Translations under genes and position numbers: made by a program
Shown here: positions 1 to 64,000 of the stretch, piece by piece
Layout: each line of letters starts with the position of its first letter
Numbering within the stretch: position 1 is the stretch's first letter
Assembly: GCA_900469625.1 (NCBI GenBank)
Contig: UBXV01000010.1
Span: forward strand, 104,469-168,468
Direction: 5' to 3'
Length of the DNA stretch: 64,000 nt
Origin: Hyphomicrobiales bacterium
Lineage (GTDB): Bacteria; Pseudomonadota; Alphaproteobacteria; Rhizobiales; Rhizobiaceae
Notes under the pieces: generated by a model
The model's database searches: none
The model's input: only the letters and a program-made list of their open reading frames with translations
Told to the model about the DNA's origin: nothing

Positions 1-225
1 CTCTTCGCCGCCGAAGTAGCGTCGAACTGCGTCGACCGCCTCGGCAATCTGCGGCGTCGGCGTGCCGGGTTCGCCGGCAACAAGCCGGCGCAACAGCAGC
101 CTCTCGGTATCCTCCGCCTTTTTGGTCGGCAGCTGGAAACGGGTGATGCCGACGGCGTTCCAGGCGATGCCGCAGAACCCGGCATCGGTTTCAAAGATAA
201 GATAGTTGTGAACTGCCTGCGCCAT
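1..225 (-). CDS. ogt: Methylated-DNA--protein-cysteine methyltransferase (Ogt type), N-terminal part
   Basis: The window edge cuts this gene and keeps only the first 75 codons, starting at the ATG at 225. The translated start (MAQAVHNYLIFETDAGFCGI) and the following stretch about a Trp-Asn-Ala-Val-Gly-Ile strand and an RLLLRRL helix resemble the N-terminal ribonuclease-H-like domain of rhizobial Ogt proteins, which remove alkyl groups from O6-alkylguanine by transfer to a cysteine. The catalytic PCHR motif lies in the missing C-terminal half, so activity cannot be judged. It follows the phosphatase gene after 167 bp in the same direction and may be the last gene of that transcript or separately expressed. 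Assignment rests on sequence flavour only. Confidence 0.65.
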   Translation of the reverse strand, partial: MAQAVHNYLIFETDAGFCGIAWNAVGITRFQLPTKKAEDTERLLLRRLVAGEPGTPTPQIAEAVDAVRRYFGGEE

Positions 226-392
226 CGCATCGTCCTCACGTTTTCACATGGCATGAAAATCGTGCGGATGGAGGGCGAATTCAACCCGAAACCTGCGCTT
301 GGGCGCCATTGCCAACAGGCTGCGGACTGTTGGAACGGCCAGCATCTCCTCGCCTCGCCAGAGTGATCGTCCGCGAGTGGGGGAGCGCCGTG

Positions 393-1019
393 CTACTTCG
401 CTTCGATCATCTTCGCCCAGCCTGCCGCGCGTTCGGCCGACTGGATCAGCACCGGCTTCGGCGCCTTGTACCATTCGTCCTGCGGCAGGCCGCGCCGGTC
501 GCGCACGAATGCGATCGCGGCATCCAGCGTCGGGAATTCGGCCGGCAGCGTCAGGTGCAGGAACAGCGACACCACGATCACCGAACGCGAGCGTCCGCCG
601 CGGCAATTGACGAGGATGTTGCCCATCTCGCGGCGCGGATAGGACGGCTTTTCCGGCAGAACCTGCTCGAGTGCTGCGCGCAGGATATAGTGGGCCGCCA
701 GCATCTGCGTGTCCGGATTGCCGCCGCCATCGATGAGCCCGGTCTTGTAGTAGCGGATCTCGCCCGGACCGTAGACGCTGCCCTCGTGATCGGACACCAG
801 TTGCGCCTGACGGACGAAATTGAAATCGAGATTGACCGCGCAATTGACGACGGTGGTGATACCGTTCTGCCGCAGGAGATCGAGGTCGCTCGTGCCCTCC
901 TTGCCGGCGATATAGATATCGACGCCATAGTGCGGATGTTGCTTGTAGACGAGGCTGAGCTTGGCAAGCTCCGCCGATGGCTGGCTCTTCGTCTCGGTGT
1001 CCTGGCTTGTGGTCAACAT
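393..1019 (-). CDS. CX5R (dual-specificity/tyrosine-type) phosphatase, copy 1
   Basis: A 208-residue cytoplasmic protein with the cysteine-phosphatase signature NCRGGRSRS: nucleophile C139 and phosphate-binding R145. An upstream Asp in LIDGGGN (D97) is a plausible general acid. There is no signal peptide. It sits 18 bp after an IMPase-like gene, with a good ribosome site (GGAGACAGC before ATG), at the end of the ABC-transporter operon. A clear paralogue at 12856-13464 is likewise paired with an IMPase, sharing the DLDLLR, VVNCA.NLD and NCRGGRSRSV blocks. The family dephosphorylates phosphotyrosine or, in related branches, phosphoinositides and inositol phosphates. The company of an importer and IMPase favours a small-molecule phosphate substrate, but this is inference. 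Confidence 0.8.
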   Translation of the reverse strand: MLTTSQDTETKSQPSAELAKLSLVYKQHPHYGVDIYIAGKEGTSDLDLLRQNGITTVVNCAVNLDFNFVRQAQLVSDHEGSVYGPGEIRYYKTGLIDGGGNPDTQMLAAHYILRAALEQVLPEKPSYPRREMGNILVNCRGGRSRSVIVVSLFLHLTLPAEFPTLDAAIAFVRDRRGLPQDEWYKAPKPVLIQSAERAAGWAKMIEAK

Positions 1020-1037
1020 GCTGTCTCCGCTGTCTGT

Positions 1038-1928
1038 TCAGTTTACTGCTGCGGCAATGCGATTGGCCGAGATCGTCCGCGCCACGCGCTGCAATGTCGG
1101 ATAGTCGCCCCCGGCGCCGGTGGCGATGTAGCCGGGGCACATGAAATCGGGCGCATCCGCCGGCACCTTGCCCAAGGTCAGCGGCTCGTAACGACCGCCG
1201 GCGTTTTTCAGGATCAGGGTCGCCGCCGCGACGTCCCATGAATTGACGCCGAAGCCGGTCGCCGCATCCGCCCAACCGGCCGCCACATGGGCGATGCTGA
1301 GGGCGGCACTGCCCGGCCGCCGAAGGGTGGAGAAGGTCTCGACGAATTCCCCGAGGTTGGCGAGCGCCACCTCCCGGCCGTCGAGGCGAAAGTCGCGCGA
1401 CACGGGATAGCCGGTAATCAGCGTCGCCCGCGTCTCGTCGTCGACGGCCTGCGAGGACAGCACCTCACCATTGAGGTAGGCCTGTTCGAGATCGGCGGAA
1501 AACATCATCTCGGCAACCGGGTCATAGACGACGCCGGCCATGACCTCGCCCCGTTCGACGGCGGCAATCGACACGCACCAGAACGCCAGTCCGCGGGCAA
1601 AATTGGACGTGCCGTCGATCGGGTCGACATACCATTGGATGTCGCCGTCGCCCACCTGCCCTCCCTCTTCGCCGAGCATGGCGGAATTGGGCTCCTGCGC
1701 AAAAATGAAATCGCGAATGCTGGCTTCCGCGCGCTTGTCGTGGATCGTGACGACATCATGCAGGTCGCGCTTGTAATCGACGACCATGTCGGACCGGAAT
1801 GCCTTCAGCAGCGGCTCGCGGACTTGTCTGGCCGCCCCACGGGCGATCTCGGCGAGACGTTTCGACCGCTCCAGCCTTGTCTCAGGGTTGCCCGCTGGGG
1901 CTGTCGCGGCTGAAAGGCGTTTTTCCAT
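1038..1928 (-). CDS. Inositol monophosphatase family protein, copy 1
   Basis: A 296-residue Mg2+-dependent phosphatase of the IMPase/FBPase/CysQ superfamily. Visible active-site elements are GEEGG (E87, E88), the metal-binding DPIDGTSNF motif (D102, D105) and the C-terminal NSWDVAAATLILKNAGG motif. All metal ligands are present, so the enzyme should be active on a sugar, inositol or nucleotide phosphate. It follows the second binding-protein gene of the ABC operon by 66 bp, separated by a strong hairpin, and precedes the CX5R phosphatase by 18 bp. A paralogue at 13547-14389 is in the second operon. The ribosome site before the chosen ATG is weak. Exact substrate is unknown. Confidence 0.88.
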   Translation of the reverse strand: MEKRLSAATAPAGNPETRLERSKRLAEIARGAARQVREPLLKAFRSDMVVDYKRDLHDVVTIHDKRAEASIRDFIFAQEPNSAMLGEEGGQVGDGDIQWYVDPIDGTSNFARGLAFWCVSIAAVERGEVMAGVVYDPVAEMMFSADLEQAYLNGEVLSSQAVDDETRATLITGYPVSRDFRLDGREVALANLGEFVETFSTLRRPGSAALSIAHVAAGWADAATGFGVNSWDVAAATLILKNAGGRYEPLTLGKVPADAPDFMCPGYIATGAGGDYPTLQRVARTISANRIAAAVN

Positions 1929-1960
1929 GTCGTTTGCATCCGTTCCGTAGAGAAAGAGGG

Positions 1961-1987
1961 CCGGTGCGCCAGCCCGTGGCGCACCGG
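1961..1987 (-). terminator. Intercistronic hairpin after binding-protein gene 2
   Basis: CCGGTGCGCCA at 1961-1971 and TGGCGCACCGG at 1977-1987 form a perfect 11-bp stem with a 5-nt loop, beginning 7 nt after the stop codon of the upstream binding-protein gene (minus strand). No T-tract follows, so an mRNA-stabilising or partial terminator role is more likely than full termination. Confidence 0.6.
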
Positions 1988-1994
1988 CATTGCG

Positions 1995-3122
1995 TTACTT
2001 GCTGTAGTTCACGCGCCAGAAATCCTGCCATTCCTCGCGCCGGTCGAAGTCCTCGAGACCGGTCGAGGAATTGTACCCGAACAGGCGGTCGGCAACCGTC
2101 ATCAGCCCCGAGGGCTCGTCAGCCGGCATCTTGATGTCGACGTTGGTCGGCAGCTTGCCGTCCTTCATCTGTGGCGCGATGCCTTCCTCGGTCAGGATGT
2201 AGTGGATGAAGAGCTTTGCCGCGTTCGGGCTCTGCGTCTTCGTCGCGATCAGACCAAGCTTGACATAGGTCCAGCCGACCCAGGGATTGAGTTCCTTGCA
2301 GATGCCGAGCTTGTAGCCCTTGCCTTCGTTGTCGCGGAATTTTGCCGACGAGAGCAGACCGAAGAAGGGCTCCTTCTGCCCGGCCGCACCAACGGCCTCC
2401 GCGACAGGGTCGTCACCCTCGGTGACGAGCGGCGCGTTCTGCGCCAGCGCCTTGATCCAGGCGGCCGACGCGCTCTTTTCCTCGGTCGCAAGGTCCTTGC
2501 CGAAATGGGCCTTGTAGGCACCGGCGACCTTGTCGTCGGCGTGTTTTTCCATCTGGTTGAACCAGTCGGTATAGGTGCCCTTGGTCAAGGGGTCGACGAT
2601 GGCGACCTTGCCCTTCCACTTCGGCTCCGTCAGCTCCCAGATATTGGCGACCGGGCATTTGTCATAGGCTTCGGTGTTGTAGGCCCAGACATTGGCGTTG
2701 GTCGAAATCGCCAGAGGGTTCTGGAACTCCGCCGGGATTTTCGCGACCATGTCGGCCGGCAGGTAGCTCTCGACGAATTCCTGCGGCAACAGCTGCGCAA
2801 GTGCTGCCGGCGCGTCGGTGATCAGGGCGACATCGCCCTGCACGTTACCCGCCTGGCTTTCCCGGATGATCATTTCCAGCTGGCTGTTGGCCGACACTTT
2901 GACGCCGGTCGCCTTGACGCCGTACTTGGCGGTAAAGGCTTCGGCCATCTCGACGATCTTGCCGGTGCTGTCGTAAATATTGATCGGTTTTTCCGTCTTT
3001 GCCGCTGCAATCAGCGCGTCCAGATCGCCGTCGGCTGCTCTGGCCTGCGACGACAGGAGACCCGCCGCCAGTGCGACCGCGGTCATCGTCGTCCCATGCC
3101 GTTTGATCATGTCCGTTTTCAT
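1995..3122 (-). CDS. ABC transporter periplasmic binding protein (Fbp/Afu-like), second copy
   Basis: A 375-residue periplasmic binding protein. The ATG at 3122 is chosen because GGGAGGGGAAA directly precedes it and it starts a signal peptide cleaved near SSQARA-AD. The fold class is the one usually annotated as iron(III)/putrescine binding (extracellular solute-binding family 1 type). It lacks the adjacent tyrosine pair used by classical FbpA for iron. It is clearly over half identical to the neighbour at 3287-4426; both carry YDSTGKIVEMA, LEMIIRE, NVWAYNTE.YDKCPV, DWFNQM.KH and end in WQDFWRVNY. Encoded after the first copy with a 164-bp hairpin-rich gap. AfuA of Actinobacillus, of this class, binds hexose phosphates, so a phosphorylated ligand is plausible. 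Confidence 0.85.
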   Translation of the reverse strand: MKTDMIKRHGTTMTAVALAAGLLSSQARAADGDLDALIAAAKTEKPINIYDSTGKIVEMAEAFTAKYGVKATGVKVSANSQLEMIIRESQAGNVQGDVALITDAPAALAQLLPQEFVESYLPADMVAKIPAEFQNPLAISTNANVWAYNTEAYDKCPVANIWELTEPKWKGKVAIVDPLTKGTYTDWFNQMEKHADDKVAGAYKAHFGKDLATEEKSASAAWIKALAQNAPLVTEGDDPVAEAVGAAGQKEPFFGLLSSAKFRDNEGKGYKLGICKELNPWVGWTYVKLGLIATKTQSPNAAKLFIHYILTEEGIAPQMKDGKLPTNVDIKMPADEPSGLMTVADRLFGYNSSTGLEDFDRREEWQDFWRVNYSK

Positions 3123-3212
3123 TTTCCCCTCCCAAGGAAACCGTGTCCGCTTCCGCGAACTTCGGTGGTTCAGTTTCGCGCGCTGCCATCGGCGCCACGA
3201 AAAGGGCGCCGG

Positions 3213-3237
3213 CGACCGCTCCGTGACGGAGCGGTCG
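3213..3237 (-). terminator. Perfect palindrome hairpin between the two binding-protein genes
   Basis: CGACCGCTCCGT (3213-3224) and ACGGAGCGGTCG (3226-3237) are perfect inverted repeats around a single base, giving a stem of about 10 bp with a 5-nt loop in RNA. It lies 50 bp downstream of binding-protein gene 1. No T-tract follows on the minus strand. Confidence 0.5.
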
Positions 3238-3259
3238 ATTGATGCACTGCATTGACATC

Positions 3260-3280
3260 GCGGCCGGTCGTGCCGGCCGC
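3260..3280 (-). terminator. Hairpin directly after binding-protein gene 1
   Basis: GCGGCCGG (3260-3267) and CCGGCCGC (3273-3280) form an 8-bp GC stem with a 5-nt loop, starting 6 nt after the stop of the first binding-protein gene. No T-tract. It is likely an RNA-stability or processing element, as after the other binding-protein genes here. Confidence 0.55.
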
Positions 3281-3286
3281 GTGCCG

Positions 3287-4426
3287 TCACTTCTGGTAGT
3301 TCACCCGCCAGAAATCCTGCCAGGTTTCGCGGGCATCCCAATCGTCGAGGCTCGTGTCCATCTGGTAGGGCAGAACCTGATCGAGAACCTTGCCGATGCC
3401 CGATGGTTCATCGGCCGGAAGCGCGACGTCGGTGTTGGTCGACATCTTGCCGTCGACCGCCTGCGGCGCGATGCCTTCCGCGGTCATGACGTAATGGATG
3501 AACAGCTTGGCGGCGTTCGGGCTGTTGGTGCCCTTGGTGATCAGCCCGACGCCCGGATACATCCAGCCGAGCCAGGGCTTCAGGTCGGTGCAGAGCCCGA
3601 GCTTCATGCCCTTCTCGGCATTGTCGCGGAACTTCGCCGAGCTCATCAGCCCCATGAACGGCTGCGACTGGCCGGGAGCGCCGACAGCATCGGCCGCCGC
3701 TGCATCCGCATCCGTCAGAAGCGGCGCGTTGGCGGCGAGCGCCTTCACCCATGCCGCCGTCGCGCTGCCGTCGTCGAGCTCCAACTCCTTGCCGTAAAGC
3801 TCCTTGTAGGCGGCGGCGACCTTGTCGTCGCCATGTTTTGCCATCTGGTTGAACCAGTCGACATAGGACGCCTTGCCGAGCGGGTCCTGCATGGCGACCT
3901 TGCCCTTCCACTCAGGGCCGGTCAGTTGCCAGATGTTGGTGACGGGGCACTTGTCGTAGAGCTCGGTGTTGTAGGCCCAGACGTTGGCGCTGGTCACGAC
4001 GGTCAGCGGGCTCTGGTACTGCTGCGGGATCTTCGAAACCATGTCCGGCGGCAGCCAGCTCTCGGCAAAGCCCTGCGGGATCAGCTGCGCCATGGCGGCC
4101 GGCGCATCGCTGATGATCGAGACGTCGCCCTGGATATTGTTGGCGCGGGCCTCGCGGATGATCATTTCGAGCTGCGCCGACGCCTTGACCTTTGAGCCCT
4201 CGGCGGCAACGCCGTACTTGGCAGAGAAGGCCTTGGCCATCTCGACGATCTTGCCGGTGCTGTCGTAGACGGTGATCGGCGGCTCCTTCTTGGCAGCCTC
4301 GATCAGGGCGTTGAGATCGAAGGCCTCCTCAGCCATCGCCTGCCCTGCCAAAAGCCCGGCAAAGGCTGTTGTCCAAAGCAGGCAGCCCCTCGCCTCGCCC
4401 ATCTTTCCATTCTTCCGAAAATGCAT
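3287..4426 (-). CDS. ABC transporter periplasmic binding protein (Fbp/Afu-like), first copy
   Basis: A 379-residue secreted binding protein starting at ATG 4426 behind GAGGAGGAG. The N-terminus (basic MHFRKNGKMGEARG, hydrophobic LLWTTAFAGLLAG, then QAMA-EE) is a signal peptide. It is the closest partner of the downstream ATPase and permease (59-bp gap to the ATPase stop) and is paralogous to the protein at 1995-3122. Two binding proteins for one ABC core suggest two related ligands or one high- and one low-affinity receptor. The standard iron label is doubtful because the tandem Tyr ligands are not seen and the operon encodes phosphatases rather than iron proteins. Ligand is inferred to be an organic phosphate. 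Confidence 0.86.
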   Translation of the reverse strand: MHFRKNGKMGEARGCLLWTTAFAGLLAGQAMAEEAFDLNALIEAAKKEPPITVYDSTGKIVEMAKAFSAKYGVAAEGSKVKASAQLEMIIREARANNIQGDVSIISDAPAAMAQLIPQGFAESWLPPDMVSKIPQQYQSPLTVVTSANVWAYNTELYDKCPVTNIWQLTGPEWKGKVAMQDPLGKASYVDWFNQMAKHGDDKVAAAYKELYGKELELDDGSATAAWVKALAANAPLLTDADAAAADAVGAPGQSQPFMGLMSSAKFRDNAEKGMKLGLCTDLKPWLGWMYPGVGLITKGTNSPNAAKLFIHYVMTAEGIAPQAVDGKMSTNTDVALPADEPSGIGKVLDQVLPYQMDTSLDDWDARETWQDFWRVNYQK

Positions 4427-4485
4427 CGACTGCTCCTCCTCAGTAAGCGGTGTTCGTCTTTCGGTTGATGCGATCAGTGATGTCG

Positions 4486-5619
4486 TCAGTTCAGCTTCGC
4501 GCTGCGCAGCAGCTTGTCTGCCTCGGTTATGCGCTGGCCGTCCTTGTCGAAGACATGAAGCGCGTCGGGTGGCGCGAAGAAGCGGACCTTTTCCCCAAGC
4601 TCGAGCCGCGGCAGCGCGTGCGTCGTCAGGAACAGCGTGTGGCTGTCGCTTCGCAGCTCCAGGATCCAGCTGCCGCCGGTCGGCAGGATGCCGGTCACGA
4701 CCATCTTGCCGCTGAAGCTGCCCTGCGGAACGTCTTCCTTTTTCGTGGCGTAGCTTAGCGCCTCCGGGCGGATGCCGACGGAGCCGATGCCGCGCAGGCT
4801 CGGGTAACGGCTCGACAGGTAGGTTTCCGCCTCCTTGGCCACATCGGACGTGTCCTTCTTGTCGAAGGACAGGATGTTGATCGGAGGGCTGCCGACGAAC
4901 TCGGCGACGAAGCGATTGGCCGGGCGATCATAGATGTCGTTCGGCGTGCCCATCTGCTGCAAGGTGCCTTCGTTCATCACGGCGATGGTGGTTGCGAGCG
5001 TCATCGCCTCCCACTGATCGTGGGTGACGAAGACGATCGTCGTCTTGAATTCCTTGTGCAGGCGCTTGAGTTCGGCGCGCATCTCAAGCCGCAGCCGCGC
5101 GTCGAGGTTCGACAGCGGTTCGTCGAGAAGCAGTACGCCCGGATTGACCGCAAGCATGCGGGCAAGGGCCACGCGCTGCTGCTGACCACCCGAAAGCTGC
5201 GACGGGTAGCGGTCGCGATACTTGGCGATGTCGAGCGCCTGCATCACCTTCTCGACCCGGGCCTCGCGCTCGGCCTTCGGCAGCTTGCGCAGCCGCAGGC
5301 CGAAATCGGTGTTGCGCTCGATGGTCAGGTGCGGCCAGAGCGCGTAGCTCTGGAAAACAAGGCCCATTTCGCGCTTTTCCGGCGGCACGAAGACACCGTC
5401 GAAGATGGAATCCACCACCCGGTCGCCAATGCGGATCTCTCCGCCCGACAGGTTTTCCAGGCCTGCGATCATGCGCAAGGTCGTGGTCTTGCCGCAGCCG
5501 GAGGGCCCGAGCAGACACATGAACTCGCCATCGCGGATTTCGAGATCGAGGTTGGAGACGGCATTGGCGGAGTTGACGCCATAATTCTTCTGGGCGCCGC
5601 GCAGATTGATAGTGGGCAT
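4486..5619 (-). CDS. ABC transporter ATP-binding protein (FbpC/PotA-like)
   Basis: A 377-residue ATPase. The nucleotide-binding domain has Walker A GPSGCGKTT, the Q-loop in VFQSYALWPH, signature LSGGQQQRVALARML, Walker B LLLDEPLSNLD and the H-loop in FVTHDQ. The last ~120 residues form a TOBE-like regulatory domain (VGIRPEALSY). It powers import by the permease encoded just upstream; its ATG overlaps the permease stop by one base (TGATG), so the two are translationally coupled. The substrate cannot be read from the ATPase itself; the family covers iron, polyamine, phosphonate and sugar-phosphate importers. Confidence 0.93.
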   Translation of the reverse strand: MPTINLRGAQKNYGVNSANAVSNLDLEIRDGEFMCLLGPSGCGKTTTLRMIAGLENLSGGEIRIGDRVVDSIFDGVFVPPEKREMGLVFQSYALWPHLTIERNTDFGLRLRKLPKAEREARVEKVMQALDIAKYRDRYPSQLSGGQQQRVALARMLAVNPGVLLLDEPLSNLDARLRLEMRAELKRLHKEFKTTIVFVTHDQWEAMTLATTIAVMNEGTLQQMGTPNDIYDRPANRFVAEFVGSPPINILSFDKKDTSDVAKEAETYLSSRYPSLRGIGSVGIRPEALSYATKKEDVPQGSFSGKMVVTGILPTGGSWILELRSDSHTLFLTTHALPRLELGEKVRFFAPPDALHVFDKDGQRITEADKLLRSAKLN

Positions 5620-7475
5620 CAGCTTCCGAGTCCTTCTGCAAGATTGGTCTTGGTCAGCTTCTGGGCTGCCAGGGTTCCGAGATAGGCGATCGCCGCGATG
5701 ATGAGCACGACCGCGTTTGCCGCCTGGGTGTAGTGGTAGTCGACGAGGCGCAGCGAATAGGTCGTCAGGACGTCGGTGCTGGGCACGGCGAGGATGACGA
5801 ACAGGCTGAGGCCCTTGATGCCGGAGATGAACGGCAGCAACACGCCGGTGACGAGAGAACCCTTCTGGATCGGGATGACGATGGACATCATCCGCCGGAA
5901 CCAGCCGGCACCGGCGATCTGGGCCGCCTCTTCCGGATCCTTGCCGAGCTGGGTCATCGCCGAGATCCCGGCGCGCGAGGCGTAGGGCATCTGGTCGGCC
6001 ATCAGCGCCAGCACCAGGATGGTGACCGTGCCATAGAGCGCCGGCATCGGTCCCCTCGGGACGGCAAAGAGCGAAAGATAGGCGGCGGCAAAGGCAATGC
6101 CCGGCACCAGATAAGGCAGGAACGTCACCTGGCGCAGATAGACCGAGAGCGCTCGCACCGGGGTGCGGATGACGACGTAACCGACCAGCAGGCCGAGGAT
6201 GCCGGAGGCGACCGAGGCGAGGCCGACGATCATCAGCGTGTTCTTCGCAGCCGCCCAGAGGTCGGGGCTCAGCAGCACGCCGGTCTGCAGCGCCACGGTG
6301 TGCAGGTCCCGACCGATCCAGTAGTCGAGCGTGAAGTTGTCGAGCGTGAACTGCGCCGGCAGCTTCATGATCGTCGACAGGAACAAGGTGAGTAGCGGCA
6401 GGCCAACACTCAACATGAAGATGGTTGCGGCAAAGCCGGTGGCCGGAAGCCTCAGTTTGCCGAGCCGGCTCTGACGGTTCATCGAGCCCTTGGAGCCGAT
6501 GGTGACGAAGCGGCGCGCTTCACGCACCAGACGGGCATCGATCATCAGCGTGATGATGCCGATCAGCATGATGGAGGCGGCAACCACACCGGCAACACCT
6601 GTCTGGCGTGAGGCGATGCTGCGGAAGAGCGAGGTGGACAACACCTCGAACTTGACCGGCAGGCCAAGAACATAGGGCACGCCGAATTCGCCGAGGCATT
6701 TTGCGAAGATCAGGATCATCGAGGACATCAGCGCCGGGCGCATCAGCGGCAGGATGATCTGCATTGCCACCTGATAGCGCTTGGCGCCGAGGATGCGGGC
6801 GGAATCTTCCAGCTGGGAATCGAAGCGCCGCAGCGCCGAGCCGAACAGCAGGATGACGAAGGGGGTGTAATGCAGCGCGAGAATGATGGTGATCGGGAAG
6901 CGACCGTAGGCAACCCAGTCCGGCGGTGTCCATCCCAAAGCCTCGAACCAGCCCGGCTGGCCGCCGACCGTGCGGTTCTTGAACAACGTCGTCCAGGCGA
7001 GCGCGAAGGTCCAGGCGGGCAGCATGTAAGGCACGATCAGCGCTGTCGCAAACCAGCGCCGTCCGAACATGTCGGTGCGGCTGATCAGCCAGGCGAGAGT
7101 GGTTCCGATCAGGAGTGACAGCAGGATCGCGCCGACGGCAACCGACAGCGTGTTGAACAGGGGCCGCCAGAAGAGATCGACCGAGACCGGAGACGTGAAC
7201 GTCCGGTCGAGATAATAGAGCGTCAGGTCGCCGAAATCCTTGCCGAGCCTGCGCTCATGCCCGAACTGGACCCGAACGGCATCGAGCACGATGGAGATGA
7301 TCGGGACGACGATCAGATAGGTAAAAAGCAGCGCCGTCAGCACGCCGATCAATGTCGTCGGCTCGCGGGAGGCGACCTTCAGCCGGTATCGCCAGACCTG
7401 CCAGGACGAAGGCACGGCGGACGCCCCGTCGCCCACGGCGGGCGCTGCCTTCGTTGGTTCACTTAGAAATGCCAT
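5619..7475 (-). CDS. ABC transporter permease, two fused permease modules (FbpB-like)
   Basis: A 618-residue inner-membrane protein with about 12 predicted hydrophobic segments in two similar halves, as in FbpB/AfuB-type permeases. Each half has an EAA-like coupling loop: LEDSARILGAKRYQVAMQIILP in the first (shown here as its core, SARILGAKRYQ) and EEAAQIAGAGWFRRM in the second. The ATG at 7475 is preferred over longer frames because AGGGGAGAGAGC precedes it and homologous permeases begin just before the first membrane helix. It is the first gene of the importer operon, 624 bp from the divergent lacI-type gene; that gap holds two proposed LacI operators. Substrate unknown. Confidence 0.9.
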   Translation of the reverse strand: MAFLSEPTKAAPAVGDGASAVPSSWQVWRYRLKVASREPTTLIGVLTALLFTYLIVVPIISIVLDAVRVQFGHERRLGKDFGDLTLYYLDRTFTSPVSVDLFWRPLFNTLSVAVGAILLSLLIGTTLAWLISRTDMFGRRWFATALIVPYMLPAWTFALAWTTLFKNRTVGGQPGWFEALGWTPPDWVAYGRFPITIILALHYTPFVILLFGSALRRFDSQLEDSARILGAKRYQVAMQIILPLMRPALMSSMILIFAKCLGEFGVPYVLGLPVKFEVLSTSLFRSIASRQTGVAGVVAASIMLIGIITLMIDARLVREARRFVTIGSKGSMNRQSRLGKLRLPATGFAATIFMLSVGLPLLTLFLSTIMKLPAQFTLDNFTLDYWIGRDLHTVALQTGVLLSPDLWAAAKNTLMIVGLASVASGILGLLVGYVVIRTPVRALSVYLRQVTFLPYLVPGIAFAAAYLSLFAVPRGPMPALYGTVTILVLALMADQMPYASRAGISAMTQLGKDPEEAAQIAGAGWFRRMMSIVIPIQKGSLVTGVLLPFISGIKGLSLFVILAVPSTDVLTTYSLRLVDYHYTQAANAVVLIIAAIAYLGTLAAQKLTKTNLAEGLGS

Positions 7476-7748
7476 GCTCTCTCCCCTTGAGACCTCGCCT
7501 TGCCGCATGATCCGGCCAAGCGCCGGACGTGTTGCTGACGAGCCACCATGCGAACGGGGAGACCAGGAAAAGCCCCACATCGAGCCGGGACCGCGCTCCC
7601 TCGAGCGAGGCCGGCTGGCGTGAAGACGCGATGCAGCTTCATCGATCCAATCCTCCCTGTTCACGATCGACCCCGTTCAACGATCCTGTTGCGGACCGGG
7701 TCCGACAGCGGCCGACTACTCCTCAGAAGGCGGCGCCATCATCACGAA

Positions 7749-7787
7749 CATGGACGGAATAAACATTCTATTTATAAACCGTCCATG
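7749..7787. repeat. 9-bp inverted repeat in the importer promoter region
   Basis: CATGGACGG (7749-7757) and CCGTCCATG (7779-7787) are perfect inverted repeats separated by a 21-bp AT-rich spacer (centre spacing 30 bp, about three helical turns). The location upstream of the permease gene suggests an operator for a dimeric regulator or part of the promoter. Which factor binds is unknown. Confidence 0.45.
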
Positions 7788-7829
7788 GAACATATGATCC
7801 ACTGAGATGGTGGGCTTGTCAATAAAAAA

Positions 7830-7845
7830 ATGCACACGTGGTCAT
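7830..7845. promoter_or_regulatory. Proposed LacI-family operator, importer side
   Basis: ATGCACACGTGGTCAT matches 13 of 16 positions of the near-palindrome TTGCACACGTGTTCAA found upstream of the second phosphatase operon at 14423-14438. It lies between the divergent importer operon and the LacI-type gene, as expected for an autoregulated local operator. Confidence 0.55.
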
Positions 7846-7898
7846 CAATCTATCTATTTGTTTTCCTTGATTATTTCTTCCTAATTATTGGGCATAGT

Positions 7899-7914
7899 AC
7901 GAACACGTGGTCAC
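7899..7914. promoter_or_regulatory. Second proposed LacI-family operator, importer/lacI gap
   Basis: ACGAACACGTGGTCAC shares ACACGTGGTCA exactly with the site at 7830-7845 (centre spacing 69 bp) and matches 10 of 16 positions of the 14423 palindrome. Two spaced sites would permit looping by a tetramer or separate control of the two divergent promoters. Confidence 0.5.
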
Positions 7915-8099
7915 TGCCGGGCGAACGACTGACCAAAATGCACATGCGAGAGAAGAAGTGACGGGCCAAACAAGGAGGTTTTTGGCAGACCAGCCGTGCC
8001 CCGGGGCGATGCAGTACATCCACGGCAGAAGAAACTTTCCAATGGAATAGCCCGGCTTTTATAAGCCATATGAGCGGAAGCTGATTCTTGAGGAACGCC

Positions 8100-9086
8100 A
8101 TGACAAGAGGGTTCGTTACGGCCGAGGAAGTCGCAAAGCGTGCGGGCGTTTCGCGTTCGGCCGTTTCGCGAACCTTTACCCCGGGTGCCAGCGTTTCCCA
8201 GGCTGTCCGGCGCAAGGTGCTGAAGGCGGCGCGCGAACTCGGCTATCGAGTCAACCGCCTGGCGCAAGGACTGAACAACGACCGCTCGAACCTCATCGGC
8301 GTCGTCGGCACCAATCTCAGCGCGCCCTTCATTTCCAGGCAGCTCGATCTCTTGAGCATCGGCCTGCTCCGGCGCGGACTTCAGTGCCTGCTGCTCAACG
8401 CCGCAGACGCCCGCAAGGATATCGCACCGCTGATCGAGCTGTTGTTCGAATTCCGCGCCCAGGCCATCGTCGTGCTATCGGGCGAGCCCCCGTCCTCGAT
8501 CGTCGATGAATGCATCGCGAATGGCGTGCGGCTGATCCTCGTCAATCAACGGCTCGACCGAACCGATACCAATATGGTGCTCAGCGACGATTCGCACGGC
8601 GCCGACCTCGCGGCACTCCGACTGATGTCCGCCAGGTGCAAGAAGGTGGCCGTCGTTTCAAGCGCCAGCCAGACACCGTCGCAGGTTCGTCGCGCGACGG
8701 CGTTTAGCCAGAGGATGCAGACGGCCGGCATCGAGGTGGTCGCCTGGTCGGACGGGCCGACCGGCTACGAAAGCGGCTATCAGGCGGGCTGCGAACTGCT
8801 GCGCGACAAAAAGATCGATGGAGCATTCTGCGTCACCGACCTTTTGGCGCTCGGCTTCCTCGATGCCGCGCGCATCGAGATGCAGCGGCGCGTGCCCGAG
8901 GACCTCTCGATCATCGGCTTCGATGACATTCCGCAGGCCGGCTGGAAGAGCTACGAGCTGACGACCATCGTCCAGTCTCTGACAACATTGACCGACAACG
9001 TGCTGACGGCGCTCGAAACCGATGAGCCCGCGACCCGGCTGCAGGTGGTGCCGGTCTCGATGATCGAGCGCAAGACGGTGCGCTAG
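8100..9086 (+). CDS. LacI-family transcriptional regulator
   Basis: A 328-residue regulator. The N-terminal helix-turn-helix is typical (TAEEVAKRAGVSRSAVSR, about residues 7-24), followed by the hinge helix region LGYRVNRLAQGL and a periplasmic-binding-protein-like effector domain (LIGVVGTNLSAPF through IIGFDDIPQAGW). ATG 8100 is preferred to the in-frame TTG at 8088 because AGGAA at 8091-8095 then acts as ribosome site. It is divergent from the ABC importer and convergent with the second phosphatase operon, so it sits between its two proposed targets. ACACGTG palindromes upstream of both operons are its candidate operators. The inducer is probably the transported compound or a dephosphorylated product. 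Confidence 0.92.
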   Translation: MTRGFVTAEEVAKRAGVSRSAVSRTFTPGASVSQAVRRKVLKAARELGYRVNRLAQGLNNDRSNLIGVVGTNLSAPFISRQLDLLSIGLLRRGLQCLLLNAADARKDIAPLIELLFEFRAQAIVVLSGEPPSSIVDECIANGVRLILVNQRLDRTDTNMVLSDDSHGADLAALRLMSARCKKVAVVSSASQTPSQVRRATAFSQRMQTAGIEVVAWSDGPTGYESGYQAGCELLRDKKIDGAFCVTDLLALGFLDAARIEMQRRVPEDLSIIGFDDIPQAGWKSYELTTIVQSLTTLTDNVLTALETDEPATRLQVVPVSMIERKTVR

Positions 9087-9087
9087 A

Positions 9088-9143
9088 AGCGTTTAGAGGC
9101 AAAGTGCGAAGCGGTTTTCTGTCGGGAAATGCGCAGAAACGCT
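9088..9143. repeat. Short intergenic repeat-like unit of rhizobial type
   Basis: This 56-bp stretch between convergent genes is bounded by AGCGTTT (9088-9094) and AAACGCT (9137-9143) and contains AAAGTGCGAAGCGGTTTTC and GGAAATGCGC, word combinations I recall as common in rhizobial intergenic repeats. It may also fold and act as a bidirectional terminator. Only one copy is in the window, so repetition cannot be shown here. Confidence 0.4.
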
Positions 9144-9153
9144 CGAACTTAAA

Positions 9154-10797
9154 TCACCCGGCCTGGCGGATACGGCTTTCGATCAGAAGGCCGCTATCGT
9201 CGAGGATCGGGTGGGCAACGGACGCGATGTGAGCGTTGATGCGCTTGAGGTCGCGCAGCATGTCGAGGTGCAGTGAACTTGTCTCGATGCTTTCTGCCCT
9301 GCCGTCACGCAGGCGCTGCAGATGCCGCTCGGCCGATTGCCGTTCAAGGCGGCGCACATCTTCCTTCACCTCAACCAATCGCCGGGCGAGCGCTGCATCG
9401 CGGGTGGCAAACACAGTCTGCGCCAGGCGCAGATTGTCGAGCGTGATGACAAAGAGCCGCGTCAGCTCCTCATGGCCATCCCGCGAAAAGGCCAGCCCGA
9501 GCGAGATCTTCTTGGCAAGTTCGGCCAGCAAGCCCTTTTCGATGATGTCGCCGATATGTTCGAGGTTGATGGCGTAGTCGACGACATCCATGGCGCGCCG
9601 ACGGTTGTCCTCGCCGATCTCTGCCTGGCCGAGGCGCGAGACATAGACCTTGATCTGGTGCTGCAGCCGGTCGACCCGGCCCTCAAGCGTGCTGATGGCG
9701 GCAAGCTTCGACGCGTCCGCGTGCTGGAGCGCGGCGCTCGCCTGGCCGAGCATGCTTTCGATCAGATCGCCGACGGCCAGAACCTCGCGGCTGGCACCGG
9801 CAAGGGCTGCGACTGGCGTCGAAAGCTTGTCCTCGTCGAGGTAACTCGGCGCATCCGGCATCTGCCCGGGCTCCGGCAACAGCCGGGCTGTCAGCGCCGA
9901 AAGCGGGCGCGACAGCGGCCAGGCGAGCATTGCGAGCGCCAGATTGAAGATCAGGTGCGCATCGACAGGCAGTTTTTCGTGCGACAGCGGCAGGATGTCG
10001 AGCAGCTGCGCCGAGTAGCCGGCAAGCGGCAGCGCCACCAAGCAGCCGATCGCACGCACGATGAGATTGCCGATCGTCACGCGCCTGGCGCCGATCGGCG
10101 AGCGCAGCGTCGCCAGGACCGGCGGCACGGCACCGCCGAGATTGGCCCCGAGAACGAGGACGATGATCAGCCCGGTGGAAATGCCGCCCGTTGCAGCGAG
10201 CGACAAGATGAGGACGACGATCGCGAGGCTGGAGGATGCGAGGATCGCCAGCAAGGCAGAGAAAATCAGTGCGACCGGCCAGGCATTGTCCAGCATCGCC
10301 AGAAAAGCGGAGAGCGCTGCGGAGGCGCGCAGCGGTTCCGTCGCAAGCCCGATCAGGTGCAGTGACAGCAGCATCAGCCCGACGCCGACCACGGCCGCAC
10401 CACCGCCCTTTCGCGCGTTCGAGGTGCCGCGCGACAGGATAACGCCTGTCAGAATGAGGAGCGGCGAGAGCCAGCCAATCCCGAGCGATACGATCCAGGC
10501 GGTCATCGCGGTGCCGACATTGGCGCCCAGAAGCACGATCTGCGCCATGCGCGGCGCGACGAGATTGCGTTCGGCAAAGGACGCGATCATCAGCGCCGTG
10601 GCGGTCGAGCTTTGCAGCGCGACGGTCGCTATGAGGCCGGCGAGAAAGGAGCGCACGCCATCGCGCGTGCCGGCCGCCAATCCCGTCTTCAGCCTGGCGC
10701 CGAAGGCGCGCTGCACACCGGACTTGACTTGCGACAGCCCGAACAACAGCAGCGCCACGGCGCCGAAGAGATTGATGCTGACGATCGTCGATTCCAT
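9154..10797 (-). CDS. Na/Pi cotransporter family protein with PhoU-like C-terminal domain (YjbB-like)
   Basis: A 547-residue inner-membrane carrier. The first ~310 residues contain two inverted hydrophobic repeats of the Na/Pi-cotransporter II family with the QSSTAT motif near residue 62 and a second Ser-rich element (ASSSLAIVV). The remaining ~230 residues are helical and PhoU-like (VDRLQHQIKVYVSRL, HIGDIIEK). Length and architecture match E. coli YjbB, which has been proposed to export phosphate. It is the last gene of the operon IMPase - phosphatase - phosphoesterase - HTH - carrier, 43 bp after the HTH gene. In that context it may release surplus phosphate freed in the cytoplasm. Import rather than export cannot be excluded. 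Confidence 0.9.
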   Translation of the reverse strand: MESTIVSINLFGAVALLLFGLSQVKSGVQRAFGARLKTGLAAGTRDGVRSFLAGLIATVALQSSTATALMIASFAERNLVAPRMAQIVLLGANVGTAMTAWIVSLGIGWLSPLLILTGVILSRGTSNARKGGGAAVVGVGLMLLSLHLIGLATEPLRASAALSAFLAMLDNAWPVALIFSALLAILASSSLAIVVLILSLAATGGISTGLIIVLVLGANLGGAVPPVLATLRSPIGARRVTIGNLIVRAIGCLVALPLAGYSAQLLDILPLSHEKLPVDAHLIFNLALAMLAWPLSRPLSALTARLLPEPGQMPDAPSYLDEDKLSTPVAALAGASREVLAVGDLIESMLGQASAALQHADASKLAAISTLEGRVDRLQHQIKVYVSRLGQAEIGEDNRRRAMDVVDYAINLEHIGDIIEKGLLAELAKKISLGLAFSRDGHEELTRLFVITLDNLRLAQTVFATRDAALARRLVEVKEDVRRLERQSAERHLQRLRDGRAESIETSSLHLDMLRDLKRINAHIASVAHPILDDSGLLIESRIRQAG

Positions 10798-10840
10798 CTG
10801 TGCCCGTTCCCTTATGCGTCGTGCCGCCTACGGCCCGGCA

Positions 10841-11137
10841 TTACTGCCGGCCGCGCCGCAATTCCTCGCGGAACAGGTTTTGGAAGGCTGCGTATTTCTC
10901 GAAACCAAGATCGTTGATCAACCGCATGACGGTGGAGGTGGAAACGCCGGCGCGCGCGGCCACTTCCCGCGCACTGGCGAAAGCGATGTCATAGGGATGC
11001 GAAAGCGCGAACTTGGCCACTTCGAGCCGGCCGCCCTTCAGGCCGCGAGCGCCCAGGCGAAACGCCTCCTTCAATTCCGGAACGCTCGCCGGCGGTCTCT
11101 GGCCATGGGCCGGCAAGGCAAACGATGGCTGATCCAT
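10841..11137 (-). CDS. RpiR-type helix-turn-helix protein lacking the SIS domain
   Basis: A 98-residue protein made almost only of an RpiR-family N-terminal DNA-binding domain (AREVAARAGVSTSTVMRLIN, then GFEKYAAFQNLFREEL). Full RpiR regulators are about 280 residues and carry a C-terminal sugar-phosphate-sensing SIS domain; here the frame stops straight after the HTH, and the following 43 bp hold no SIS remnant before the next gene. It lies 3 bp after the metallophosphoesterase gene, so it is co-transcribed and translationally coupled. It may be a stand-alone regulator of the operon or a decayed regulator that kept its HTH. The ATG at 11137 is the first in frame. Confidence 0.75.
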   Translation of the reverse strand: MDQPSFALPAHGQRPPASVPELKEAFRLGARGLKGGRLEVAKFALSHPYDIAFASAREVAARAGVSTSTVMRLINDLGFEKYAAFQNLFREELRRGRQ

Positions 11138-11140
11138 AAT

Positions 11141-12856
11141 TCAAACAACCTCCCTGACGTGCAACCGCAATGGAATCTCGATCCGGCGCGCACCAATTTC
11201 CGCGCGGTCGAGAAAAGCGCTGAAGGCACCGAAGAAAATCGACAGGAAACCGGGGACCGAGCCGTCCCAGCCCTCCTCAGGTTCTTGGCCAAACCTTTCG
11301 GCAAGGGCGCGATAGAGCCGAAGCCGCGCGGGCGCGATCGCCGGTAGCGCCAGGTGTGCTGCCTGCCGCAGGCAGTACCAGTCGGCGATGATGTCGATCA
11401 TGCGCAGTGCCGCGATCTCGTCAGCAGAAATTTCCGACGATTTTGCAAACGCGTGCAACGTCGATGCCGCGGTTTCGACGTCGAGCAGCTCGGCGCAGAC
11501 GTCAGCGAGGGTGGCATCCGAAACGCGGCTCACCACGTCCTGCGGCCATTCCTTGACGAAGTAGCGGTGGTGCACCAGCGCCTGCTTGTGGGCGCGTAGA
11601 AACGCACCATAATCGGCGGCATCGAAGGCAGGATCGCCCGCTTCGCCGCGGCGTTCGGTCTCCAGACGATAGGCCTTAGCCAGCCGCCGATCGAGCGCCG
11701 CTTCCTGCAGTTCGACGGTATCAACTGTGACGCCGGCATCCGTCGGCTCGATGATCTTGAAGGCCGGAGGATAGGCGACCAGCGACGGCACTGCCACGTT
11801 GGTGAGCCGGCGCCCGCCGTCACCCCGCCGCGTCACGCCTTCCACATGAAGATGGCCGCTGAAATGCACGGCAAGCCCGGCACCGAGCAGGGCGTCAAAG
11901 ACAGCGTCACGTGGCGTGCGCCGGGCGACATTGGTTTCCCCGAACAGCACGCGCTCGGCGCCGGTCGCGCCATCGAATGGATCGAGTGCCGGATAGTGCG
12001 AGAAGGCGAGCACGGTCTTGCCCAGCACCTCAGCCCGTGCGCAGACGTCGGCGATCCAGGTGAGGATGAAGGGCTTCAGCCGCAGCATTGCGTTCCATCC
12101 CGCCGCCGTGCTGTCGACAAAGGCCGCCTCCTCGCCGCCTTCGAACGTGCCGTCGCGCGGCTCGAACACATTGGCATCGATCATCAACAACCAGATGCCC
12201 GGCTCCGGCTCGACCAGATAGGACGCGTCCATCAGCGCATGGCGGTTGCTTCCATCAGGCGAGACCACCTGATAGCGCCGGCTTTCCACGTCGTCGGCAA
12301 GGCCGAAGGGCGTCTCCCAATGGAGGTAGTCCGGTTTGCGAAAATAGCCGTAGGCAGCCATCGGGCCGAGACCGGACGGGTAGCCCTCGCAATACATGCG
12401 CGGCGTCACGATAGCGCCCTCGACGGGCGATGCCGGATCGCTCGTCACCCAGACGCCGGCGCCATCCTGATCCAGGAACTCCTTAGTGTGATTGCGCCCC
12501 TGCGGGCCGAAGATATCGTGGTTGCCGGGAAGGGCGTAAAAGGCGGTGCCGTGCTCGCGCGCATGCCGGTCGAGAATGCGACGCAGGCTCGCGGTCGTCT
12601 GACGCTGGCCGTCGTCGGTATAGTCCCCGAGAAGCACGACATGGCGGATGCCACGCGCACGCACTTCGTCCAGCGCCACGGAAAGCGCCCTGGCACTCTC
12701 GTTGAAAACGCGGGTCGACTGGCGTGTTTCCGACCAGCTGCGAACCATCATCCGCTCGCCATCAACGGTCATGCCGGGAAAATCGAAATCGCCTTCGAGA
12801 TCGTGGAAATGCGCATCGGCGATGACGGCAATGCGCGGTTGGCTACGCTTCAACAT
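11141..12856 (-). CDS. Metallophosphoesterase (calcineurin-like)
   Basis: A 571-residue cytoplasmic dinuclear-metal phosphoesterase. Motifs in order: ADAHFHD (D14, H16), GDYTDDGQ, GNHDIFGP, an internal SHYPALD and GHLHVEG, covering the metal ligands of the superfamily. The ~250 C-terminal residues after the catalytic domain are helical and without a recognised domain. ATG 12856 overlaps the stop of the upstream phosphatase (TGATG), making the longer frame unnecessary. No signal peptide is present. In the operon with an IMPase and a CX5R phosphatase it could split a phosphodiester before the monoesterases act, for example a glycerophospho-polyol. Substrate is inferred from context only. Confidence 0.87.
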   Translation of the reverse strand: MLKRSQPRIAVIADAHFHDLEGDFDFPGMTVDGERMMVRSWSETRQSTRVFNESARALSVALDEVRARGIRHVVLLGDYTDDGQRQTTASLRRILDRHAREHGTAFYALPGNHDIFGPQGRNHTKEFLDQDGAGVWVTSDPASPVEGAIVTPRMYCEGYPSGLGPMAAYGYFRKPDYLHWETPFGLADDVESRRYQVVSPDGSNRHALMDASYLVEPEPGIWLLMIDANVFEPRDGTFEGGEEAAFVDSTAAGWNAMLRLKPFILTWIADVCARAEVLGKTVLAFSHYPALDPFDGATGAERVLFGETNVARRTPRDAVFDALLGAGLAVHFSGHLHVEGVTRRGDGGRRLTNVAVPSLVAYPPAFKIIEPTDAGVTVDTVELQEAALDRRLAKAYRLETERRGEAGDPAFDAADYGAFLRAHKQALVHHRYFVKEWPQDVVSRVSDATLADVCAELLDVETAASTLHAFAKSSEISADEIAALRMIDIIADWYCLRQAAHLALPAIAPARLRLYRALAERFGQEPEEGWDGSVPGFLSIFFGAFSAFLDRAEIGARRIEIPLRLHVREVV

Positions 12857-13464
12857 CAGTCCTTCCCTGATCCCTCGCCGGCAATCCTGTCGATCCATCC
12901 GGATGCCCGACGCGCCGCCTCGTAGAGCATCGGCTTCGGCGTCTCGAACCATTCGTCGGGCCGCAGTTCGCGATGTTCGCGGATATGGGCAACGGCGGCA
13001 TCGAGCGTCGGGAACAGCTCCGGCTGCTGCTTATGCAGGAACAGCGCGACCAGCGACACCGAGCGGCTACGGCCGCCGCGGCAATTGACCAGCACATTGC
13101 CACCATCGGCGAAGGGATAGGTCTCGCGCTTGGGCATCGCCTGGCGCAGCGCGCCGTCGAGGATGTAATAGGCGCCGAGCATCATCGTGTCGGGACTGCC
13201 CTCGCCGTCGATCAGGCCGAGCTTGTAATAGCGAATATCGGCATAGCCGCTCGGCCGCAGGTCGCCCTCGTCATCGGCTGCGTCACGCACCCAGTTGATA
13301 TCCAGATTGATCGCGCAGTTGACGACGACCGAGATGCCGTGGCGCCTGAGCAGATCGAGATCGCGGGCACCGTCGCTGCCGCCGATATAGAGGTCCGAAT
13401 TGTGCGGGCCAAAGCCCTTGGCGATCAGACTGATCGCCGGGCGCGCGTAGACTGGGGCATCCAT
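12856..13464 (-). CDS. CX5R (dual-specificity/tyrosine-type) phosphatase, copy 2
   Basis: A 202-residue paralogue of the phosphatase at 393-1019, with nucleophile C128 and R134 in NCRGGRSRS and a candidate general acid D86 in LIDGEG. The start at 13464 (MDAPVYARPA) is chosen because the conserved core begins soon after and AAGGAAA precedes it; the frame runs open further upstream but overlaps the IMPase gene. It lies between the IMPase (82-bp gap) and the metallophosphoesterase (1-base overlap). Keeping an IMPase plus this phosphatase in both operons argues that the two enzymes act on the same compound class in sequence. Confidence 0.82.
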   Translation of the reverse strand: MDAPVYARPAISLIAKGFGPHNSDLYIGGSDGARDLDLLRRHGISVVVNCAINLDINWVRDAADDEGDLRPSGYADIRYYKLGLIDGEGSPDTMMLGAYYILDGALRQAMPKRETYPFADGGNVLVNCRGGRSRSVSLVALFLHKQQPELFPTLDAAVAHIREHRELRPDEWFETPKPMLYEAARRASGWIDRIAGEGSGKD

Positions 13465-13546
13465 GCCATTTCCTTTCCAGATCGGACGGCGCCGAAGCGC
13501 GGGCCGCCCACAAAATTCCGACTGTTGGCGCCGCAGGCGCCATCGT

Positions 13547-14389
13547 TCATGTAAGCGCCAGTTCAGCCACCCGTTCGCTCGCCGACGCGATCGGGATCCG
13601 CGACGCCCGGCTGATGCCGCCGGCAATGCCGGGAGCGGATGCGAGCACCGGTCCGCCATCGCGAAGGCTGCCGATATCCATGAAGGGGCAAACCTCGCCG
13701 CCGGCTTCGGCAACCAGCAGCAGGCCGGCAAGGCAATCCCATGAGTTCATGTGCAGCTCGACATAGGCGTCCGAACGACCGTCAGCGACATAGGCGAGCG
13801 CCAGGGCGCCCGAGCCTGCCCTGCGCACATTGGTTCCAAGCGCCAGCAGATCGCTGATGGCTTCGAGGTAGATCTCGTTCGCCACCCGGCCGGACCAGCC
13901 CATCTCGACGGATGCCGCTTCAAATGCCGTGGTGGCCGAGACCCTGATCGGCTGGCCGTTGCGGGTCGCGCCCGCCCCGCGCTCGGCGAAATAGAGCTCG
14001 TCCTGCGCCGGATTGAAGATCGCGCCGATTTCGGCCCGTCCATTCTCGATATAGGCGATGGAGATGCAGAAATGCGGGATGCCGCGCGCAAAATTGGCAG
14101 TGCCGTCGACCGGATCGACCACCCAGAGGCGATTGCTTATCGTTCCGCCGCCTTCCTCGCCGAAGAAGGCGTCATCGGGGAAATGGGCGGCGATCGCCGT
14201 GCGGATATGCGCCTCGGAAGCCGCGTCGGTCTCGGTCAGGAAATCCTGCGGTCCCTTCATCGAAAAGCTGCGGGTCGCACTGTCTTGGAAGCCCCTGAGC
14301 ACCAGCGCTCCGGCCGACAGGATGACATCCCGACAGAGGCGCGCCCGACCCTTCAGGTCGTCCGAGTAGTGTGGTTCTTCCAGCTTCAT
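13547..14389 (-). CDS. Inositol monophosphatase family protein, copy 2
   Basis: A 280-residue IMPase-superfamily phosphatase with GEEGG (E78, E79), the metal motif DPVDGTANF (D92, D95) and the C-terminal NSWDCLAGLLLVAEAGG motif. Start ATG 14389 (MKLEEPHYSD) is preferred to the in-frame ATG at 14428 because the latter would place the proposed operator palindrome inside the coding sequence. It is the first gene of the five-gene second operon and divergent from the galactofuranose transporter, with a 324-bp shared control region. Only the catalytic motifs are strongly shared with copy 1, so the two IMPases are not recent duplicates and may prefer different phosphate positions. Confidence 0.87.
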   Translation of the reverse strand: MKLEEPHYSDDLKGRARLCRDVILSAGALVLRGFQDSATRSFSMKGPQDFLTETDAASEAHIRTAIAAHFPDDAFFGEEGGGTISNRLWVVDPVDGTANFARGIPHFCISIAYIENGRAEIGAIFNPAQDELYFAERGAGATRNGQPIRVSATTAFEAASVEMGWSGRVANEIYLEAISDLLALGTNVRRAGSGALALAYVADGRSDAYVELHMNSWDCLAGLLLVAEAGGEVCPFMDIGSLRDGGPVLASAPGIAGGISRASRIPIASASERVAELALT

Positions 14390-14404
14390 TCCGCCGCATC
14401 TCCC

Positions 14405-14420
14405 TTGCACACGCGAGCAT
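14405..14420. promoter_or_regulatory. Proposed second LacI half-operator, phosphatase operon
   Basis: TTGCACACGCGAGCAT repeats the first nine bases of the palindrome at 14423-14438 at an 18-bp centre spacing, placing a tandem, weaker site next to it, just before the first gene of the phosphatase operon. Confidence 0.4.
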
Positions 14421-14422
14421 AT

Positions 14423-14438
14423 TTGCACACGTGTTCAA
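14423..14438. promoter_or_regulatory. Proposed LacI-family operator, phosphatase operon
   Basis: TTGCACACGTGTTCAA is a near-perfect palindrome (14 of 16 positions symmetric) centred on the CG step typical of LacI-family operators. It lies 34 bp upstream of the IMPase start. The core ACACGTG plus TCA recurs at 7834-7844 and 7903-7913 next to the lacI-type gene. Confidence 0.6.
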
Positions 14439-14631
14439 TAGAGGCAAGCGGCAATACATGACAAGCCTGTGTTGCACGCACCGCCCGACCGCGAGGGCCC
14501 CGACCGGCGAGGCAGTATCCCACGTGCAGCATTGAGGCGCTGCTCACCAACGGCTCGACGCGTTGTTCTCGCCGCCGCAACAACCGCACACGCCGCGCCC
14601 CGTGTCTTTGCGCGGGCCGACAGTATCTGTC

Positions 14632-14659
14632 TTCAAACGTGAGTTTACAAAAGTACTAT
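14632..14659 (+). promoter_or_regulatory. Possible sigma-70 promoter for the galactofuranose operon
   Basis: TTCAAA (14632-14637), a 16-bp spacer and TACTAT (14654-14659) form a weak -35/-10 pair in a locally AT-rich stretch about 55 bp before the binding-protein start. A small GCTGCT/AGCAGC hairpin (14679-14695) lies in the leader. The rest of the 14390-14713 gap holds the LacI-type sites and nothing else I can recognise. Confidence 0.3.
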
Positions 14660-14713
14660 TATATGATTTTTTTAATGCGCTGCTGGGAGAGCAGCTTTCT
14701 TTGGGAGGAAATC

Positions 14714-15676
14714 ATGAAGTTCGCCAAAGCACTCGCGAGTGCAACGATCCTTGCTGCCTGCACGTTTGGCAGCGCATCCGCCGCAGATCTCGTCGTCGGT
14801 TTTTCCCAGATCGGCTCGGAGTCGGGCTGGCGCGCGGCGGAAACGACGCTGACCAAGCAACAGGCTGAAGAGCGCGGCATCGACCTGAAATTCGCCGATG
14901 CGCAGCAGAAGCAGGAAAACCAGATCAAGGCGCTGCGGTCCTTCATCGCGCAGGGCGTCAACGCCATCCTGCTCGCGCCCGTCGTCGCAACCGGCTGGGA
15001 CGAAGTCCTGCAGGAAGCCAAGGACGCGGAAATTCCGGTCATCCTGCTCGACCGGACCGTCGACGCGTCGGACGATCTCTATATGACGGCCGTCACCTCC
15101 GACCTCGTGCATGAAGGCAACGTCGCCGGCAAGTGGCTGGCCGACACTGTTGCCGGCAAGCCGTGCAACATCGTCGAACTCCAGGGCACCACCGGCTCCT
15201 CGCCGGCAATCGACCGCAAGAAGGGCTTCGAACAGGCCCTTTCCGGCCACGACAACCTGAAGATCGTGCGCAGCCAGACCGGCGACTTCACCCGCACGAA
15301 GGGCAAGGAAGTCATGGAAAGCTTCCTGAAAGCCGAAGATGGCGGCAAGAACATCTGCGCGCTCTACGCCCACAATGACGACATGGCAGTCGGCGCCATC
15401 CAGGCGATCAAGGAAGCCGGCCTGAAGCCGGGCACGGACATCCTCGTGGTCTCGATCGATGCCGTGCCGGACATCTTCCAGGCGATGGCAGCCGGCGAAG
15501 CCAACGCGACCGTGGAGCTGACGCCGAACATGGCCGGCCCCGCCTTCGACGCGCTTGCCGCCTTCCAGAAGGACGGCACCAAGCCGCCGAAGTGGATCCA
15601 GACGGAATCGAAGCTCTACACCCAGGCCGACGATCCGATGAAGATCTACGAGGCCAAGAAGGGGCTCGGTTACTGA
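14714..15676 (+). CDS. ytfQ: Galactofuranose-type ABC transporter periplasmic binding protein
   Basis: A 320-residue secreted sugar-binding protein, start ATG 14714 behind GGGAGGAAATC, signal peptide ending near SASA-ADL. It matches E. coli YtfQ closely through its length: GFSQIGSESGWRAAET, QKQENQIKALRSFIAQGV, APVVATGW, AIDRKKGFE, SQTGDFTR.KGKEVMESF, YAHNDDM and ANATVELTPNMAGPAFDAL. YtfQ binds galactofuranose (and galactopyranose less well). It is followed by ATPase and two permease genes in the YtfQRT-YjfF order, confirming the system. A strong hairpin 11 nt after its stop probably raises its mRNA level relative to the downstream genes. Confidence 0.95.
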   Translation: MKFAKALASATILAACTFGSASAADLVVGFSQIGSESGWRAAETTLTKQQAEERGIDLKFADAQQKQENQIKALRSFIAQGVNAILLAPVVATGWDEVLQEAKDAEIPVILLDRTVDASDDLYMTAVTSDLVHEGNVAGKWLADTVAGKPCNIVELQGTTGSSPAIDRKKGFEQALSGHDNLKIVRSQTGDFTRTKGKEVMESFLKAEDGGKNICALYAHNDDMAVGAIQAIKEAGLKPGTDILVVSIDAVPDIFQAMAAGEANATVELTPNMAGPAFDALAAFQKDGTKPPKWIQTESKLYTQADDPMKIYEAKKGLGY

Positions 15677-15687
15677 TCCCAAGGCCC

Positions 15688-15720
15688 GGCAGGCGCTGGC
15701 GCGAACCGCCGGCGCCTGCC
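15688..15720 (+). terminator. Intercistronic hairpin after ytfQ
   Basis: GGCAGGCGC (15688-15696) pairs with GCGCCTGCC (15712-15720), and inside it GGCG pairs with CGCC around a CGAAC loop, giving about 13 bp with one mismatch. There is no T-tract, so differential mRNA stability or partial termination is likely. The rest of the 221-bp ytfQ-ytfR gap shows no gene. Confidence 0.6.
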
Positions 15721-15897
15721 GTCGCAGGCCGGGCGATCGAACTGCAGGGCTGAGAGATGGAACGGGCTTGTCCGTCTCATCTTCGCCGCTGGCTCGACGT
15801 CGGGTTGGCCTGCTTTGCTCGAATACGAGGATCGACGCGAAGCAGGACGATGCGGTGCGCCCGATCGGGCGCGCCGCGTTCCACTCAGGGAGGGATC

Positions 15898-17418
15898 ATG
15901 CAGCCCAATGGCGAGAACCTGCTTTCCGCGACCCGGATCGACAAGGTGTTTCCCGGCGCAAGGGCGCTGGACAAGGTCGATTTTCATTTGCGCCGCGGCG
16001 AGGTTCACGCACTGCTCGGCGAGAACGGCGCCGGCAAGTCGACGCTGGTTAAATGCCTGACCGGTGCCTACCGACGCGACGGCGGCACGATCCTGCTCGA
16101 TGGCGTCGAAGTCGATCCGCGCGACACGTTCAATGCGCAGAAACTCGGCATCGGCACCGTCTATCAGGAGGTCAACCTGCTGCCCAACCTGAGCGTGGCG
16201 GAGAACCTCTTTCTCGGGCGCCAGCCGCGCCGGTTCGGTCTCGTCGATGTCGGCGCGATGAACCGCCAGGCGCGCGCGCTGCTTGACGATTATGAACTCG
16301 ATCTCGACGTCACCCGTGCACTCGACAGCTACTCCGTCGCCATTCAGCAGGTCGTCGCGATCGCCCGCGCCGTCGATCTCTCGGGCAAGGTACTGATCCT
16401 CGACGAGCCGACCGCAAGCCTCGACGCCCACGAGGTCGAGATGCTGTTTCGCATCGTCCGCCGGCTGAAGGCCCGCGGTCTGGGCATCGTCTTCATCACC
16501 CATTTCCTCGAACAGGTCTATGAAATCTCCGATCGCATCACCGTGCTTCGCAACGGCCAGCTGGTCGGCACCCGCGAAACGGCGACGCTCGAGCGGCGAG
16601 ACCTGATCTCGATGATGATCGGTCGTGAACTGGCCGCCGAAATCCGATCCGCGCGCGAGGGGCAGGTTGTGGCGGGACCCGTGCGCTATCGCTTCGAAAA
16701 CTACGGTCGCAAGGGCCACATCGCCCCATTCGACCTCGATATCAGGGCCGGCGAGGTCGTCGGTATTGCCGGGCTTCTCGGCTCCGGCCGCACGGAGACG
16801 GCCGAGATTCTCTTTGGCGCGCATCGCGCCGACAGCGGCATGGCCGAGGTCGACGGCAGGGCCGTCCAGCTTTCGTCGCCGCGGCGGGCCATCGCGCACC
16901 GGTTCGGCTTCTGCCCGGAAGATCGCAAGACCGCCGGCATCGTCGGCGACCTGTCGGTGCGTGAGAATATCGTGCTCGCGTTGCAGGCGAGACGCGGCTG
17001 GACGCGCCCGCTCTCGCGCACCGAGCAGAACCGCATCGCCGACCACTATATCCGCGCGCTCGACATCCGCACGGCCGACCGGGAAAAGCCGATCCGGCTC
17101 CTGTCCGGCGGCAACCAGCAGAAGGCCATTCTCGCCCGCTGGCTGGCGACCGAGCCGGAATTCCTGATCCTCGACGAGCCGACGCGCGGCATCGACGTCG
17201 GCGCCCACGCCGAAATCGTCCGACTGATCGAGGGACTGCGCGAAAAAGGCATGTCGCTGATGGTCATCTCCTCGGAGATCGAGGAACTCGTCGCCTATTC
17301 CACGCGCATCGTCGTTTTGCGCGACCGCCAGCACGTCGCAGCCCTTGAAGGCAACAGGATCACGGCGGACCAGATCATCGAAGCCATTGCATCGGCGAAC
17401 GAACGGGGAGCGGCATGA
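15898..17418 (+). CDS. ytfR: Galactofuranose ABC transporter ATP-binding protein, two nucleotide-binding domains
   Basis: A 506-residue sugar-transport ATPase of the RbsA/YtfR class. Domain one (about 10-245) has Walker A GENGAGKST, a degenerate signature (YSVAIQQVVAIARA) and Walker B LILDEPTASLD. Domain two (about 260-500) has a degenerate Walker A (GLLGSGRTE), signature LSGGNQQKAILARWL and LILDEPTRGIDVG. This asymmetry is normal for the class. Start ATG 15898 follows CAGGGAGGGATC. It energises uptake by the YtfT/YjfF permease pair; its stop overlaps the ytfT start by 4 bp (ATGA). Confidence 0.93.
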   Translation: MQPNGENLLSATRIDKVFPGARALDKVDFHLRRGEVHALLGENGAGKSTLVKCLTGAYRRDGGTILLDGVEVDPRDTFNAQKLGIGTVYQEVNLLPNLSVAENLFLGRQPRRFGLVDVGAMNRQARALLDDYELDLDVTRALDSYSVAIQQVVAIARAVDLSGKVLILDEPTASLDAHEVEMLFRIVRRLKARGLGIVFITHFLEQVYEISDRITVLRNGQLVGTRETATLERRDLISMMIGRELAAEIRSAREGQVVAGPVRYRFENYGRKGHIAPFDLDIRAGEVVGIAGLLGSGRTETAEILFGAHRADSGMAEVDGRAVQLSSPRRAIAHRFGFCPEDRKTAGIVGDLSVRENIVLALQARRGWTRPLSRTEQNRIADHYIRALDIRTADREKPIRLLSGGNQQKAILARWLATEPEFLILDEPTRGIDVGAHAEIVRLIEGLREKGMSLMVISSEIEELVAYSTRIVVLRDRQHVAALEGNRITADQIIEAIASANERGAA

Positions 17419-18419
17419 CAGCAATATTGAGGGGCTATGCGCTCAGGCTCCTGCCGCAGCTGATCGCGCTGGCGGTTATCCTACTGATGGTATCCCTGGT
17501 GTTTCCGGGCTTCTTCCGCCTCGAAATCCAGAACGGGCGGCTCTACGGCAGCCTCATCGACATCCTCAATCGCGGCGCGCCGGTGGTGCTGCTTGCAATC
17601 GGCATGACCGTGGTCATCGCCACCAAGGGCATCGACCTGTCGGTCGGCGCCGTCGCCGCCTCCTCGATCACGTCGGGCCATTCGCTTGCGATGACGCTGG
17701 TGATCACGCTCGGCACCGGGCTCCTGTGCGGCCTGTGGAACGGCGTCCTTGTCGCCATTCTCGATATCCAGCCGATCATCGCGACGCTGGTGCTGATGGT
17801 GGCCGGCCGCGGCATCGCTCAGCTCGTCACCGAAGGCGCGATCCTCACCTTCAACGATCCCGGCCTGATTTTCCTGGGCAGCGGCTCCTTCGCCTGGCTG
17901 CCGCTGCCGGTCATCATCTGGCTTGTCTTCGGCATTCTGGTGGCTCTGATCGTGCGCAAGACGGCGCTCGGCATGCTGATCGAAGCGATCGGCGTCAACC
18001 GCCAGGCAAGCACGCTCTCCGGCGTGCTCACCCCGGTGCTGCTGATTGCGGCCTACATGCTGTCGGGCCTCTGCGCCGCCATAGCCGGCATCATCGCTGC
18101 TGCCGACATCAAGGGCGCCGACGCCAACAATGCGGGGCTTTGGCTGGAGCTCGACGCGATACTCGCGGTCGTCATCGGCGGCACCTCGCTTCTCGGCGGT
18201 CGCTTCAGCATCGCCGCATCCGTCCTCGGGGCGATCATCATCCAGTCGATCAACACCGGCATCCTGCTCTCCGGCTTCCCGCCGGAATTCAACCTGATCA
18301 TCAAGGCGGCGATCATCGTCTTCATTCTGGTGTTGCAGTCGCCGCCGGTGCGCAACGCCTTCACCTTTGTCGCGCTTCTGCGCGCCGGCAGAAAACCGAC
18401 AGAGGGCCAAGCGCGATGA
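17415..18419 (+). CDS. ytfT: Galactofuranose ABC transporter permease
   Basis: A 334-residue inner-membrane permease of the ribose/galactose (BPD_transp_2) family with 8-10 hydrophobic segments. Conserved marks are IGMTVVIATKGIDLSVGAV near residue 60, ADIKGADANNAGLWLELDAI and VVIGGTSLLGGRFS. It forms the membrane channel together with YjfF. The start overlaps ytfR by 4 bp and its stop overlaps yjfF by 4 bp, so the proteins are made in coupled amounts. Gene order and similarity fit E. coli ytfT. Confidence 0.93.
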   Translation: MTAILRGYALRLLPQLIALAVILLMVSLVFPGFFRLEIQNGRLYGSLIDILNRGAPVVLLAIGMTVVIATKGIDLSVGAVAASSITSGHSLAMTLVITLGTGLLCGLWNGVLVAILDIQPIIATLVLMVAGRGIAQLVTEGAILTFNDPGLIFLGSGSFAWLPLPVIIWLVFGILVALIVRKTALGMLIEAIGVNRQASTLSGVLTPVLLIAAYMLSGLCAAIAGIIAAADIKGADANNAGLWLELDAILAVVIGGTSLLGGRFSIAASVLGAIIIQSINTGILLSGFPPEFNLIIKAAIIVFILVLQSPPVRNAFTFVALLRAGRKPTEGQAR

Positions 18420-19384
18420 AACCCAAATACCTGCCGCTCACCGCCACCATCGTCATCTTCGTGCTCAGCTACGCGCTTTGCGTGATGCAATACCCCAACA
18501 TCCTGTCGACGCGCGTGGTCGGTAATCTTCTGACCGACAACGCCTTCCTCGGCATCGCGGCCGTCGGCATGACCTTCGTGATCCTGTCGGGCGGCATCGA
18601 CCTGTCGATCGGCTCCGTCATCGCCTTTACCGGCGTGTTCCTCGCCGTCGTTCTGGAGAACACCGGCATCCACCCGCTCGCCGCCTTTGCGTTGGCGCTG
18701 ATGATCGCGACGCTGTTCGGCGCGCTCATGGGCGCCATCATCCACTATCTGGAAATGCCTGCCTTCATCGTCACGCTCGCCGGCATGTTCCTGGCGCGCG
18801 GCATGGCTTTCGTGCTGTCGATCGACTCGATCGCGATCAAACATCCGTTCTACGGCACGCTGAAGGGTTTCTATTACAAGCTTCCCGGCGGCGGCCGGAT
18901 AAGCCTGATCGGCGGGCTGATGCTGCTGGTCTTTGCCATCGGCATTCTCATTGCCCATCGCACCCGCTTCGGCACCGATGTCTACGCCCTTGGCGGTGGC
19001 ACGGCGACCGCCAAGCTGATGGGCGTCCCGGTCGGTCGCACCACCATCCTGATCTATGCGCTGTCGGGGCTGCTCGCCGGCCTCTCCGGCATCGTCTTCT
19101 CGCTCTATACGTCCGCCGGCTATTCGCTTGCCGCTGTGGGCGTCGAACTCGATGCGATCACGGCGGTGGTGATCGGCGGCACGCTTCTGACCGGAGGCTC
19201 CGGCTTCGTCGCCGGGACCTTCATCGGCATCCTGATCCAGGGCCTGATCCAGACCTACATCACCTTTGACGGATCGCTCTCCAGCTGGTGGACGAAGATC
19301 CTGATCGGCCTTTTGCTGTTCGTCTTCATCCTGATGCAAAAGGGCATCGTCTACGCGTCGCGCAGCAAACAGCGACATGCCTAG
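18416..19384 (+). CDS. yjfF: Galactofuranose ABC transporter permease, second subunit
   Basis: A 322-residue permease of the same family as YtfT. Start ATG 18416 overlaps the ytfT stop. Family marks include VGMTFVILSGGIDLSIGSVI, the loop around LGGGTATAKLMGVPVGRTT and VVIGGTLLTGGSGFVAGT. It completes the heterodimeric channel of the galactofuranose importer. The longer in-frame reading from 17345 is a shadow across ytfT. Galactofuranose is found in bacterial polysaccharides and fungal cell walls, consistent with a soil or root habitat. Confidence 0.93.
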   Translation: MKPKYLPLTATIVIFVLSYALCVMQYPNILSTRVVGNLLTDNAFLGIAAVGMTFVILSGGIDLSIGSVIAFTGVFLAVVLENTGIHPLAAFALALMIATLFGALMGAIIHYLEMPAFIVTLAGMFLARGMAFVLSIDSIAIKHPFYGTLKGFYYKLPGGGRISLIGGLMLLVFAIGILIAHRTRFGTDVYALGGGTATAKLMGVPVGRTTILIYALSGLLAGLSGIVFSLYTSAGYSLAAVGVELDAITAVVIGGTLLTGGSGFVAGTFIGILIQGLIQTYITFDGSLSSWWTKILIGLLLFVFILMQKGIVYASRSKQRHA

Positions 19385-19404
19385 GAAAGGGCCCGTTGCA
19401 CCCC

Positions 19405-20151
19405 ATGCCGCCAGGAACCTTCGCAAAGCAGCCGCTGAAGCGTTCGAGCCACGGCCACGTGGTGGACGAGCTCGGGCGCGCGGTGATCGGCGGCGAGTTC
19501 GCGCCCGGCGATATCCTGCCGGGTGACGTCGACCTGGCGGCCCGTTTCAAGGTGTCGCGCACGGTGCTTCGCGAAGCGATGAAGACGCTCGCCGCCAAGG
19601 GCCTCGTCTTTCCGCGCGCGCGTATCGGCACCCGCGTCATGCCGCAGGCCCACTGGAACCTGTTCGACGGCGACGTTCTCGCCTGGCACTTCAGCGTCGG
19701 CGTCGACGAAACCTTCCTCAATCACCTGAGCGAAATCCGGCTGGCGCTCGAGCCGTCCGCGGCAGCACTGGCAGCCGAGCGCGCAACCGACGCCGACATT
19801 GCCCAGATGATGCGGCTCGCCGTCGCCATGGGCGATGAAAACCACAGCGCCGAAACGCTGGCGCATGCCGACCTCGAGTTCCATCTGCACCTGCTCGAGG
19901 CGTCGCTCAACCCCTTCATGCGCACCGTCGGCAGCCTGATCGAGGCGGCGCTGATCGGCGTCTTCAAGCTCACCAACCCGACCGCCCAGCGCAGCGACAT
20001 CGACCGCGTGGCGGTCACCCATATCCGCATCGTCGAGGAGATCCGTCGGCGTGACCCCGAAGGCGCTCGCCAGGCGATGGAAAACGTCATCCGGGCCGGC
20101 CAGCAGCGATTGATGGAAACCCTGACGCTGCGCCGGGCAATGCCGTCCTGA
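19405..20151 (+). CDS. GntR-family (FadR/FCD subfamily) regulator of the galactofuranose operon
   Basis: A 248-residue regulator: winged HTH at about residues 20-80 (GEFAPGDILPGDVDLAARF, SRTVLREAMKTLAAKGLV) and an all-helical FCD effector domain with metal-ligand-type residues in HADLEFHLHLLEASLNP and VTHIRIVEEI. The start ATG 19405 is 20 bp after yjfF, so it is probably the last gene of that operon and controls it. It resembles DgoR-like FCD regulators of galactose/galactonate use. I found no convincing palindrome for it in the ytfQ control region. Confidence 0.87.
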   Translation: MPPGTFAKQPLKRSSHGHVVDELGRAVIGGEFAPGDILPGDVDLAARFKVSRTVLREAMKTLAAKGLVFPRARIGTRVMPQAHWNLFDGDVLAWHFSVGVDETFLNHLSEIRLALEPSAAALAAERATDADIAQMMRLAVAMGDENHSAETLAHADLEFHLHLLEASLNPFMRTVGSLIEAALIGVFKLTNPTAQRSDIDRVAVTHIRIVEEIRRRDPEGARQAMENVIRAGQQRLMETLTLRRAMPS

Positions 20152-20289
20152 ACCGCTGACAAGGGCGCGCGCGCAGCCTCCTGCAAGGCGCCGAATGCGC
20201 CAACGGCCCCCGCGAATCCTCGCAGTGCGCCTTTGCGAAACCTTTAACAATCTGCCTCATAACCTCCCCGCAGAATCCAGGAGTTGACG

Positions 20290-21546
20290 GTGGAAGCGCT
20301 ACATACCCCAACGATCATGATCAGCTCCTTTGCGACGCTGGTGGTTTTCGCCGTCTATTTCGGGCTTGCCTCGCTGCAAGAGCGCGACAGCCTGGAGCTG
20401 CGGCTGTGGTCCGTTGCGTTTCTGGTCGCAGCTCTGGGGTTCACGCTCCTGGCCTTCAGGGGCCCCGACTACTCCTTCATTGCCGTTTCGCTCGGCAACG
20501 CTCTGGCGGTGCTCGGACTGGCGCTGATCTGGCTCGGCCTTCGTGCGTTTGACAACCAACCGATGAAGGTGGCATCCGCCCTGGCGGGGCCGGCACTTTG
20601 GCTGCTGGTCACCGGCTTTTCCGACTTTGTCCAGAACGACGTAACCAGCAGGATCGTCCTGTTTTCGGTGCTGATCTTCGTCTATTCGGCGATGATCGCG
20701 GTCGAGATCTTCCGCTCCGACAATTTCCGCCGGCTGCCGAGTTCCTACATCGTCGCCTTTCTGTTTGCCACACACGGGCTGTTTTATCTCGTGCGCATCC
20801 CGCTGATCTTCGTCTGGCCGCTGTTCGGCAACACGGCGTCCGCTGCCGAGCAGCCGCTCTGGTACCAGTTGCTGACCTTCGAACTGTTCATCCACAGCCT
20901 TGCCGGCGGCTTCTCGTTCTTCGCGCTGATCAAGGAAAGAACGCAGTACAGATACAAGCTGGCGTCGGAAACCGACGCGCTGACCGGCGTCAGGAACCGC
21001 CGCGCCTTCATGTCGAGCCTCGAGACCTATCTTTCGACTAAGCCGGTTCAAGGCGCACTGATGTACATGGACATCGACCACTTCAAGTCGATCAACGATC
21101 GCCATGGGCACGCGGTCGGCGACAGGGTGCTGGTTGAATGCGCCGCCGTCATCTCTAGGGCGGTTGGTGGCAACGCGTTCCTGTCGCGCCTCGGCGGTGA
21201 AGAGTTTGCCGCCTGCTTCCCAGGGGCCGACAGCTCGCAGGCGGCGGCCATCGCGGAGGACATTCGGCGTGCCTTCGAACGGGCGCATATCCCGGCCGGC
21301 AATGCCACGGTGTCGGCAACCTTGAGCATCGGCGTCGCCTTCGTTGGCAAAGACCAGGCGGCAAGCGACCTCCTGAACAGCGCCGACCGCGCACTTTACG
21401 CCGCCAAGACTGCCGGCAGAAATGCCGTCTGGATTGTCGCCAGCGACGGCGCTCCCCGCTTCGCGTCGGGACGGACGGCCCAGGCGACTGAGAGAGCGCT
21501 TTCTCCGGGCAGGACCGAGAGAGGTCCGATGGCGAACTGCGCCTGA
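20290..21546 (+). CDS. Membrane-bound diguanylate cyclase (GGDEF domain)
   Basis: A 418-residue protein with six or seven hydrophobic helices in the first ~215 residues and a C-terminal GGDEF domain (LASETDALTGVRNRRAF, MDIDHFKSINDRHGHAVGD, LSRLGGEEFAACFPG, LSIGVAF). The intact GGEEF motif and substrate-site residues predict cyclic-di-GMP synthesis. The RxxD inhibitory site normally five residues before GGEEF is absent (the segment reads GGNAFLSRL), so product inhibition of the standard kind is not expected. GTG 20290 is chosen because AGGAG lies 6 bp before it; the TTG at 20284 is an alternative. It stands alone, convergent with udh. The membrane module would sense an unknown signal. Confidence 0.9.
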   Translation: MEALHTPTIMISSFATLVVFAVYFGLASLQERDSLELRLWSVAFLVAALGFTLLAFRGPDYSFIAVSLGNALAVLGLALIWLGLRAFDNQPMKVASALAGPALWLLVTGFSDFVQNDVTSRIVLFSVLIFVYSAMIAVEIFRSDNFRRLPSSYIVAFLFATHGLFYLVRIPLIFVWPLFGNTASAAEQPLWYQLLTFELFIHSLAGGFSFFALIKERTQYRYKLASETDALTGVRNRRAFMSSLETYLSTKPVQGALMYMDIDHFKSINDRHGHAVGDRVLVECAAVISRAVGGNAFLSRLGGEEFAACFPGADSSQAAAIAEDIRRAFERAHIPAGNATVSATLSIGVAFVGKDQAASDLLNSADRALYAAKTAGRNAVWIVASDGAPRFASGRTAQATERALSPGRTERGPMANCA

Positions 21547-21719
21547 GGCCACCTGCGCCAATCGGACGGCCCGATGGTTCAACGGCCCTGTTGGTGGCGA
21601 CACCCGCAGGTGCGCTACACCTTCCTCGTGGGCGCCGATCGTGCGGCCGATATCGACAGAACGGTAGTTGACCGGCCCGCTGTGGCTCGCGCCGGCGCCG
21701 GGCGGCACCGAGGATCCGA

Positions 21720-22517
21720 TCAGTCCTCGGTGAAGATCGGCTCCGCCGTGAACATCCCGCCCTGGTAGACGGCAAGCGGCGACGACGGCTGCGGCCGGCC
21801 GGGGGAAAGCTCGAGTTCGGCGCGAAAGCGTTCAGCATTGTCGCGCGGCCGCCAGCCGAGATAGGCGGCATGGCCGTTGTCCCACCAGCGGCTGTCATTG
21901 TCGGAGACCCCCCAGACAATCGGGCAGCCGAGCATCGGCGCCCGGAACACGCAGGCGATCAGCGCGGCAAAATCTTCATGGGACATCCACGTCGACAGCA
22001 TACGGTGGTTGGTCGGCTTCTCCATGCAGCTGCCGATCCTGACCAGCGCCGTCTCCTGCCCGAATTTTTCGAAATACATCCGGGCCAGTGCCTCGCCGAA
22101 ACATTTCGAGACGCCATAGAGGCCATCGGGGCGCATTGGCGCATCCGCCGCCACGGGCTCGTCCTGCCGGTAGAACCCGACCGTATGGTTGGAACTGGCA
22201 AAAAGGATGCGCGGCTGGCCATGCGCCCGCGCCGCCTCGTAGAGATTGTAAAGGCCAAGGAGGTTGGCATTGAGGATCCTTGAGAACTTGTCCTCGACCG
22301 AAATGCCGCCGAGGTGGAGAATGGCGTCGCAGCCTTCCACCAGCCGATCGACCGCCGCGGCATCGCCGAGATCGCACGCGACGACCTCCTCGTGCGGCGC
22401 CGCCGCGCCGAGATCGGCAATATCCGAAACGCGCACGATCTCGGCCAGATGGGCAACGCGCGAGCGCATGGCGCGCCCCAGTGCCCCCGCTGCCCCGGTG
22501 ATCAACAATCGCTTCAA
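21720..22517 (-). CDS. udh: NAD-dependent uronate dehydrogenase
   Basis: A 265-residue short-chain/epimerase-fold enzyme that oxidises D-glucuronate and D-galacturonate to aldaro-1,5-lactones. It matches Agrobacterium Udh throughout: the NAD motif GAAGALGR, ILHLGGISVE, GLYNLYEAARAHGQPRI, FASSNHT.GFY, the catalytic YGVSK motif, FGQETALVRIGSC, MLSTWMSHEDF and a GG-F-PIF tail. A TTG start at 22517 is chosen: GGAGG lies 7 bp upstream and the product then has exactly the 265 residues of the Agrobacterium enzyme; no ATG fits that place. Divergent from the GntR gene, across a proposed operator, and functionally the first step for the enzymes at 23510-26433. Confidence 0.95.
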   Translation of the reverse strand: MKRLLITGAAGALGRAMRSRVAHLAEIVRVSDIADLGAAAPHEEVVACDLGDAAAVDRLVEGCDAILHLGGISVEDKFSRILNANLLGLYNLYEAARAHGQPRILFASSNHTVGFYRQDEPVAADAPMRPDGLYGVSKCFGEALARMYFEKFGQETALVRIGSCMEKPTNHRMLSTWMSHEDFAALIACVFRAPMLGCPIVWGVSDNDSRWWDNGHAAYLGWRPRDNAERFRAELELSPGRPQPSSPLAVYQGGMFTAEPIFTED

Positions 22518-22564
22518 GTCACATCCTCCGCCGGACATCGATACATTGCAATTCATCCAAACTC

Positions 22565-22580
22565 ATCATACATGTTGGGG
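22565..22580. promoter_or_regulatory. Proposed GntR operator between udh and gntR
   Basis: ATCATACATGTTGGGG matches 11 of 16 positions of the palindrome GTCATACATGTACGAC found upstream of kdgD (23459-23474), sharing TCATACATGT exactly. It sits between the divergent udh and GntR-type genes. Confidence 0.5.
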
Positions 22581-22688
22581 CAACGACGTCAATAAATCGG
22601 ACCGGTGATGTCACAGGCCAAATAATCTGGCATACCGGCGGGCAAGGCGCGCCAGCGCAACGACCAATGGCGACGAGGAGGAGGCGAG

Positions 22689-23441
22689 ATGAGCGTTCAA
22701 ACGAAGCTGGAGCCGGGCACCGGAACAGGCACGCTGACCTCCAGGCTCGGCGACGTCCTGCGGCGGACGATCGCTTCGGGCCAGTTTCCCCCGGGCAGCA
22801 AGCTGCCGAGCGAGGCACAGCTCTCCGAGGCCCACGGCGTCAGCCGTACGGTGGTGCGCGAGGCGATCGCGGCGCTTCGGGCGGACAGGCTGGTCGAGGC
22901 GCGCCAGGGTGCCGGCGTTTTCGTCCTCGATCCGCCGCCTGCCGCCGGCCTTGCCTCGCTGTCGTTGCAAAACATCGATCCGGTGCGGGTCTCGTCGATG
23001 ATCGAACTTCTGGAACTGCGCACGGCAGTGGAGGTTGAAGCCGCAGGGCTTGCGGCGCTGCGCCGCTCGCCGGCCCAGGAAGAGGTAATCATCGAGCGGC
23101 ACGACGCGGTACGGGCCTGCCTCAATGCCGGCGTCTCCAGCGTCGAGGCAGACTTCGCCCTGCATCTCGCCATCGCCGAGGCCACCAACAATCCGCGCTT
23201 CCGCGAGTTCCTGGCGATGATCGGCCGAAACGTCATCCCGCGCGGTGCCCTGCGCAACGACGACAGCGAACAGGACCAGTCAGCCTATATCGCCATGCTC
23301 GACAACGAGCACAACGACATCGTCGTCGCCATCTGTGACGGCGACGAAGACGGCGCGCGCGCCGCCATGCGGCGGCACCTGCGTGGCAGCCAGGCGCGCT
23401 ACCGGACGCTGCTGCGGGAACAGCGCTTACCTGTACGATAA
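22689..23441 (+). CDS. GntR-family (FadR/FCD) regulator of uronate catabolism
   Basis: A 250-residue regulator starting behind GAGGAGGAGGCG. The winged HTH spans about residues 20-80 (FPPGSKLPSEAQLSEAHGVS, RTVVREAIAALRADRLVEAR, GAGVFV) and is followed by an FCD ligand domain (IELLELRTAVEVEAAGLAAL, VEADFALHLAIAEATNNPRF, DEDGARAAMRRHL). It lies divergent from udh and directly upstream of kdgD, gci and gli. A near-perfect palindrome before kdgD and a related one before udh are its likely binding sites. Probable inducers are uronate or aldarate intermediates; this is inferred from position. Confidence 0.9.
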   Translation: MSVQTKLEPGTGTGTLTSRLGDVLRRTIASGQFPPGSKLPSEAQLSEAHGVSRTVVREAIAALRADRLVEARQGAGVFVLDPPPAAGLASLSLQNIDPVRVSSMIELLELRTAVEVEAAGLAALRRSPAQEEVIIERHDAVRACLNAGVSSVEADFALHLAIAEATNNPRFREFLAMIGRNVIPRGALRNDDSEQDQSAYIAMLDNEHNDIVVAICDGDEDGARAAMRRHLRGSQARYRTLLREQRLPVR

Positions 23442-23449
23442 ATCATTGA

Positions 23450-24415
<966 letters not shown>

Positions 24416-24416
24416 G

Positions 24417-25553
24417 ATGAAGATCGCCGCCGTCCGCACGCATTTGCTGGAACACCGCCTCGCGGTGCCGTTCGAGAGCGCCTCGATGCGCTTCGACCGG
24501 CGCGCCCATGTGCTGGTGGAGATCGTCTGCGACGACGGCACCACCGGCTGGGGCGAATGCCTCGGCCCGGCGAGGCCGAATGCCGCGGTGGTTGCCGCCT
24601 ACACTCCATGGCTGATCGGCGCCGATCCTCTCGAGACGGAAAAGATCTGGGCGCGGCTCTACAATGCGCTGCGCGACCAGGGCCAACGCGGCCTGACGCT
24701 CACGGCACTTTCGGGCATCGACATCGCGCTTTGGGATATCAAGGGCAAACATTTCGACGTGCCGGTCTCCACGCTTCTGGGCGGGCGCTTCCGCGAGACG
24801 ATCCGGGCCTACGCGACCGGCAGTTTCAAGCGGGACGGCGTCGACCGCATCGAGGACAATGCCGCCGACGTCGCGCGCTATCGCTCCGAGGGCTTCCACG
24901 CCAGCAAGATCAAGATCGGTTTCGGCGTCGATGAAGACCTTGCCGTCGTGCGCGCGGTTCGCAACGCCGTCGGGCCCGACATGCGGCTGATGGTCGATGC
25001 CAACCACGGCTACGACGTGCTGGAAGCGCTCGAATTCGGGCGCAAGGCTGCCGAACTCGACATCGACTGGTTCGAGGAGCCGGTGGTTCCGGAACAACTT
25101 GGTGCCTATCGCGAGGTGCGCGCCGGCCAGCGGATACCGGTTGCCGGTGGCGAAACATGGCACGGCCGCTGGGGCATGCGCGAGCCGGTCGAGACCCGCG
25201 CCGTCGATATCCTCCAGCCCGATCTTGCCGGCGTCGGCGGCTTTACGGAGGCGCGGCGCGTCGCCGACATGGCTGCACTTCACGGCGTGCGCGTCGTGCC
25301 GCATGTCTGGGGCACGGCCGTTCATATCGCTGCCGCCCTTCAGTTCATGGCGGCGATGGTGCCCAACCCCGTGCGCGTCAACCCGATCGAGCCGATCCTC
25401 GAATTCGACCGCACCGACAACCCGTTCCGGCAGGCGGTGGTCAAAACACCGATCGACCATGACCAGGGGGTCGTCAAAATCCCCTCCGGCCCGGGACTTG
25501 GCATCGAGATCGACCGCGATGCGCTTGCCGAGTTCCGGATGAGGGATGATTGA
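24417..25553 (+). CDS. gci: D-galactarolactone cycloisomerase
   Basis: A 378-residue enolase-superfamily enzyme (mandelate-racemase branch) that opens and isomerises galactaro-1,4-lactone to 3-deoxy-2-keto-hexarate. It follows the Agrobacterium Gci sequence closely: THLLEHRL, FESASMRFDRRAHVLVEI, WGECLGPARPNAAVV, NALRDQGQRGL, YATGSFKRD, the KIKIGFG lysine motif, VDANHGY, WFEEPVVPEQL, GGETWHGR and the HVWGT histidine. Length equals the Agrobacterium enzyme when started at ATG 24417, 1 bp after kdgD. The next gene overlaps or abuts it. Confidence 0.94.
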   Translation: MKIAAVRTHLLEHRLAVPFESASMRFDRRAHVLVEIVCDDGTTGWGECLGPARPNAAVVAAYTPWLIGADPLETEKIWARLYNALRDQGQRGLTLTALSGIDIALWDIKGKHFDVPVSTLLGGRFRETIRAYATGSFKRDGVDRIEDNAADVARYRSEGFHASKIKIGFGVDEDLAVVRAVRNAVGPDMRLMVDANHGYDVLEALEFGRKAAELDIDWFEEPVVPEQLGAYREVRAGQRIPVAGGETWHGRWGMREPVETRAVDILQPDLAGVGGFTEARRVADMAALHGVRVVPHVWGTAVHIAAALQFMAAMVPNPVRVNPIEPILEFDRTDNPFRQAVVKTPIDHDQGVVKIPSGPGLGIEIDRDALAEFRMRDD

Positions 25554-25554
25554 G

Positions 25555-26433
25555 ATGCTGGTGAGACCGCTCTCCGGCCGCCCGCCCAAGACCCCGCTGC
25601 CGAAAGGCGCGGTCGACACCCAGATGCACATGTATCTGCCCGGGTTTCCCGCCCTTGCCGGCGGACCGGCACTTCCCGCGGGCGCGCTGCCCGACGCGGA
25701 TCAATACAGACAATTCATGCGCTGGCTCGGCATCGACAGGGTCATCATCACCCAGGGCAATGCCCACCAGCGCGACAATGGCAATCTCGTGGCATGCCTG
25801 CGTGCCATGGGCGCGGAGGCTCGCGGCGTGGCTGCCTTCGGCGCGGAAACGTCGGAAAACGACCTCGATGTCCTGTCGGAAGCAGGCGTGATCGGGGCAA
25901 GGATCATGGACCTGCCCGGTGGCGCCGTCGGGCTCGACGAACTGGAAGCGGTCGATGACCGCGCGGCCGCGCGCAACTGGATGATGGCCATCCAGTTCGA
26001 TGGCTCCGACATCCTCGAACACGAACCGAGATTGAAGAAACTGAAATCCCGTTGGGTTTTCGATCACCACGGCAAGTTCTTCTCGGGCGCGACACCCGAA
26101 GGCCCCGAGGTCTCCGCGGTCAAGCGGCTGATCGACGGCGGAAATTGCTGGTTCAAGTTCGCCGGCGTCTACGAATCCTCGAAGAACGGCGGTCCCGGCT
26201 ATGAAGACGTGGCCGCGCTCTCGCGCGCGATTGCCGAGCATGCGCCCGAGCGCATTGTCTGGGGCAGCAACTGGCCGCACAACCTTGCAAAGACCAATGC
26301 CGACTATCCCGACGACGCCGAACTGACCGACACGGTCCTGGGCTGGCTGCCCGATGCGGCGGCCCGTCATCGCGTGCTCGTCGAAAATCCCGAACGGCTC
26401 TTTGGCTTGAAGCCGTTTACGCACGGAGCCTGA
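25555..26433 (+). CDS. gli: D-galactarolactone isomerase (amidohydrolase family)
   Basis: A 292-residue amidohydrolase-superfamily protein that interconverts galactaro-1,5- and 1,4-lactones, linking Udh to Gci. Similarity to the Agrobacterium enzyme is plain: [79 protein letters not shown] and [11 protein letters not shown] prefer ATG 25555, with AGGGA about 9 bp upstream, over ATG 25546, which sits directly on that ribosome site and overlaps gci by 8 bp. Third structural gene of the uronate operon. Confidence 0.93.
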
Positions 26434-26492
26434 AGCCATCCGCATTCGTCCGGAGCGAGGAGGCTCCGGCGCTACAAGAGGAGGAGGACGGA

Positions 26493-27467
26493 ATGAACAT
26501 CGCAAAAACCCTATGCCTGGCCCTGGGCGTTGCCCTGGGTGCCGGCACCCTGCAGGCGCAGGAAATCACCCTGCGTTCGGCCGACATTCACCCGGATGGC
26601 TATCCGACCGTCGAGGCGGTGAAATACATGGGCGAACTGGTCGCCAAGCGCACCAACGGCCGCATCAAGATCGACGTCACCAACAATGCCGCCCTCGGCA
26701 GCGAGAAAGACACGATCGAACAGACCCGCTTCGGCGTCATCGACATGAACCGCGTCAACGCCGCGCCGTTCAACAACCTGGTGCCGCAGACCGTCGTGCT
26801 CGGGCTTCCGTTCCTGTTCCGCTCGACCGAGCACATGCACAAGACCGTCGACGGGCCGATCGGCGACGAGGTGCTGGCCGCCTTCGAACCGCATGGGCTG
26901 ATCGGGCTCGCCTTCTACGATTCCGGCGCGCGCTCGTTCTATTCGACCAAGAAGCCGATCGAGAAGCTGGCCGATCTCAAGGGCATGAAGGTGCGCGTCC
27001 AGCAGTCGGACCTCTGGATCGCCATGATGGAAGCCTTCGGCGCCAATGCCACGCCGATGCCCTTCGGCGAAGTCTATTCGTCGCTGGAAACCGGCGTCGT
27101 CGACGCAGCCGAAAACAACTGGCCGTCCTACGAATCCTCCAGGCACTTCGAGGTGGCCAAGAACTACACGCTTACCGAACATTCGCTCAATCCGGAGATC
27201 CTGGTGATTTCCAAGATCAGCTGGGACAAGCTTTCGCCGGATGACCAGAAAGTGCTGAAGGAAGCAGCCAAGGAATCGGTGGTGAAGATGCGCGAGCTTT
27301 GGACCGCCCGGGAAAAGGCGTCGGAAGAAAAGGTTCGCGCCGCCGGCGCCAACGTCATCAAGGTCGACAAGGCGGAGTTCTCCGCGGCGATGAAACCGGT
27401 CTACGACCGCTTCGTCACCGATCCGCAGATGAAGGACCTGCTCGAGCGGATCCGCGCCATCAACTGA
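26493..27467 (+). CDS. TRAP transporter substrate-binding protein (DctP family), probably for uronates
   Basis: A 324-residue periplasmic binding protein, starting behind GAGGAGGAGGACGGA; signal peptide ends near TLQA-QEI. DctP marks include [37 protein letters not shown], the specificity-determining Arg in GMKVRVQQS, and [17 protein letters not shown]. It is placed in the uronate operon, 59 bp after gli, and DctP proteins of this neighbourhood type bind glucuronate or galacturonate. It delivers ligand to the DctQ/DctM pair downstream. A hairpin follows its stop by 19 nt. Confidence 0.93.
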
Positions 27468-27486
27468 TGCGCGCCGCTATAGCGAG

Positions 27487-27510
27487 GTGTCCGCTCTTTG
27501 GAGCGGGCAC
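27487..27510 (+). terminator. Intercistronic hairpin after the TRAP binding-protein gene
   Basis: GTGTCCGCTC (27487-27496) and GAGCGGGCAC (27501-27510) pair over 10 bp with one G-U around a TTTG loop. A short pyrimidine run (TTCCTTC) follows, too weak for a standard terminator; partial termination or RNA stabilisation is likely. Confidence 0.55.
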
Positions 27511-27543
27511 TTCCTTCGTCTGCAGCCTATGGAGGATAAGGCA

Positions 27544-28065
27544 ATGTGGCGTCTCTTGCAGGCCGTTAGGCCCGTGCTTTCCCGGCTCAGCCGGCTCTCA
27601 CTCTACATTTCCGGCCTCGGCCTTGTCGCGATGACGGCAATCGTGGGCTGGCAGGTCTTTGCCCGCTACGTGCTCAACGACACGCCGAGCTGGTCGGAAC
27701 CGCTGTCGCTGCATCTGATGTCCTGGTTCATCCTGCTTGGCGCCGCCGTCGGCGTGCGCGAGAGCGTGCACCTCGGCCTCGATTTCGTGCGTCATTCGGC
27801 GTCGCCGGCAGCGCAGCGCCTGATGGATATCGTCAGCCTGTCGCTCATCGTGCTTTTCGGCCTTGCCATGAGCTTCTATTCGGCCCTGCTTGCCGCCGGA
27901 ACATGGGCGGCGACCATCCCGGTGCTCGGCTGGCCGGGTGGCGTCGACTTCTTTCCGATGATCGCCGGCGGCCTGCTGATCGCATTGTTCGCGGCCGAGC
28001 GGCTCGCCGACGTCGTTCTGGGCGAGTCTCCCGTGGCCGACATCGTCATCCAGGAGGCAGCATAG
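27544..28065 (+). CDS. TRAP transporter small permease (DctQ family)
   Basis: A 173-residue membrane protein with four hydrophobic helices and the DctQ mark VGWQVFARYVLNDTPSW.EP. ATG 27544 is chosen because GGAGG lies 8 bp upstream; the longer frame from 27487 would begin inside the hairpin. It joins the large permease DctM to form the Na+-dependent TRAP carrier. Its stop codon overlaps the GTG start of the next gene by one base. Confidence 0.92.
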   Translation: MWRLLQAVRPVLSRLSRLSLYISGLGLVAMTAIVGWQVFARYVLNDTPSWSEPLSLHLMSWFILLGAAVGVRESVHLGLDFVRHSASPAAQRLMDIVSLSLIVLFGLAMSFYSALLAAGTWAATIPVLGWPGGVDFFPMIAGGLLIALFAAERLADVVLGESPVADIVIQEAA

Positions 28066-29345
28066 TGGCCTACAGTATTCTTTTCGGCACCTTCACCATC
28101 CTGATGATGATCGGCATGCCGATCGCGTTCTGCCTCGGCATCGCGTCGCTCGCCACAGTCATCTACATGGGCCTGCCGCCGATCGTCGTCTTCCAGCAGA
28201 TGAATTCCGGCATGAACGTCTTTGCGATGATGGCGATCCCGTTCTTCATCTTTGCCGGCGACCTGATGGTGCGCGGCGGCATCGCCGACCGCCTCATCCG
28301 CTTTGCCGCCGGGATCGTCGGCCATCTGCGCGGTGGGCTCGGACAGGTCAACATCGTCGCCTCGACGCTCTTCGGCGGCATCTCCGGATCGGCCGTTGCC
28401 GACGCCTCGGCCGTTGGCGGGCTTATGATCCCGCAGATGGCGGCCCGCGGCTATGACCGCAGCTACGCCGTCAACGTCACGGTCAATGCGGCGATCATCG
28501 CGCTGATGATCCCGCCCTCGCACAACATGATCCTCTATTCGATCGCCGCCGGCGGCAATGTCTCGGTCGCCGATCTCTTCACCGCCGGCATCCTGCCCGG
28601 CCTGCTGCTTGCCGCGGCCCTCATGGTCACGGCCTACGTGGTGGCACGGAAAAAGGGCTATCCGTCGGAACCGTTCCCGGGCCTTCGCCGCCTCGGGTAC
28701 TATCTGCTCGCCTCGCTTCCCGGCCTGCTCCTGATCGGCATCATCTTCGGCGGCGTACGCTCGGGCGTCTTCACCGCCACAGAAAGCTCATGCATTGCCG
28801 TGTTCTACGCGCTGATCGTCGCGCTGCTGGTCTACCGCGAACTCGACTGGAGCGGCTTCGTCGAGGCGGTACTTCAGGCGGTGCGCACCACCGCGATGGT
28901 GCTGCTGGTGATCGGCACCGCCGCTTCCTTCGGCTGGCTGATGGCGTTCCTGCAGGTGCAGCAGAGCATGGTCGCCGCCATAAGCGCGATCTCCGACAAC
29001 CCCATCATCGTGCTTTTGCTGATCAACATCATCCTGCTCTTGCTCGGCACCTTCATGGACATGGCGCCGCTGGTGATCATCAGCACGCCCGTGCTTTTGC
29101 CGGTGGTCAAGGCGTTCGGCATCGACCCGGTGCATTTCGGCGTGGTGATGATCCTGAACGCCGGCATCGGCCTCAACACCCCGCCGGTCGGCACCGTGCT
29201 CTTCGTCGGCTGCGCCGTCGGCGGCATCTCGATCCGCGAGGCGATGCGCACGATCTGGCCGTTCTTCGGCGCCAGCATCGCCGTTCTGATGCTCGTCACC
29301 TATATCCCCGGCCTCTCCCTCTGGCTGCCGAGCCTGTTTCGGTAG
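28065..29345 (+). CDS. TRAP transporter large permease (DctM family)
   Basis: A 426-residue inner-membrane carrier subunit with about 12 hydrophobic segments. DctM marks: MIGMPIAFCLG, MNVFAMMAIPFFIFAGDLM, LRGGLGQVNIVASTLFGGISG, SAVADASAVG, MIPPSHNMI and NAGIGLNTPPVGTVLFVGC. The start is GTG 28065, overlapping the dctQ stop (TAGTG), with AGGAGG about 8 bp upstream. It ends the uronate transport and catabolism cluster. Confidence 0.93.
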   Translation: MAYSILFGTFTILMMIGMPIAFCLGIASLATVIYMGLPPIVVFQQMNSGMNVFAMMAIPFFIFAGDLMVRGGIADRLIRFAAGIVGHLRGGLGQVNIVASTLFGGISGSAVADASAVGGLMIPQMAARGYDRSYAVNVTVNAAIIALMIPPSHNMILYSIAAGGNVSVADLFTAGILPGLLLAAALMVTAYVVARKKGYPSEPFPGLRRLGYYLLASLPGLLLIGIIFGGVRSGVFTATESSCIAVFYALIVALLVYRELDWSGFVEAVLQAVRTTAMVLLVIGTAASFGWLMAFLQVQQSMVAAISAISDNPIIVLLLINIILLLLGTFMDMAPLVIISTPVLLPVVKAFGIDPVHFGVVMILNAGIGLNTPPVGTVLFVGCAVGGISIREAMRTIWPFFGASIAVLMLVTYIPGLSLWLPSLFR

Positions 29346-29467
29346 GCTCACACGCCCCGCGCAAACGAAATCGTCGATCGGCCCGAGCCCACAAGCTCGG
29401 GCCGGTCCACAATTCGACCGCATTGCCTCGGCATCGCAGCGATGACACCAGCAGCGAGGCTATCCAC

Positions 29468-30403
29468 TTGGTTCAGCGATCGGACGAGAGACGTTTTACT
29501 TCGCTCGAAGCACGTATCGATGCGGCCGCACACCGGCTGCTCGACCGGCTTCCTCGCCATGGCGTCCTTGGCGGCCTCACGGAGTTCCTGGTCTTCGGCA
29601 TCAAGCAGGCCTTCGCCTGCCTTTTCGGCGGGGTACTCCTGGCGCTGATGATCGCCACCAAGCTGGCCTGGCCCGATGACATCGGCCTTGCCCGCTACGA
29701 CTTTCTCTTCCTTGCCGCCCTCGGCATCCAGCTGCTCATGCTAGCTTTCAAGCTCGAGACGATCGCCGAGGCCAAGGTCATCCTGATCTTCCATATCGTC
29801 GGCACGCTGATGGAGATCTTCAAGACCTCTGTCGGCTCGTGGATCTATCCCGAAGAGAGCTTCTTTCGCATCGGCGGCGTGCCGCTGTTTTCAGGCTTCA
29901 TGTATGCCGCCGTCGGCTCGTATCTCGCGCGCGTCAGCCGTATTCTCGATCTGCATTACACGCATTACCCGTCCCGGTGGATGACAGTGCTCCTGGCTCT
30001 CGCCATCTACGTCAATTTCTTCACGCACCATTTCATCATCGATCTGCGCTACCTCCTGTTCGGTGTCATAGCGATCCTGTTCTTTCGCACCACCGTGCAC
30101 TACCGCGTTTTCCGCTTCCGCCACCGCATGCCGCTGCTCCTGGGCTTTCTGCTCATCGCGCTCTTCATCTGGTTTGCCGAAAACATCGGCACCTGGTCGC
30201 GCGCCTGGATCTATCCGTCGCAACATGGCGGCTGGACGCTGGTGTCGCTGCACAAGCTCGGCGCCTGGTACCTGCTGATGATCCTCTCCTTCGTGCTGGT
30301 CACGCTTGTCCACCGACCGCGCCCGCTCGCTGCCACGAACCAGCTTCACCCGCTCAGCACGTCGATCGCCGATCTCGGCGAGACAGCGCAGATCAGTCGC
30401 TGA
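29468..30403 (+). CDS. DUF817 family membrane protein
   Basis: A 311-residue protein with about eight hydrophobic helices and the DUF817 pattern (LTEFLVFGIKQAFACLFGG, LEIFKTSVGSWIYPE-like MEIFKTSVGSWIYPEE, GGVPLFSGFMYAAVGSY, FFTHHFIIDLRY, WFAENIGTWSRAW, VSLHKLGAWYLLM). Function is unknown; conserved His and Trp residues in membrane segments suggest a cofactor or enzyme role. No ATG exists at the right place, so I chose TTG 29468, which has GAGG 8 bp upstream. It stands 122 bp after the TRAP operon and convergent with a LysR gene, so it may be read through or separately promoted. Confidence 0.78.
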   Translation: MVQRSDERRFTSLEARIDAAAHRLLDRLPRHGVLGGLTEFLVFGIKQAFACLFGGVLLALMIATKLAWPDDIGLARYDFLFLAALGIQLLMLAFKLETIAEAKVILIFHIVGTLMEIFKTSVGSWIYPEESFFRIGGVPLFSGFMYAAVGSYLARVSRILDLHYTHYPSRWMTVLLALAIYVNFFTHHFIIDLRYLLFGVIAILFFRTTVHYRVFRFRHRMPLLLGFLLIALFIWFAENIGTWSRAWIYPSQHGGWTLVSLHKLGAWYLLMILSFVLVTLVHRPRPLAATNQLHPLSTSIADLGETAQISR

Positions 30404-30445
30404 TATCGCAGCAATGGGCGGCAGCGCCGGGCGGCGGCGCCACCC

Positions 30446-31339
30446 TCACTTCAGCACCGCTCTCAGCCGGGGAGCGGCGAAGTCGACGAAGGCCCTGAGC
30501 TTCATCGGCACGTGTCCCTGAGGCAGGTAGACGAGCTGAACCGGCAGCGCCGGATGCTCGAACGTTTCGAGCAACGGCACCAGCTGGCCGCCGGCAACCG
30601 CGCGCGCGGCCTGATAGGAAAGAACGCGCGTCAGGCCGAGCCCGGCAACGGCCGCATCGACGGCGGCCTCCGCCGTGTTGACGGCGAGCCGCGACCGGAT
30701 CGGCGCGGCGATCTCGCCCGTCCCGTCGACGAAGCTCCAGGTCCGGTTCGACATCAATCCTTCGAAGGTGATGCAATCATGCTCGGCGAGCGCGCGCGGA
30801 TCGACCGGGGCGCCACGACCGGCGATGTAACCGGGGCTTGCGTAAACGACCCGCCTGATCGTGCCGAGCCGGGTGGCGATCAAATTGCTGTCGGGCAGGT
30901 TGCCGATCCTCAACGCGACGTCGATGTGATCCTCGGTGAGATTGACGAGCCGGTCGCCGAGCGACAGGCGCATGTTGACCTCGGGGTTGGCCTTCAGAAA
31001 ATCGACGACGACGGGAAGGACGTGCAGCCGTCCGAAGACGATCGGCGCCGTCATCATCAGGTCACCCCTGACGGCGGTGTATTCGCCGGCCGCCACCCGT
31101 TCCGCCTCCTCGACGCGCGCGAGAATTTCGCGCGCCGCTTCCACATAGGATCGCCCGGCTTCCGTGAGCTGGATACGGCGGTTCGTGCGGGTGAACAGCT
31201 GCGCGCCAAGATGGCTTTCGAGCTCCGAAACCTTGCGGCTGACGGTCGCGAGCGGCATGCGCAGATGGCGCGACGCTGCGGACAAGCTGCCGCCTTCGAC
31301 AACGCCGAGAAGCACGGTCATTGCATCCAGTCGATCCAT
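30446..31339 (-). CDS. LysR-family transcriptional regulator
   Basis: A 297-residue regulator with an N-terminal winged HTH (MDRLDAMTVLLGVVEGGSLS, AASRHLRMPLATVSRKVSEL) and a substrate-binding-like effector domain (LVNLTEDHIDVALRIGNLPDS, GLTRVLSYQAA). The ATG 31339 follows GGAAAGAAG. It is divergent from the GST gene at 31550 across 210 bp, the usual position for control of the GST and reductase genes. It belongs to the large YafC/CrgA-like group; the effector is unknown. Confidence 0.92.
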   Translation of the reverse strand: MDRLDAMTVLLGVVEGGSLSAASRHLRMPLATVSRKVSELESHLGAQLFTRTNRRIQLTEAGRSYVEAAREILARVEEAERVAAGEYTAVRGDLMMTAPIVFGRLHVLPVVVDFLKANPEVNMRLSLGDRLVNLTEDHIDVALRIGNLPDSNLIATRLGTIRRVVYASPGYIAGRGAPVDPRALAEHDCITFEGLMSNRTWSFVDGTGEIAAPIRSRLAVNTAEAAVDAAVAGLGLTRVLSYQAARAVAGGQLVPLLETFEHPALPVQLVYLPQGHVPMKLRAFVDFAAPRLRAVLK

Positions 31340-31549
31340 CTTCTTTCCAATTTTCGGGAGTCAACCTATCGAGATGGCACTCTACAGCCGAAATTCGGAA
31401 AGTCATAGATTGCGGCAAGGCAGCTCGCTCCGGCCTGCCCGCAACCGCCAGGCGCCCCCTGATGAACCGTTGATCGCCGTCGACAGGACGCGCCCGACGC
31501 TTCTGCAGGCGGCTCGGTCCGCTGGCTTCGACACGAAGGAAATTTCGAC

Positions 31550-32161
31550 ATGAAACTCTACCGCCACCCCCTCTCCGGCCATTCGCACCGCGCACAGCTG
31601 TTCCTCGCTCTGCTTGGCGTGCCGCATGAGCTTGTCGACGTCGATCTGATGGCGCGGGCGCACAAGGCGCCGGATTTCCTCAGGCTGAACGCCTTTGGCC
31701 AGGTACCGGTGCTCGACGACGACGGTACTGTTGTCACCGATTCCAACGCGATCCTCGTCTATCTCGCCAAGAAGCTCGGCCGCACCGACTGGCTGCCGGA
31801 AGACGCCGTCGGCGCGGCGAAGGTGCAGAAATGGCTGTCGGTCGCCGCCGGCGAAATCGCCTACGGGCCGGCCGCCGCACGGCTCGTTACGGTCTTCGGA
31901 GCGAGCCTGCGGCCGGACGAAGTGATCGAAAGAGCGCATCGCATTCTGGAACGGATCGAAGCCGAGCTTGCCGACCGCTCCTTCCTGCTGGGAGGCCAGC
32001 CGACCATCGCTGATGTCGCGCTCTACAGCTATGTCTCCAGCGCGCCAGAAGGCAACGTCGATCTTGCCGGCTACGCCCATGTCCGCAGCTGGCTCAACCG
32101 CATCGAAGCACTGCCCGGTTTTGTCGGGTTCCAGAAGACGGCTGCAGGCCTCGCCGCCTGA
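31550..32161 (+). CDS. Glutathione S-transferase family protein
   Basis: A 203-residue cytoplasmic protein: thioredoxin-fold N-terminal domain ([20 protein letters not shown], then [11 protein letters not shown] and the glutathione gamma-glutamyl site [14 protein letters not shown]) and a helical C-terminal domain ([15 protein letters not shown]). The start follows AAGGAAATTTCGAC. It is divergent from a LysR regulator and 60 bp upstream of a flavin/iron-sulfur reductase, suggesting a detoxification or redox pair. The substrate is unknown. Confidence 0.92.
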
Positions 32162-32221
32162 CCATGCTGCCGGGGCGGACCATCCCGCCCCGGCCTTTCT
32201 CAACCAGCAAGGAGCATGACG

Positions 32222-34276
32222 ATGCCGGACATTATAGAGCCGACCGCAGCTGCGTCGCCCTGGCACGAGGGCGAACTCGCCATTCAGCGCAGCCTTGGGG
32301 TGGTCGAGCGCATGGACGGGCCCGGCCGCAACTTCGTTCGCACCTTCATGCCCGAACAGCACCGGCAGTTCTTTCCGCTGCTGCCGTTCATCGTGCTCGG
32401 CGCCGTCGATCCCACAGGCGACGTCTGGGCGAGCCTCAGGGCGGGCAAGCCGGGCTTCATGCAAGCTCCGGATCCGCACGTCCTTGCGCTTCAACTGCCA
32501 CGCGACCGGACCGACCCGGCCGATGCCGGCATGGAAGATGGCGACGCCGTAGCATTGCTCGGCATCCAGCTGGAGACACGGCGCAGGAACCGGTTGAACG
32601 GCACCGTCAGGCGCGCGGATGACAATCACTTTGCCGTGGCGGTCGGCCAAAGCTTCGGCAACTGTCCGCAATATATCCAGCTGCGGGATTTTTCGTTCGC
32701 GCGGCACCCGAACACACCATCAGAGGCGCGGCCGGTCTATCTCGACAGCCTCGATGCCCGCGCCAGGGAAATCATCGCCAACGCCGACACGTTCTTCGTC
32801 GCCTCCTATGTCGACCGCGACGATGCCGGGCGTCAGGTGGATGTCTCGCACCGTGGCGGCAAGCGCGGCTTCGTGCTCGTCGGCGAGGACGGTGTTCTCA
32901 CGATCCCCGATTTCGCTGGCAACCTGTTCTTCAACACGCTGGGCAACTTCATGCTCAACCCCAGGGCCGGGCTGCTCTTCGTCGATTTTTCCACCGGCGA
33001 CATGCTGCAGATGACCGGCGAGGCGGAGGTGCTTCTGACATCACCGGACATCGATGCTTTCCAGGGGGCGGAACGCCTCTGGCGTTTTCGACCCCGGAAG
33101 GTGGTTCATCGGCCCGATGGCTCGCCGCTTCGCTGGTCGTTCGACGCGGCGGGCTGGTCGCCCAACTCCCTGATGACGGGGGACTGGAAAGAGGCCGAAG
33201 ATCGTCTGCGCGCCACAGCGCGGGCCGGCCAATGGCGGCCATTTCGCATCGCGCGGACAGAGATGGAGAGCGCGACCATCCGCTCGTTTTATCTCGAACC
33301 GGCCGATGGCGCCGGTCTTGCGCCGTTTCAAGCTGGCCAGCATCTTCCGATCCGGACCGTGATTGCCGGCAAACCCGTGGTTCGAAGCTACACGATTTCG
33401 GCCGCCCCCTCGGACGGAACCTACCGCCTCAGCGTGAAGCGCCAGGGCGCGGTCTCGTCCTTCCTGCACGGGCTCGTCGCCGGCGACATGCTCGAGGTGC
33501 GGGCACCGGCCGGCGGCTTCGTCATCGACGCTGAGGAACGGCGCCCGGCCGTGCTTCTGGCTGCCGGCGTGGGCATCACGCCCATGATCGCGATGCTGCG
33601 GCACATTCTCTACGATGGCGTGCGCAAGCGGCGCATCCGCCCGACCTGGCTGTTCCAATCGACGCGCAATCTTGAAGAGCGCGCCTTCGATCGGGAAATC
33701 GCGTCTCTGGTCGCGGCCGGCGAGGGCACGATCCGGCTAACCCGCGTGCTCGGCCGGACGGAAGGCGCACGCAAGGGCGTGGACTACGATGCCGACGGGC
33801 ATATCGACCTACCCCTTCTGCAGTCGACCCTGCCCTTCGGCGACTATGATTTCTATCTCTGCGGCCCGCGGCCCTTCATGCAATCGCTTTACGACGGGCT
33901 GCGGGCATTGAACGTCCCCGACGCCAGGATCCATGCCGAAACCTTCGGTCTGTCTTCGTTGATCCGTGGCCAGGATGCAGACTTGACCGCGAAGCCGCCT
34001 GCCGACGTGCCGGTGCGTGTGGTCTTTGCCAGTTCCGGCAAGGAAGCGCGTTGGCACCCGGGCGAAGGTACGTTGCTCGACCTCGCCGAAGCGCGCGGCC
34101 TTTCGCCGGAATATGGCTGCCGCAACGGCAGTTGCGGCAGTTGCAGCGTGCCGGTACTGGAAGGCGACGTCGCCTACCCCAGGCAGCCGTCGCTTGACCC
34201 AAAGCAGGGCGAAGCGCTGCTCTGCTGCGCAGTTCCGGCGGACAATGATGGGCAGGCGCTGCACCTGGCGATCTGA
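32222..34276 (+). CDS. Three-module oxidoreductase: PNPOx-like, FNR-like and [2Fe-2S] ferredoxin
   Basis: A 684-residue fusion. Residues ~20-200 form a pyridoxamine-phosphate-oxidase-like FMN split barrel (GPGRNFVRTFMPEQH, FFVASYVD, SHRGGKRGFV, LFFNTLGNFMLNPRAGLLFVDF). Residues ~335-560 form a ferredoxin-reductase module with the flavin motif RSYTISAAPSDG and nucleotide motif GVGITPMIAML. Residues ~590-684 are a plant-type ferredoxin with CRNGSCGSCSV and a distal LLCCAVP cysteine. ATG 32222 has GGAG 7 bp upstream; ATG 32216 is too close to it. Electrons likely run from NAD(P)H to flavin to the cluster, with the PNPOx module as acceptor or substrate site. Function unproved; next to GST and LysR genes. 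Confidence 0.85.
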   Translation: MPDIIEPTAAASPWHEGELAIQRSLGVVERMDGPGRNFVRTFMPEQHRQFFPLLPFIVLGAVDPTGDVWASLRAGKPGFMQAPDPHVLALQLPRDRTDPADAGMEDGDAVALLGIQLETRRRNRLNGTVRRADDNHFAVAVGQSFGNCPQYIQLRDFSFARHPNTPSEARPVYLDSLDARAREIIANADTFFVASYVDRDDAGRQVDVSHRGGKRGFVLVGEDGVLTIPDFAGNLFFNTLGNFMLNPRAGLLFVDFSTGDMLQMTGEAEVLLTSPDIDAFQGAERLWRFRPRKVVHRPDGSPLRWSFDAAGWSPNSLMTGDWKEAEDRLRATARAGQWRPFRIARTEMESATIRSFYLEPADGAGLAPFQAGQHLPIRTVIAGKPVVRSYTISAAPSDGTYRLSVKRQGAVSSFLHGLVAGDMLEVRAPAGGFVIDAEERRPAVLLAAGVGITPMIAMLRHILYDGVRKRRIRPTWLFQSTRNLEERAFDREIASLVAAGEGTIRLTRVLGRTEGARKGVDYDADGHIDLPLLQSTLPFGDYDFYLCGPRPFMQSLYDGLRALNVPDARIHAETFGLSSLIRGQDADLTAKPPADVPVRVVFASSGKEARWHPGEGTLLDLAEARGLSPEYGCRNGSCGSCSVPVLEGDVAYPRQPSLDPKQGEALLCCAVPADNDGQALHLAI

Positions 34277-34510
34277 CCCGTCGCGGCGATCATTTGCAGG
34301 AACGGGCAAGAATGCCGGAGTGCTGTTCTAAAGCTCGATGGGCGGGAAGGCGTATGGTGCTTTCAAGGCCGGGCCCGTCTGTCGGCATTTTGCTGCCCGG
34401 CGACGCCACGATGACGTGCGCGGGCCTGCCGCTGAAGGCAGCGCGTTCCGATCGGCTCGCGGCATGAAATCCGACGACCAATGGAACCGTGCCGGTCTAT
34501 GAACGGTTGC

Positions 34511-34538
34511 TTGTCCTCGTGCCGGAATTGGCTATTGA
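34511..34538 (+). promoter_or_regulatory. Possible promoter of the nucleotide cyclase gene
   Basis: TTGTCC (34511-34516), 16-bp spacer, TATTGA (34533-34538): a modest sigma-70-like match 47 bp before the chosen start. The remainder of the 308-bp gap 34277-34584 shows no gene or repeat I can support. Confidence 0.28.
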
Positions 34539-34584
34539 TAAATGCTCGCGCCGGACCGACGGCCGCTGCAGAACGGGATCCGCG

Positions 34585-35805
34585 ATGAACGACCAACAGA
34601 TCCGCGACATCGTCCTCTGGCTGTCGGAGCAGGGCCTCAAGGGACTGGAAGAGCCCGAAATGCTTGCCGGCTTCTGCGAGAAATGTCGCGCCGCCGGCCT
34701 CGACCTTGCGCGGGCGCAAGGCCTGATCGATACGCTGCATCCCGAATTCGAAGGCCGCGCCTTCCAGTGGAACAGCGAGAGCGACGTAACGCCGGAAGTC
34801 GTGCAATATTCCTCGACAACAGGGGGAGAAGCCCAGGCCAACTGGCATCGCTCCATTTTTTATCACATGCTGACCGCTTGCGAACCGGAGCGGCGCGTGC
34901 GCCTCGCCATTGAGCCTTCCGTGCCTTACCAGGTGCTCGACCGCCTCAAGGAAGAAGGTCACACCGACTGCATCAACATGATCCACCATTTCACCGACCA
35001 GGGCCGCGTCGGCGAGATGGACTGCTTCTATTCCTACTGGACGACACGCAGGCAAAGCGGGTTTACGGACGACGAGGTCGCAGCCCTTCGCATTCTGCTG
35101 CCGACGCTGGCGCTCGCGGTCAAGACGACCTCCTGCGTGCGCATCATCGGCACGCTTGCCGACGTCTATCTCGGCGCCGATGCCGGCCGCCGTGTGGTCG
35201 AGGGCAGCATCGTGCGCGGCGAGGCCGAGCGCATCGAAACCGTCATGTGGTTTTCGGACCTGCGCAACTACACGCGCATTTCCGATACCGCCGCGCCCGA
35301 AGATATCATCCCGTTCCTCAACGACTACACCGGCATGGTGATTTCCGCCATCCACGATCACGGTGGCAGCGTGCTGAAGCTGATCGGCGACGGGGTGCTG
35401 GCGATCTTCAACGCGGCGGATCCGGCCACCGCCTGCGCCAGCGCAATCGCGGCAGAGCGGCAACTGCGGCGCATGCTGGAGGCGCTGAATGCGCGCCGAG
35501 AGGAGGCAGGAAAACCGACAACCGACGTCTATCTCGGACTGCACATCGGCGAGGTTTTCTACGGCAATATCGGCAGCCAGAATCGCCTCGATTTCACGGT
35601 CGTCGGCCCTGCGGTCAACGAGGTGAGCCGCATCGCCTCGATGTGTCGCTCGGTCGAGCGACAGGTAATCATGTCGGCGGATTTTGTCGCGGCATGCCCG
35701 CCCGCCCTTCAGGCAGACGCCGTATCGCTCGGGCGCTTTGCCCTGCGCGGCATTGCCCGCGCGAAGGAACTGTTCACCTGGGATCCGGAACTTCAGGCGG
35801 ATTGA
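34585..35805 (+). CDS. Class III adenylate/guanylate cyclase
   Basis: A 406-residue soluble cyclase. The catalytic domain covers about residues 210-390: first metal Asp D225 in MWFSDLRNYT, second metal Asp D269 in LIGDGVLAIFN, and the NEVSRIASM motif with transition-state Asn/Arg. The N-terminal ~200 residues have no membrane helix and no domain I can name (WNSESDVTPEVVQYSSTTGG and WHRSIFYHML look conserved); they likely sense a signal. ATG 34585 is preferred over the longer frame for its fit to this family. It overlaps the tail of the opposing LysR gene by 32 bp. Several such cyclases per genome are usual in rhizobia. Confidence 0.88.
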   Translation: MNDQQIRDIVLWLSEQGLKGLEEPEMLAGFCEKCRAAGLDLARAQGLIDTLHPEFEGRAFQWNSESDVTPEVVQYSSTTGGEAQANWHRSIFYHMLTACEPERRVRLAIEPSVPYQVLDRLKEEGHTDCINMIHHFTDQGRVGEMDCFYSYWTTRRQSGFTDDEVAALRILLPTLALAVKTTSCVRIIGTLADVYLGADAGRRVVEGSIVRGEAERIETVMWFSDLRNYTRISDTAAPEDIIPFLNDYTGMVISAIHDHGGSVLKLIGDGVLAIFNAADPATACASAIAAERQLRRMLEALNARREEAGKPTTDVYLGLHIGEVFYGNIGSQNRLDFTVVGPAVNEVSRIASMCRSVERQVIMSADFVAACPPALQADAVSLGRFALRGIARAKELFTWDPELQAD

Positions 35806-36703
35806 GGTCCCGGTTGTCGCCTTCGGCGAAAACGCCGACGAGCCAGTCGATGAAAACCCGCACGCGCGGGGAAAGCTGACGATTGCGCGGATAGAGAATG
35901 TGGACTGGCGTCGGCGTCGGCCGAAAGCTTTCAAGCACCTCGATCAACGTTCCCGCCTTCAAATCCTGCGCGACATGATAGCGCGGAACCTGGATAAGCC
36001 CGAGCCCCAATCTCGCGGCGGCAACGAAGCTTTCGGCGGCGTTGACCGCGACGGTGACCGGCAGCACGACATGCTCGACCCTGCCCGCGACCTGAAATTC
36101 AAGCGGCATCGGCGCGCCTGTCGTCGATGAACGAAAACCGATCATACGATGCCCATCCAGCGCGTCGGGCCGCTCGGGCCGGCCGTGACGTGCAATATAA
36201 TCGGGTGCCGCGCAGGTGATTTCGTCGAGCAACGTCATTCGCCGCGCGATCATGTCGCTGTCCTGCGGCTCGCCGACCCGCAGCACGCAATCGATGCCTT
36301 CACGGATGAGATCGACGAGCCTGTCGCCCTCGCTCATATAGAGCTCGATATCAGGATAGGCGGCAAGAAAGGCCGGAAGACGCGGCAGCACGAAGTGCCG
36401 CGCCAGCGTACCATGCACGTCGATGCGCAGCAGTCCCTTGGGCCTGGCGCGGGCAAAGGCACCCTCTGCGTCCTCGATATCACTGAGGATTGCAAGGCAC
36501 CGCTGATGATAGGCGGCGCCATCGAGCGTCGGGCTGACATGCCGGGTCGTGCGCTGCAGAAGTCGAACGCCAAGCCGCGCTTCCAGTTGCTTGACCGCAT
36601 CCGTCACCGTCGAGCGCGGCAGGCCGAGATCGGCTGCGGCCAGGGTGAAACTGCGCCTTTCGACGACACGTGAAAACACGCGCATGGCATCGAACCTGTC
36701 CAT
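35774..36703 (-). CDS. LysR-family transcriptional regulator
   Basis: A 309-residue regulator with the HTH MRVFSRVVERRSFTLAAADL/GLPRSTVTDAVKQL and an effector domain (EGIDCVLRVGEPQDSDMIARR, ARLGLGLIQVPRYHVAQDL). It is divergent from the SDR gene at 36802 (98-bp gap), which it probably controls. Its last 32 bp overlap the tail of the cyclase gene on the other strand, so both proteins are coded in that overlap. Effector unknown. Confidence 0.92.
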   Translation of the reverse strand: MDRFDAMRVFSRVVERRSFTLAAADLGLPRSTVTDAVKQLEARLGVRLLQRTTRHVSPTLDGAAYHQRCLAILSDIEDAEGAFARARPKGLLRIDVHGTLARHFVLPRLPAFLAAYPDIELYMSEGDRLVDLIREGIDCVLRVGEPQDSDMIARRMTLLDEITCAAPDYIARHGRPERPDALDGHRMIGFRSSTTGAPMPLEFQVAGRVEHVVLPVTVAVNAAESFVAAARLGLGLIQVPRYHVAQDLKAGTLIEVLESFRPTPTPVHILYPRNRQLSPRVRVFIDWLVGVFAEGDNRDLNPPEVPDPR

Positions 36704-36801
36704 TTGTTCGCGATCCCCGGATTATATTGCCGGATTATGCATGATTATGCGGATCGAGAAAGGCTTCATGATCTTGGCATCAACAACGATGGAGCAAGAT
36801 C

Positions 36802-37542
36802 ATGCAGGAGCAAACCAACAGGGTCGCGATCGTCACCGGCGCCTCACGCGGCATCGGCGCCGCCATTGCCGAACGTCTGGCCGCAGACGGTTTGACCGTC
36901 GTCATCAACTATGCCGGCGACGTGGCATCTGCGGAGAAACTGGCGCGCAGCATCGAACAGAAAGGCGGCCGCGCCCTGACGGCGAGAGCTGATGTATCCG
37001 ATCCCGAAGCGGTCGCCCGGTTGTTCGATGCCGCCGAGGCCGCCTTCGGCGGCGTCGACGTCCTCGTCAACAATGCCGGCATCCTTCAGGTGGCGGCGCT
37101 CGCCGACACCAGCGACGCGGAATTCGACCGCCACTTCGCCATCAACACCAGAGGTACCTTCAACACGCTTCGCGAGGCGGCACGGCGCATGCGCAAGGGC
37201 GGCCGCATCGTCAATTTCTCCTCGACGACGCTCGCCCTCAACCTGCCGGGCTACGCCGTCTACAACGCCACCAAGGCGGCCGTCGAGGCGATGACGCATG
37301 TCTTTGCCAAGGAGCTTCGTGGCCGCGACATCACCGTAAACGCAGTGGCGCCGGGGCCGGTCGCGACCGATCTGTTTCTGTCGGGAAAGAGCGATGAGCT
37401 GGTCGCCCAATTTGCCAGGATGCCGCCGCTGGAGAGGCTCGGCCAGCCGGACGATATCGCGAATGTGGTGGCGTTTCTGGTGGGCTCCGGCGCCGGCTGG
37501 ATCAACGGCCAGGTGTTGCGCGCCAATGGCGGGCTTGCCTGA
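36802..37542 (+). CDS. SDR-family NAD(P)-dependent oxidoreductase
   Basis: A 246-residue classical short-chain dehydrogenase: cofactor motif TGASRGIG, NNAGILQ, catalytic Ser in VNFSSTT, YNATK (Tyr and Lys), and the glucose/3-oxoacyl-reductase-like ending GQVLRANGGLA. GGAG lies 8 bp before the ATG. It is divergent from a LysR gene and ends facing a small DUF6074-like gene. The substrate (ketone, sugar or 3-oxoacyl) cannot be read from sequence. Confidence 0.92.
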   Translation: MQEQTNRVAIVTGASRGIGAAIAERLAADGLTVVINYAGDVASAEKLARSIEQKGGRALTARADVSDPEAVARLFDAAEAAFGGVDVLVNNAGILQVAALADTSDAEFDRHFAINTRGTFNTLREAARRMRKGGRIVNFSSTTLALNLPGYAVYNATKAAVEAMTHVFAKELRGRDITVNAVAPGPVATDLFLSGKSDELVAQFARMPPLERLGQPDDIANVVAFLVGSGAGWINGQVLRANGGLA

Positions 37543-37575
37543 CGACGGCAAGCCGGGACGAAACCGGACGGGGGA

Positions 37576-37601
37576 CGGTCAGCCGGCTTACTGGCTGACC
37601 G
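37576..37601. terminator. Hairpin between convergent SDR and DUF6074-like genes
   Basis: CGGTCAGCC (37576-37584) and GGCTGACCG (37593-37601) form a perfect 9-bp stem with an 8-nt loop, overlapping the last codons of the minus-strand gene. With no T-tract, a shared bidirectional terminator is possible but weak. Confidence 0.45.
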
Positions 37602-37887
37602 CGCCGGCGGAAACGCGGGACTGGTGGCGCTCCCAGAGTTCGGCCTGGACCTCGGCCTGGAACGCCATGACCTCAGCGCGCATTTCGTCTTCAGAGCATC
37701 CGAGCGCGAGCAGTTCGTCGGCAAGCTTTCTGCATTCGCGCCGCCAGAATTTAACGGCATCGTCGCCATGAAGATCTTCGAGTTCGGCAGCGCAGATGCG
37801 GATGGTGCTCAGCCGTCTTGCCATCGGGAACGGAACGACATCCCGCCCGCCAAACACCGTTGCTTCATCTGATCGCTCGACTGCCAT
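37588..37887 (-). CDS. Small DUF6074-like protein
   Basis: A 99-residue soluble protein with VVPFPMARRLSTIRICAAEL, LHGDDAVKFWRRECRKLADE and LLALGCSEDEMRAEVMAFQAEVQAEL. This arrangement resembles rhizobial proteins grouped as DUF6074, of unknown function. The start ATG 37887 has GGGGAG 11 bp upstream; the frame stays open to 38058, so a longer version starting near MEPNERA is possible. No partner gene is obvious. Confidence 0.62.
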   Translation of the reverse strand: MAVERSDEATVFGGRDVVPFPMARRLSTIRICAAELEDLHGDDAVKFWRRECRKLADELLALGCSEDEMRAEVMAFQAEVQAELWERHQSRVSAGAVSQ

Positions 37888-38118
37888 TGCTTCGTATTCT
37901 CCCCTGGTGATTCCCTCTTCTACGGAGCTTATGGTTAACGTTTCCTTCCCTTGCGCCGCGTTCCGTCTCAATCGAGGATCACACGCGCGGGTTGCTCGTT
38001 CGTTTGGCTCCATCTTCGCTTTTCGAGCCCATGCCTGTTGGCTTCCGGGACAAAACATGACATTTGAGCTCAGATTTTAAGGCCGTCCCAAGCGGCCGCC
38101 CATGTGAGTGCGATTGTC

Positions 38119-39837
38119 ATGTTGAAGCGCTTCTTCGCGTTCTACCGGCCCTATCGCGGCCTCTTCATTCTCGATTTCACCTGCGCGGTGCTGTCCGGCC
38201 TCCTGGAACTGGGCTTTCCAGTCGCGGTGAAACTGTTCGTCGATCATTTGCTGCCGAGCCAGGAGTGGACGCTGATCCTGCTTTCGTCCGTCGGCCTGCT
38301 CGTCGTCTACCTGCTCAACACCGGCCTGATGGCGACGGTGACCTATTGGGGACACATGCTCGGTATCAACATCGAGACCGACATGCGCCGCATGGCCTTC
38401 GACCATCTGCAGAAGCTTTCCTTCAGCTTCTTCGACAACCAGAAGACCGGCCATCTCGTCGGCCGCCTGACCAAGGACCTGGAAGAGATCGGCGAAGTCG
38501 CCCATCACGGCCCCGAGGATCTGTTCATCGCGATCATGACCTTCATCGGCGCCCTGCTTCTGATGCTGACGGTGCACTGGCAGCTGGCGCTGATCACCGC
38601 AGCCGTCGTGCCGATCACGGCCTGGGTCACCAGCCGTTACGGCGGCCGCATGGCCAACAACTTCCGCAACCTGTATGGCCGCGTCGGCGACTTCAATGCC
38701 CGCATCGAGGAAAATGTCGGCGGCATGCGCGTGGTCCAGGCCTTCGCCAACGAAGAGCACGAGCGCAGCCTGTTCGAGACCGACAATCAGAACTACCGCC
38801 AGACGAAGCTCGAGGCCTACCGCATCATGGCTGCCAGCACCTCGCTCAGCTACATGAGCATGCGGCTGACGCAATTGATCGTCATGATCACCGGCAGCTA
38901 TTTCGTGCTGACCGGACAATTGACCAATGGCGGCTTCATCGGCTTCCTGCTCCTGGTCGGCGTCTTCTTCCGCCCCGTCGAAAAGATCAACTCGGTGATC
39001 GAGACCTATCCCAAGGGCATCGCCGGCTTCAGGCGCTTCATCGAGCTGATGGAAACCGAACCCGATATCGAGGATCGCCCCGATGCAGTCGAGGTGAAGG
39101 GCCTGCGCGGCGACATCACCTATCGCAATGTCTCCTTCGGCTACAGCGCCGACAAGCCGACGATCTCCAACATCGACCTGACGATCAAGGCGGGAGAAAC
39201 CGTCGCCTTCGTCGGCCCGTCTGGTGCAGGCAAGACGACGATCTGCTCGCTGCTGCCGCGCTTCTACGAAGTCTCCGAAGGCAGCATCATCGTCGACGGC
39301 GTCGATATCCGCGACATCAAGCTCGCGTCGCTGCGCGGACAGATCGGCATCGTGCAGCAGGATGTCTTCCTGTTCGCCGGCACGATCCGCGACAACATCG
39401 CCTATGGGCGCCTGGGCGCAAGCGATGCGGATATCCTTGATGCCGCCCGACGGGCAAAGCTCGACGGGATGATCGCGGGCCTGCCCGACGGCATGGACAC
39501 GGTGATCGGCGAGCGCGGCGTCAAGCTTTCCGGCGGTCAGAAGCAACGCCTGGCCATCGCCCGGATGTTCCTGAAGAACCCCTCGATCCTGATCCTCGAC
39601 GAGGCGACCTCGGCGCTCGACACCGAAACCGAAAAAGCGATCCAGCAATCGCTCGCCGAACTGTCAAAGGGCCGCACCACGCTGGTCATCGCCCATCGCC
39701 TGGCAACGATCCGCGATGCTGATCGCATCATCGTCGTCGACGCCAACGGCATCAGCGAGCAGGGGCCGCACGACACGCTGCTCGCCGCCAAGGGCGCCTA
39801 TAGCCGGCTTTATCATGCCCAGGCGGGATTGCGCTGA
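38119..39837 (+). CDS. ABC exporter, fused membrane and ATPase domains (MsbA/MDR type)
   Basis: A 572-residue half-transporter that works as a homodimer. Six membrane helices occupy about residues 10-310 (exporter coupling sequence GRLTKDLEEIGE), and the ATPase follows with Walker A GPSGAGKTT, Q-loop IVQQDVFLF, signature LSGGQKQRLAIARMFL, Walker B ILILDEATSALD and H-loop IAHRLATI. ATG 38119 (MLKRFFAFYRPYRG) is preferred; an in-frame GTG at 38104 is possible. It exports a lipid, drug or peptide; the substrate is not evident. The 231 bp upstream, shared with the divergent small gene, shows nothing recognisable. Confidence 0.92.
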   Translation: MLKRFFAFYRPYRGLFILDFTCAVLSGLLELGFPVAVKLFVDHLLPSQEWTLILLSSVGLLVVYLLNTGLMATVTYWGHMLGINIETDMRRMAFDHLQKLSFSFFDNQKTGHLVGRLTKDLEEIGEVAHHGPEDLFIAIMTFIGALLLMLTVHWQLALITAAVVPITAWVTSRYGGRMANNFRNLYGRVGDFNARIEENVGGMRVVQAFANEEHERSLFETDNQNYRQTKLEAYRIMAASTSLSYMSMRLTQLIVMITGSYFVLTGQLTNGGFIGFLLLVGVFFRPVEKINSVIETYPKGIAGFRRFIELMETEPDIEDRPDAVEVKGLRGDITYRNVSFGYSADKPTISNIDLTIKAGETVAFVGPSGAGKTTICSLLPRFYEVSEGSIIVDGVDIRDIKLASLRGQIGIVQQDVFLFAGTIRDNIAYGRLGASDADILDAARRAKLDGMIAGLPDGMDTVIGERGVKLSGGQKQRLAIARMFLKNPSILILDEATSALDTETEKAIQQSLAELSKGRTTLVIAHRLATIRDADRIIVVDANGISEQGPHDTLLAAKGAYSRLYHAQAGLR

Positions 39838-39944
39838 GAGGACCTGCAGCCCGGTTGCAACTGTCCTGACGGAGCGGTAGGTACGAAACCCATCCGCCCG
39901 TCCGGGCGGCAGGTTTTCTCACCCACCGACTGGCATCGTACATC

Positions 39945-41507
39945 ATGAACAACCTCGACCTTCCCGCCCTTGAGCGAGCCGTGCTGGCCTTGACGCATCA
40001 ATACAAGGGGCCAGGTGGCGTCGTGGGTGTCGTCAGGAACGGCGAGGTCATCCTGAAGCACGTCTGGGGCTATGCCGATCTGGCCGCGCGCCTGCCGTTG
40101 ACGTCGGGCGCGCTTTTGCCAATCTGCTCGATCAGCAAGCACTTCACCTGCGCCGCGCTGCTCGACGCAGTGGGCAATCCCGCCAACCTCGACGCCGCGC
40201 TCAATGCCTATCTGCCGCTGATCGAAGGCAAGCGCCCCGATGTCGCGCATCTCTGCCACAACCAGTCGGGCCTGCGCGACTACTGGGCGCTGACCGTGCT
40301 GCAGGGCGCCATGGCGGACGGCGTCTTTCGCCGCGAGGACGCGCGGCCGCTTCTGTCGCGTGCGCGCACGACACATTTCGAGCCCGGCACACGCTATTCC
40401 TATTCCAACGGCAACTACCGCATCCTCGCCGACCTCATCGAGGATCATACGGGCCGGTCGCTGTCAGAATTCTACGATCGCAGCGCTTTCGGTCCGGCTG
40501 GCATGGCAACTGCAGCGCTTGCACCCGATACCAGCGTCTCGCCAGGCGGTGTGATCGGCTACGAGGGCAACGAGACGACGGGCTACTTCGAGGCTCGCAA
40601 CCGGATCTATTGGGCCGGCGACGCCGGCATTTGCGCGAGCCTCGACGACATGCTTGCCTGGGAGACTTTCATCGACAGGACGCGTGACGACGAAGGCGGG
40701 CTCTATCGCCGGCTCTCCGTCCCGGAGACCTATGCGGATGGCACCCCGGCGACCTACGGCTTCGGCCTTGCCCATGAAAGGATCGGCGACGTCGCGATCA
40801 CCGGGCATGGTGGCGCCCTGCGCGGTTTTCGTTCGCGACGCCTGCATGCGGCCGCAGAGCGCCTGTCGATCGTGGTGATGTTCAATCACGAGGCCGACGC
40901 CCACGCCGCTGCGACCCGCCTGATGAAGGCCGCGCTCGGTCATAGCGACGCCAAGACCGAAGCCGGCGCGTGGGACGCCGCGCACTTCGGCACCTATCTC
41001 GAACCGGAGACCGGCCTTGCCCTCACTACGCGCCCCACTGGACCGGGACGGCTGGAGCTGCGCTTTGCGACTGGAGCAGAGGCATTGCAGATCGCAACGG
41101 ACGGCATCGCCCGCTCCGGCGCCGTCTCGTTGACGGCTGAAGGCACCGGCCTATACATGGAGCGCGAACGCGAAAACCTCGCGACGACGGCCGAGAAGGT
41201 CTCCGGCACGGCAAAGCCCGACATCACTGGGCGCTACCATTGCGCGGAACTCGACGCCGATATCGAGATCGTCTCGACCAGCGGCGTCTTCTTTGCCGGC
41301 TTCGAGGGCCTGCTCGGCAAGGGCGCGATGCATGCGATGCAACCCGTTGCCGAGGATATCTGGCTTGTCAGCTGCAAGCGTTCGATGGATGCGCCGGCGC
41401 CGGGGGACTGGACAGTGCGCATCCACCGCGATGGCAAGGGCGCCATATGCGGCCTGACGATCGGCTGCTGGCTTGCCCGCCAGATCGGCTATATCAAGGT
41501 CGTCTGA
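39945..41507 (+). CDS. dap: D-aminopeptidase (serine hydrolase, penicillin-binding-protein fold)
   Basis: A 520-residue enzyme matching Ochrobactrum anthropi D-aminopeptidase in length and through its domains. The catalytic domain (1-330) has SISK with S62 and K65, the YSYSNGNYRILADLIE tyrosine motif and GHGGALRGF. Two C-terminal beta-barrel domains follow, including the inhibitory-loop domain (DIIGRYH-like DITGRYHCAELDADIEI, SMDAPAPGDW, GLTIGCWLAR). It removes N-terminal D-residues from short peptides or amides. No signal peptide is seen. It stands alone between an exporter gene and a pseudouridine synthase gene; ribosome site is weak. Confidence 0.9.
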   Translation: MNNLDLPALERAVLALTHQYKGPGGVVGVVRNGEVILKHVWGYADLAARLPLTSGALLPICSISKHFTCAALLDAVGNPANLDAALNAYLPLIEGKRPDVAHLCHNQSGLRDYWALTVLQGAMADGVFRREDARPLLSRARTTHFEPGTRYSYSNGNYRILADLIEDHTGRSLSEFYDRSAFGPAGMATAALAPDTSVSPGGVIGYEGNETTGYFEARNRIYWAGDAGICASLDDMLAWETFIDRTRDDEGGLYRRLSVPETYADGTPATYGFGLAHERIGDVAITGHGGALRGFRSRRLHAAAERLSIVVMFNHEADAHAAATRLMKAALGHSDAKTEAGAWDAAHFGTYLEPETGLALTTRPTGPGRLELRFATGAEALQIATDGIARSGAVSLTAEGTGLYMERERENLATTAEKVSGTAKPDITGRYHCAELDADIEIVSTSGVFFAGFEGLLGKGAMHAMQPVAEDIWLVSCKRSMDAPAPGDWTVRIHRDGKGAICGLTIGCWLARQIGYIKVV

Positions 41508-41569
41508 AGCACGGTGCCAAAGGCGTAGCGACACCCGTCGCTGGGCCGCGATGGAAGGAATGACCCGAA

Positions 41570-42361
41570 GTGAGGCAGAAACGGCCGACAGCAGGACGAG
41601 GTGACGGCACCGGCCGCATGACCGGCGACGTCGGCAAACGCGTCACTGTTGCCCGAGCGCTATCCAAGCTCGGCTACTGCTCGCGCACGCAGGCCGAAAA
41701 GCTCGTGCTCGAAGGCCGCGTCAGCATCAGCGGTCGCAAGACCACCGACCTTTCCCAATGGGTGGATATCGACAAGGACAGCATCGCCGTCGACGGCACG
41801 CCGGTCGCGGCGGAAGACAAGATCTACCTGATGCTCAACAAGCCGCGCGGCCTAGTGACGACCCGGCACGATCCCGAAGGGCGCCCGACGGTGTTTGATT
41901 GCCTTGACGACGCCGACGCGCAGCACATCGCGCCGGTCGGGCGACTGGACAAGGCGAGCGAGGGACTGCTGCTCTTCACCAACGACACGGTTCTCGCCCA
42001 GCGCCTGCTCGACCCGGAAACCCATCTCGGCAAGATCTACCATGTGCAGATTTCGGGCGAGATCGGTGACGATAAGCTGCACGCCATGGTCGACGGCGTC
42101 GAGGAGGGCGGCGAGCATTTGCGTGCCGCGCGAGCGGAACACCTGCGCGGCGGCGAGAAGAACAGCTGGATCGAGGTCGAGCTGCAGGAAGGTCGCAACC
42201 GCCAGATCCGCCGAATGCTCGATGTGCTCGGTTTCGAGGTCCTGCGGCTCGTGCGGGTCTCGATCGGTGATATCGCCCTAGGCGCGCTTGCGAAAGGCGC
42301 CACGCGGCCGCTGACGACCGACGAAGTGCTGTACCTGCGGCAGCGCACGGGACAAAAGTAA
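41570..42361 (+). CDS. rRNA pseudouridine synthase, RsuA/RluB/RluE/RluF family
   Basis: A 263-residue enzyme with an N-terminal S4 RNA-binding domain ([29 protein letters not shown]) and the RsuA-type catalytic domain with the active-site Asp in [18 protein letters not shown], plus KIYHV and [11 protein letters not shown]. It isomerises a specific uridine in ribosomal RNA; the exact position is not certain. The start is taken as GTG 41570 with AAGGAA upstream; ATG 41618 is an alternative just before the S4 domain. Confidence 0.9.
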
Positions 42362-42617
42362 AGCTGCGCAAGCCGCACGGCCGCCGGTGGCGCAGGGCCT
42401 CGGCGCGCTGACCCGCCCGAGACGGGTGGAAATCCACCCATCAAACACACCCGTTGTTTCAGATTCCACCCAAACCAAGACAACCATCGGCAGAAATGCG
42501 CAAGCACCCACGCCAAGACCGTTGTCGTTGGCGGGATTACGTCCGCAAATGGGCTCAACCAGAATCGGCATGGGAGGAGCCTTGCCGGCTGGTCGATAAT
42601 TCATCCGGGAGGAAAAG

Positions 42618-43595
42618 ATGAAAACCCTGAATGCGCTTCTTGGCGCCGTTGCCGCCCTGTCGCTGTTTGCCGCTTCCGCCAATGCGCAGACCTACCCCGA
42701 GCGCTCGATCACCATGGTCGTACCGTTCTCGGCCGGCGGCCCGACCGACACAGTCGCACGGCTCGTTGCCGAATCCATGTCGAAGGACCTCGGCCAGCAG
42801 ATCATCGTCGAGAACGTCGGCGGCGCCGGCGGCACGCTCGGCGCCGGTCGCGTCGCCCAGGCCGACCCGGATGGCTATACCGTGCTGCTGCACCATATCG
42901 GCATGGCAACCAGCGCCACGCTCTACCGCAAGCTTGCCTATGACACGCTGAACGCCTTCGAATATGTCGGCCTCGTCACCGAAGTGCCGATGACAATCGT
43001 CGCACGCAAGGACCTCGAACCGGCCGATCTCAAGGGCCTCGTCGAATACGCCAAGGCCAACAAGGACACCATCACCGTTGCCAATGCCGGCATCGGCGCC
43101 GCCTCGCATCTTTGCGGCATGATGTTCATGAGCGCCATCGAAACGCCGCTGACCACCGTTCCCTACAAGGGCACCGGCCCGGCGATGACCGACCTGCTCG
43201 GCGGCCAGGTCGACATCATGTGCGACCAGACCACCAACACCACCAAGCAGATCCAGGGCGGCACCATCAAGGCCTACGGCGTCACCTCGCCTGAACGCCT
43301 GAAGGTCTTCCCGGACCTGCCGACGACGACCGAAGGCGGTCTTCCGGGCCTGCAGGTCGGCATCTGGCATGGCGTCTACACGCCGAAGGGTACGCCTGCC
43401 GACGTCACCGAACGCCTGTCGAAGTCACTGCAGGTCGCCCTCAAGGACCCGAACGTCGTCGCCCGTTTCGGCGAACTCGGCACGGTTCCGTCGAGCGATG
43501 CGGATGCGACCCCGGCAGCGTTGAAGGCCAAGCTTGAAGGCGAAATCGCCCGGTGGAAGCCGGTGATCGAGGCGGCCGGCCAGTACGCCGACTGA
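42618..43595 (+). CDS. tctC: Tripartite tricarboxylate transporter binding protein (TctC family)
   Basis: A 325-residue periplasmic binding protein starting behind GGGAGGAAAAG; signal peptide ends at SANA-QTYP. TctC/Bug marks: YPERSITMVVPFSAGGPTDTV-type N-terminus, VENVGGAGGTLGA, PDGYTVLLHHIGMAT, YKGTGPAMTDLLGGQVD and the GVYTPKGTPADV tail. It delivers a carboxylate (citrate or similar) to TctA/TctB downstream. A strong terminator-like hairpin separates it from tctB. The 256-bp gap before it (42362-42617) has no gene or clear promoter. Confidence 0.93.
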   Translation: MKTLNALLGAVAALSLFAASANAQTYPERSITMVVPFSAGGPTDTVARLVAESMSKDLGQQIIVENVGGAGGTLGAGRVAQADPDGYTVLLHHIGMATSATLYRKLAYDTLNAFEYVGLVTEVPMTIVARKDLEPADLKGLVEYAKANKDTITVANAGIGAASHLCGMMFMSAIETPLTTVPYKGTGPAMTDLLGGQVDIMCDQTTNTTKQIQGGTIKAYGVTSPERLKVFPDLPTTTEGGLPGLQVGIWHGVYTPKGTPADVTERLSKSLQVALKDPNVVARFGELGTVPSSDADATPAALKAKLEGEIARWKPVIEAAGQYAD

Positions 43596-43608
43596 TCCGA
43601 TACCTTTG

Positions 43609-43653
43609 ACCGCCACGATCGTCGGCCGAAGAGCCACGGTCGTGGCGGTTTTT
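43609..43653 (+). terminator. Intrinsic terminator/attenuator between tctC and tctB
   Basis: ACCGCCACGATCGT (43609-43622) pairs with ACGGTCGTGGCGGT (43636-43649), 14 bp with one G-T pair, followed by TTTTT (43649-43653). This is a good intrinsic terminator placed 13 nt after tctC; readthrough would give less TctB/TctA than binding protein. The 170 bp after it show no promoter I trust. Confidence 0.8.
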
Positions 43654-43823
43654 GCCGCTTCAGGCATAGTATCCGGCAGGTACGGTGAAGCGCTCGTTCC
43701 GATGGCCCTTGCGCACAAGACGCTCAGGCGCCGTGCGCCGTCTCCAAGCCATGGATGACAGCCAGTTCGGGTTTGGGCTTCGCTCCGGCCATTGCCCAGC
43801 TCCAATAACCAAATGGGGACACG

Positions 43824-44285
43824 ATGAAATCATTCTCCTTCGACAGCACCAATGCGCTCTGTGGCGGCATCCTGACAGCCGTCGGGCTGTTCTTCGCCTG
43901 GCAGGCCTTCAACCTGGAGCTCGGCACCGCGTTCCGCATGGGGCCGGGCTACTTCCCGCTGGTTCTGGCCGTCATTCTGACGCTTCTCGGGATCGTCATC
44001 CTCGTTCAGTCGACAAGGGTTTCGGGCGAACCGATCGGGCCGATCGCGGTGCGCGGCATGCTGTTCATCCTGCCGGCGCCAGTGTTTTTCGGGCTCACGG
44101 TGCGCGGGCTCGGCTTCGTCCCCTCGCTGTTCTTTACCGCGCTCATCGCCTGCTTTGCCTCCGGCCGGATGAAACCTCTGACCGCCATCGCGCTGTCTTT
44201 GGCGCTCACGGCCTTCTCCGTCGCCGTCTTCAGCTACGGCCTCGGCCTACCCTTCCAGCGCTTCGGCCCCTGGACCCAGTTCTAG
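43824..44285 (+). CDS. tctB: Tripartite tricarboxylate transporter small subunit (TctB family)
   Basis: A 153-residue membrane protein with four hydrophobic helices and TctB marks (AWQAFNLELGTAFRMGPGYFP, GLGFVPSLFFTALIACFASGR, FSYGLGLPFQRFGPW). It supports the large permease TctA encoded 7-10 bp downstream. A GGGG ribosome site precedes the ATG. Confidence 0.9.
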   Translation: MKSFSFDSTNALCGGILTAVGLFFAWQAFNLELGTAFRMGPGYFPLVLAVILTLLGIVILVQSTRVSGEPIGPIAVRGMLFILPAPVFFGLTVRGLGFVPSLFFTALIACFASGRMKPLTAIALSLALTAFSVAVFSYGLGLPFQRFGPWTQF

Positions 44286-44292
44286 GAGACGG

Positions 44293-45801
44293 ATGATGGA
44301 ACTCTTCAGCAATCTCGCCCTCGGCTTTGCCACGGCCGCCTCGCCGGAAAACCTGTTCTTCTGCCTGATCGGCGTTCTGCTCGGCACGCTGATCGGCGTA
44401 CTGCCCGGCATCGGCGCCACCGCGACCATCGCCATGCTGCTGCCGATCACCTTTCAGCTGGAGCCTGTCTCCTCGCTGATCATGCTGGCCGGCATCTACT
44501 ACGGCGCCCAGTATGGCGGATCCACCACGGCGATCCTCATCAACATGCCGGGCGAATCCTCGTCAGCCGTGACCGCGATCGACGGCTACCAGATGGCCCG
44601 TAAGGGCCGCGCCGGGGCAGCGCTCGCGATCGCCGCCCTCGGTTCGTTCTTTGCCGGCACGGTCTCGACCTTCCTCGTCGCGGTCTTCGCGCCGCCTTTG
44701 ACCGTGATCGCTCTGAAGTTCGGCGCGGCGGAATACTTCTCGCTGATGATCGTCGGCCTCGTCTCCTCGATCGCGCTCGCGCACGGATCGATCGTCAAGG
44801 CACTAGCCATGGTCGCGCTCGGGCTCCTGCTCGGTCTCGTCGGCACCGACATCTACACCGGCACGCCGCGCTTCACGCTCGGGATCAGGGAATATTCCGA
44901 CGGGCTCAATTTCGTGGCGCTCGCGGTCGGCGTCTTCGGCATCGCCGAGATCCTTCGCAATCTCGAAAATGAACGCACGCGCGAAGTGCTGATGGCCAAG
45001 GTGACGGGCCTGTTGCCCTCCCGCGAGGACTTCAAGCGGATGGTCGGCCCGGTCCTGCGCGGCACGGCGATCGGCTCTGCGCTCGGCATCCTGCCGGGTG
45101 GCGGCGCCATCCTTGCGGCCTTCGCCTCCTATACCGTCGAAAAGCGTGTCTCAGACCGGCCCGAAGAGTTCGGTCACGGCGCCATCGCAGGCGTCGCGGG
45201 GCCCGAAAGCGCCAACAATGCCGGCGCCCAGACCTCGTTCATCCCGCTATTGACCCTCGGCATTCCGGCAAACCCGGTCATGGCGCTGATGATCGGCGCA
45301 ATGATCATCCAGGGCATCGTGCCCGGACCGAATGTCGCATCGGAACAACCGGCGCTCTTCTGGGGCATCATCGCCTCGATGTGGATCGGCAACCTGATGC
45401 TGGTGGTGCTGAACCTGCCCTTGATCGGGCTGTGGGTGCGGCTGCTGAAGATCCCTTACTACGTGCTCTTCCCGATCATCATGGCGTTCTGCTCGATCGG
45501 CGTCTACAGCGTCAACTCCAACGTCTACGACCTCTATGCGGTCGCCTTCTTCGGCCTTGTCGGTTACCTGCTGTTGAAGCTGCGGTGCGAACCGGCGCCG
45601 CTGCTGCTCGGCTTCGTGCTCGGCCCGCTGCTCGAAGAAAATCTGCGGCGGGCGATGATCCTGTCGCGTGGCGATCCGACCACCTTCGTCACCCGTCCGA
45701 TCAGCGCCATCCTGCTGCTGATTGCCGCCATCGTGCTGGTGGTGGTGTTCCTGCCGAGCGTCAAGGCCAAGCGCGAGCAGGTCTTCGTCGAGGAGGATTG
45801 A
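44293..45801 (+). CDS. tctA: Tripartite tricarboxylate transporter large permease (TctA family)
   Basis: A 502-residue inner-membrane carrier with about 12 hydrophobic segments. TctA marks: GTLIGVLPGIGATATIAMLL, YYGAQYGGSTTAILINMPGE, IGSALGILPGGGAILAAFAS, GPESANNAGAQTSFIPLLTL and MLPGFVLGPLLEENLRRA-type ending (GFVLGPLLEENLRRAM). The start could be ATG 44293 or the adjacent ATG 44296, which has the better AGGAG spacing. With TctB and TctC it forms an ion-coupled carboxylate importer. No TctDE two-component genes are nearby. Confidence 0.92.
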   Translation: MMELFSNLALGFATAASPENLFFCLIGVLLGTLIGVLPGIGATATIAMLLPITFQLEPVSSLIMLAGIYYGAQYGGSTTAILINMPGESSSAVTAIDGYQMARKGRAGAALAIAALGSFFAGTVSTFLVAVFAPPLTVIALKFGAAEYFSLMIVGLVSSIALAHGSIVKALAMVALGLLLGLVGTDIYTGTPRFTLGIREYSDGLNFVALAVGVFGIAEILRNLENERTREVLMAKVTGLLPSREDFKRMVGPVLRGTAIGSALGILPGGGAILAAFASYTVEKRVSDRPEEFGHGAIAGVAGPESANNAGAQTSFIPLLTLGIPANPVMALMIGAMIIQGIVPGPNVASEQPALFWGIIASMWIGNLMLVVLNLPLIGLWVRLLKIPYYVLFPIIMAFCSIGVYSVNSNVYDLYAVAFFGLVGYLLLKLRCEPAPLLLGFVLGPLLEENLRRAMILSRGDPTTFVTRPISAILLLIAAIVLVVVFLPSVKAKREQVFVEED

Positions 45802-45908
45802 TTAGGGGGATGCGGCATTCTGCCCCTGCGCGGTTTGCCACATTGAGCTTTGTCAAGATCATCGCCTATCCCTCAATCGACAGACCGGCACAGGGATAGG
45901 CACAACGA

Positions 45909-46307
45909 ATGAAGCCTCGCACGAGGATCAGAATGCAGCAGGCCATGCGCATGTTTTGCGCATTGGCCGTGCTGCTTCTCGGCTTCGCGCATCAGGCGCC
46001 CTCGGCCGCAGCGGCGCTGACGCCCGCTGAGCGCGCCGCGTTCTCGCTGCCCGACGGTTCCCTGCCCGATCTCTGCCTGCCCGGAACCCCGGATGACGGC
46101 AGCGGCAAGAAAATCTCCCACAGCCATTTCTGCGGCGCCTGCCGTGTCTTCTGGGACCTGTTGCCAGCACCGGCAGATGCCGCGCACACGATCGTGCGAA
46201 AGACCGGGGCGGTGTTGCCACCTTCGCAACCTGTCGCCTCCGCCCGCGCCCACCTTCCACCGAACGCGAGCCCGCGTGGGCCACCAGCGTCGGGGTTCAA
46301 CTTCTGA
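45909..46307 (+). CDS. Secreted DUF2946-like small protein
   Basis: A 132-residue protein with an N-terminal signal (MQQAMRMFCALAVLLLGFAH) and a Cys/His segment SHSHFCGACRVF, an arrangement seen in DUF2946-type proteins sometimes found beside copper genes. Metal binding by the His and Cys residues is a guess. It lies 98 bp upstream of a Crp/Fnr-type regulator and separated from it by a perfect palindrome. It may start at 45933 instead of 45909. Confidence 0.65.
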   Translation: MKPRTRIRMQQAMRMFCALAVLLLGFAHQAPSAAAALTPAERAAFSLPDGSLPDLCLPGTPDDGSGKKISHSHFCGACRVFWDLLPAPADAAHTIVRKTGAVLPPSQPVASARAHLPPNASPRGPPASGFNF

Positions 46308-46313
46308 GCCCCA

Positions 46314-46333
46314 CGTCACGACCGATCGTGACG
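46314..46333. repeat. Perfect palindrome between DUF2946-like and Crp/Fnr-type genes
   Basis: CGTCACGA (46314-46321) and TCGTGACG (46326-46333) around CCGA. It could be an operator for the regulator that follows or an RNA hairpin ending the first gene; it does not match the TTGAT-N4-ATCAA Fnr box. Confidence 0.45.
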
Positions 46334-46406
46334 AAACGTTGATGCCTGATCTCCGGCGCGTCGCAGAGCGACGATCCCGGTGAGGTCGCAAGATGGATCG
46401 CCTGCC

Positions 46407-47087
46407 ATGCCCGATACCATGACTTTCGCGGAAACGACGCTTCCGCCCCCGACCGCATTTTCGACCAAGACGCTTTCCCCAAACCGGCAGCGCCTCGTTG
46501 GCGAACACGCGACATTGCTGTTTCAGGGTGGGCGCAACCGCCATCTCTACAGGGTCGTCGACGGCTGTGTGGCGCTGTCCCAATTGCTCGACGACGGCCG
46601 TCGCCAGATCACCGATGTGCTTGGCCCCGGGCGCCTGTTCGGCTTCACGCATGATGGCCGCAACATCGCCACCGCCGAAACACTGACCTTCGCCCGCATC
46701 GAAACGCTTGCTGGCAGCCAGGTCGAAGATTGCGATCACGGGCCGGACGTCGCCACCGAACTCAAGGCGACATTGCACCGAATGCAGGCGCACGCCACCC
46801 TGCTCGGCCGGAAGACCGCAACCGAGAAGGTTGCGACCGCGCTCATCGATCTCGCGGACCAGTTCGCCTGGCGCGGCCGCGCCGCAAACCGGAACCTGTT
46901 CAGCTTCAACCTCTATCTCTCGCGCGCCGATCTCGCCGATTGGCTGGGCCTGACGGTCGAGACGGTCAGCCGCTGTCTCAACCGCTTCAAGCGCGACGGC
47001 CTGATCGACTTCAACCACCCGAAGACGGTGCGCATCCTCGATGAGCAGCAATTGCGGACGATGGCCGGATTGGCGCGCCGCGACTGA
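46407..47087 (+). CDS. Crp/Fnr-family regulator
   Basis: A 226-residue regulator with a cyclic-nucleotide-binding-like beta barrel (LVGEHATLLFQGGRNRHLYR, VVDGCVALSQLLDDGRRQIT, DVLGPGRLFGF) and a C-terminal HTH of FixK/Fnr type (LSRADLADWLGLTVETVSRC, LNRFKRDGLIDF). It lacks the N-terminal cysteine cluster of oxygen-sensing Fnr, so it is closer to FixK or other Fe-S-free members. ATG 46407 is preferred over GTG 46380. Targets are unknown; its flanking palindrome is a candidate. Confidence 0.88.
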   Translation: MPDTMTFAETTLPPPTAFSTKTLSPNRQRLVGEHATLLFQGGRNRHLYRVVDGCVALSQLLDDGRRQITDVLGPGRLFGFTHDGRNIATAETLTFARIETLAGSQVEDCDHGPDVATELKATLHRMQAHATLLGRKTATEKVATALIDLADQFAWRGRAANRNLFSFNLYLSRADLADWLGLTVETVSRCLNRFKRDGLIDFNHPKTVRILDEQQLRTMAGLARRD

Positions 47088-47162
47088 ACCCTCGCCCATG
47101 ACCGGCGACCCCAACAGATCACGGTGGGCGCGACGCCCACCCCGACGAAAGGCTTGAATACA

Positions 47163-47378
47163 ATGATTGCGAAAATGGTTTATCACGTGCCGGTGTTCGG
47201 CTGGATGCTCAAGGAGGCTGTTCGCGGCTCCGGCACCGCCAAGGTGCTGTTCCTCGTCAACTGTATCTTGATGTGGCTGCTGGCGATCGTGACGTTTGGT
47301 TATCCGGCGATCATCCTTCCCGCGCTCGCGATGGTGCTGGTGGTGTTCGTTCTCCTGATCCTGATCACGACGGGCTGA
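47163..47378 (+). CDS. Small membrane protein
   Basis: A 71-residue protein with an N-terminal amphipathic part (MIAKMVYHVPVFGWMLKEAV) and two hydrophobic helices (VLFLVNCILMWLLAIVTF and IILPALAMVLVVFVLLILIT). Start ATG 47163 has AAAGG upstream; an in-frame ATG at 47124 is possible. I recognise no family. It follows the Crp/Fnr-type gene by 75 bp and is convergent with acdR, so it may belong to the regulator's transcript. Confidence 0.72.
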   Translation: MIAKMVYHVPVFGWMLKEAVRGSGTAKVLFLVNCILMWLLAIVTFGYPAIILPALAMVLVVFVLLILITTG

Positions 47379-47392
47379 GCGTCGCAGCGCGC

Positions 47393-47857
47393 TCAGAAGT
47401 CGAGCGCAGCGTTGTCGACCACTTCTTTCATCACGAAGAACGTGCGGGTCTGGCGCACGCCCGGCAGCGCGATCAGTTGCGTCCCATGGATGCGGTTGAA
47501 GTCGGCCATGTCGCCGACACGGATCTTCAGGAAATAGTCGAAGTCGCCGGCGACGAGGTGGCAGTCGAGAATGAACTTCAGCTTTTCGACGGCCTTCTCG
47601 AATTCGCGGAAACTCTCCGGCGTCGAGCGGTCAAGAACCACGCCGACCATGACCAGCGCGCCGCGATCGACCTTTTGCGGCGCCACCAGCGCGCGCACAT
47701 TGCTGATGTAGCCTTCCTCGAACAGCCGCTGCGTCCGGCGGTGGCAGGTCGCCGCGCTGACATCGACCATCTGCGCCAGCTCGGCATTGGTCAGCCGGCC
47801 GTTCTTCTGCAACAGCCGCAGCATCTTGAGGTCGATCCGATCGAGTTCGCCCTGCAT
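47393..47857 (-). CDS. acdR: Lrp/AsnC-family regulator of ACC deaminase
   Basis: A 154-residue Lrp-type regulator: N-terminal HTH (LDRIDLKMLRLLQKNGRLTN, AELAQMVDVSAATCHRRTQRL) and C-terminal RAM ligand domain (GVVLDRSTPESFREF, CHLVAGDFDYFLKIRVGD). ATG 47857 is chosen for GGAAG 8 bp upstream; the open frame continues to 47932. It is divergent from acdS across 159 bp, the arrangement known for AcdR, which activates acdS in response to ACC and leucine-type signals in other proteobacteria. Confidence 0.88.
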   Translation of the reverse strand: MQGELDRIDLKMLRLLQKNGRLTNAELAQMVDVSAATCHRRTQRLFEEGYISNVRALVAPQKVDRGALVMVGVVLDRSTPESFREFEKAVEKLKFILDCHLVAGDFDYFLKIRVGDMADFNRIHGTQLIALPGVRQTRTFFVMKEVVDNAALDF

Positions 47858-48016
47858 GGAAGATTCTTCCTTTCTGCCCATAATTAACGGAAGTGAATCA
47901 TTACTATCTGCCATTCGCCAAGAGAACAGCAAAATTATGGAATGATATTAGAGAGCACCTTTCAGCCATGGGGTGATAGCGTTTCCTGACTTTCACAGCA
48001 AAAGGAAGGGAACAGC

Positions 48017-49030
48017 ATGCTCAAGAAGTTCGAACGCTACCCACTCACCTTCGGGCCGACGCACATCGAAAAGCTCGACCGGCTCTCGAGCCATCTGGGT
48101 GGCAAGGTCGAGATCTATGCCAAGCGTGACGACTGCAATTCGGGCCTGGCCTTCGGCGGCAACAAGCTGCGCAAACTCGAATACATCATCCCGGATGCAC
48201 TGCGCTCCGGCGCCGATACGCTGGTGTCGATCGGCGGCGTGCAATCGAACCACACCCGCATGATCGCCGCCGTCGCGGCCAAGATCGGCTTCAAGTGCCG
48301 GCTGGTGCAGGAGAGCTGGGTGCCGCGTGAAGACGCCGTCTATGACCGCGTCGGCAACATCATGCTCAGCCGCATCATGGGCGCCGACGTCCAGATGGTG
48401 GACGAGGGTTTCGACATCGGCATCCGCCAGAGCTGGGAGGATGCGATCGAGGACGTCAAGGCGCGCGGCGGCAAGCCCTATGCCATCCCTGCCGGCGCCT
48501 CCGTGCACAAATATGGCGGGCTTGGCTATGTCGGCTTTGCCGAGGAAGTACGAGCGCAGGAAGAGGAGCTCGGCTTCAAGTTCGACTATATCGTCGTGTG
48601 CACCGTCACCGGCTCGACCCACGCCGGCATGCTTGTCGGCTTTGCCGCCGATGGCCGCCAGCGACGGGTGATCGGCATCGACGCGTCCTTCACACCGGCG
48701 CAAACCAGGGCACAGGTGCTCGAGATCGCCCGCAGGACCGCAGACCTGGTCGAACTCGGCAAGGATCTCGTGGAAGGCGACGTGGTGCTGCTCGAGGATT
48801 ATGCCTACCCCGTCTATGGCGTGCCCTCGGAAGAGACCAAGGCGGCGATCCGGCTCTGCGCGCGGCTCGAGGGTATGATCACCGACCCCGTCTACGAGGG
48901 CAAGTCGATGCAGGGCATGATCGATCTCGTTCGCAAGGGCTATTTCCCCGAGGGGTCAAGGGTCCTTTACGCCCATCTCGGCGGCGCCCCCGCTCTCAAC
49001 GGCTACGGTTACACGTTCCGCAACGGCTGA
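48017..49030 (+). CDS. acdS: 1-Aminocyclopropane-1-carboxylate (ACC) deaminase
   Basis: A 337-residue PLP enzyme converting the plant ethylene precursor ACC to 2-oxobutyrate and ammonia. The PLP lysine is K50 in [10 protein letters not shown]. The residues that separate true deaminases from D-cysteine desulfhydrases are those of a deaminase: Glu in [12 protein letters not shown] and Leu in [12 protein letters not shown]. Start follows GGAAGGGAACAGC. The AT-rich 47858-48016 gap is shared with acdR and should hold Lrp-type sites, though none is clear to me. It lowers plant ethylene and marks plant association. Confidence 0.95.
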
Positions 49031-49053
49031 CATCGGCGGCCACGGACCGGATC

Positions 49054-49087
49054 GCGAGCAACGGTCACCAACCGGGCCGTTGCTCGC
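49054..49087 (+). terminator. Hairpin downstream of acdS
   Basis: GCGAGCAACGG (49054-49064) and CCGTTGCTCGC (49077-49087) form a perfect 11-bp stem with a 12-nt loop, 24 nt after the acdS stop. No T-tract follows; it lies between convergent genes and may be a factor-assisted terminator. Confidence 0.5.
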
Positions 49088-49140
49088 CCGCCCTGCCGCC
49101 TCGCGCAACATCGTTATCACGCACGACACACGCGCGGATT

Positions 49141-49839
49141 TCAGGCAAGCGCGAGATCGACCGCCGCAAGCGCATGAAGCTCGGTGGTATCGAAGACCGG
49201 CACCGGACTGTCGGCTTGCGAAATCAGCAGCATGATTTCGGTGCAGCCCATGATCACGGCCTGGGCGCCGCGATCGACAAGCCGCTGGATCACCTGCCGA
49301 TAGGCGTCGCGCGAGGCGTCCTCGACGCGCCCGACCACCAGCTCGCGATAGATGATGTCGTGCACGATCTTGCGGTCCGCGTCATCAGGCACGATCACGT
49401 CCAGCCCATGGCGCTCGATCAGCCGCCCCTTGTAGAACTCCTGCTCCATCGTGAAGGCGGTGCCTAGCAGGCCGACGCGGCTGAGGCCGAGCGCCTTGAT
49501 TTTTTCCGCCGTTGGATCGGCAATATGCAGAAGCGGAATGGCGACGGCAGCCGAAACCTGATCGGCCATGCGATGCATGGTGTTGGTGCAGATCACCAGG
49601 AAATCCGCGCCACCGGCCTCAAGGTGCCGGGCGGCGGCTGTCATCTCCTCCGTCAGGGCAGCCCAGTCGCCGCCATGCTGCAGTCGCTCGATCTCGCCGA
49701 AATCCATCGACCACATCAGGCTCTTTGCCGAATGCACGCCGCCGAGCCGCGCCCGGACCTCCTGGTTGACGATACGATAGTACTGCGCCGAGCTTTCCCA
49801 GCTCATGCCGCCGATCAATCCCATGACCTTCAACGTCAT
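49141..49839 (-). CDS. Aspartate/glutamate racemase family protein
   Basis: A 232-residue protein of the cofactor-independent Asp/Glu racemase family with both catalytic cysteines: VICTNTMHRM (first) and IMGCTEIMLL (second), plus MGLIGGMSWESSAQYYRIVN at the start. This subtype (YgeA-like) acts on amino acids such as aspartate, glutamate or homoserine. ATG 49839 is preceded by GGGAGGGGA; the ATG at 49824 (MGLIGG) is an alternative. It is convergent with acdS. Physiological substrate not assignable. Confidence 0.88.
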   Translation of the reverse strand: MTLKVMGLIGGMSWESSAQYYRIVNQEVRARLGGVHSAKSLMWSMDFGEIERLQHGGDWAALTEEMTAAARHLEAGGADFLVICTNTMHRMADQVSAAVAIPLLHIADPTAEKIKALGLSRVGLLGTAFTMEQEFYKGRLIERHGLDVIVPDDADRKIVHDIIYRELVVGRVEDASRDAYRQVIQRLVDRGAQAVIMGCTEIMLLISQADSPVPVFDTTELHALAAVDLALA

Positions 49840-49932
49840 TCCCCTCCCAATGAAAGCGATCCCAAGCCTTGTGACCCGGATCTCTGCCACATCCCGAAGC
49901 CTGCACCAAGCACCGTCGCTCCAAATTCAGCG

Positions 49933-50661
49933 TCACCGAAAGGCGCTCGACCCCTCATCAACCGCATGCCACACGTCGCCCCCGCAGCGCGGACATGGCG
50001 CCACCGTCTCGCCCGCGGCGACCTCGAGAACCTCGGCGCATCGCACGCAGGCGAGGCGGCGTCTTTCGCCGGCACCCTCGCCTGCACGAACTTCCTTGGG
50101 CTTGCTGACGTCCCAGGGCGGCTCGATCACCAGGCCTGGCCGGGTCGAGGCGTCATCTGATGTGAAGACCGACAGCAGGCCATTGGTTTCGAAATAGGCG
50201 GCGCGCACCTCGCCGAGATGCCGCACCTGCTTCAAGCGCAACTGCTCGAACAGCTCGTCATGGCCGACATTCATCCGCTTCAGCGCCTTCCACAGGATGC
50301 CGCCATCGCGCACCACCTCGATGCTGATGCCCTCGATCACGTCTTCGAGCTTGCGGTTGCGCGCGACGATGTAGCTCAACGCCTTGTCGAGCAGGACGAC
50401 GACGGTGATGACGACCATGCAATGGATGAGCGGCACGTCGGGATAGAACATCGCGTCACCCACCGCCGAGCCGAGCGCGATCACCAGCAGGAACTCCACC
50501 AGCGACAGCTGGCCAATCGAGCGGCTGCCGATCCAACGGATCAGGAACAGCGTATAGGCGTAGATGATCACCGTCCGCAGCGCGATTTCGAGCAGAAAAA
50601 GGGGCGGCGCCTCACCGAACACCATCCGCCCGAGATCGAAAGCCACAACAGGCTCATCCAT
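49933..50661 (-). CDS. DUF421 (YetF-like) membrane protein with C-terminal zinc ribbon
   Basis: A 242-residue protein with three hydrophobic helices in the first ~90 residues, the DUF421 soluble region (RNRKLEDVIEGISIEVVRDG, LKQVRHLGEVRAAYFETNG, DDASTRPGLVIEPPW) and a short C-terminal zinc-ribbon with CVRC and CPRC pairs about 20 residues apart. DUF421 proteins of Bacillus are linked to spores or stress; function is unknown. Start follows GGAGGAGGACGACC. Divergent from csbD, in the stress-gene block. Confidence 0.85.
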   Translation of the reverse strand: MDEPVVAFDLGRMVFGEAPPLFLLEIALRTVIIYAYTLFLIRWIGSRSIGQLSLVEFLLVIALGSAVGDAMFYPDVPLIHCMVVITVVVLLDKALSYIVARNRKLEDVIEGISIEVVRDGGILWKALKRMNVGHDELFEQLRLKQVRHLGEVRAAYFETNGLLSVFTSDDASTRPGLVIEPPWDVSKPKEVRAGEGAGERRRLACVRCAEVLEVAAGETVAPCPRCGGDVWHAVDEGSSAFR

Positions 50662-50805
50662 GGTCGTCCTCCTCCAGAATGCGCCGCCACATCAGGGCGC
50701 TTGCCTGTTGCTTAACTGTGGCGATCGGGCGGAAAGACGAGAGGAGACGCGCGCGTTCGAGCGAAAACGACGGGCAGAGACATCGAACTTTTTGGACGCG
50801 GCGAT

Positions 50806-50830
50806 TGAACCAAAGCCGATGCCAGGCGTT
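50806..50830 (+). promoter_or_regulatory. EcfG-like stress promoter upstream of csbD
   Basis: TGAAC (50806-50810), 16-bp spacer, CGTT (50827-50830): one mismatch to the alphaproteobacterial general-stress sigma consensus GGAAC-N16/17-CGTT, 38 bp before the csbD start. Confidence 0.55.
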
Positions 50831-50868
50831 TGTCTACCAGTACAACCAAAACGTCAGGAGATGCGAAG

Positions 50869-51069
50869 ATGGATTGGAATCGTGTTGAAGGCAACTGGAA
50901 GCAGTTCAAGGGCAAGGTCAAGGAACAGTGGGGTAAGCTCACCGACGATGACCTCGACCAGATCGCCGGCAAGCGGGATCAGCTGGAAGGCAAGATCCAG
51001 GAACGCTACGGCATCGAGAAGGACCGCGCCCGCCGCGACATCGACGATTGGTATGGCCGCCAGAACTAA
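50869..51069 (+). CDS. CsbD family stress protein
   Basis: A 66-residue hydrophilic protein with the CsbD pattern MDWNRVEGNWKQFKGKVKEQ, WGKLTDDDLDQIAGKRDQLE and GKIQERYGI. ATG 50869 has AGGAG 8 bp upstream. CsbD-type proteins are abundant general-stress proteins of unknown mechanism. An EcfG-like promoter precedes it and an intrinsic terminator follows it, so it is a single-gene unit. Confidence 0.93.
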   Translation: MDWNRVEGNWKQFKGKVKEQWGKLTDDDLDQIAGKRDQLEGKIQERYGIEKDRARRDIDDWYGRQN

Positions 51070-51086
51070 CGGTCAACAAGTCTTCA

Positions 51087-51113
51087 AAACCCCGCCTCGG
51101 CGGGGTTTTTTTG
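51087..51113 (+). terminator. Intrinsic terminator of csbD
   Basis: CCCCGC (51090-51095) pairs with GCGGGG (51100-51105) around CTCG, flanked by AAAA and followed by TTTTTTT. A textbook terminator 18 nt after the csbD stop. Confidence 0.92.
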
Positions 51114-51121
51114 TATCTTAC

Positions 51122-51146
51122 GGAACTTTGTCCGGTTCCGCGTGTT
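51122..51146 (+). promoter_or_regulatory. EcfG-like stress promoter upstream of the small gene and metallopeptidase
   Basis: GGAAC (51122-51126), 16-bp spacer, TGTT (51143-51146): exact -35, one mismatch in -10, directly after the csbD terminator and 56 bp before the next start. Confidence 0.6.
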
Positions 51147-51201
51147 GTTGGCAGGGTCGTGAAGAACGACCACTCGGAATTCAAGGGAGAGATCGAGAAC
51201 G

Positions 51202-51402
51202 ATGGCAAGATCCACGCAAGAAAACAGGCCGACCGTTCAAAGAGAAGTGGTTCACGGCTGGAACAACATCTACGATCTGACCGAATTTATCCGTGCCTAC
51301 GACCTGCCGCCACTGGAGGCGCGGCCGCTGTTTCAGCAGCATGGCCCCTCGCGACAGGCCCTCGACGCCGCCGTGAAAGCACGCAATAGTTGTATCTTAT
51401 AA
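51202..51402 (+). CDS. Small hypothetical protein
   Basis: A 66-residue soluble protein with VVHGWNNIYDLTEFIRAYDL, PPLEARPLFQQHGPSRQALD and a short basic tail. I do not recognise the family; the composition is that of a real protein rather than a shadow frame. A purine-rich AAGGGAGAG lies about 10 bp before the ATG. It follows an EcfG-like promoter and precedes the metallopeptidase gene by 38 bp, so both are probably one stress-induced transcript. Confidence 0.6.
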   Translation: MARSTQENRPTVQREVVHGWNNIYDLTEFIRAYDLPPLEARPLFQQHGPSRQALDAAVKARNSCIL

Positions 51403-51440
51403 ACTGCTTCGACGCTCGGGAAATCCAGGGGGAGAAAGAG

Positions 51441-52511
51441 ATGCGGCTCTTTGAGTGCGGCGTCTGCGACCAGACGATCCACTTTGAAAACCGCAGCTGC
51501 ATGCGCTGCGGGTCGCAACTGGGGTTCGATCCCGTCGGGGTCGGAATGCGCGCCCTGGTGCCGCTCGACAACGGCCTCTTCCAGATCCATGGCGACACGT
51601 CACGGACGTTTCGTTTCTGCGACAACGCCGCCATCGACGTCTGCCATTGGCTGGTGCCGACCGATCAGTCCGAGCGCTATTGTGTGGCCTGTCGGCACAA
51701 CACGATTGTCCCCACAAGCGACGACGACGGCCTGGAGCGCTGGAGACGGATCGGCGTGGCGCAGCGCCATCTGTTTTACTCGCTGCTGCGCTGGCGCCTG
51801 CCGCATCCGACACGAAGCGAGGATCCCGAGGGCGGGCTCGCCTTCGAATTTCTCGCCGACACCGTCGATTCCAACGGCAATGTTATTCCGGCGATGACCG
51901 GCCACGAAAACGGGCTGATCAGCCTGCGGGCCTCAGAGGCCGACGACGTGGTGCGGGAAGGTGTGCGCGTTTCCATGAACGAGCCCTATCGCTCGCTGCT
52001 CGGTCATTTTCGCCACGAGATCGGTCACTTCTACTGGCAGCAGCTTGTCGTCGACGATCAGACGAGAACTGCGGCCCGGGCACTGTTCGGCGACGAAAGC
52101 GAGGACTATGGCGCGGCACTGGACCGCCATTACGAACAGGGGCCGCCGGAGGATTGGCAGGATCAGTTCATCAGTCCCTATGCGAGCGCCCATCCCGCAG
52201 AGGATTTCGCCGAGTGCTTCGCACACCTCTTCCATATCGTCGACACGCTGGAGACCGGCCACGCCTTCGGCATCAATATCGACCCGGTGGGGCATGAGGC
52301 GCTCGAGGCGGATATCGACTTCGATCCCTATCGTACGTCAGACGCCGATGCGCTCGTCGAGGCCTGGGTGCCGCTCAGCGTCGCGCTGAACGCCCTGCAG
52401 CGGTCGATGGGCCAACCCGACAGCTATCCCTTCGTCCTCTCCCAGCCGGTGGTCGAGAAGCTGGATTTCATCAACCGGCTGATCCGCAGCGCCGCATCTT
52501 CAAGCCGCTGA
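51441..52511 (+). CDS. Putative zinc metallopeptidase with N-terminal zinc ribbon
   Basis: A 356-residue cytoplasmic protein. A zinc ribbon is formed by C6, C9, C20 and C23; another Cys pair lies in RYCVACRHNT. The catalytic zinc motif is HEIGH (H192-H196) in GHFRHEIGHFYW, and downstream acidic HPAEDFAECFAHLFH could give the third ligand. The arrangement fits the putative zinc-binding metallopeptidase family (Peptidase_Mx type). Start follows GGGGAGAAAGAG. The proposed EcfG-like promoter at 51122 would place it in the stress regulon. Targets unknown. Confidence 0.85.
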   Translation: MRLFECGVCDQTIHFENRSCMRCGSQLGFDPVGVGMRALVPLDNGLFQIHGDTSRTFRFCDNAAIDVCHWLVPTDQSERYCVACRHNTIVPTSDDDGLERWRRIGVAQRHLFYSLLRWRLPHPTRSEDPEGGLAFEFLADTVDSNGNVIPAMTGHENGLISLRASEADDVVREGVRVSMNEPYRSLLGHFRHEIGHFYWQQLVVDDQTRTAARALFGDESEDYGAALDRHYEQGPPEDWQDQFISPYASAHPAEDFAECFAHLFHIVDTLETGHAFGINIDPVGHEALEADIDFDPYRTSDADALVEAWVPLSVALNALQRSMGQPDSYPFVLSQPVVEKLDFINRLIRSAASSSR

Positions 52512-52568
52512 GCGCAGCCCTTCACGGTTTCAAGTGCAGGGCCGGACCGCCTCCAGACGTCACCGAGC

Positions 52569-52594
52569 GGAACAAATCCACCCGGTGCAGCGTT
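52569..52594 (+). promoter_or_regulatory. EcfG consensus promoter upstream of the HWE kinase
   Basis: GGAAC (52569-52573), 17-bp spacer, CGTT (52591-52594): exact match to both boxes of the general-stress sigma factor consensus, 34 bp before the chosen kinase start. Confidence 0.75.
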
Positions 52595-52628
52595 GCTTGA
52601 GGTTAGTAAGCCGTTTGCGGAGGGATTT

Positions 52629-55600
52629 ATGAACGGCGCAGAAGCATTGTCGGCGGCACTGGCGGCGAAAGCGGGAGCGCCGACCATCGAGTCGAGGGCA
52701 GTTCTCGACAGCCTTCCTATCGCGATCTACACCACGGACCCTGCCGGGATCCTCACCTATTTCAATCGCGCCGCGGCGGACCTCGCCGGGCGCGAACCGC
52801 GCCTGAATGTCGACCGCTGGTGCGTCTGCTGGCGCCTTTATCGTGCCGATGGTACGGCGCTGCCCCTGGACGAATGCCCGATGGCCGAGACCCTGCGCAG
52901 CCAGTCCGCCGTTCGAAGCGAAGAGCTGATCGTCGCGCGTCCGGACGGTGCGATGGTGCCGGTGCTTCCCTGCCCGACGCCGATCTTCGATGCTGAGGGC
53001 GACATGATCGGCGCGGTCAACGTCCTTATCGATATCGGCGGGCGCAAGGCCGCCGAACAGGAATTGCGCTGGAAGACCGACCGTATCCAGGCGCTCGATC
53101 GCATCGCGAGGCTGCTCGCCAGCGATCTCAACGTCGAGCATATCGTCCAGACAGTCACCGACAGCGCTACGGAACTGACCGGCGCGAAATTTGGCGCCTT
53201 CTTTTACAACGTGCTCGACGAGACCGGCGGGCACTTCCAACTGTTCACCCTGTCCGGCGCACCCCGCGAGGCCTTCGAAAAATTCGGCCTGCCGCGCAAC
53301 ACCGCCGTGTTCGCGCCGACCTTCAACGGTGAAGGGGTCGTGCGCAGCGACGACATCCGCACTGATCCGCGCTATGGACAGAGCGGACCGCATTTCGGCA
53401 TGCCCTCGGGGCATCTACCGGTTGTCAGCTACCTCGCGGTCCCGGTGATCGCCCGTTCGGGCGCCGTGCTTGGCGGCCTGTTCTTCGGCCATTATGCAGC
53501 CGGCATGTTCACCAGCGATTCGGAAGATATCGTCGTGGCGATCGCCGCGCATGCGGCAATCGCGATCGACAACGCCAACCTGCTGGCCGAAAGCCGGAGG
53601 CAGTCCGAGAGCCGGCGGATCGCCGAGATTTCCGCCCGGCATCTCGCCTCGATCGTCGAATCCTCGGATGACGCCATCGTCAGCAAGGACCTGAACGGCA
53701 TCGTCACCAGCTGGAACAGGGGAGCCGAGGCGCTGTTCGGCTATAGCCGGCAGGAGATGGTGGGAACGTCGATCCTGCGGCTCATTCCCAAGGGCCATGA
53801 GGACGAGGAAGTGCATATCCTCGATCGCATTCGCAGGGGCGAACGTGTCGATCACTACGAGACCAAGCGCCAACGCAAGGACGGCACGCTGCTCGACATC
53901 TCGCTGACGATATCGCCGATCCGCGATGACGACGGGCGCATTGTCGGCGCTTCCAAGATCGCGCGCGATATCACAGAGCGCAAGGCTTCCGAAATCGTCC
54001 TGTCCGAGCGTTCGCGCGAGCAGGCCGCACTCCACCAGTTCACCGAGCGCGTTTACCGGGCACGGTCGATTGCCACGGTCTATGAGGCGGCGCTTGATGC
54101 CATTCAGTCAGCACTGCGCTGCAGCCGGGCGTCGATCCTGCTTATCGATGACACCGGGATCATGCGTTTTGTCGCCTCGCGCGGACTTTCGGAGAGTTAC
54201 CGTCTCGCCGTCGACGGTCATACGCCTTGGAGTGCGGAGGCACAGGACCCGAGCCCGATCTTTATCGAAGACGTCGAAGTGGCCGACATTCACGACGACC
54301 TTCGCGCTGCCGTTCAAACCGAAGGTATCGGCGCTCTGGGCTTCATTCCACTGGTCTCGGCCGGACGACTGATCGGCAAGTTCATGACCTATTACGACGC
54401 GGCACACCACTTCGCCGGCGCCGAAGTCGACCTCGCCTTGACGATCGCGCGCCAGCTGAGCTTCAGCGTGCAGCGGATCCGGGCGGAAGAGGCGAGGCGG
54501 CGGGCCGAAGATCTGCTGCGGCACAACGAGGCGAAAGAACGTGCCAGGGCCACCGAGGTGATGGCGCTGATGGAAGCGGTGCCGGCGCCGATCTGGATTG
54601 CAAGGACGCCCGACTGCCGGGTCATCAGCGGCAACAGAAGCTCGTTCGAGCTGCTGAGGCTGTCGCCCGACAGCAACCCTTCGCTCTCTGCACCGGCGAG
54701 CGAAAGACCCGCTCACTTCAAGGTCTATTCGCAAGACAGGCTGTTGTCGGCGGACGAACTGCCGGTTCAACGGGCCGCACGCGGCGAAGAGGTGCGCAGC
54801 TTCGAGCAGGAAATCCGCTTTGACGATGGCACATCCCGGCATCTGCTGGGCAACGCCACGCCCCTGATCGACGCCCTGGGAATTCCGCAAGGCGCCGTCG
54901 CGGCTTTCGTCGACATCACCGAGCGCAAGGAAAACGAGCAGGCGATGCGCGACAGCGAGCGGCGCCTGCAGATGGCGCTCGAAGCCGGGCGGATGGGAGC
55001 ATGGGAATGGAACTTCGATACCGGCAAGGTGATCTGGTCCCCAGGCCTCGAGGCACTGCACGGCCTGGAGCCCGGCAGCTTCGGCGGCACGCTTGACGAT
55101 TTCAAGGCTGACATTCACCCCGACGATCTCCGTCTGGTGGAACTTGAGATTAAAACTGCCATCGACAAGAAAGAGGACTATCACACGACCTATCGCATCG
55201 TGCGCCCCGATGGTTCCATCCGGTGGCTCGAGGCGTTCGGGCGCTTTCTGCAGGCCACGGGGTCCTCTACGCTCCGCCTCGCCGGCGTGTGCATGGACAT
55301 TACCGAACGCAAGGATGCCGAGGCGCAGCGCAACCTTCTGGTGGCCGAGCTCAGCCACCGCGTCAAGAACACGCTCGCGACCGTGACCTCGATCGCCCGT
55401 CAGTCCTTCGCCATGACCCCCGATCAAAAGGAAGCCGAGCAATCGTTCCATGCCCGCATCCGGGCTCTGGCGCAAACCCACACCCGGCTGGCCGAGGCAA
55501 CCTGGGCCGGCGTTTCACTGGAAACGATCCTGTGCGACGAGCTGGCCCCTTACAGGAACGAAAACGCGGGAAATATCTCCTTTGGCGGACCGGCAATCAT

Positions 55601-55922
55601 GCTGTCGCCACGGCATGCCCTGGCAATTGGCATGGCCGCTCACGAGCTTGCAACCAACGCCGCCAAGCATGGCGCGCTCTCGGTGGAAAGCGGTCATGTC
55701 GACGTCAGCTGGAGCCTGCATCGGGTTGACAAGACGCTCAACATCGCCTGGCGCGAAACCGGGGGTCCCAAGGTGGCTCCACCATCGCGCAACGGTTTCG
55801 GGCGATTGCTGCTGGAGCGCGTCGTCGGCTCGGATCTCGGCGGAGATGTCGAACTGGATTTCGCAAAGACCGGCTTGAGATACACCATCAACATGCCCTA
55901 CGACGCAGGTGCCGAGCGATGA
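52629..55922 (+). CDS. Multi-PAS/GAF HWE-family sensor histidine kinase
   Basis: A 1097-residue soluble kinase. Order of domains: PAS (~20-130), GAF (~145-310), PAS (~335-455, SSDDAIVSKDLNGIVTSWN), GAF (~480-620), PAS (~640-755), PAS_3 (~775-895), then the HWE phosphoacceptor and ATPase domain. H910 lies in ELSHRVKNTLATVTSIARQS; the N-box is HELATNAAKHGALS and the family-defining WRE follows in NIAWRETGGP. ATG 52629 has GGAGG upstream; the TTG at 52593 would overlap the -10 box. Absence of membrane helices predicts a cytosolic sensor, possibly of light or redox state. It overlaps the receiver gene by 4 bp. HWE kinases commonly feed the PhyR-EcfG stress pathway. Confidence 0.92.
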   Translation: MNGAEALSAALAAKAGAPTIESRAVLDSLPIAIYTTDPAGILTYFNRAAADLAGREPRLNVDRWCVCWRLYRADGTALPLDECPMAETLRSQSAVRSEELIVARPDGAMVPVLPCPTPIFDAEGDMIGAVNVLIDIGGRKAAEQELRWKTDRIQALDRIARLLASDLNVEHIVQTVTDSATELTGAKFGAFFYNVLDETGGHFQLFTLSGAPREAFEKFGLPRNTAVFAPTFNGEGVVRSDDIRTDPRYGQSGPHFGMPSGHLPVVSYLAVPVIARSGAVLGGLFFGHYAAGMFTSDSEDIVVAIAAHAAIAIDNANLLAESRRQSESRRIAEISARHLASIVESSDDAIVSKDLNGIVTSWNRGAEALFGYSRQEMVGTSILRLIPKGHEDEEVHILDRIRRGERVDHYETKRQRKDGTLLDISLTISPIRDDDGRIVGASKIARDITERKASEIVLSERSREQAALHQFTERVYRARSIATVYEAALDAIQSALRCSRASILLIDDTGIMRFVASRGLSESYRLAVDGHTPWSAEAQDPSPIFIEDVEVADIHDDLRAAVQTEGIGALGFIPLVSAGRLIGKFMTYYDAAHHFAGAEVDLALTIARQLSFSVQRIRAEEARRRAEDLLRHNEAKERARATEVMALMEAVPAPIWIARTPDCRVISGNRSSFELLRLSPDSNPSLSAPASERPAHFKVYSQDRLLSADELPVQRAARGEEVRSFEQEIRFDDGTSRHLLGNATPLIDALGIPQGAVAAFVDITERKENEQAMRDSERRLQMALEAGRMGAWEWNFDTGKVIWSPGLEALHGLEPGSFGGTLDDFKADIHPDDLRLVELEIKTAIDKKEDYHTTYRIVRPDGSIRWLEAFGRFLQATGSSTLRLAGVCMDITERKDAEAQRNLLVAELSHRVKNTLATVTSIARQSFAMTPDQKEAEQSFHARIRALAQTHTRLAEATWAGVSLETILCDELAPYRNENAGNISFGGPAIMLSPRHALAIGMAAHELATNAAKHGALSVESGHVDVSWSLHRVDKTLNIAWRETGGPKVAPPSRNGFGRLLLERVVGSDLGGDVELDFAKTGLRYTINMPYDAGAER

Positions 55923-56281
55923 ACGGCACACAGCGCAGCGTCCTTGTCGTCGAAGACGAGTTTCTGCTGGCGATCCAGATCGAGGACGATCTGATGGCCG
56001 CCGGCTTCTCGGTGATCGGCCCGTTCACCAGCCTGCGCACGTCGATCGCCGCGGCAAGGCGCGAGACGCCGCAGGCCGCCACGCTCGATGTCAATCTCAA
56101 CGGCGAGTTTGTCTATCCCGTTGCCGACGAACTGATCGCGCGCGGCATTCCCGTTCTCCTTTTGACGGGCTACGCCGCCTCCGATCTTCCCGAGCCGTAT
56201 CGCAGTCTTCCGCGGCTGGCAAAACCGTTCAACACCCGCGATCTCATCCGCACGCTCGAGCATCTTCTGGCCGACCAATGA
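55919..56281 (+). CDS. Single-domain response regulator
   Basis: A 120-residue receiver domain with acidic pocket (E12, D13), phosphoacceptor D57 in ATLDVNLNG, T83 in LLLTGYA and K102 in LAKPF. There is no output domain. The ATG overlaps the kinase stop (ATGA), so the pair is coupled and D57 is the likely target of H910. Such free receivers next to HWE kinases usually act as phosphate sinks or as intermediates that tune the stress phosphorelay. Confidence 0.93.
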   Translation: MNGTQRSVLVVEDEFLLAIQIEDDLMAAGFSVIGPFTSLRTSIAAARRETPQAATLDVNLNGEFVYPVADELIARGIPVLLLTGYAASDLPEPYRSLPRLAKPFNTRDLIRTLEHLLADQ

Positions 56282-56341
56282 CGTCCACGACCGGTTGCCG
56301 CAAGATGCATCCGCCTCTTCGTGGGGCCGCATCCCTTGCCC

Positions 56342-57379
56342 TCACGTTTGACGCGCGGGAGCCGTAGCGGCCCGCTTGCGGGCACGGGCGCTGGATCTGA
56401 GAAAGCGCAGCAGGCGGTCTTCCTCGGCGCGCAGCAGGGCGCTTTGTCTCGGCTGCGCCTCGAGCCGCCGCAGGTTGATCTTCGCCTCCTTCTCGGCGAG
56501 CGCGATGATATCAGGATGAACGTAGCTTTTGCGGCAGACGGCAGGCGTGTTGTGCAGCACCTCGGCCGCCGCCTCGCACATCCGCTTCACCGATGGCCGG
56601 CGACCTTCGCCAAATGCCAGGCGCGCCTCGGTGAATGCGGCAACGCTTCCCGCCCAGGTGCGAAACGTCTTGGCCGAAATCGGCGCGCCGCAGACGGCCG
56701 CGAGATAGCGATTGAGGCGACCGGAATCGATCGGATGCAGATCGCCGCTCGCATCCCTGCTGACGAAAAGCTGGCGCCCCGGCAGGTCGGCGATATCCTC
56801 CAGCAAGCGCTGCAATCGCGGGCTGCGCAGTCGGCGAACGACGCGCTTTCCGCCCTTGCCGAGGAAACGGAGCTCGATGCCGTCTTCGCCCAGCTTCAGA
56901 TGCCGCTTCAAAAGCGTGGTCGCGCCAAAAGTCCCGTTCTCCTGCGCATAGGCGACGTTTCCGACGCGCAGCGACGCCTGATCGAGCAGCATCGCAAGCG
57001 CCGACAGAACCGTGCGCGGATCGTCGAGCGGACCATCCATGTGGCGGCGCAGGGTTCGTCGGAGCTTTGGCAGGATCTTGGCGAACTCGATTAGCTGGTC
57101 GAACTTTTCGTGGTTGCGCATTGCCTGCCACGCATCGTGGTAGCGGTATTGTTTTCGCCCCCGCGCGTCGAAGCCGGTGGCCTGCAAATGCCCGTTCTGC
57201 TTGATGCAGATCCACACCCGTTCATAGGCCGGCGGGAGGCCGAGTGCTGCGATGCGAGCCGTTGCGTCCGGGTCCTTGAGGAGGGAACCGCCGGGAAGGC
57301 GGTAGCTGAACCGCTTTCCCTTTCGGTAGCGCCTGATGCCCGGATCGGCATCGGTGACGTAGATGAGGTCGGGTTCCAT
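56342..57379 (-). CDS. DNA topoisomerase IB
   Basis: A 345-residue type IB topoisomerase. The N-terminal domain (IRRYRKGKRFSYRLPGG, RVWICIKQNGHLQATGFDAR, GRKQYRYHDAW) precedes the catalytic domain with R138 in LRVGN, the Lys in FLGKGGK, R240 in KTFRTWAG and the DNA-linking tyrosine Y286 in CRKSYVHP. It relaxes supercoils by single-strand breaks. It is 29 bp after the DUF3309 gene and probably shares its stress promoter. Bacterial IB enzymes are accessory, often stress-linked. The ribosome site is weak. Confidence 0.93.
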   Translation of the reverse strand: MEPDLIYVTDADPGIRRYRKGKRFSYRLPGGSLLKDPDATARIAALGLPPAYERVWICIKQNGHLQATGFDARGRKQYRYHDAWQAMRNHEKFDQLIEFAKILPKLRRTLRRHMDGPLDDPRTVLSALAMLLDQASLRVGNVAYAQENGTFGATTLLKRHLKLGEDGIELRFLGKGGKRVVRRLRSPRLQRLLEDIADLPGRQLFVSRDASGDLHPIDSGRLNRYLAAVCGAPISAKTFRTWAGSVAAFTEARLAFGEGRRPSVKRMCEAAAEVLHNTPAVCRKSYVHPDIIALAEKEAKINLRRLEAQPRQSALLRAEEDRLLRFLRSSARARKRAATAPARQT

Positions 57380-57408
57380 CGCCGCTGATCACGGGATTTT
57401 CGTCGGCG

Positions 57409-57564
57409 TCAGATCCGTCCCATGAGGACGAGGATCAGGAGGACGACCACCAGGACGCCCAGTATGCCGGACGGGCCGTAGCCCCAGTTGCTCGCATGCG
57501 GCCAGCTCGGAAAAGCACCGATCAAGAGCAGGATCAACACGACAAGCAGCACAGTTCCAAGCAT
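57409..57564 (-). CDS. DUF3309 small membrane protein
   Basis: A 51-residue protein with two hydrophobic helices around a PSWPHASNWGYGPSGILG loop, the DUF3309 pattern. ATG 57564 has AAGGGAAACGCC upstream. Function unknown; these proteins are frequent near rhizobial stress genes. First gene of a likely two-gene unit with topoisomerase IB. Confidence 0.88.
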   Translation of the reverse strand: MLGTVLLVVLILLLIGAFPSWPHASNWGYGPSGILGVLVVVLLILVLMGRI

Positions 57565-57602
57565 GGCGTTTCCCTTCACGAATGCATTGTTTGGTGCTTT
57601 GG

Positions 57603-57628
57603 AAATGCGCACGAGCCTCATTGGTTCC
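57603..57628 (-). promoter_or_regulatory. EcfG-like stress promoter upstream of DUF3309/topoisomerase IB
   Basis: On the minus strand GGAAC (57628-57624), 19 bp, then TT (57604-57603). This fits the relaxed rhizobial form GGAAC-N18/19-TT, 39 bp before the DUF3309 start; the -10 CG is not conserved. Confidence 0.45.
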
Positions 57629-57733
57629 GTCGCCGATCGCACGGCAGCGTCCGACACCCTGACAGGAGAACTGTCGCGCCTGCTCGGGCGGGCCCAGCGC
57701 CGTCTTCGCGACCGGACGAATTGCATCGTGCCC

Positions 57734-57759
57734 GGAACAGAACAGCCATCTCGCGAATT
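57734..57759 (+). promoter_or_regulatory. EcfG-like stress promoter upstream of the amidohydrolase/QEGLA/ATP-grasp operon
   Basis: GGAAC (57734-57738), 19 bp, TT (57758-57759), 23 bp before the first start. It fits the relaxed form GGAAC-N18/19-TT but lacks the CG of the full -10 box, so it is tentative. Confidence 0.4.
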
Positions 57760-57782
57760 GTAGCGAGACCTAACGGCCGTCG

Positions 57783-58631
57783 ATGAGGGAGGAACAGGTC
57801 GCAAAAATGCTGAAACGGACAGGCGAGACCTTGAGCGACGCTGGCAATGATGGCTGGTGGACGGTGCACCGCGGCGACAGCCCGATTGTCGCAACGGCGA
57901 TCCATGACGGACACGGCCTTCGAACCGAGATCAGGGCATTGGCTGCCCTCACCGACGGGGAACGGCTGCGGGAAGAAGACCCGTTTACGGCTTACGTGAT
58001 CGAGGACATCGCAAATCGCGTCATCGTGCATCGCTCGCGCTTCGAGGTCGATCTCAACCGCGCCCGCGACGGTGCCGTCTATGTCGACCCTTCACAGGCC
58101 TGGGGACTGTCCGTCTGGCGAGACGCGCTGCCGCAGGCGCTGCAACAGGGCTCTCTGGTGCTGCACGACGAATATTATCGCATGCTGCGATCGATGCTGC
58201 TGTCGATCGAGCGGCGGCATGGCAGTTTCGTCGTTCTCGACGTCCACAGCTACAACCACCGCCGCGACGGGCCGGATGCCACGCCCACGGACCCGCAAGC
58301 GGCACCCGAGATCAACATCGGCACCCATTCGATGGATCGCGCCCGCTGGGCTGGCGTGCTCGACGCGCTGACTGACGCGCTGCGCCGGTTCGAGTTTCGC
58401 GGCCGGCGGTTCGACGTTCGCGAGAACGTCGCGTTTCAGGGACGCGGCGAACAGACCCGCTTCATCCACGAGCATTTTCCGCAGACCGGCTGCGCCATCG
58501 CAATCGAGTTCAAGAAGTTCTTCATGGACGAATGGAGCGGAGAACCGGATTTCGAGGTGCTGGACGCCTTGCGCGCGTTGATGGCCTCGACCGTGCCCGA
58601 CCTCGTCAAGGCGCTGGATCAGCGCCGATGA
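57783..58631 (+). CDS. N-formylglutamate amidohydrolase-like protein
   Basis: A 282-residue zinc-dependent amidohydrolase of the FGase family (HDGHGLR, HRSRFEVDLNRARDGAVYVD, LDVHSYNHRR and FKKFFMDEW around the metal and carboxylate sites). Classical members release formate from N-formylglutamate in histidine breakdown, but no hut gene is present. It is instead the first gene of a coupled trio with a QEGLA metalloprotease-like protein (4-bp overlap) and an ATP-grasp ligase. That points to hydrolysis of another amide or glutamyl compound. ATG 57783 has a weak ribosome site; ATG 57807 is possible. Confidence 0.85.
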   Translation: MREEQVAKMLKRTGETLSDAGNDGWWTVHRGDSPIVATAIHDGHGLRTEIRALAALTDGERLREEDPFTAYVIEDIANRVIVHRSRFEVDLNRARDGAVYVDPSQAWGLSVWRDALPQALQQGSLVLHDEYYRMLRSMLLSIERRHGSFVVLDVHSYNHRRDGPDATPTDPQAAPEINIGTHSMDRARWAGVLDALTDALRRFEFRGRRFDVRENVAFQGRGEQTRFIHEHFPQTGCAIAIEFKKFFMDEWSGEPDFEVLDALRALMASTVPDLVKALDQRR

Positions 58632-60547
58632 AAAATGCCGCGACGCCCAGAGACCGTGACACATCGCCTACTCTCGAGGCCGGACGGCCGGCGCCGGATG
58701 ACGCTTGGCTCGATGACGTGATCGGGTGTCTTGCGGCCGGCAAGGCGGTGCGGCGCGACTTTGCCGAGGGCGGACGCCTGCACATCGACAGACCGCTGCC
58801 CTTTCTCTGCGTGTTTATCGCCGAGGCGAAACAGGCGGTCGTCGCACGCGAGATCACCCAGTCCAATGCGTCCTATCTCGTTGCGCCGGATGCTGCGACG
58901 GCCGCGCTCGTCGTTGCCGCTGTTGGCTCCGTGATCCGGGACCGCCTCGGGGCCTTCTTCGTGCTCGAGTTCGGCGAACTCTCCCATGACGACAAGCCCG
59001 CCAAGGACGCGCCCTATCTGCCGCCTTTCACGATCGAAGTGACGGCCGGCAACGATCCGTCGGCGCAAGCCGCGGCGAAAGCCTTCCTCGGCTCGGTCGG
59101 CACGATCGAAGGCAAGTTTCGCACGGCCCATATGGACCTGCTCTCACCGCAACCGGAAAACGAGCGCGGCGACGCGCCGTTGACGACATTTCCCGCTATT
59201 GGCGTCCGCTTCGCACCGATCTACCGTGAACCGGGAACAGAGCGCATCTATCCGGAATTGCGCGAGCGCCTGATCGCCAACATCTTCGATGCCGGCCTCA
59301 AGGCGTTGGCGGCGGCAACGCAAAGCGCGACCGACATCAGCCTTTCGACGCACCGGGCGCTTGGACGCAAGACCTTCGTCGACACCGTCACGCGCACCGA
59401 TCGCGCCATCGACGAGATTGCCTCGAGTTTCGACTTCCTCCTGGCGGTCACGCCGATAAACTCCGATGCCGCCTGGGCGGAGTTCGTTTCAAGTCGCCAC
59501 CAGGTCGCACCGCGACTGCTGTATCGACCGCTGACGCTCGAAGTCGAGACGGCGAAGAAGAAGCTCTTTTCCATCAGCTTCGAACACCTCGAAGATCCGC
59601 TGCTCTACGCACTCTATCGCGAAAAGCAGCAGGAGCTCGACCTGCAGCTTTCGATGATCTCGGCCCGCGAGGGCCGCACCTTCGTCGAGTTCGGCCGCGC
59701 GCTCTATGGTCCGGTGGAGAGAAAGCTGCTGGAGGCCGCGACCGACATTCTGACGCAGACCCAGAAACGTGTGAGCAAGCCCGGGAAAAAGCCGGCAGTC
59801 GACGCCGTCGATAGCGCCTATGTGCGCAATCGGGCGCAGGTGATGGTCTCGGCCTACAAACGGCAGTATGCCGATTTCAGCGCATCGGTGGAACTGCGCG
59901 ACGACATTCCCGCCGGGTTGCTGGTGTCGAGAAGCCAGCTTCTGATCGCGCGCAGTACCGCCATGAGCCGGGCCCGCGTCGAGGCCCTGCTCAGCCACGA
60001 AATCGGCGTGCACCTGCTGACCTACTTCAACGGCTCGGCGCAGGGGCTCAGGCTCTTCCGCTCCGGCCTTGCCGGCTATGAGGGCATGCAGGAGGGGCTT
60101 GCCGTCTTCGCCGAATATCTGAGTGGCGGCATGACGCTTTCGCGTTTGCGCCTCATCGCGGCGCGCGTGGTTGCCTGCGCGGCGATGCTGGACGGCGCCC
60201 TCTTCCCGGAGACCTACCGCCTGCTCGTCGACCAGCACCGGTTTCAGCCCAACGAAGCCTTCAACATCGTGCTGCGGATCTATCGTGGCGGTGGCCTCGC
60301 AAAGGACGCGATCTATCTGCGCGGTCTGCTTCAACTGCTGGCTCACCTCAGCGCAGGCGGCAGCCTCGAACCCTTCTGGATGGGCAAGATAGCCGCGTCC
60401 CATTTTACCGCCATGCAGGAATTGAGCTTGCGTGGCTTGCTGGGTGCGCCGGCGGTGCGCCCTATTTTTCTGGATGACGCCCATGCACGCACCCGGTTGG
60501 ACCGGGCGCGGGGGGGAATAACCCCACTCGACATGGTCGCAGAGTAG
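58628..60547 (+). CDS. QEGLA-motif (DUF1704) metalloprotease-like protein
   Basis: A 639-residue protein of the flavohemoglobin-expression-modulating QEGLA / DUF1704 family. The metal motif is HEIGVH (H457, E458, H462, an HExxxH pattern) and the name motif MQEGLAVFAEYL starts with Q488-E489, giving a likely third ligand. Eukaryotic relatives (MATCAP) are tyrosine carboxypeptidases acting on tubulin, so peptidase activity on a C-terminus is plausible. The first ~400 residues are without a named domain. ATG 58628 overlaps the amidohydrolase stop by 4 bp, and the ligase gene begins 8 bp after it. Function in bacteria is not established. Confidence 0.88.
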   Translation: MKNAATPRDRDTSPTLEAGRPAPDDAWLDDVIGCLAAGKAVRRDFAEGGRLHIDRPLPFLCVFIAEAKQAVVAREITQSNASYLVAPDAATAALVVAAVGSVIRDRLGAFFVLEFGELSHDDKPAKDAPYLPPFTIEVTAGNDPSAQAAAKAFLGSVGTIEGKFRTAHMDLLSPQPENERGDAPLTTFPAIGVRFAPIYREPGTERIYPELRERLIANIFDAGLKALAAATQSATDISLSTHRALGRKTFVDTVTRTDRAIDEIASSFDFLLAVTPINSDAAWAEFVSSRHQVAPRLLYRPLTLEVETAKKKLFSISFEHLEDPLLYALYREKQQELDLQLSMISAREGRTFVEFGRALYGPVERKLLEAATDILTQTQKRVSKPGKKPAVDAVDSAYVRNRAQVMVSAYKRQYADFSASVELRDDIPAGLLVSRSQLLIARSTAMSRARVEALLSHEIGVHLLTYFNGSAQGLRLFRSGLAGYEGMQEGLAVFAEYLSGGMTLSRLRLIAARVVACAAMLDGALFPETYRLLVDQHRFQPNEAFNIVLRIYRGGGLAKDAIYLRGLLQLLAHLSAGGSLEPFWMGKIAASHFTAMQELSLRGLLGAPAVRPIFLDDAHARTRLDRARGGITPLDMVAE

Positions 60548-60555
60548 GAGACCTG

Positions 60556-61602
60556 ATGCGCTTAGCCTTCTTCGTCAATTCGATCGAATCGGAAACGGCG
60601 TCCTACACGACGACGTCACTGGCGCTCGCCGCCCTCTCCAGGGGGCATGAGATCTGTTACGTCACGCCCGCGGACTTCATCCTGCGGCCCGACGACAGGC
60701 TGATGGTCCGGGCACGCAGCCTCAACGGCACCAAGCCGAAAAAGCCCGAGACGTTCATCTCCGCCCTCAAGGCCGACGACGCGACGACGAGCGTCGTCGA
60801 TGTCAGCGAGATCGACGTACTGTTCCTGCGCAACGACCCCTCGGAAGACGCCGAAGGCCGGCCCTGGGCCGCCCATGTCGGCGCCAATTTCGGCCGCCTT
60901 GCCGCGGAACGCGGCGCGATCGTCGTCAACGACCCCTCCGGTCTCGCACTGGCGCAAAACAAGCTCTATTTCCAGGATTTTCCCCAGGCCGTGCGGCCGA
61001 CGACGCTGATCTCCAAGAACATCGAGGAGATCCGCGCCTTCATCGACGACCATCGCGGCGGCGTGATCCTGAAGCCATTGCAGGGCTCGGGCGGCAAGAA
61101 CGTCTTCAAGATCAAGTCCAGCGATGAAGCCAATCTCAACCAGATCTTCGAGGCGGTGAGCGAGGTCGGCTATCTCATCGCCCAGAGCTACCTGCCCGAG
61201 GCGACCGCCGGGGATATCCGGCTGTTCCTCATGAACGGTCGCCCGTTGGTACGCGGTGACGTCTTCGCAGCCTTTCGCCGTGTACCTGCCAAGGGCGAGG
61301 TGCGCTCCAACATCCACGCGAGCGGCACCGCGGAAGCGGCGATCATAACCCCGGAGATTTTGGCGATTGCCGAAAAACTTCGCCCCAAACTGATCGACGA
61401 CGGCATGTTCCTCGTCGGCCTCGATATCGTCGGCGACAAGGTTCTCGAAATCAACGTGTTCACGCCCGGCGGACTGCAGAACATCCGGGCACTGCACAAG
61501 ATCGATTTTTCCGAAGAGATCGTGATCGCGCTCGAAAACAAGCTCGCCATTCGCGAGGCCTATGGCGGAGCGCTGTCCAACCGGGCACTCGCGACCCTGT
61601 GA
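60556..61602 (+). CDS. ATP-grasp ligase, glutathione-synthetase-like
   Basis: A 348-residue ATP-grasp enzyme resembling GshB: N-terminal domain (MRLAFFVNSIESETASYTTT, LFLRNDPSED), ATP-grasp lysines and Gly-rich loop in ILKPLQGSGGKNVF, and metal/substrate motif GLDIVGDKVLEINVFTPGG. It should join a carboxylate to an amine using ATP. It is unlikely to be the housekeeping GshB, because it is locked into an operon with an amidohydrolase and a metalloprotease-like gene (start 8 bp after the QEGLA gene, AGGAG upstream). Product unknown; a glutamyl or peptide-like molecule is the best guess. Confidence 0.87.
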   Translation: MRLAFFVNSIESETASYTTTSLALAALSRGHEICYVTPADFILRPDDRLMVRARSLNGTKPKKPETFISALKADDATTSVVDVSEIDVLFLRNDPSEDAEGRPWAAHVGANFGRLAAERGAIVVNDPSGLALAQNKLYFQDFPQAVRPTTLISKNIEEIRAFIDDHRGGVILKPLQGSGGKNVFKIKSSDEANLNQIFEAVSEVGYLIAQSYLPEATAGDIRLFLMNGRPLVRGDVFAAFRRVPAKGEVRSNIHASGTAEAAIITPEILAIAEKLRPKLIDDGMFLVGLDIVGDKVLEINVFTPGGLQNIRALHKIDFSEEIVIALENKLAIREAYGGALSNRALATL

Positions 61603-61648
61603 CCGGTCCGCGCCGCCCGACCGAGGGGTTGGGCGGCGCGGTCGGGCT

Positions 61649-62965
61649 TCAGTCGTTGCGTGACGCCAGCAGCTTGTCGATGCGCATGCCGTCCATGTCG
61701 ATGATCTCGAAGCGCCAGTCCTGAAAATCGAAGGTCTCGCCCACATGCGGAAGATGACCGAGGACCTGTAGCGCGAAGCCGGCAATGGTGTGGAAGTCTC
61801 CCTCCGGTCGCCCTTGTATGCCCAGCCGATCGAAGGCGTCGTGCGCCGACATCAGCCCTTCGATCAGGAGCGAGCCGTCGGAGCGGGTGACGATGTCGGG
61901 ATCGTTCGCCTCCGTATCCGGCAGGTCACCGGCAATCGCTTCGAGAAGATCGGTCTGGGTGACGATGCCTTCGAGACTGCCGTACTCGTCGACGATGATC
62001 GCAAGCCGCACGGGCGCCGTCTTGAAGGCTTCGAGAACACGGAAGACCCGTGCCGATTCGTGCAGCACCAGCGGCTCGCGCATCGCCTTCATCGGATCGG
62101 GCAGCTGTCCGTCGAGCAATTGGTCGAGCAGGTCCTTCTTCAACACCATGCCAAGCGGATAGTCGATGCCGCCGCGGCCGATCAGCAGCTGTTCGTGGCG
62201 GCAATCGCGGATGGTGCGCAGGATTTCCTCGCGGGTGTCATCGGCATCGATCCAGTCGATTTCCATGCGCGGCGTCATGAAATCGGAAATCCGCCGATCG
62301 CCGATGTTGAAGATACGCTCCACCAGCTCCTGCTGGGCGACATCCAGAAGCCCCGCCTCCTGGCTTTCGGCGACCAGCAGCTTCAGTTCGGTCGGCGAAT
62401 GCATCGATGCCTCGCCCGTGCCCGGCCGCAAGCCGACCAGCCTGAGGACGAGATTGCCGAGGCCGTTGAGAGACAGGATCGCCGGGCGCAACAGAAACAG
62501 GAAGAGCCCGAGCGGGCGCACCACCGCAAGGGCCGTGCCCTCGCTTCGCTGCAGCGCGAGGCTTTTCGGCGCAAGCTCTCCGAGCACGATGTGGAGCGCA
62601 GTGATGATGATGAACGAGATGGCCACCGCGATCGCATGCGAACCGAACGAGGCCCAGCCCATCGGCAGCACGTTCAAGAGCGGTTCGATCAGATGCGCAA
62701 GAGCCGGTTCCCCCACCCAGCCGAGTGCCAGCGATGATATTGTGATGCCGAGCTGCGTGGCCGCCAGGTTTGCATCGAGATTGTCGACCGCGTGCTGCAG
62801 CGAGCCGGCGTTCATGCGCCGTTGCGCGACCAGCTCTGTCACCCGGCTGCGGCGGACGGATACCAGGGAGAATTCGGCTGCGACGAAAAATCCGTTGGCG
62901 GCGACGAGTAGAAACACGGCCAGTATCCCGAGATAGTCGAAAATACTGCCATCCGAACCGGACAT
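61649..62965 (-). CDS. CNNM/CorC-type transporter-associated protein (hemolysin C family)
   Basis: A 438-residue membrane protein: CNNM domain with three or four helices (LVAANGFFVAAEFSLVSVRR, LGELAPKSLALQ), two CBS domains (FMTPRMEIDWIDADDTREEI, PLVLHESARVFRVLEAF, VDEYGSLEGIVTQTDLLEAI) and a C-terminal CorC/HlyC domain (GFALQVLGHLPHVGETF). Family members take part in Mg2+ or Co2+ efflux. Start follows AAGGGAGACC. It is convergent with the ATP-grasp gene and has no evident partner. Confidence 0.93.
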   Translation of the reverse strand: MSGSDGSIFDYLGILAVFLLVAANGFFVAAEFSLVSVRRSRVTELVAQRRMNAGSLQHAVDNLDANLAATQLGITISSLALGWVGEPALAHLIEPLLNVLPMGWASFGSHAIAVAISFIIITALHIVLGELAPKSLALQRSEGTALAVVRPLGLFLFLLRPAILSLNGLGNLVLRLVGLRPGTGEASMHSPTELKLLVAESQEAGLLDVAQQELVERIFNIGDRRISDFMTPRMEIDWIDADDTREEILRTIRDCRHEQLLIGRGGIDYPLGMVLKKDLLDQLLDGQLPDPMKAMREPLVLHESARVFRVLEAFKTAPVRLAIIVDEYGSLEGIVTQTDLLEAIAGDLPDTEANDPDIVTRSDGSLLIEGLMSAHDAFDRLGIQGRPEGDFHTIAGFALQVLGHLPHVGETFDFQDWRFEIIDMDGMRIDKLLASRND

Positions 62966-63093
62966 GGTCTCCCTTCGGGCGCTTCGCGCCTCGCATTGTT
63001 GACGTTGCCATCAACGTAGCACGCTCCGGCGGCACGCGTCATACCGGAGGCAGGCGATCTTTACGCTGCCTGCATCCGGCAGGACGCCCGGAA

Positions 63094-63624
63094 CTAGTTC
63101 GCGCCTTCGACAGCCTTGAGCGCTTCCAGATCCGCGTGCGATACGAACTCGCATGCCAGCAGGGTCTTGCCGGGAATGGCATCGCTTTCACGCGCAACGA
63201 TCGACACGATCCCCATTTCCGCCGTCGGCTGCTCCGCATCGGCCAGCGCTCGTGCAAAGCCCTTGGTCGACGTGCCGAGAATGCTGCTTTTCTCAGGCTG
63301 CAATTGATAGCGGGCCGCCAGGTCGTCCGCACGCGCGCCTTCGATCAGAACGCCGACGGAACTGCCGGCAAAGACGACCTCGCTGGTCTTGAAGCCGTCA
63401 CGACCGATGTCGGACGGCAGTTTGTAGACATAGGCCGTCAGCAGCGACGTATCGGGCTTGGTCAGCTTCTCGGCCGCATCATAGAGTTCGGTTGCCGATT
63501 GCATCGTGTAGGGCGGGCTGCAGAGCGCCCCGTCGTAAAAAGCCGTCATATCGTCGGATGCCATGAGCGTCGCCGGGATCAGGAAAACGGCAAGGGCAGG
63601 CAAAACTCTAGAAAGCAAAGTCAT
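63094..63624 (-). CDS. Secreted hypothetical protein
   Basis: A 176-residue protein with a signal peptide (MTLLSRVLPALAVFLIPATL, cleavage near MA-SDD) and a mature part containing two cysteines (LCSPPYT and LACEFV), which could form a disulfide. I recognise no family. ATG 63624 is used because GGAGTG precedes it; the open frame runs to 63864 but the extra part has no signal-peptide logic. It lies upstream of, and in the same direction as, the CNNM gene, 128 bp away. Confidence 0.68.
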   Translation of the reverse strand: MTLLSRVLPALAVFLIPATLMASDDMTAFYDGALCSPPYTMQSATELYDAAEKLTKPDTSLLTAYVYKLPSDIGRDGFKTSEVVFAGSSVGVLIEGARADDLAARYQLQPEKSSILGTSTKGFARALADAEQPTAEMGIVSIVARESDAIPGKTLLACEFVSHADLEALKAVEGAN

Positions 63625-63973
63625 CACTCCAGTTGGTACTTGAACGGTCCGGTCCCCGCGCGGCCGAATACCGCGCGCTGTTCGACGGGTGGCCGAATGC
63701 GCGAAGCGATACACCATCTTGCCGTTACCGATCACGACAATCTCCACCGCGGCAGCTGTCGATCCCCATGCATGGCCGTACGTCGCGTTCAGCACCAGCG
63801 TTGATGGTCCAATGCAAGTTCCACCACCCAATACTAAGAATAGTTGGGTGCAAATAAGGGCCATTTTTTAACAGATTGATGTGAAATAAACTGTCAATTT
63901 CGGAATTCGGGGCAAATCGAGGAAATTCAAGGTGCAACAACAAAAGAACCCACTAAAAAAGGGGTCGCTATAC
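63625..63973. other. AT-rich non-coding stretch near the window end
   Basis: No supported gene is found in these 349 bp. From about 63830 the base composition falls well below the window average in G+C, with ACAGATTGATGTGAAATAAA-type runs and AAAAAAGGGG before an ATG at 63974. It looks like a promoter and leader for a gene entering the next stretch. Confidence 0.5.
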
Positions 63974-64000
63974 ATGAACTTATTTCAGCCATTACGCATT
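63974..64000 (+). CDS. Possible start of a gene cut by the window end
   Basis: ATG 63974 opens a frame of nine codons (MNLFQPLRI) to the window edge, with AAGGGG about 9 bp upstream. Too short to identify. Confidence 0.3.

Follow-up and report, generated by a model that had tools for sequence, protein, structure and literature searches.

Ten genes and a gene for a LacI-family regulator at positions 393–14389 of the window, by which we mean the whole 64,000-nucleotide stretch of DNA that was analysed, raise the question of which compound is imported by an ABC transporter encoded together with several phosphatases. The host lives in soil and is a relative of the rhizobia that form root nodules. 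The initial annotation proposed that an intact phosphoester, perhaps an inositol phosphate, is taken up and stripped in the cytoplasm as a carbon source.

Two operons and their products

Open frames and family profiles divide the ten genes into two operons (Table 1). The first runs on the minus strand from 7475 to 393 and encodes a fused permease, an ATPase, a paralogous pair of binding proteins, an IMPase and, at its end, a CX5R phosphatase. The second, from 14389 to 9154 on the same strand, encodes another IMPase, another CX5R phosphatase, a metallophosphoesterase and a Na/Pi carrier, with 343 bases between the last two genes. Both gene lists agree with those first read from the sequence, and the described order of two operons and a LacI gene also stands, with the correction that both operons lie on the minus strand and that the regulator, on the plus strand, is divergent from the permease.

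Table 1. Positions in the window of the genes and putative operators of the two operons.
Feature	Position	Strand	Basis
DSP1, cytoplasmic CX5R phosphatase, NCRGGRSRS P-loop	393..1019	-	DSPc profile, predicted DSP-like fold
IMPase1, inositol monophosphatase family	1038..1928	-	PF00459, 165 bits
Binding protein 2 (SBP_bac_11)	1995..3122	-	profile; best PDB sequence match AfuA 4r72
Binding protein 1 (SBP_bac_11)	3287..4426	-	profile, fold, alignment
ABC importer ATPase	4486..5619	-	profile searches
ABC importer permease, both permease domains fused into a single chain	5619..7475	-	profiles; start position chosen
Putative LacI operator TGCACACGTGGTCA	7831..7844		permease/LacI intergenic
Second putative operator CGAACACGTGGTCA, one mismatch	7900..7913		
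LacI-family regulator	8100..9086	+	PF00356; alternative start TTG 8088 vs ATG 8100
PhoU-domain Na/Pi carrier, putative exporter of Pi	9154..10797	-	TIGR01013, PF02690, PF01895
Calcineurin-like metallophosphoesterase	11141..12856	-	PF00149
DSP2, cytoplasmic CX5R phosphatase	12856..13464	-	DSPc profile
IMPase2, inositol monophosphatase family	13547..14389	-	PF00459, 198 bits
Putative operator TGCACACGCGAGCA, one mismatch	14406..14419		before second operon
Putative LacI operator TGCACACGTGTTCA	14424..14437		before second operon

The permease (618 aa) contains two BPD_transp_1 stretches, and the two binding proteins, which are 63% identical to each other, belong with it and the ATPase to an importer of the FbpA/AfuA fold class. 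AfuA 4r72 matches binding protein 2 with E 2e-5 (9e-7 with a profile), and the alignment to AfuA covers only parts of the protein at a low score; the AfuA ligand residues, as given in the available part of its description, are Ser37, Thr150, His205, Asp206 and Glu229 (PMC4546632). At eight columns the same Lys or Arg is kept in all 48 aligned binding proteins.

Models of the 2-aminoethylphosphonate (AEP) transporters PhnT2/PhnU2 (TIGR03262, TIGR03265) are the best NCBIfam match of the permease and the second best of the ATPase, at 138 of 593 and 331 of 458 bits, respectively. These scores are far below the curated cut-offs and AEP import was rejected. AEP genes lie next door to the Vibrio locus described below, and the four further annotated stretches that were inspected list none. 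In one relative (L104 of G907) a PhnD-type importer directly adjoins the DSP. A neighbouring YtfQ-type transporter was treated as an importer in its own right, its binding protein matching YtfQ (2vk2, E 1e-130).

The PF00459 scores of the two IMPases compare with a gathering cut-off of 27 bits, and GEE, DPxDGT and WD motifs were recognised by eye. For either DSP, DSPc (PF00782) is the sole Pfam family at E 0.001; at 29.6 bits for DSP1 and 30.0 bits for DSP2 both fall just under the gathering cut-off of 33.5, and the predicted DSP fold is DSP-like despite these scores. Neither matches the model of the PTP-like cysteine phytases (PF14566). The DSP P-loop reads C-R-x-G-R-S-R-S in 110 of 111 frames, and a search for DSP relatives in viral contigs returned none. 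The metallophosphoesterase scores 37 bits with PF00149, carries GD, GNHD and GHxH motifs by eye and has a single PDB match, 2xmo, at E 0.01. The Na/Pi carrier, which includes a PhoU domain, scores 347 bits with TIGR01013 (cut-off 306). By eye, as first noted, the phosphatase active-site motifs appear complete and no signal peptide is apparent at any phosphatase N-terminus.

Linkage to phytases and to inositol catabolism

Gene neighbourhoods were compared at loci found through the DSP, in a survey limited to the top 80 of 226 relatives, the majority of them Rhizobiales. A core of six genes (permease, ATPase, binding protein, IMPase, DSP and LacI) is complete in 71 of 77 loci; the IMPase is present in 75 and the LacI gene in 76. 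Because this set is kept so widely, and because a rare operator described below is common to both operons, the arrangement goes beyond chance. Chance estimates that assumed about 25 independent contexts were given no weight in this. In Sinorhizobium meliloti the locus is on the pSymB replicon.

Plant seeds store phosphate mainly as phytate, which in soils as in seeds is a major pool of organic phosphorus. Periplasmic histidine acid phytases and MINPPs release lower inositol phosphates from it. In Klebsiella, Vibrio and Halomonadaceae the gene set adjoins a secreted phytase or MINPP, of three different types, together with a porin. On the Klebsiella plasmid these are a KdgM porin and a histidine acid phosphatase (HAP) whose best PDB match is the Klebsiella 3-phytase 2wnh (E 4e-82). 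The Vibrio locus has a Porin_4 gene and a HAP with best matches to 6rxd and to the multiple inositol polyphosphate phosphatase 7zgf. In two Halomonadaceae loci a HAP follows LacI; in the one tested (L085) its best match is the MINPP 4fdt (E 2e-49), and Porin_4 comes after it. Among 48 Marinomonas genomes, a HAP occurs in 10 of the 20 with a DSP and in none of the 28 without (p 3e-5, kinship ignored). HAPs are able to act on other phosphoesters as well. A PF00328 search found no HAP in the window genome.

Genes of the iol pathway, scoring over NCBIfam cut-offs, adjoin the gene set in several Marinomonas (iolA, G, B, E, D and C; L146 and L149 tested, the remainder by cluster membership), in Cucumibacter (iolE, D and C) and in one Devosia (iolG and B in L060). 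In the window genome iolE lies at another locus, and the loci inspected from its own clade have no iol genes beside the operons. Across Marinomonas the association is weak, with iolE in 13 of 20 genomes that have the DSP and in 10 of 28 that do not; the seven DSP-bearing genomes that lack iolE all have the importer. With this weak association, the proposed use as a carbon source has partial support.

A shared putative LacI operator

CG-centred palindromes led to the site before the second operon alone, and it was a shared 10-mer that revealed the pair. The rhizobial form, TGNNCACGTGNNCA, has exactly two sites in the 6.54-Mb genome, one before each operon, and its backward control has one. In 127 loci the strict pattern TGCACN4GTGCA has 97 unique sites, 92 of them near a reference-like gene start, where near means −150 to +450 of the start of any frame similar to a reference set that takes in general ABC ATPase and permease matches. 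With an alternative choice of 124 loci, 94 of 97 sites are near; on-target sites occur in 53 of the 127 loci. Of five control palindromes, AGCACN4GTGCT gave 19 unique sites, 15 near, and the other four 0, 0, 1 and 2. AGCACN4GTGCT is identical at the eight inner positions and is a possible variant of the operator, so that the TGCAC-N4-GTGCA consensus is provisional.

A perfect TGCAC-N4-GTGCA stands at four of eleven Marinomonas HAP genes, namely the four that have an adjacent porin; they lie in four genomes, at distant loci. Within one mismatch the operator is absent at the other seven, at four of five loci where a lone DSP lies beside iol genes, and at the importer locus L145. Marinomonas HAPs of the 41% type have no operator and were not counted as members of the regulon.

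Proposed substrate and pathway

Comparative genomics supports the original view that an intact organic phosphate is imported and dephosphorylated in the cytoplasm under LacI regulation. The first guess of an inositol phosphate also gains: the linkage to phytase or MINPP and porin, the linkage to iol genes, the shared LacI operator and the co-occurrence in Marinomonas together narrow the substrate to inositol phosphates. From these sequence comparisons we consider it highly probable that the two operons form a LacI-controlled system for the uptake and cytoplasmic dephosphorylation of inositol phosphates.

A related ligand would be a phosphodiester of the glycerophosphoinositol type, which the metallophosphoesterase would cut inside before the IMPase and DSP act. 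Rhizobial-type operons do add this enzyme (35 of 77 loci) and the iol linkage suits any inositol ester; we nevertheless give this ligand a small chance, as no such metallophosphoesterase was found at the Klebsiella, Vibrio and Halomonadaceae loci, which have a phytase or MINPP instead, and two monoesterases suit a polyphosphate better. It is very improbable that the system imports hexose or other sugar phosphates as AfuABC does, with the IMPase and DSP as sugar phosphatases. AfuA 4r72 and the G6P-binding VcA0625 (8x1a) are among the closest solved sequence relatives of the binding proteins; against this, AfuA is matched only weakly (E about 1e-5 to 1e-6), relatives have phytases/MINPPs and iol genes linked to the set, and the Klebsiella HAP scores 279 bits with 3-phytase and 138 bits with glucose-1-phosphatase. 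An importer of iron(III) or another metal is what public annotation implies, the permease being labelled 'iron ABC transporter permease', and the generic FbpA/FutA-class fold of the binding protein fits it: the top ranks go to proteins that bind iron or metal citrate, and among the 50 matches listed 8x1a ranks 24th and AfuA is absent. Importers of the FbpA type bind iron through an adjacent Tyr-Tyr pair, and this pair occurs in 0 of 48 aligned binding proteins, which makes iron-only binding unlikely. With an IMPase and a LacI gene at nearly every locus, and with AfuABC as a precedent for a wrong iron label in the available part of its report (PMC4546632), a metal importer is hardly credible.

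Two further alternatives concern the role of the products. VHR-like dual-specificity protein phosphatases are the best solved matches to the DSP, and VHR, a protein phosphatase, has both its fold and the Arg that follows the Cys; the DSPs might then regulate the operon products rather than act on the substrate. The fusion of DSP and IMPase in Klebsiella and the lone DSPs that adjoin iol genes in Marinomonas make this improbable. Possible, if doubtful, is that the same substrate serves as a phosphorus rather than a carbon supply, a reading that overlaps the preferred one so that their probabilities do not add. Inositol phosphates are rich in phosphorus and iolE is missing from 7 of 20 DSP-bearing Marinomonas; on the other side stand the LacI-type regulator, the Na/Pi-PhoU carrier, a proposed exporter, in 43 of 77 loci, and the iol linkage in Devosia, Cucumibacter and Marinomonas. 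Pho-box control was rejected, since with up to 3 mismatches two weak matches occur in 64 kb (chance mean 3.3), none near the operons.

Most likely, lower inositol phosphates would enter by the importer, cytoplasmic phosphatases would strip them and the Na/Pi carrier would remove surplus phosphate. Environmental phytate would be converted to lower inositol phosphates, in Klebsiella, Vibrio, Halomonadaceae and some Marinomonas versions by the linked or co-regulated secreted phytase or MINPP with its porin. The binding proteins would capture these and the ABC importer bring them in intact; the DSP or DSPs, with extra arginines in the P-loop, and the IMPase or IMPases would take off the phosphates, assisted in the rhizobial version by the metallophosphoesterase, perhaps on phosphodiesters. 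The product, myo-inositol, would pass to the iol pathway and surplus Pi would exit through the Na/Pi-PhoU carrier. The LacI protein is predicted to bind the TGCAC-N4-GTGCA-like sites before both operons until released by an inositol-type effector. While gene families, the conserved set, operator sequences and the linkages in relatives were computed, we infer the ligand, the reactions and their order, the direction of Pi flow and the binding and effector of LacI. With somewhat less assurance, we think that a whole pathway for phytate carbon and phosphorus, from porin and phytase to Pi exporter, probably falls under the one LacI operator, its parts spread over alpha- and gammaproteobacteria.

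A literature search found no described bacterial importer of inositol phosphates. In the usual picture phytate loses its phosphates outside the cytoplasm, and what the cell takes in is Pi or inositol, whereas we propose a dedicated importer and cytoplasmic phosphatases; the histidine acid phytases and MINPPs of that picture adjoin the present system or carry its operator in several gammaproteobacteria. Agrobacterium takes up intact agrocinopines, which are opine phosphodiesters, by an ABC importer (acc) with a cytoplasmic diesterase and an IMPase-like phosphatase; its binding protein is of another class and its substrate another, and we know of no DSP, phytase or iol linkage for it. AfuABC is alike in its related binding-protein and importer class and in importing an intact organic phosphate, and AfuA differs in taking G6P, F6P and S7P where we propose inositol phosphates; the available part of its report names no phosphatase, phytase, LacI operator or iol genes alongside (PMC4546632). 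The Caulobacter module of ibpA-iatA-iatP and iol genes imports free inositol and shares the end in the iol pathway, and its authors, in the part of the paper at hand, go no further than suggesting that inositol phosphates may use a different transporter (PMC2597717).

If the proposal is true, inositol phosphates themselves would be exchanged and consumed by organisms of the rhizosphere and of the sea, a transporter group annotated as iron importers would gain a substrate, and an uncharacterised DSP family would gain a function. As the locus lies on pSymB, the proposal is directly testable in the model symbiont Sinorhizobium meliloti.

Gene content and distribution of the system

The initial annotation had described two operons around a LacI-type gene, and both open frames and family matches bear out that account.

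Features of the locus (window positions)
Feature	Content	Position	Strand	Remarks
Importer operon	fused permease, ATPase, two binding proteins, inositol monophosphatase family enzyme (IMPase), CX5R phosphatase	7475 to 393	minus
LacI gene		between the two operons	plus
Second operon	second IMPase, second CX5R phosphatase, metallophosphoesterase, Na/Pi carrier with PhoU domain	14389 to 9154	minus
YtfQ-type sugar ABC importer	binding protein, ATPase, permeases	14639-19384	plus	2vk2 is the top PDB match of the binding protein (E 1e-130); ATPase and permeases named by eye

The binding-protein pair is separated by a gap of only 164 bases (3123-3286), and at the matching gap a third binding-protein frame sits in L007 and in many of the close relatives L014-L045. 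Among the matches listed, the closest plasmid relatives of the window are from Ensifer/Sinorhizobium, with 92% identity of the first CX5R phosphatase in Ensifer canadensis plasmid pT173e and 76% in S. meliloti pSymB.

An alignment of eight CX5R phosphatases, which resemble dual-specificity phosphatases (DSPs), was scanned against the genome_contigs collection. Relatives are encoded in 226 stretches, and the best 80 of these gave 77 loci, mainly Rhizobiales. With fixed identity thresholds, 71 of these 77 DSP-selected loci have the full six-gene core of permease, ATPase, binding protein, IMPase, DSP and LacI. A Na/Pi carrier is present in 43 loci, a metallophosphoesterase in 35 loci and a histidine acid phosphatase (HAP) in 3. 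As for the six incomplete loci, L033 is a cut-off contig, L076 and L079 gave no IMPase match, and in L071, L073 and L084 a different ABC importer (38-39% for the permease, 28-29% for the binding protein) replaces the usual one next to LacI, IMPase, DSP, metallophosphoesterase and Na/Pi carrier. Overall the DSP is scarce. It occurs in 6/398 genomes of a phylum sample, counting the window's own, three of these six having only a distant type (35-37%), and in 1/369 and 3/244 genomes sampled from the class and the order of genome G158, respectively.

Several related arrangements were observed. Close to a contig end, at G000:C19:119000-129984 (locus L109, 5382-10737), lies a second importer belonging to the same class (identity 64% for permease, 58% for ATPase and 50% for binding protein), with a two-component system and a protein of the phosphonate-binding type beside it. 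Loci L106-L108 and L013 have a more distant DSP (35-40%) next to another iron-type ABC importer and may represent a sister system whose substrate is a different phosphate ester; L013 also has an annotated MBL-fold hydrolase, and L107 and L108 have TGCACACGTGTGCA close to the starts of ATPase and LacI. In genome G907 (L104:6706-9864) the DSP is followed immediately, in the same orientation, by an ATPase and a phosphate/phosphonate-type binding protein that scores above the TIGR01098 cut-off.

Phytases and inositol catabolism genes beside the importer

On a Klebsiella plasmid a KdgM-type porin and a HAP precede the operon. The best solved match of this HAP is a Klebsiella 3-phytase (279 bits versus 138 for glucose-1-phosphatase), and the same plasmid encodes an IMPase-DSP fusion as a single 479-aa protein (L011:13146-14585). 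Vibrio sp. HDW18 has a porin and a HAP divergent from the importer; this HAP best matches 6rxd, which is named histidine acid phosphatase, and 7zgf, a multiple inositol polyphosphate phosphatase (MINPP). In the Halomonadaceae loci L077 and L085 a HAP is the next gene after LacI; that of L085, the one tested, matches MINPP 4fdt (E 2e-49) and has a porin after it. Three HAP types, as judged by best solved match, thus adjoin the same importer. The RHGxRx motif is present in 15/15 HAPs listed, and by eye their N-termini look exported. A genome-wide profile search found no HAP in the window genome.

Genes of myo-inositol catabolism (iol) are also found at the importer. In four Marinomonas genomes (G962, G967, G981 and G985) LacI comes after the importer operon, together with a thioesterase and iolG, B, A, E, D and partly C, where representatives were tested by family and the remainder named through cluster membership; iolG- and iolB-cluster genes occupy the same place in G974, G984 and G992. 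Five Marinomonas loci (L101, L103, L141, L146 and L149) have a lone DSP adjoining iol genes without the importer operon. The gene set adjoins iolE, D and C in Cucumibacter marinus and iolG and iolB in Devosia naphthalenivorans. A tree of 38 permease rows groups Devosia with the window sequence, with support that is not strong (87/68), and places Cucumibacter and Marinomonas outside that group. The iolE gene of the window genome is on a different contig.

Among 48 genomes from the genus to which Marinomonas spartinae and M. polaris belong, 20 encode the DSP; in two of these 20 (G828 and G982) only a lone DSP was seen. All 10 genomes with a HAP fall within the 20, and the remaining 28 have no HAP (hypergeometric 2.8e-5, kinship ignored). 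iolE exceeds the cut-off in 13/20 genomes with the DSP versus 10/28 without it (p 0.04).

A candidate LacI operator

A 10-mer is common to the gap between LacI and permease and the sequence upstream of the second operon. The entire 6.54-Mb genome has exactly two copies of TGNNCACGTGNNCA, at window positions 7831 and 14424, and one copy of its backward control. When one mismatch is tolerated, the 64-kb window has four matches, each within one of these two promoters, against a chance mean of 1.9 for the whole window. Position 14424 lies in the gap shared by the second operon and the divergent YtfQ-type importer.

Across relatives the predicted operator takes the general form TGCAC-N4-GTGCA. The strict form gave 97 unique sites in 127 loci, 92 of them (in 53 loci) near the start of a frame resembling the reference set and 52 nearest the permease; five control palindromes gave 0, 0, 1, 19 and 2 sites. 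The control with 19 sites (15 near), which has the inner letters of the operator, may be a variant operator. The same operator type precedes the IMPase of L071, L073 and L084, and the window genome has zero strict-form sites genome-wide (control 2).

In Marinomonas a perfect site stands at or just before the start of 4/11 HAP genes, each with an adjacent porin and located on a contig other than the importer's or, in G985, ∼2.5 Mb away. No operator within one mismatch was found at the other seven HAPs, which are of a more distant, lipoprotein-like type, nor was an operator found at four of the five lone-DSP loci or at importer locus L145. Genome-wide, strict sites number 5 in G984, 4 in G985, 4 in G989 and 2 in G992 (backward controls 1, 0, 0 and 0). 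A few extra sites in these genomes lie away from importer and phytase promoters, some of them identical between genomes.

Probable substrate and proposed role

The binding-protein model (mean pLDDT 92.7) adopts the FbpA/FutA fold. In the fold comparison iron- and metal-citrate-binding proteins come first, with the glucose-6-phosphate-binding VcA0625 (8x1a) at rank 24 and AfuA, the binding protein of the hexose-phosphate importer AfuABC (PMC4546632), absent from the 50 fold matches listed; in sequence VcA0625 and AfuA are the closest solved proteins, with low scores. A Tyr-Tyr pair is present in 0/48 aligned binding proteins, and K59, K79, R91, K185, K265, R267, K327 and R366 are invariant. The DSP model (pLDDT 85.9) folds like a dual-specificity phosphatase, with VHR as the nearest match, and the P-loop of the DSP reads C-R-x-G-R-S-R-S in 110/111 distinct frames. 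As VHR also has Arg after Cys, what sets this P-loop apart is the Arg at the fourth position after Cys; PTEN and PTPMT1 have basic residues at both places. Such an arginine-rich pocket would fit a polyanionic substrate.

The initial annotation had an organic phosphate imported, stripped inside and used as carbon. Most of this reading stands and is now sharper, since the phytase and iol linkage, the common operator and the co-occurrence indicate that the substrate is quite probably inositol phosphates. We rate carbon as the main purpose of the system less highly. Seven DSP-bearing Marinomonas genomes, every one with the importer, have no iolE, which counts against a general carbon-source role.

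We propose that inositol phosphates would be captured and imported intact, that DSP and IMPase would strip their phosphates, and that the freed inositol would enter the iol pathway where it exists. Excess Pi may leave through the Na/Pi-PhoU carrier, a proposed exporter; Pi export by this carrier type is known from E. coli YjbB, and an exporter would be sensible because growth on inositol phosphates as carbon frees far more Pi than the cell needs. Lacking a HAP, the bearer of the window would need lower inositol phosphates released by others, another phytase, or phosphodiesters, which the metallophosphoesterase could open as an alternative source.

Among the full-text matches listed, with subscription journals thinly covered so that novelty is not proven, no paper presents, in its title or the first lines of its abstract, an ABC importer for inositol phosphates in bacteria or the present set of genes. 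In the passages covered, a Caulobacter inositol module paper goes only as far as suggesting inositol-phosphate transport (PMC2597717), an S. meliloti phosphate stress study places a putative phytase elsewhere (PMC8829014), and a LacI regulon survey mentions inositol once and phytase never (PMC4052901). The system would be ABC import of an organic phosphate, a known kind, for a substrate class with no described bacterial importer found, and in some relatives the predicted operator joins its outer-membrane, periplasmic and cytoplasmic steps.
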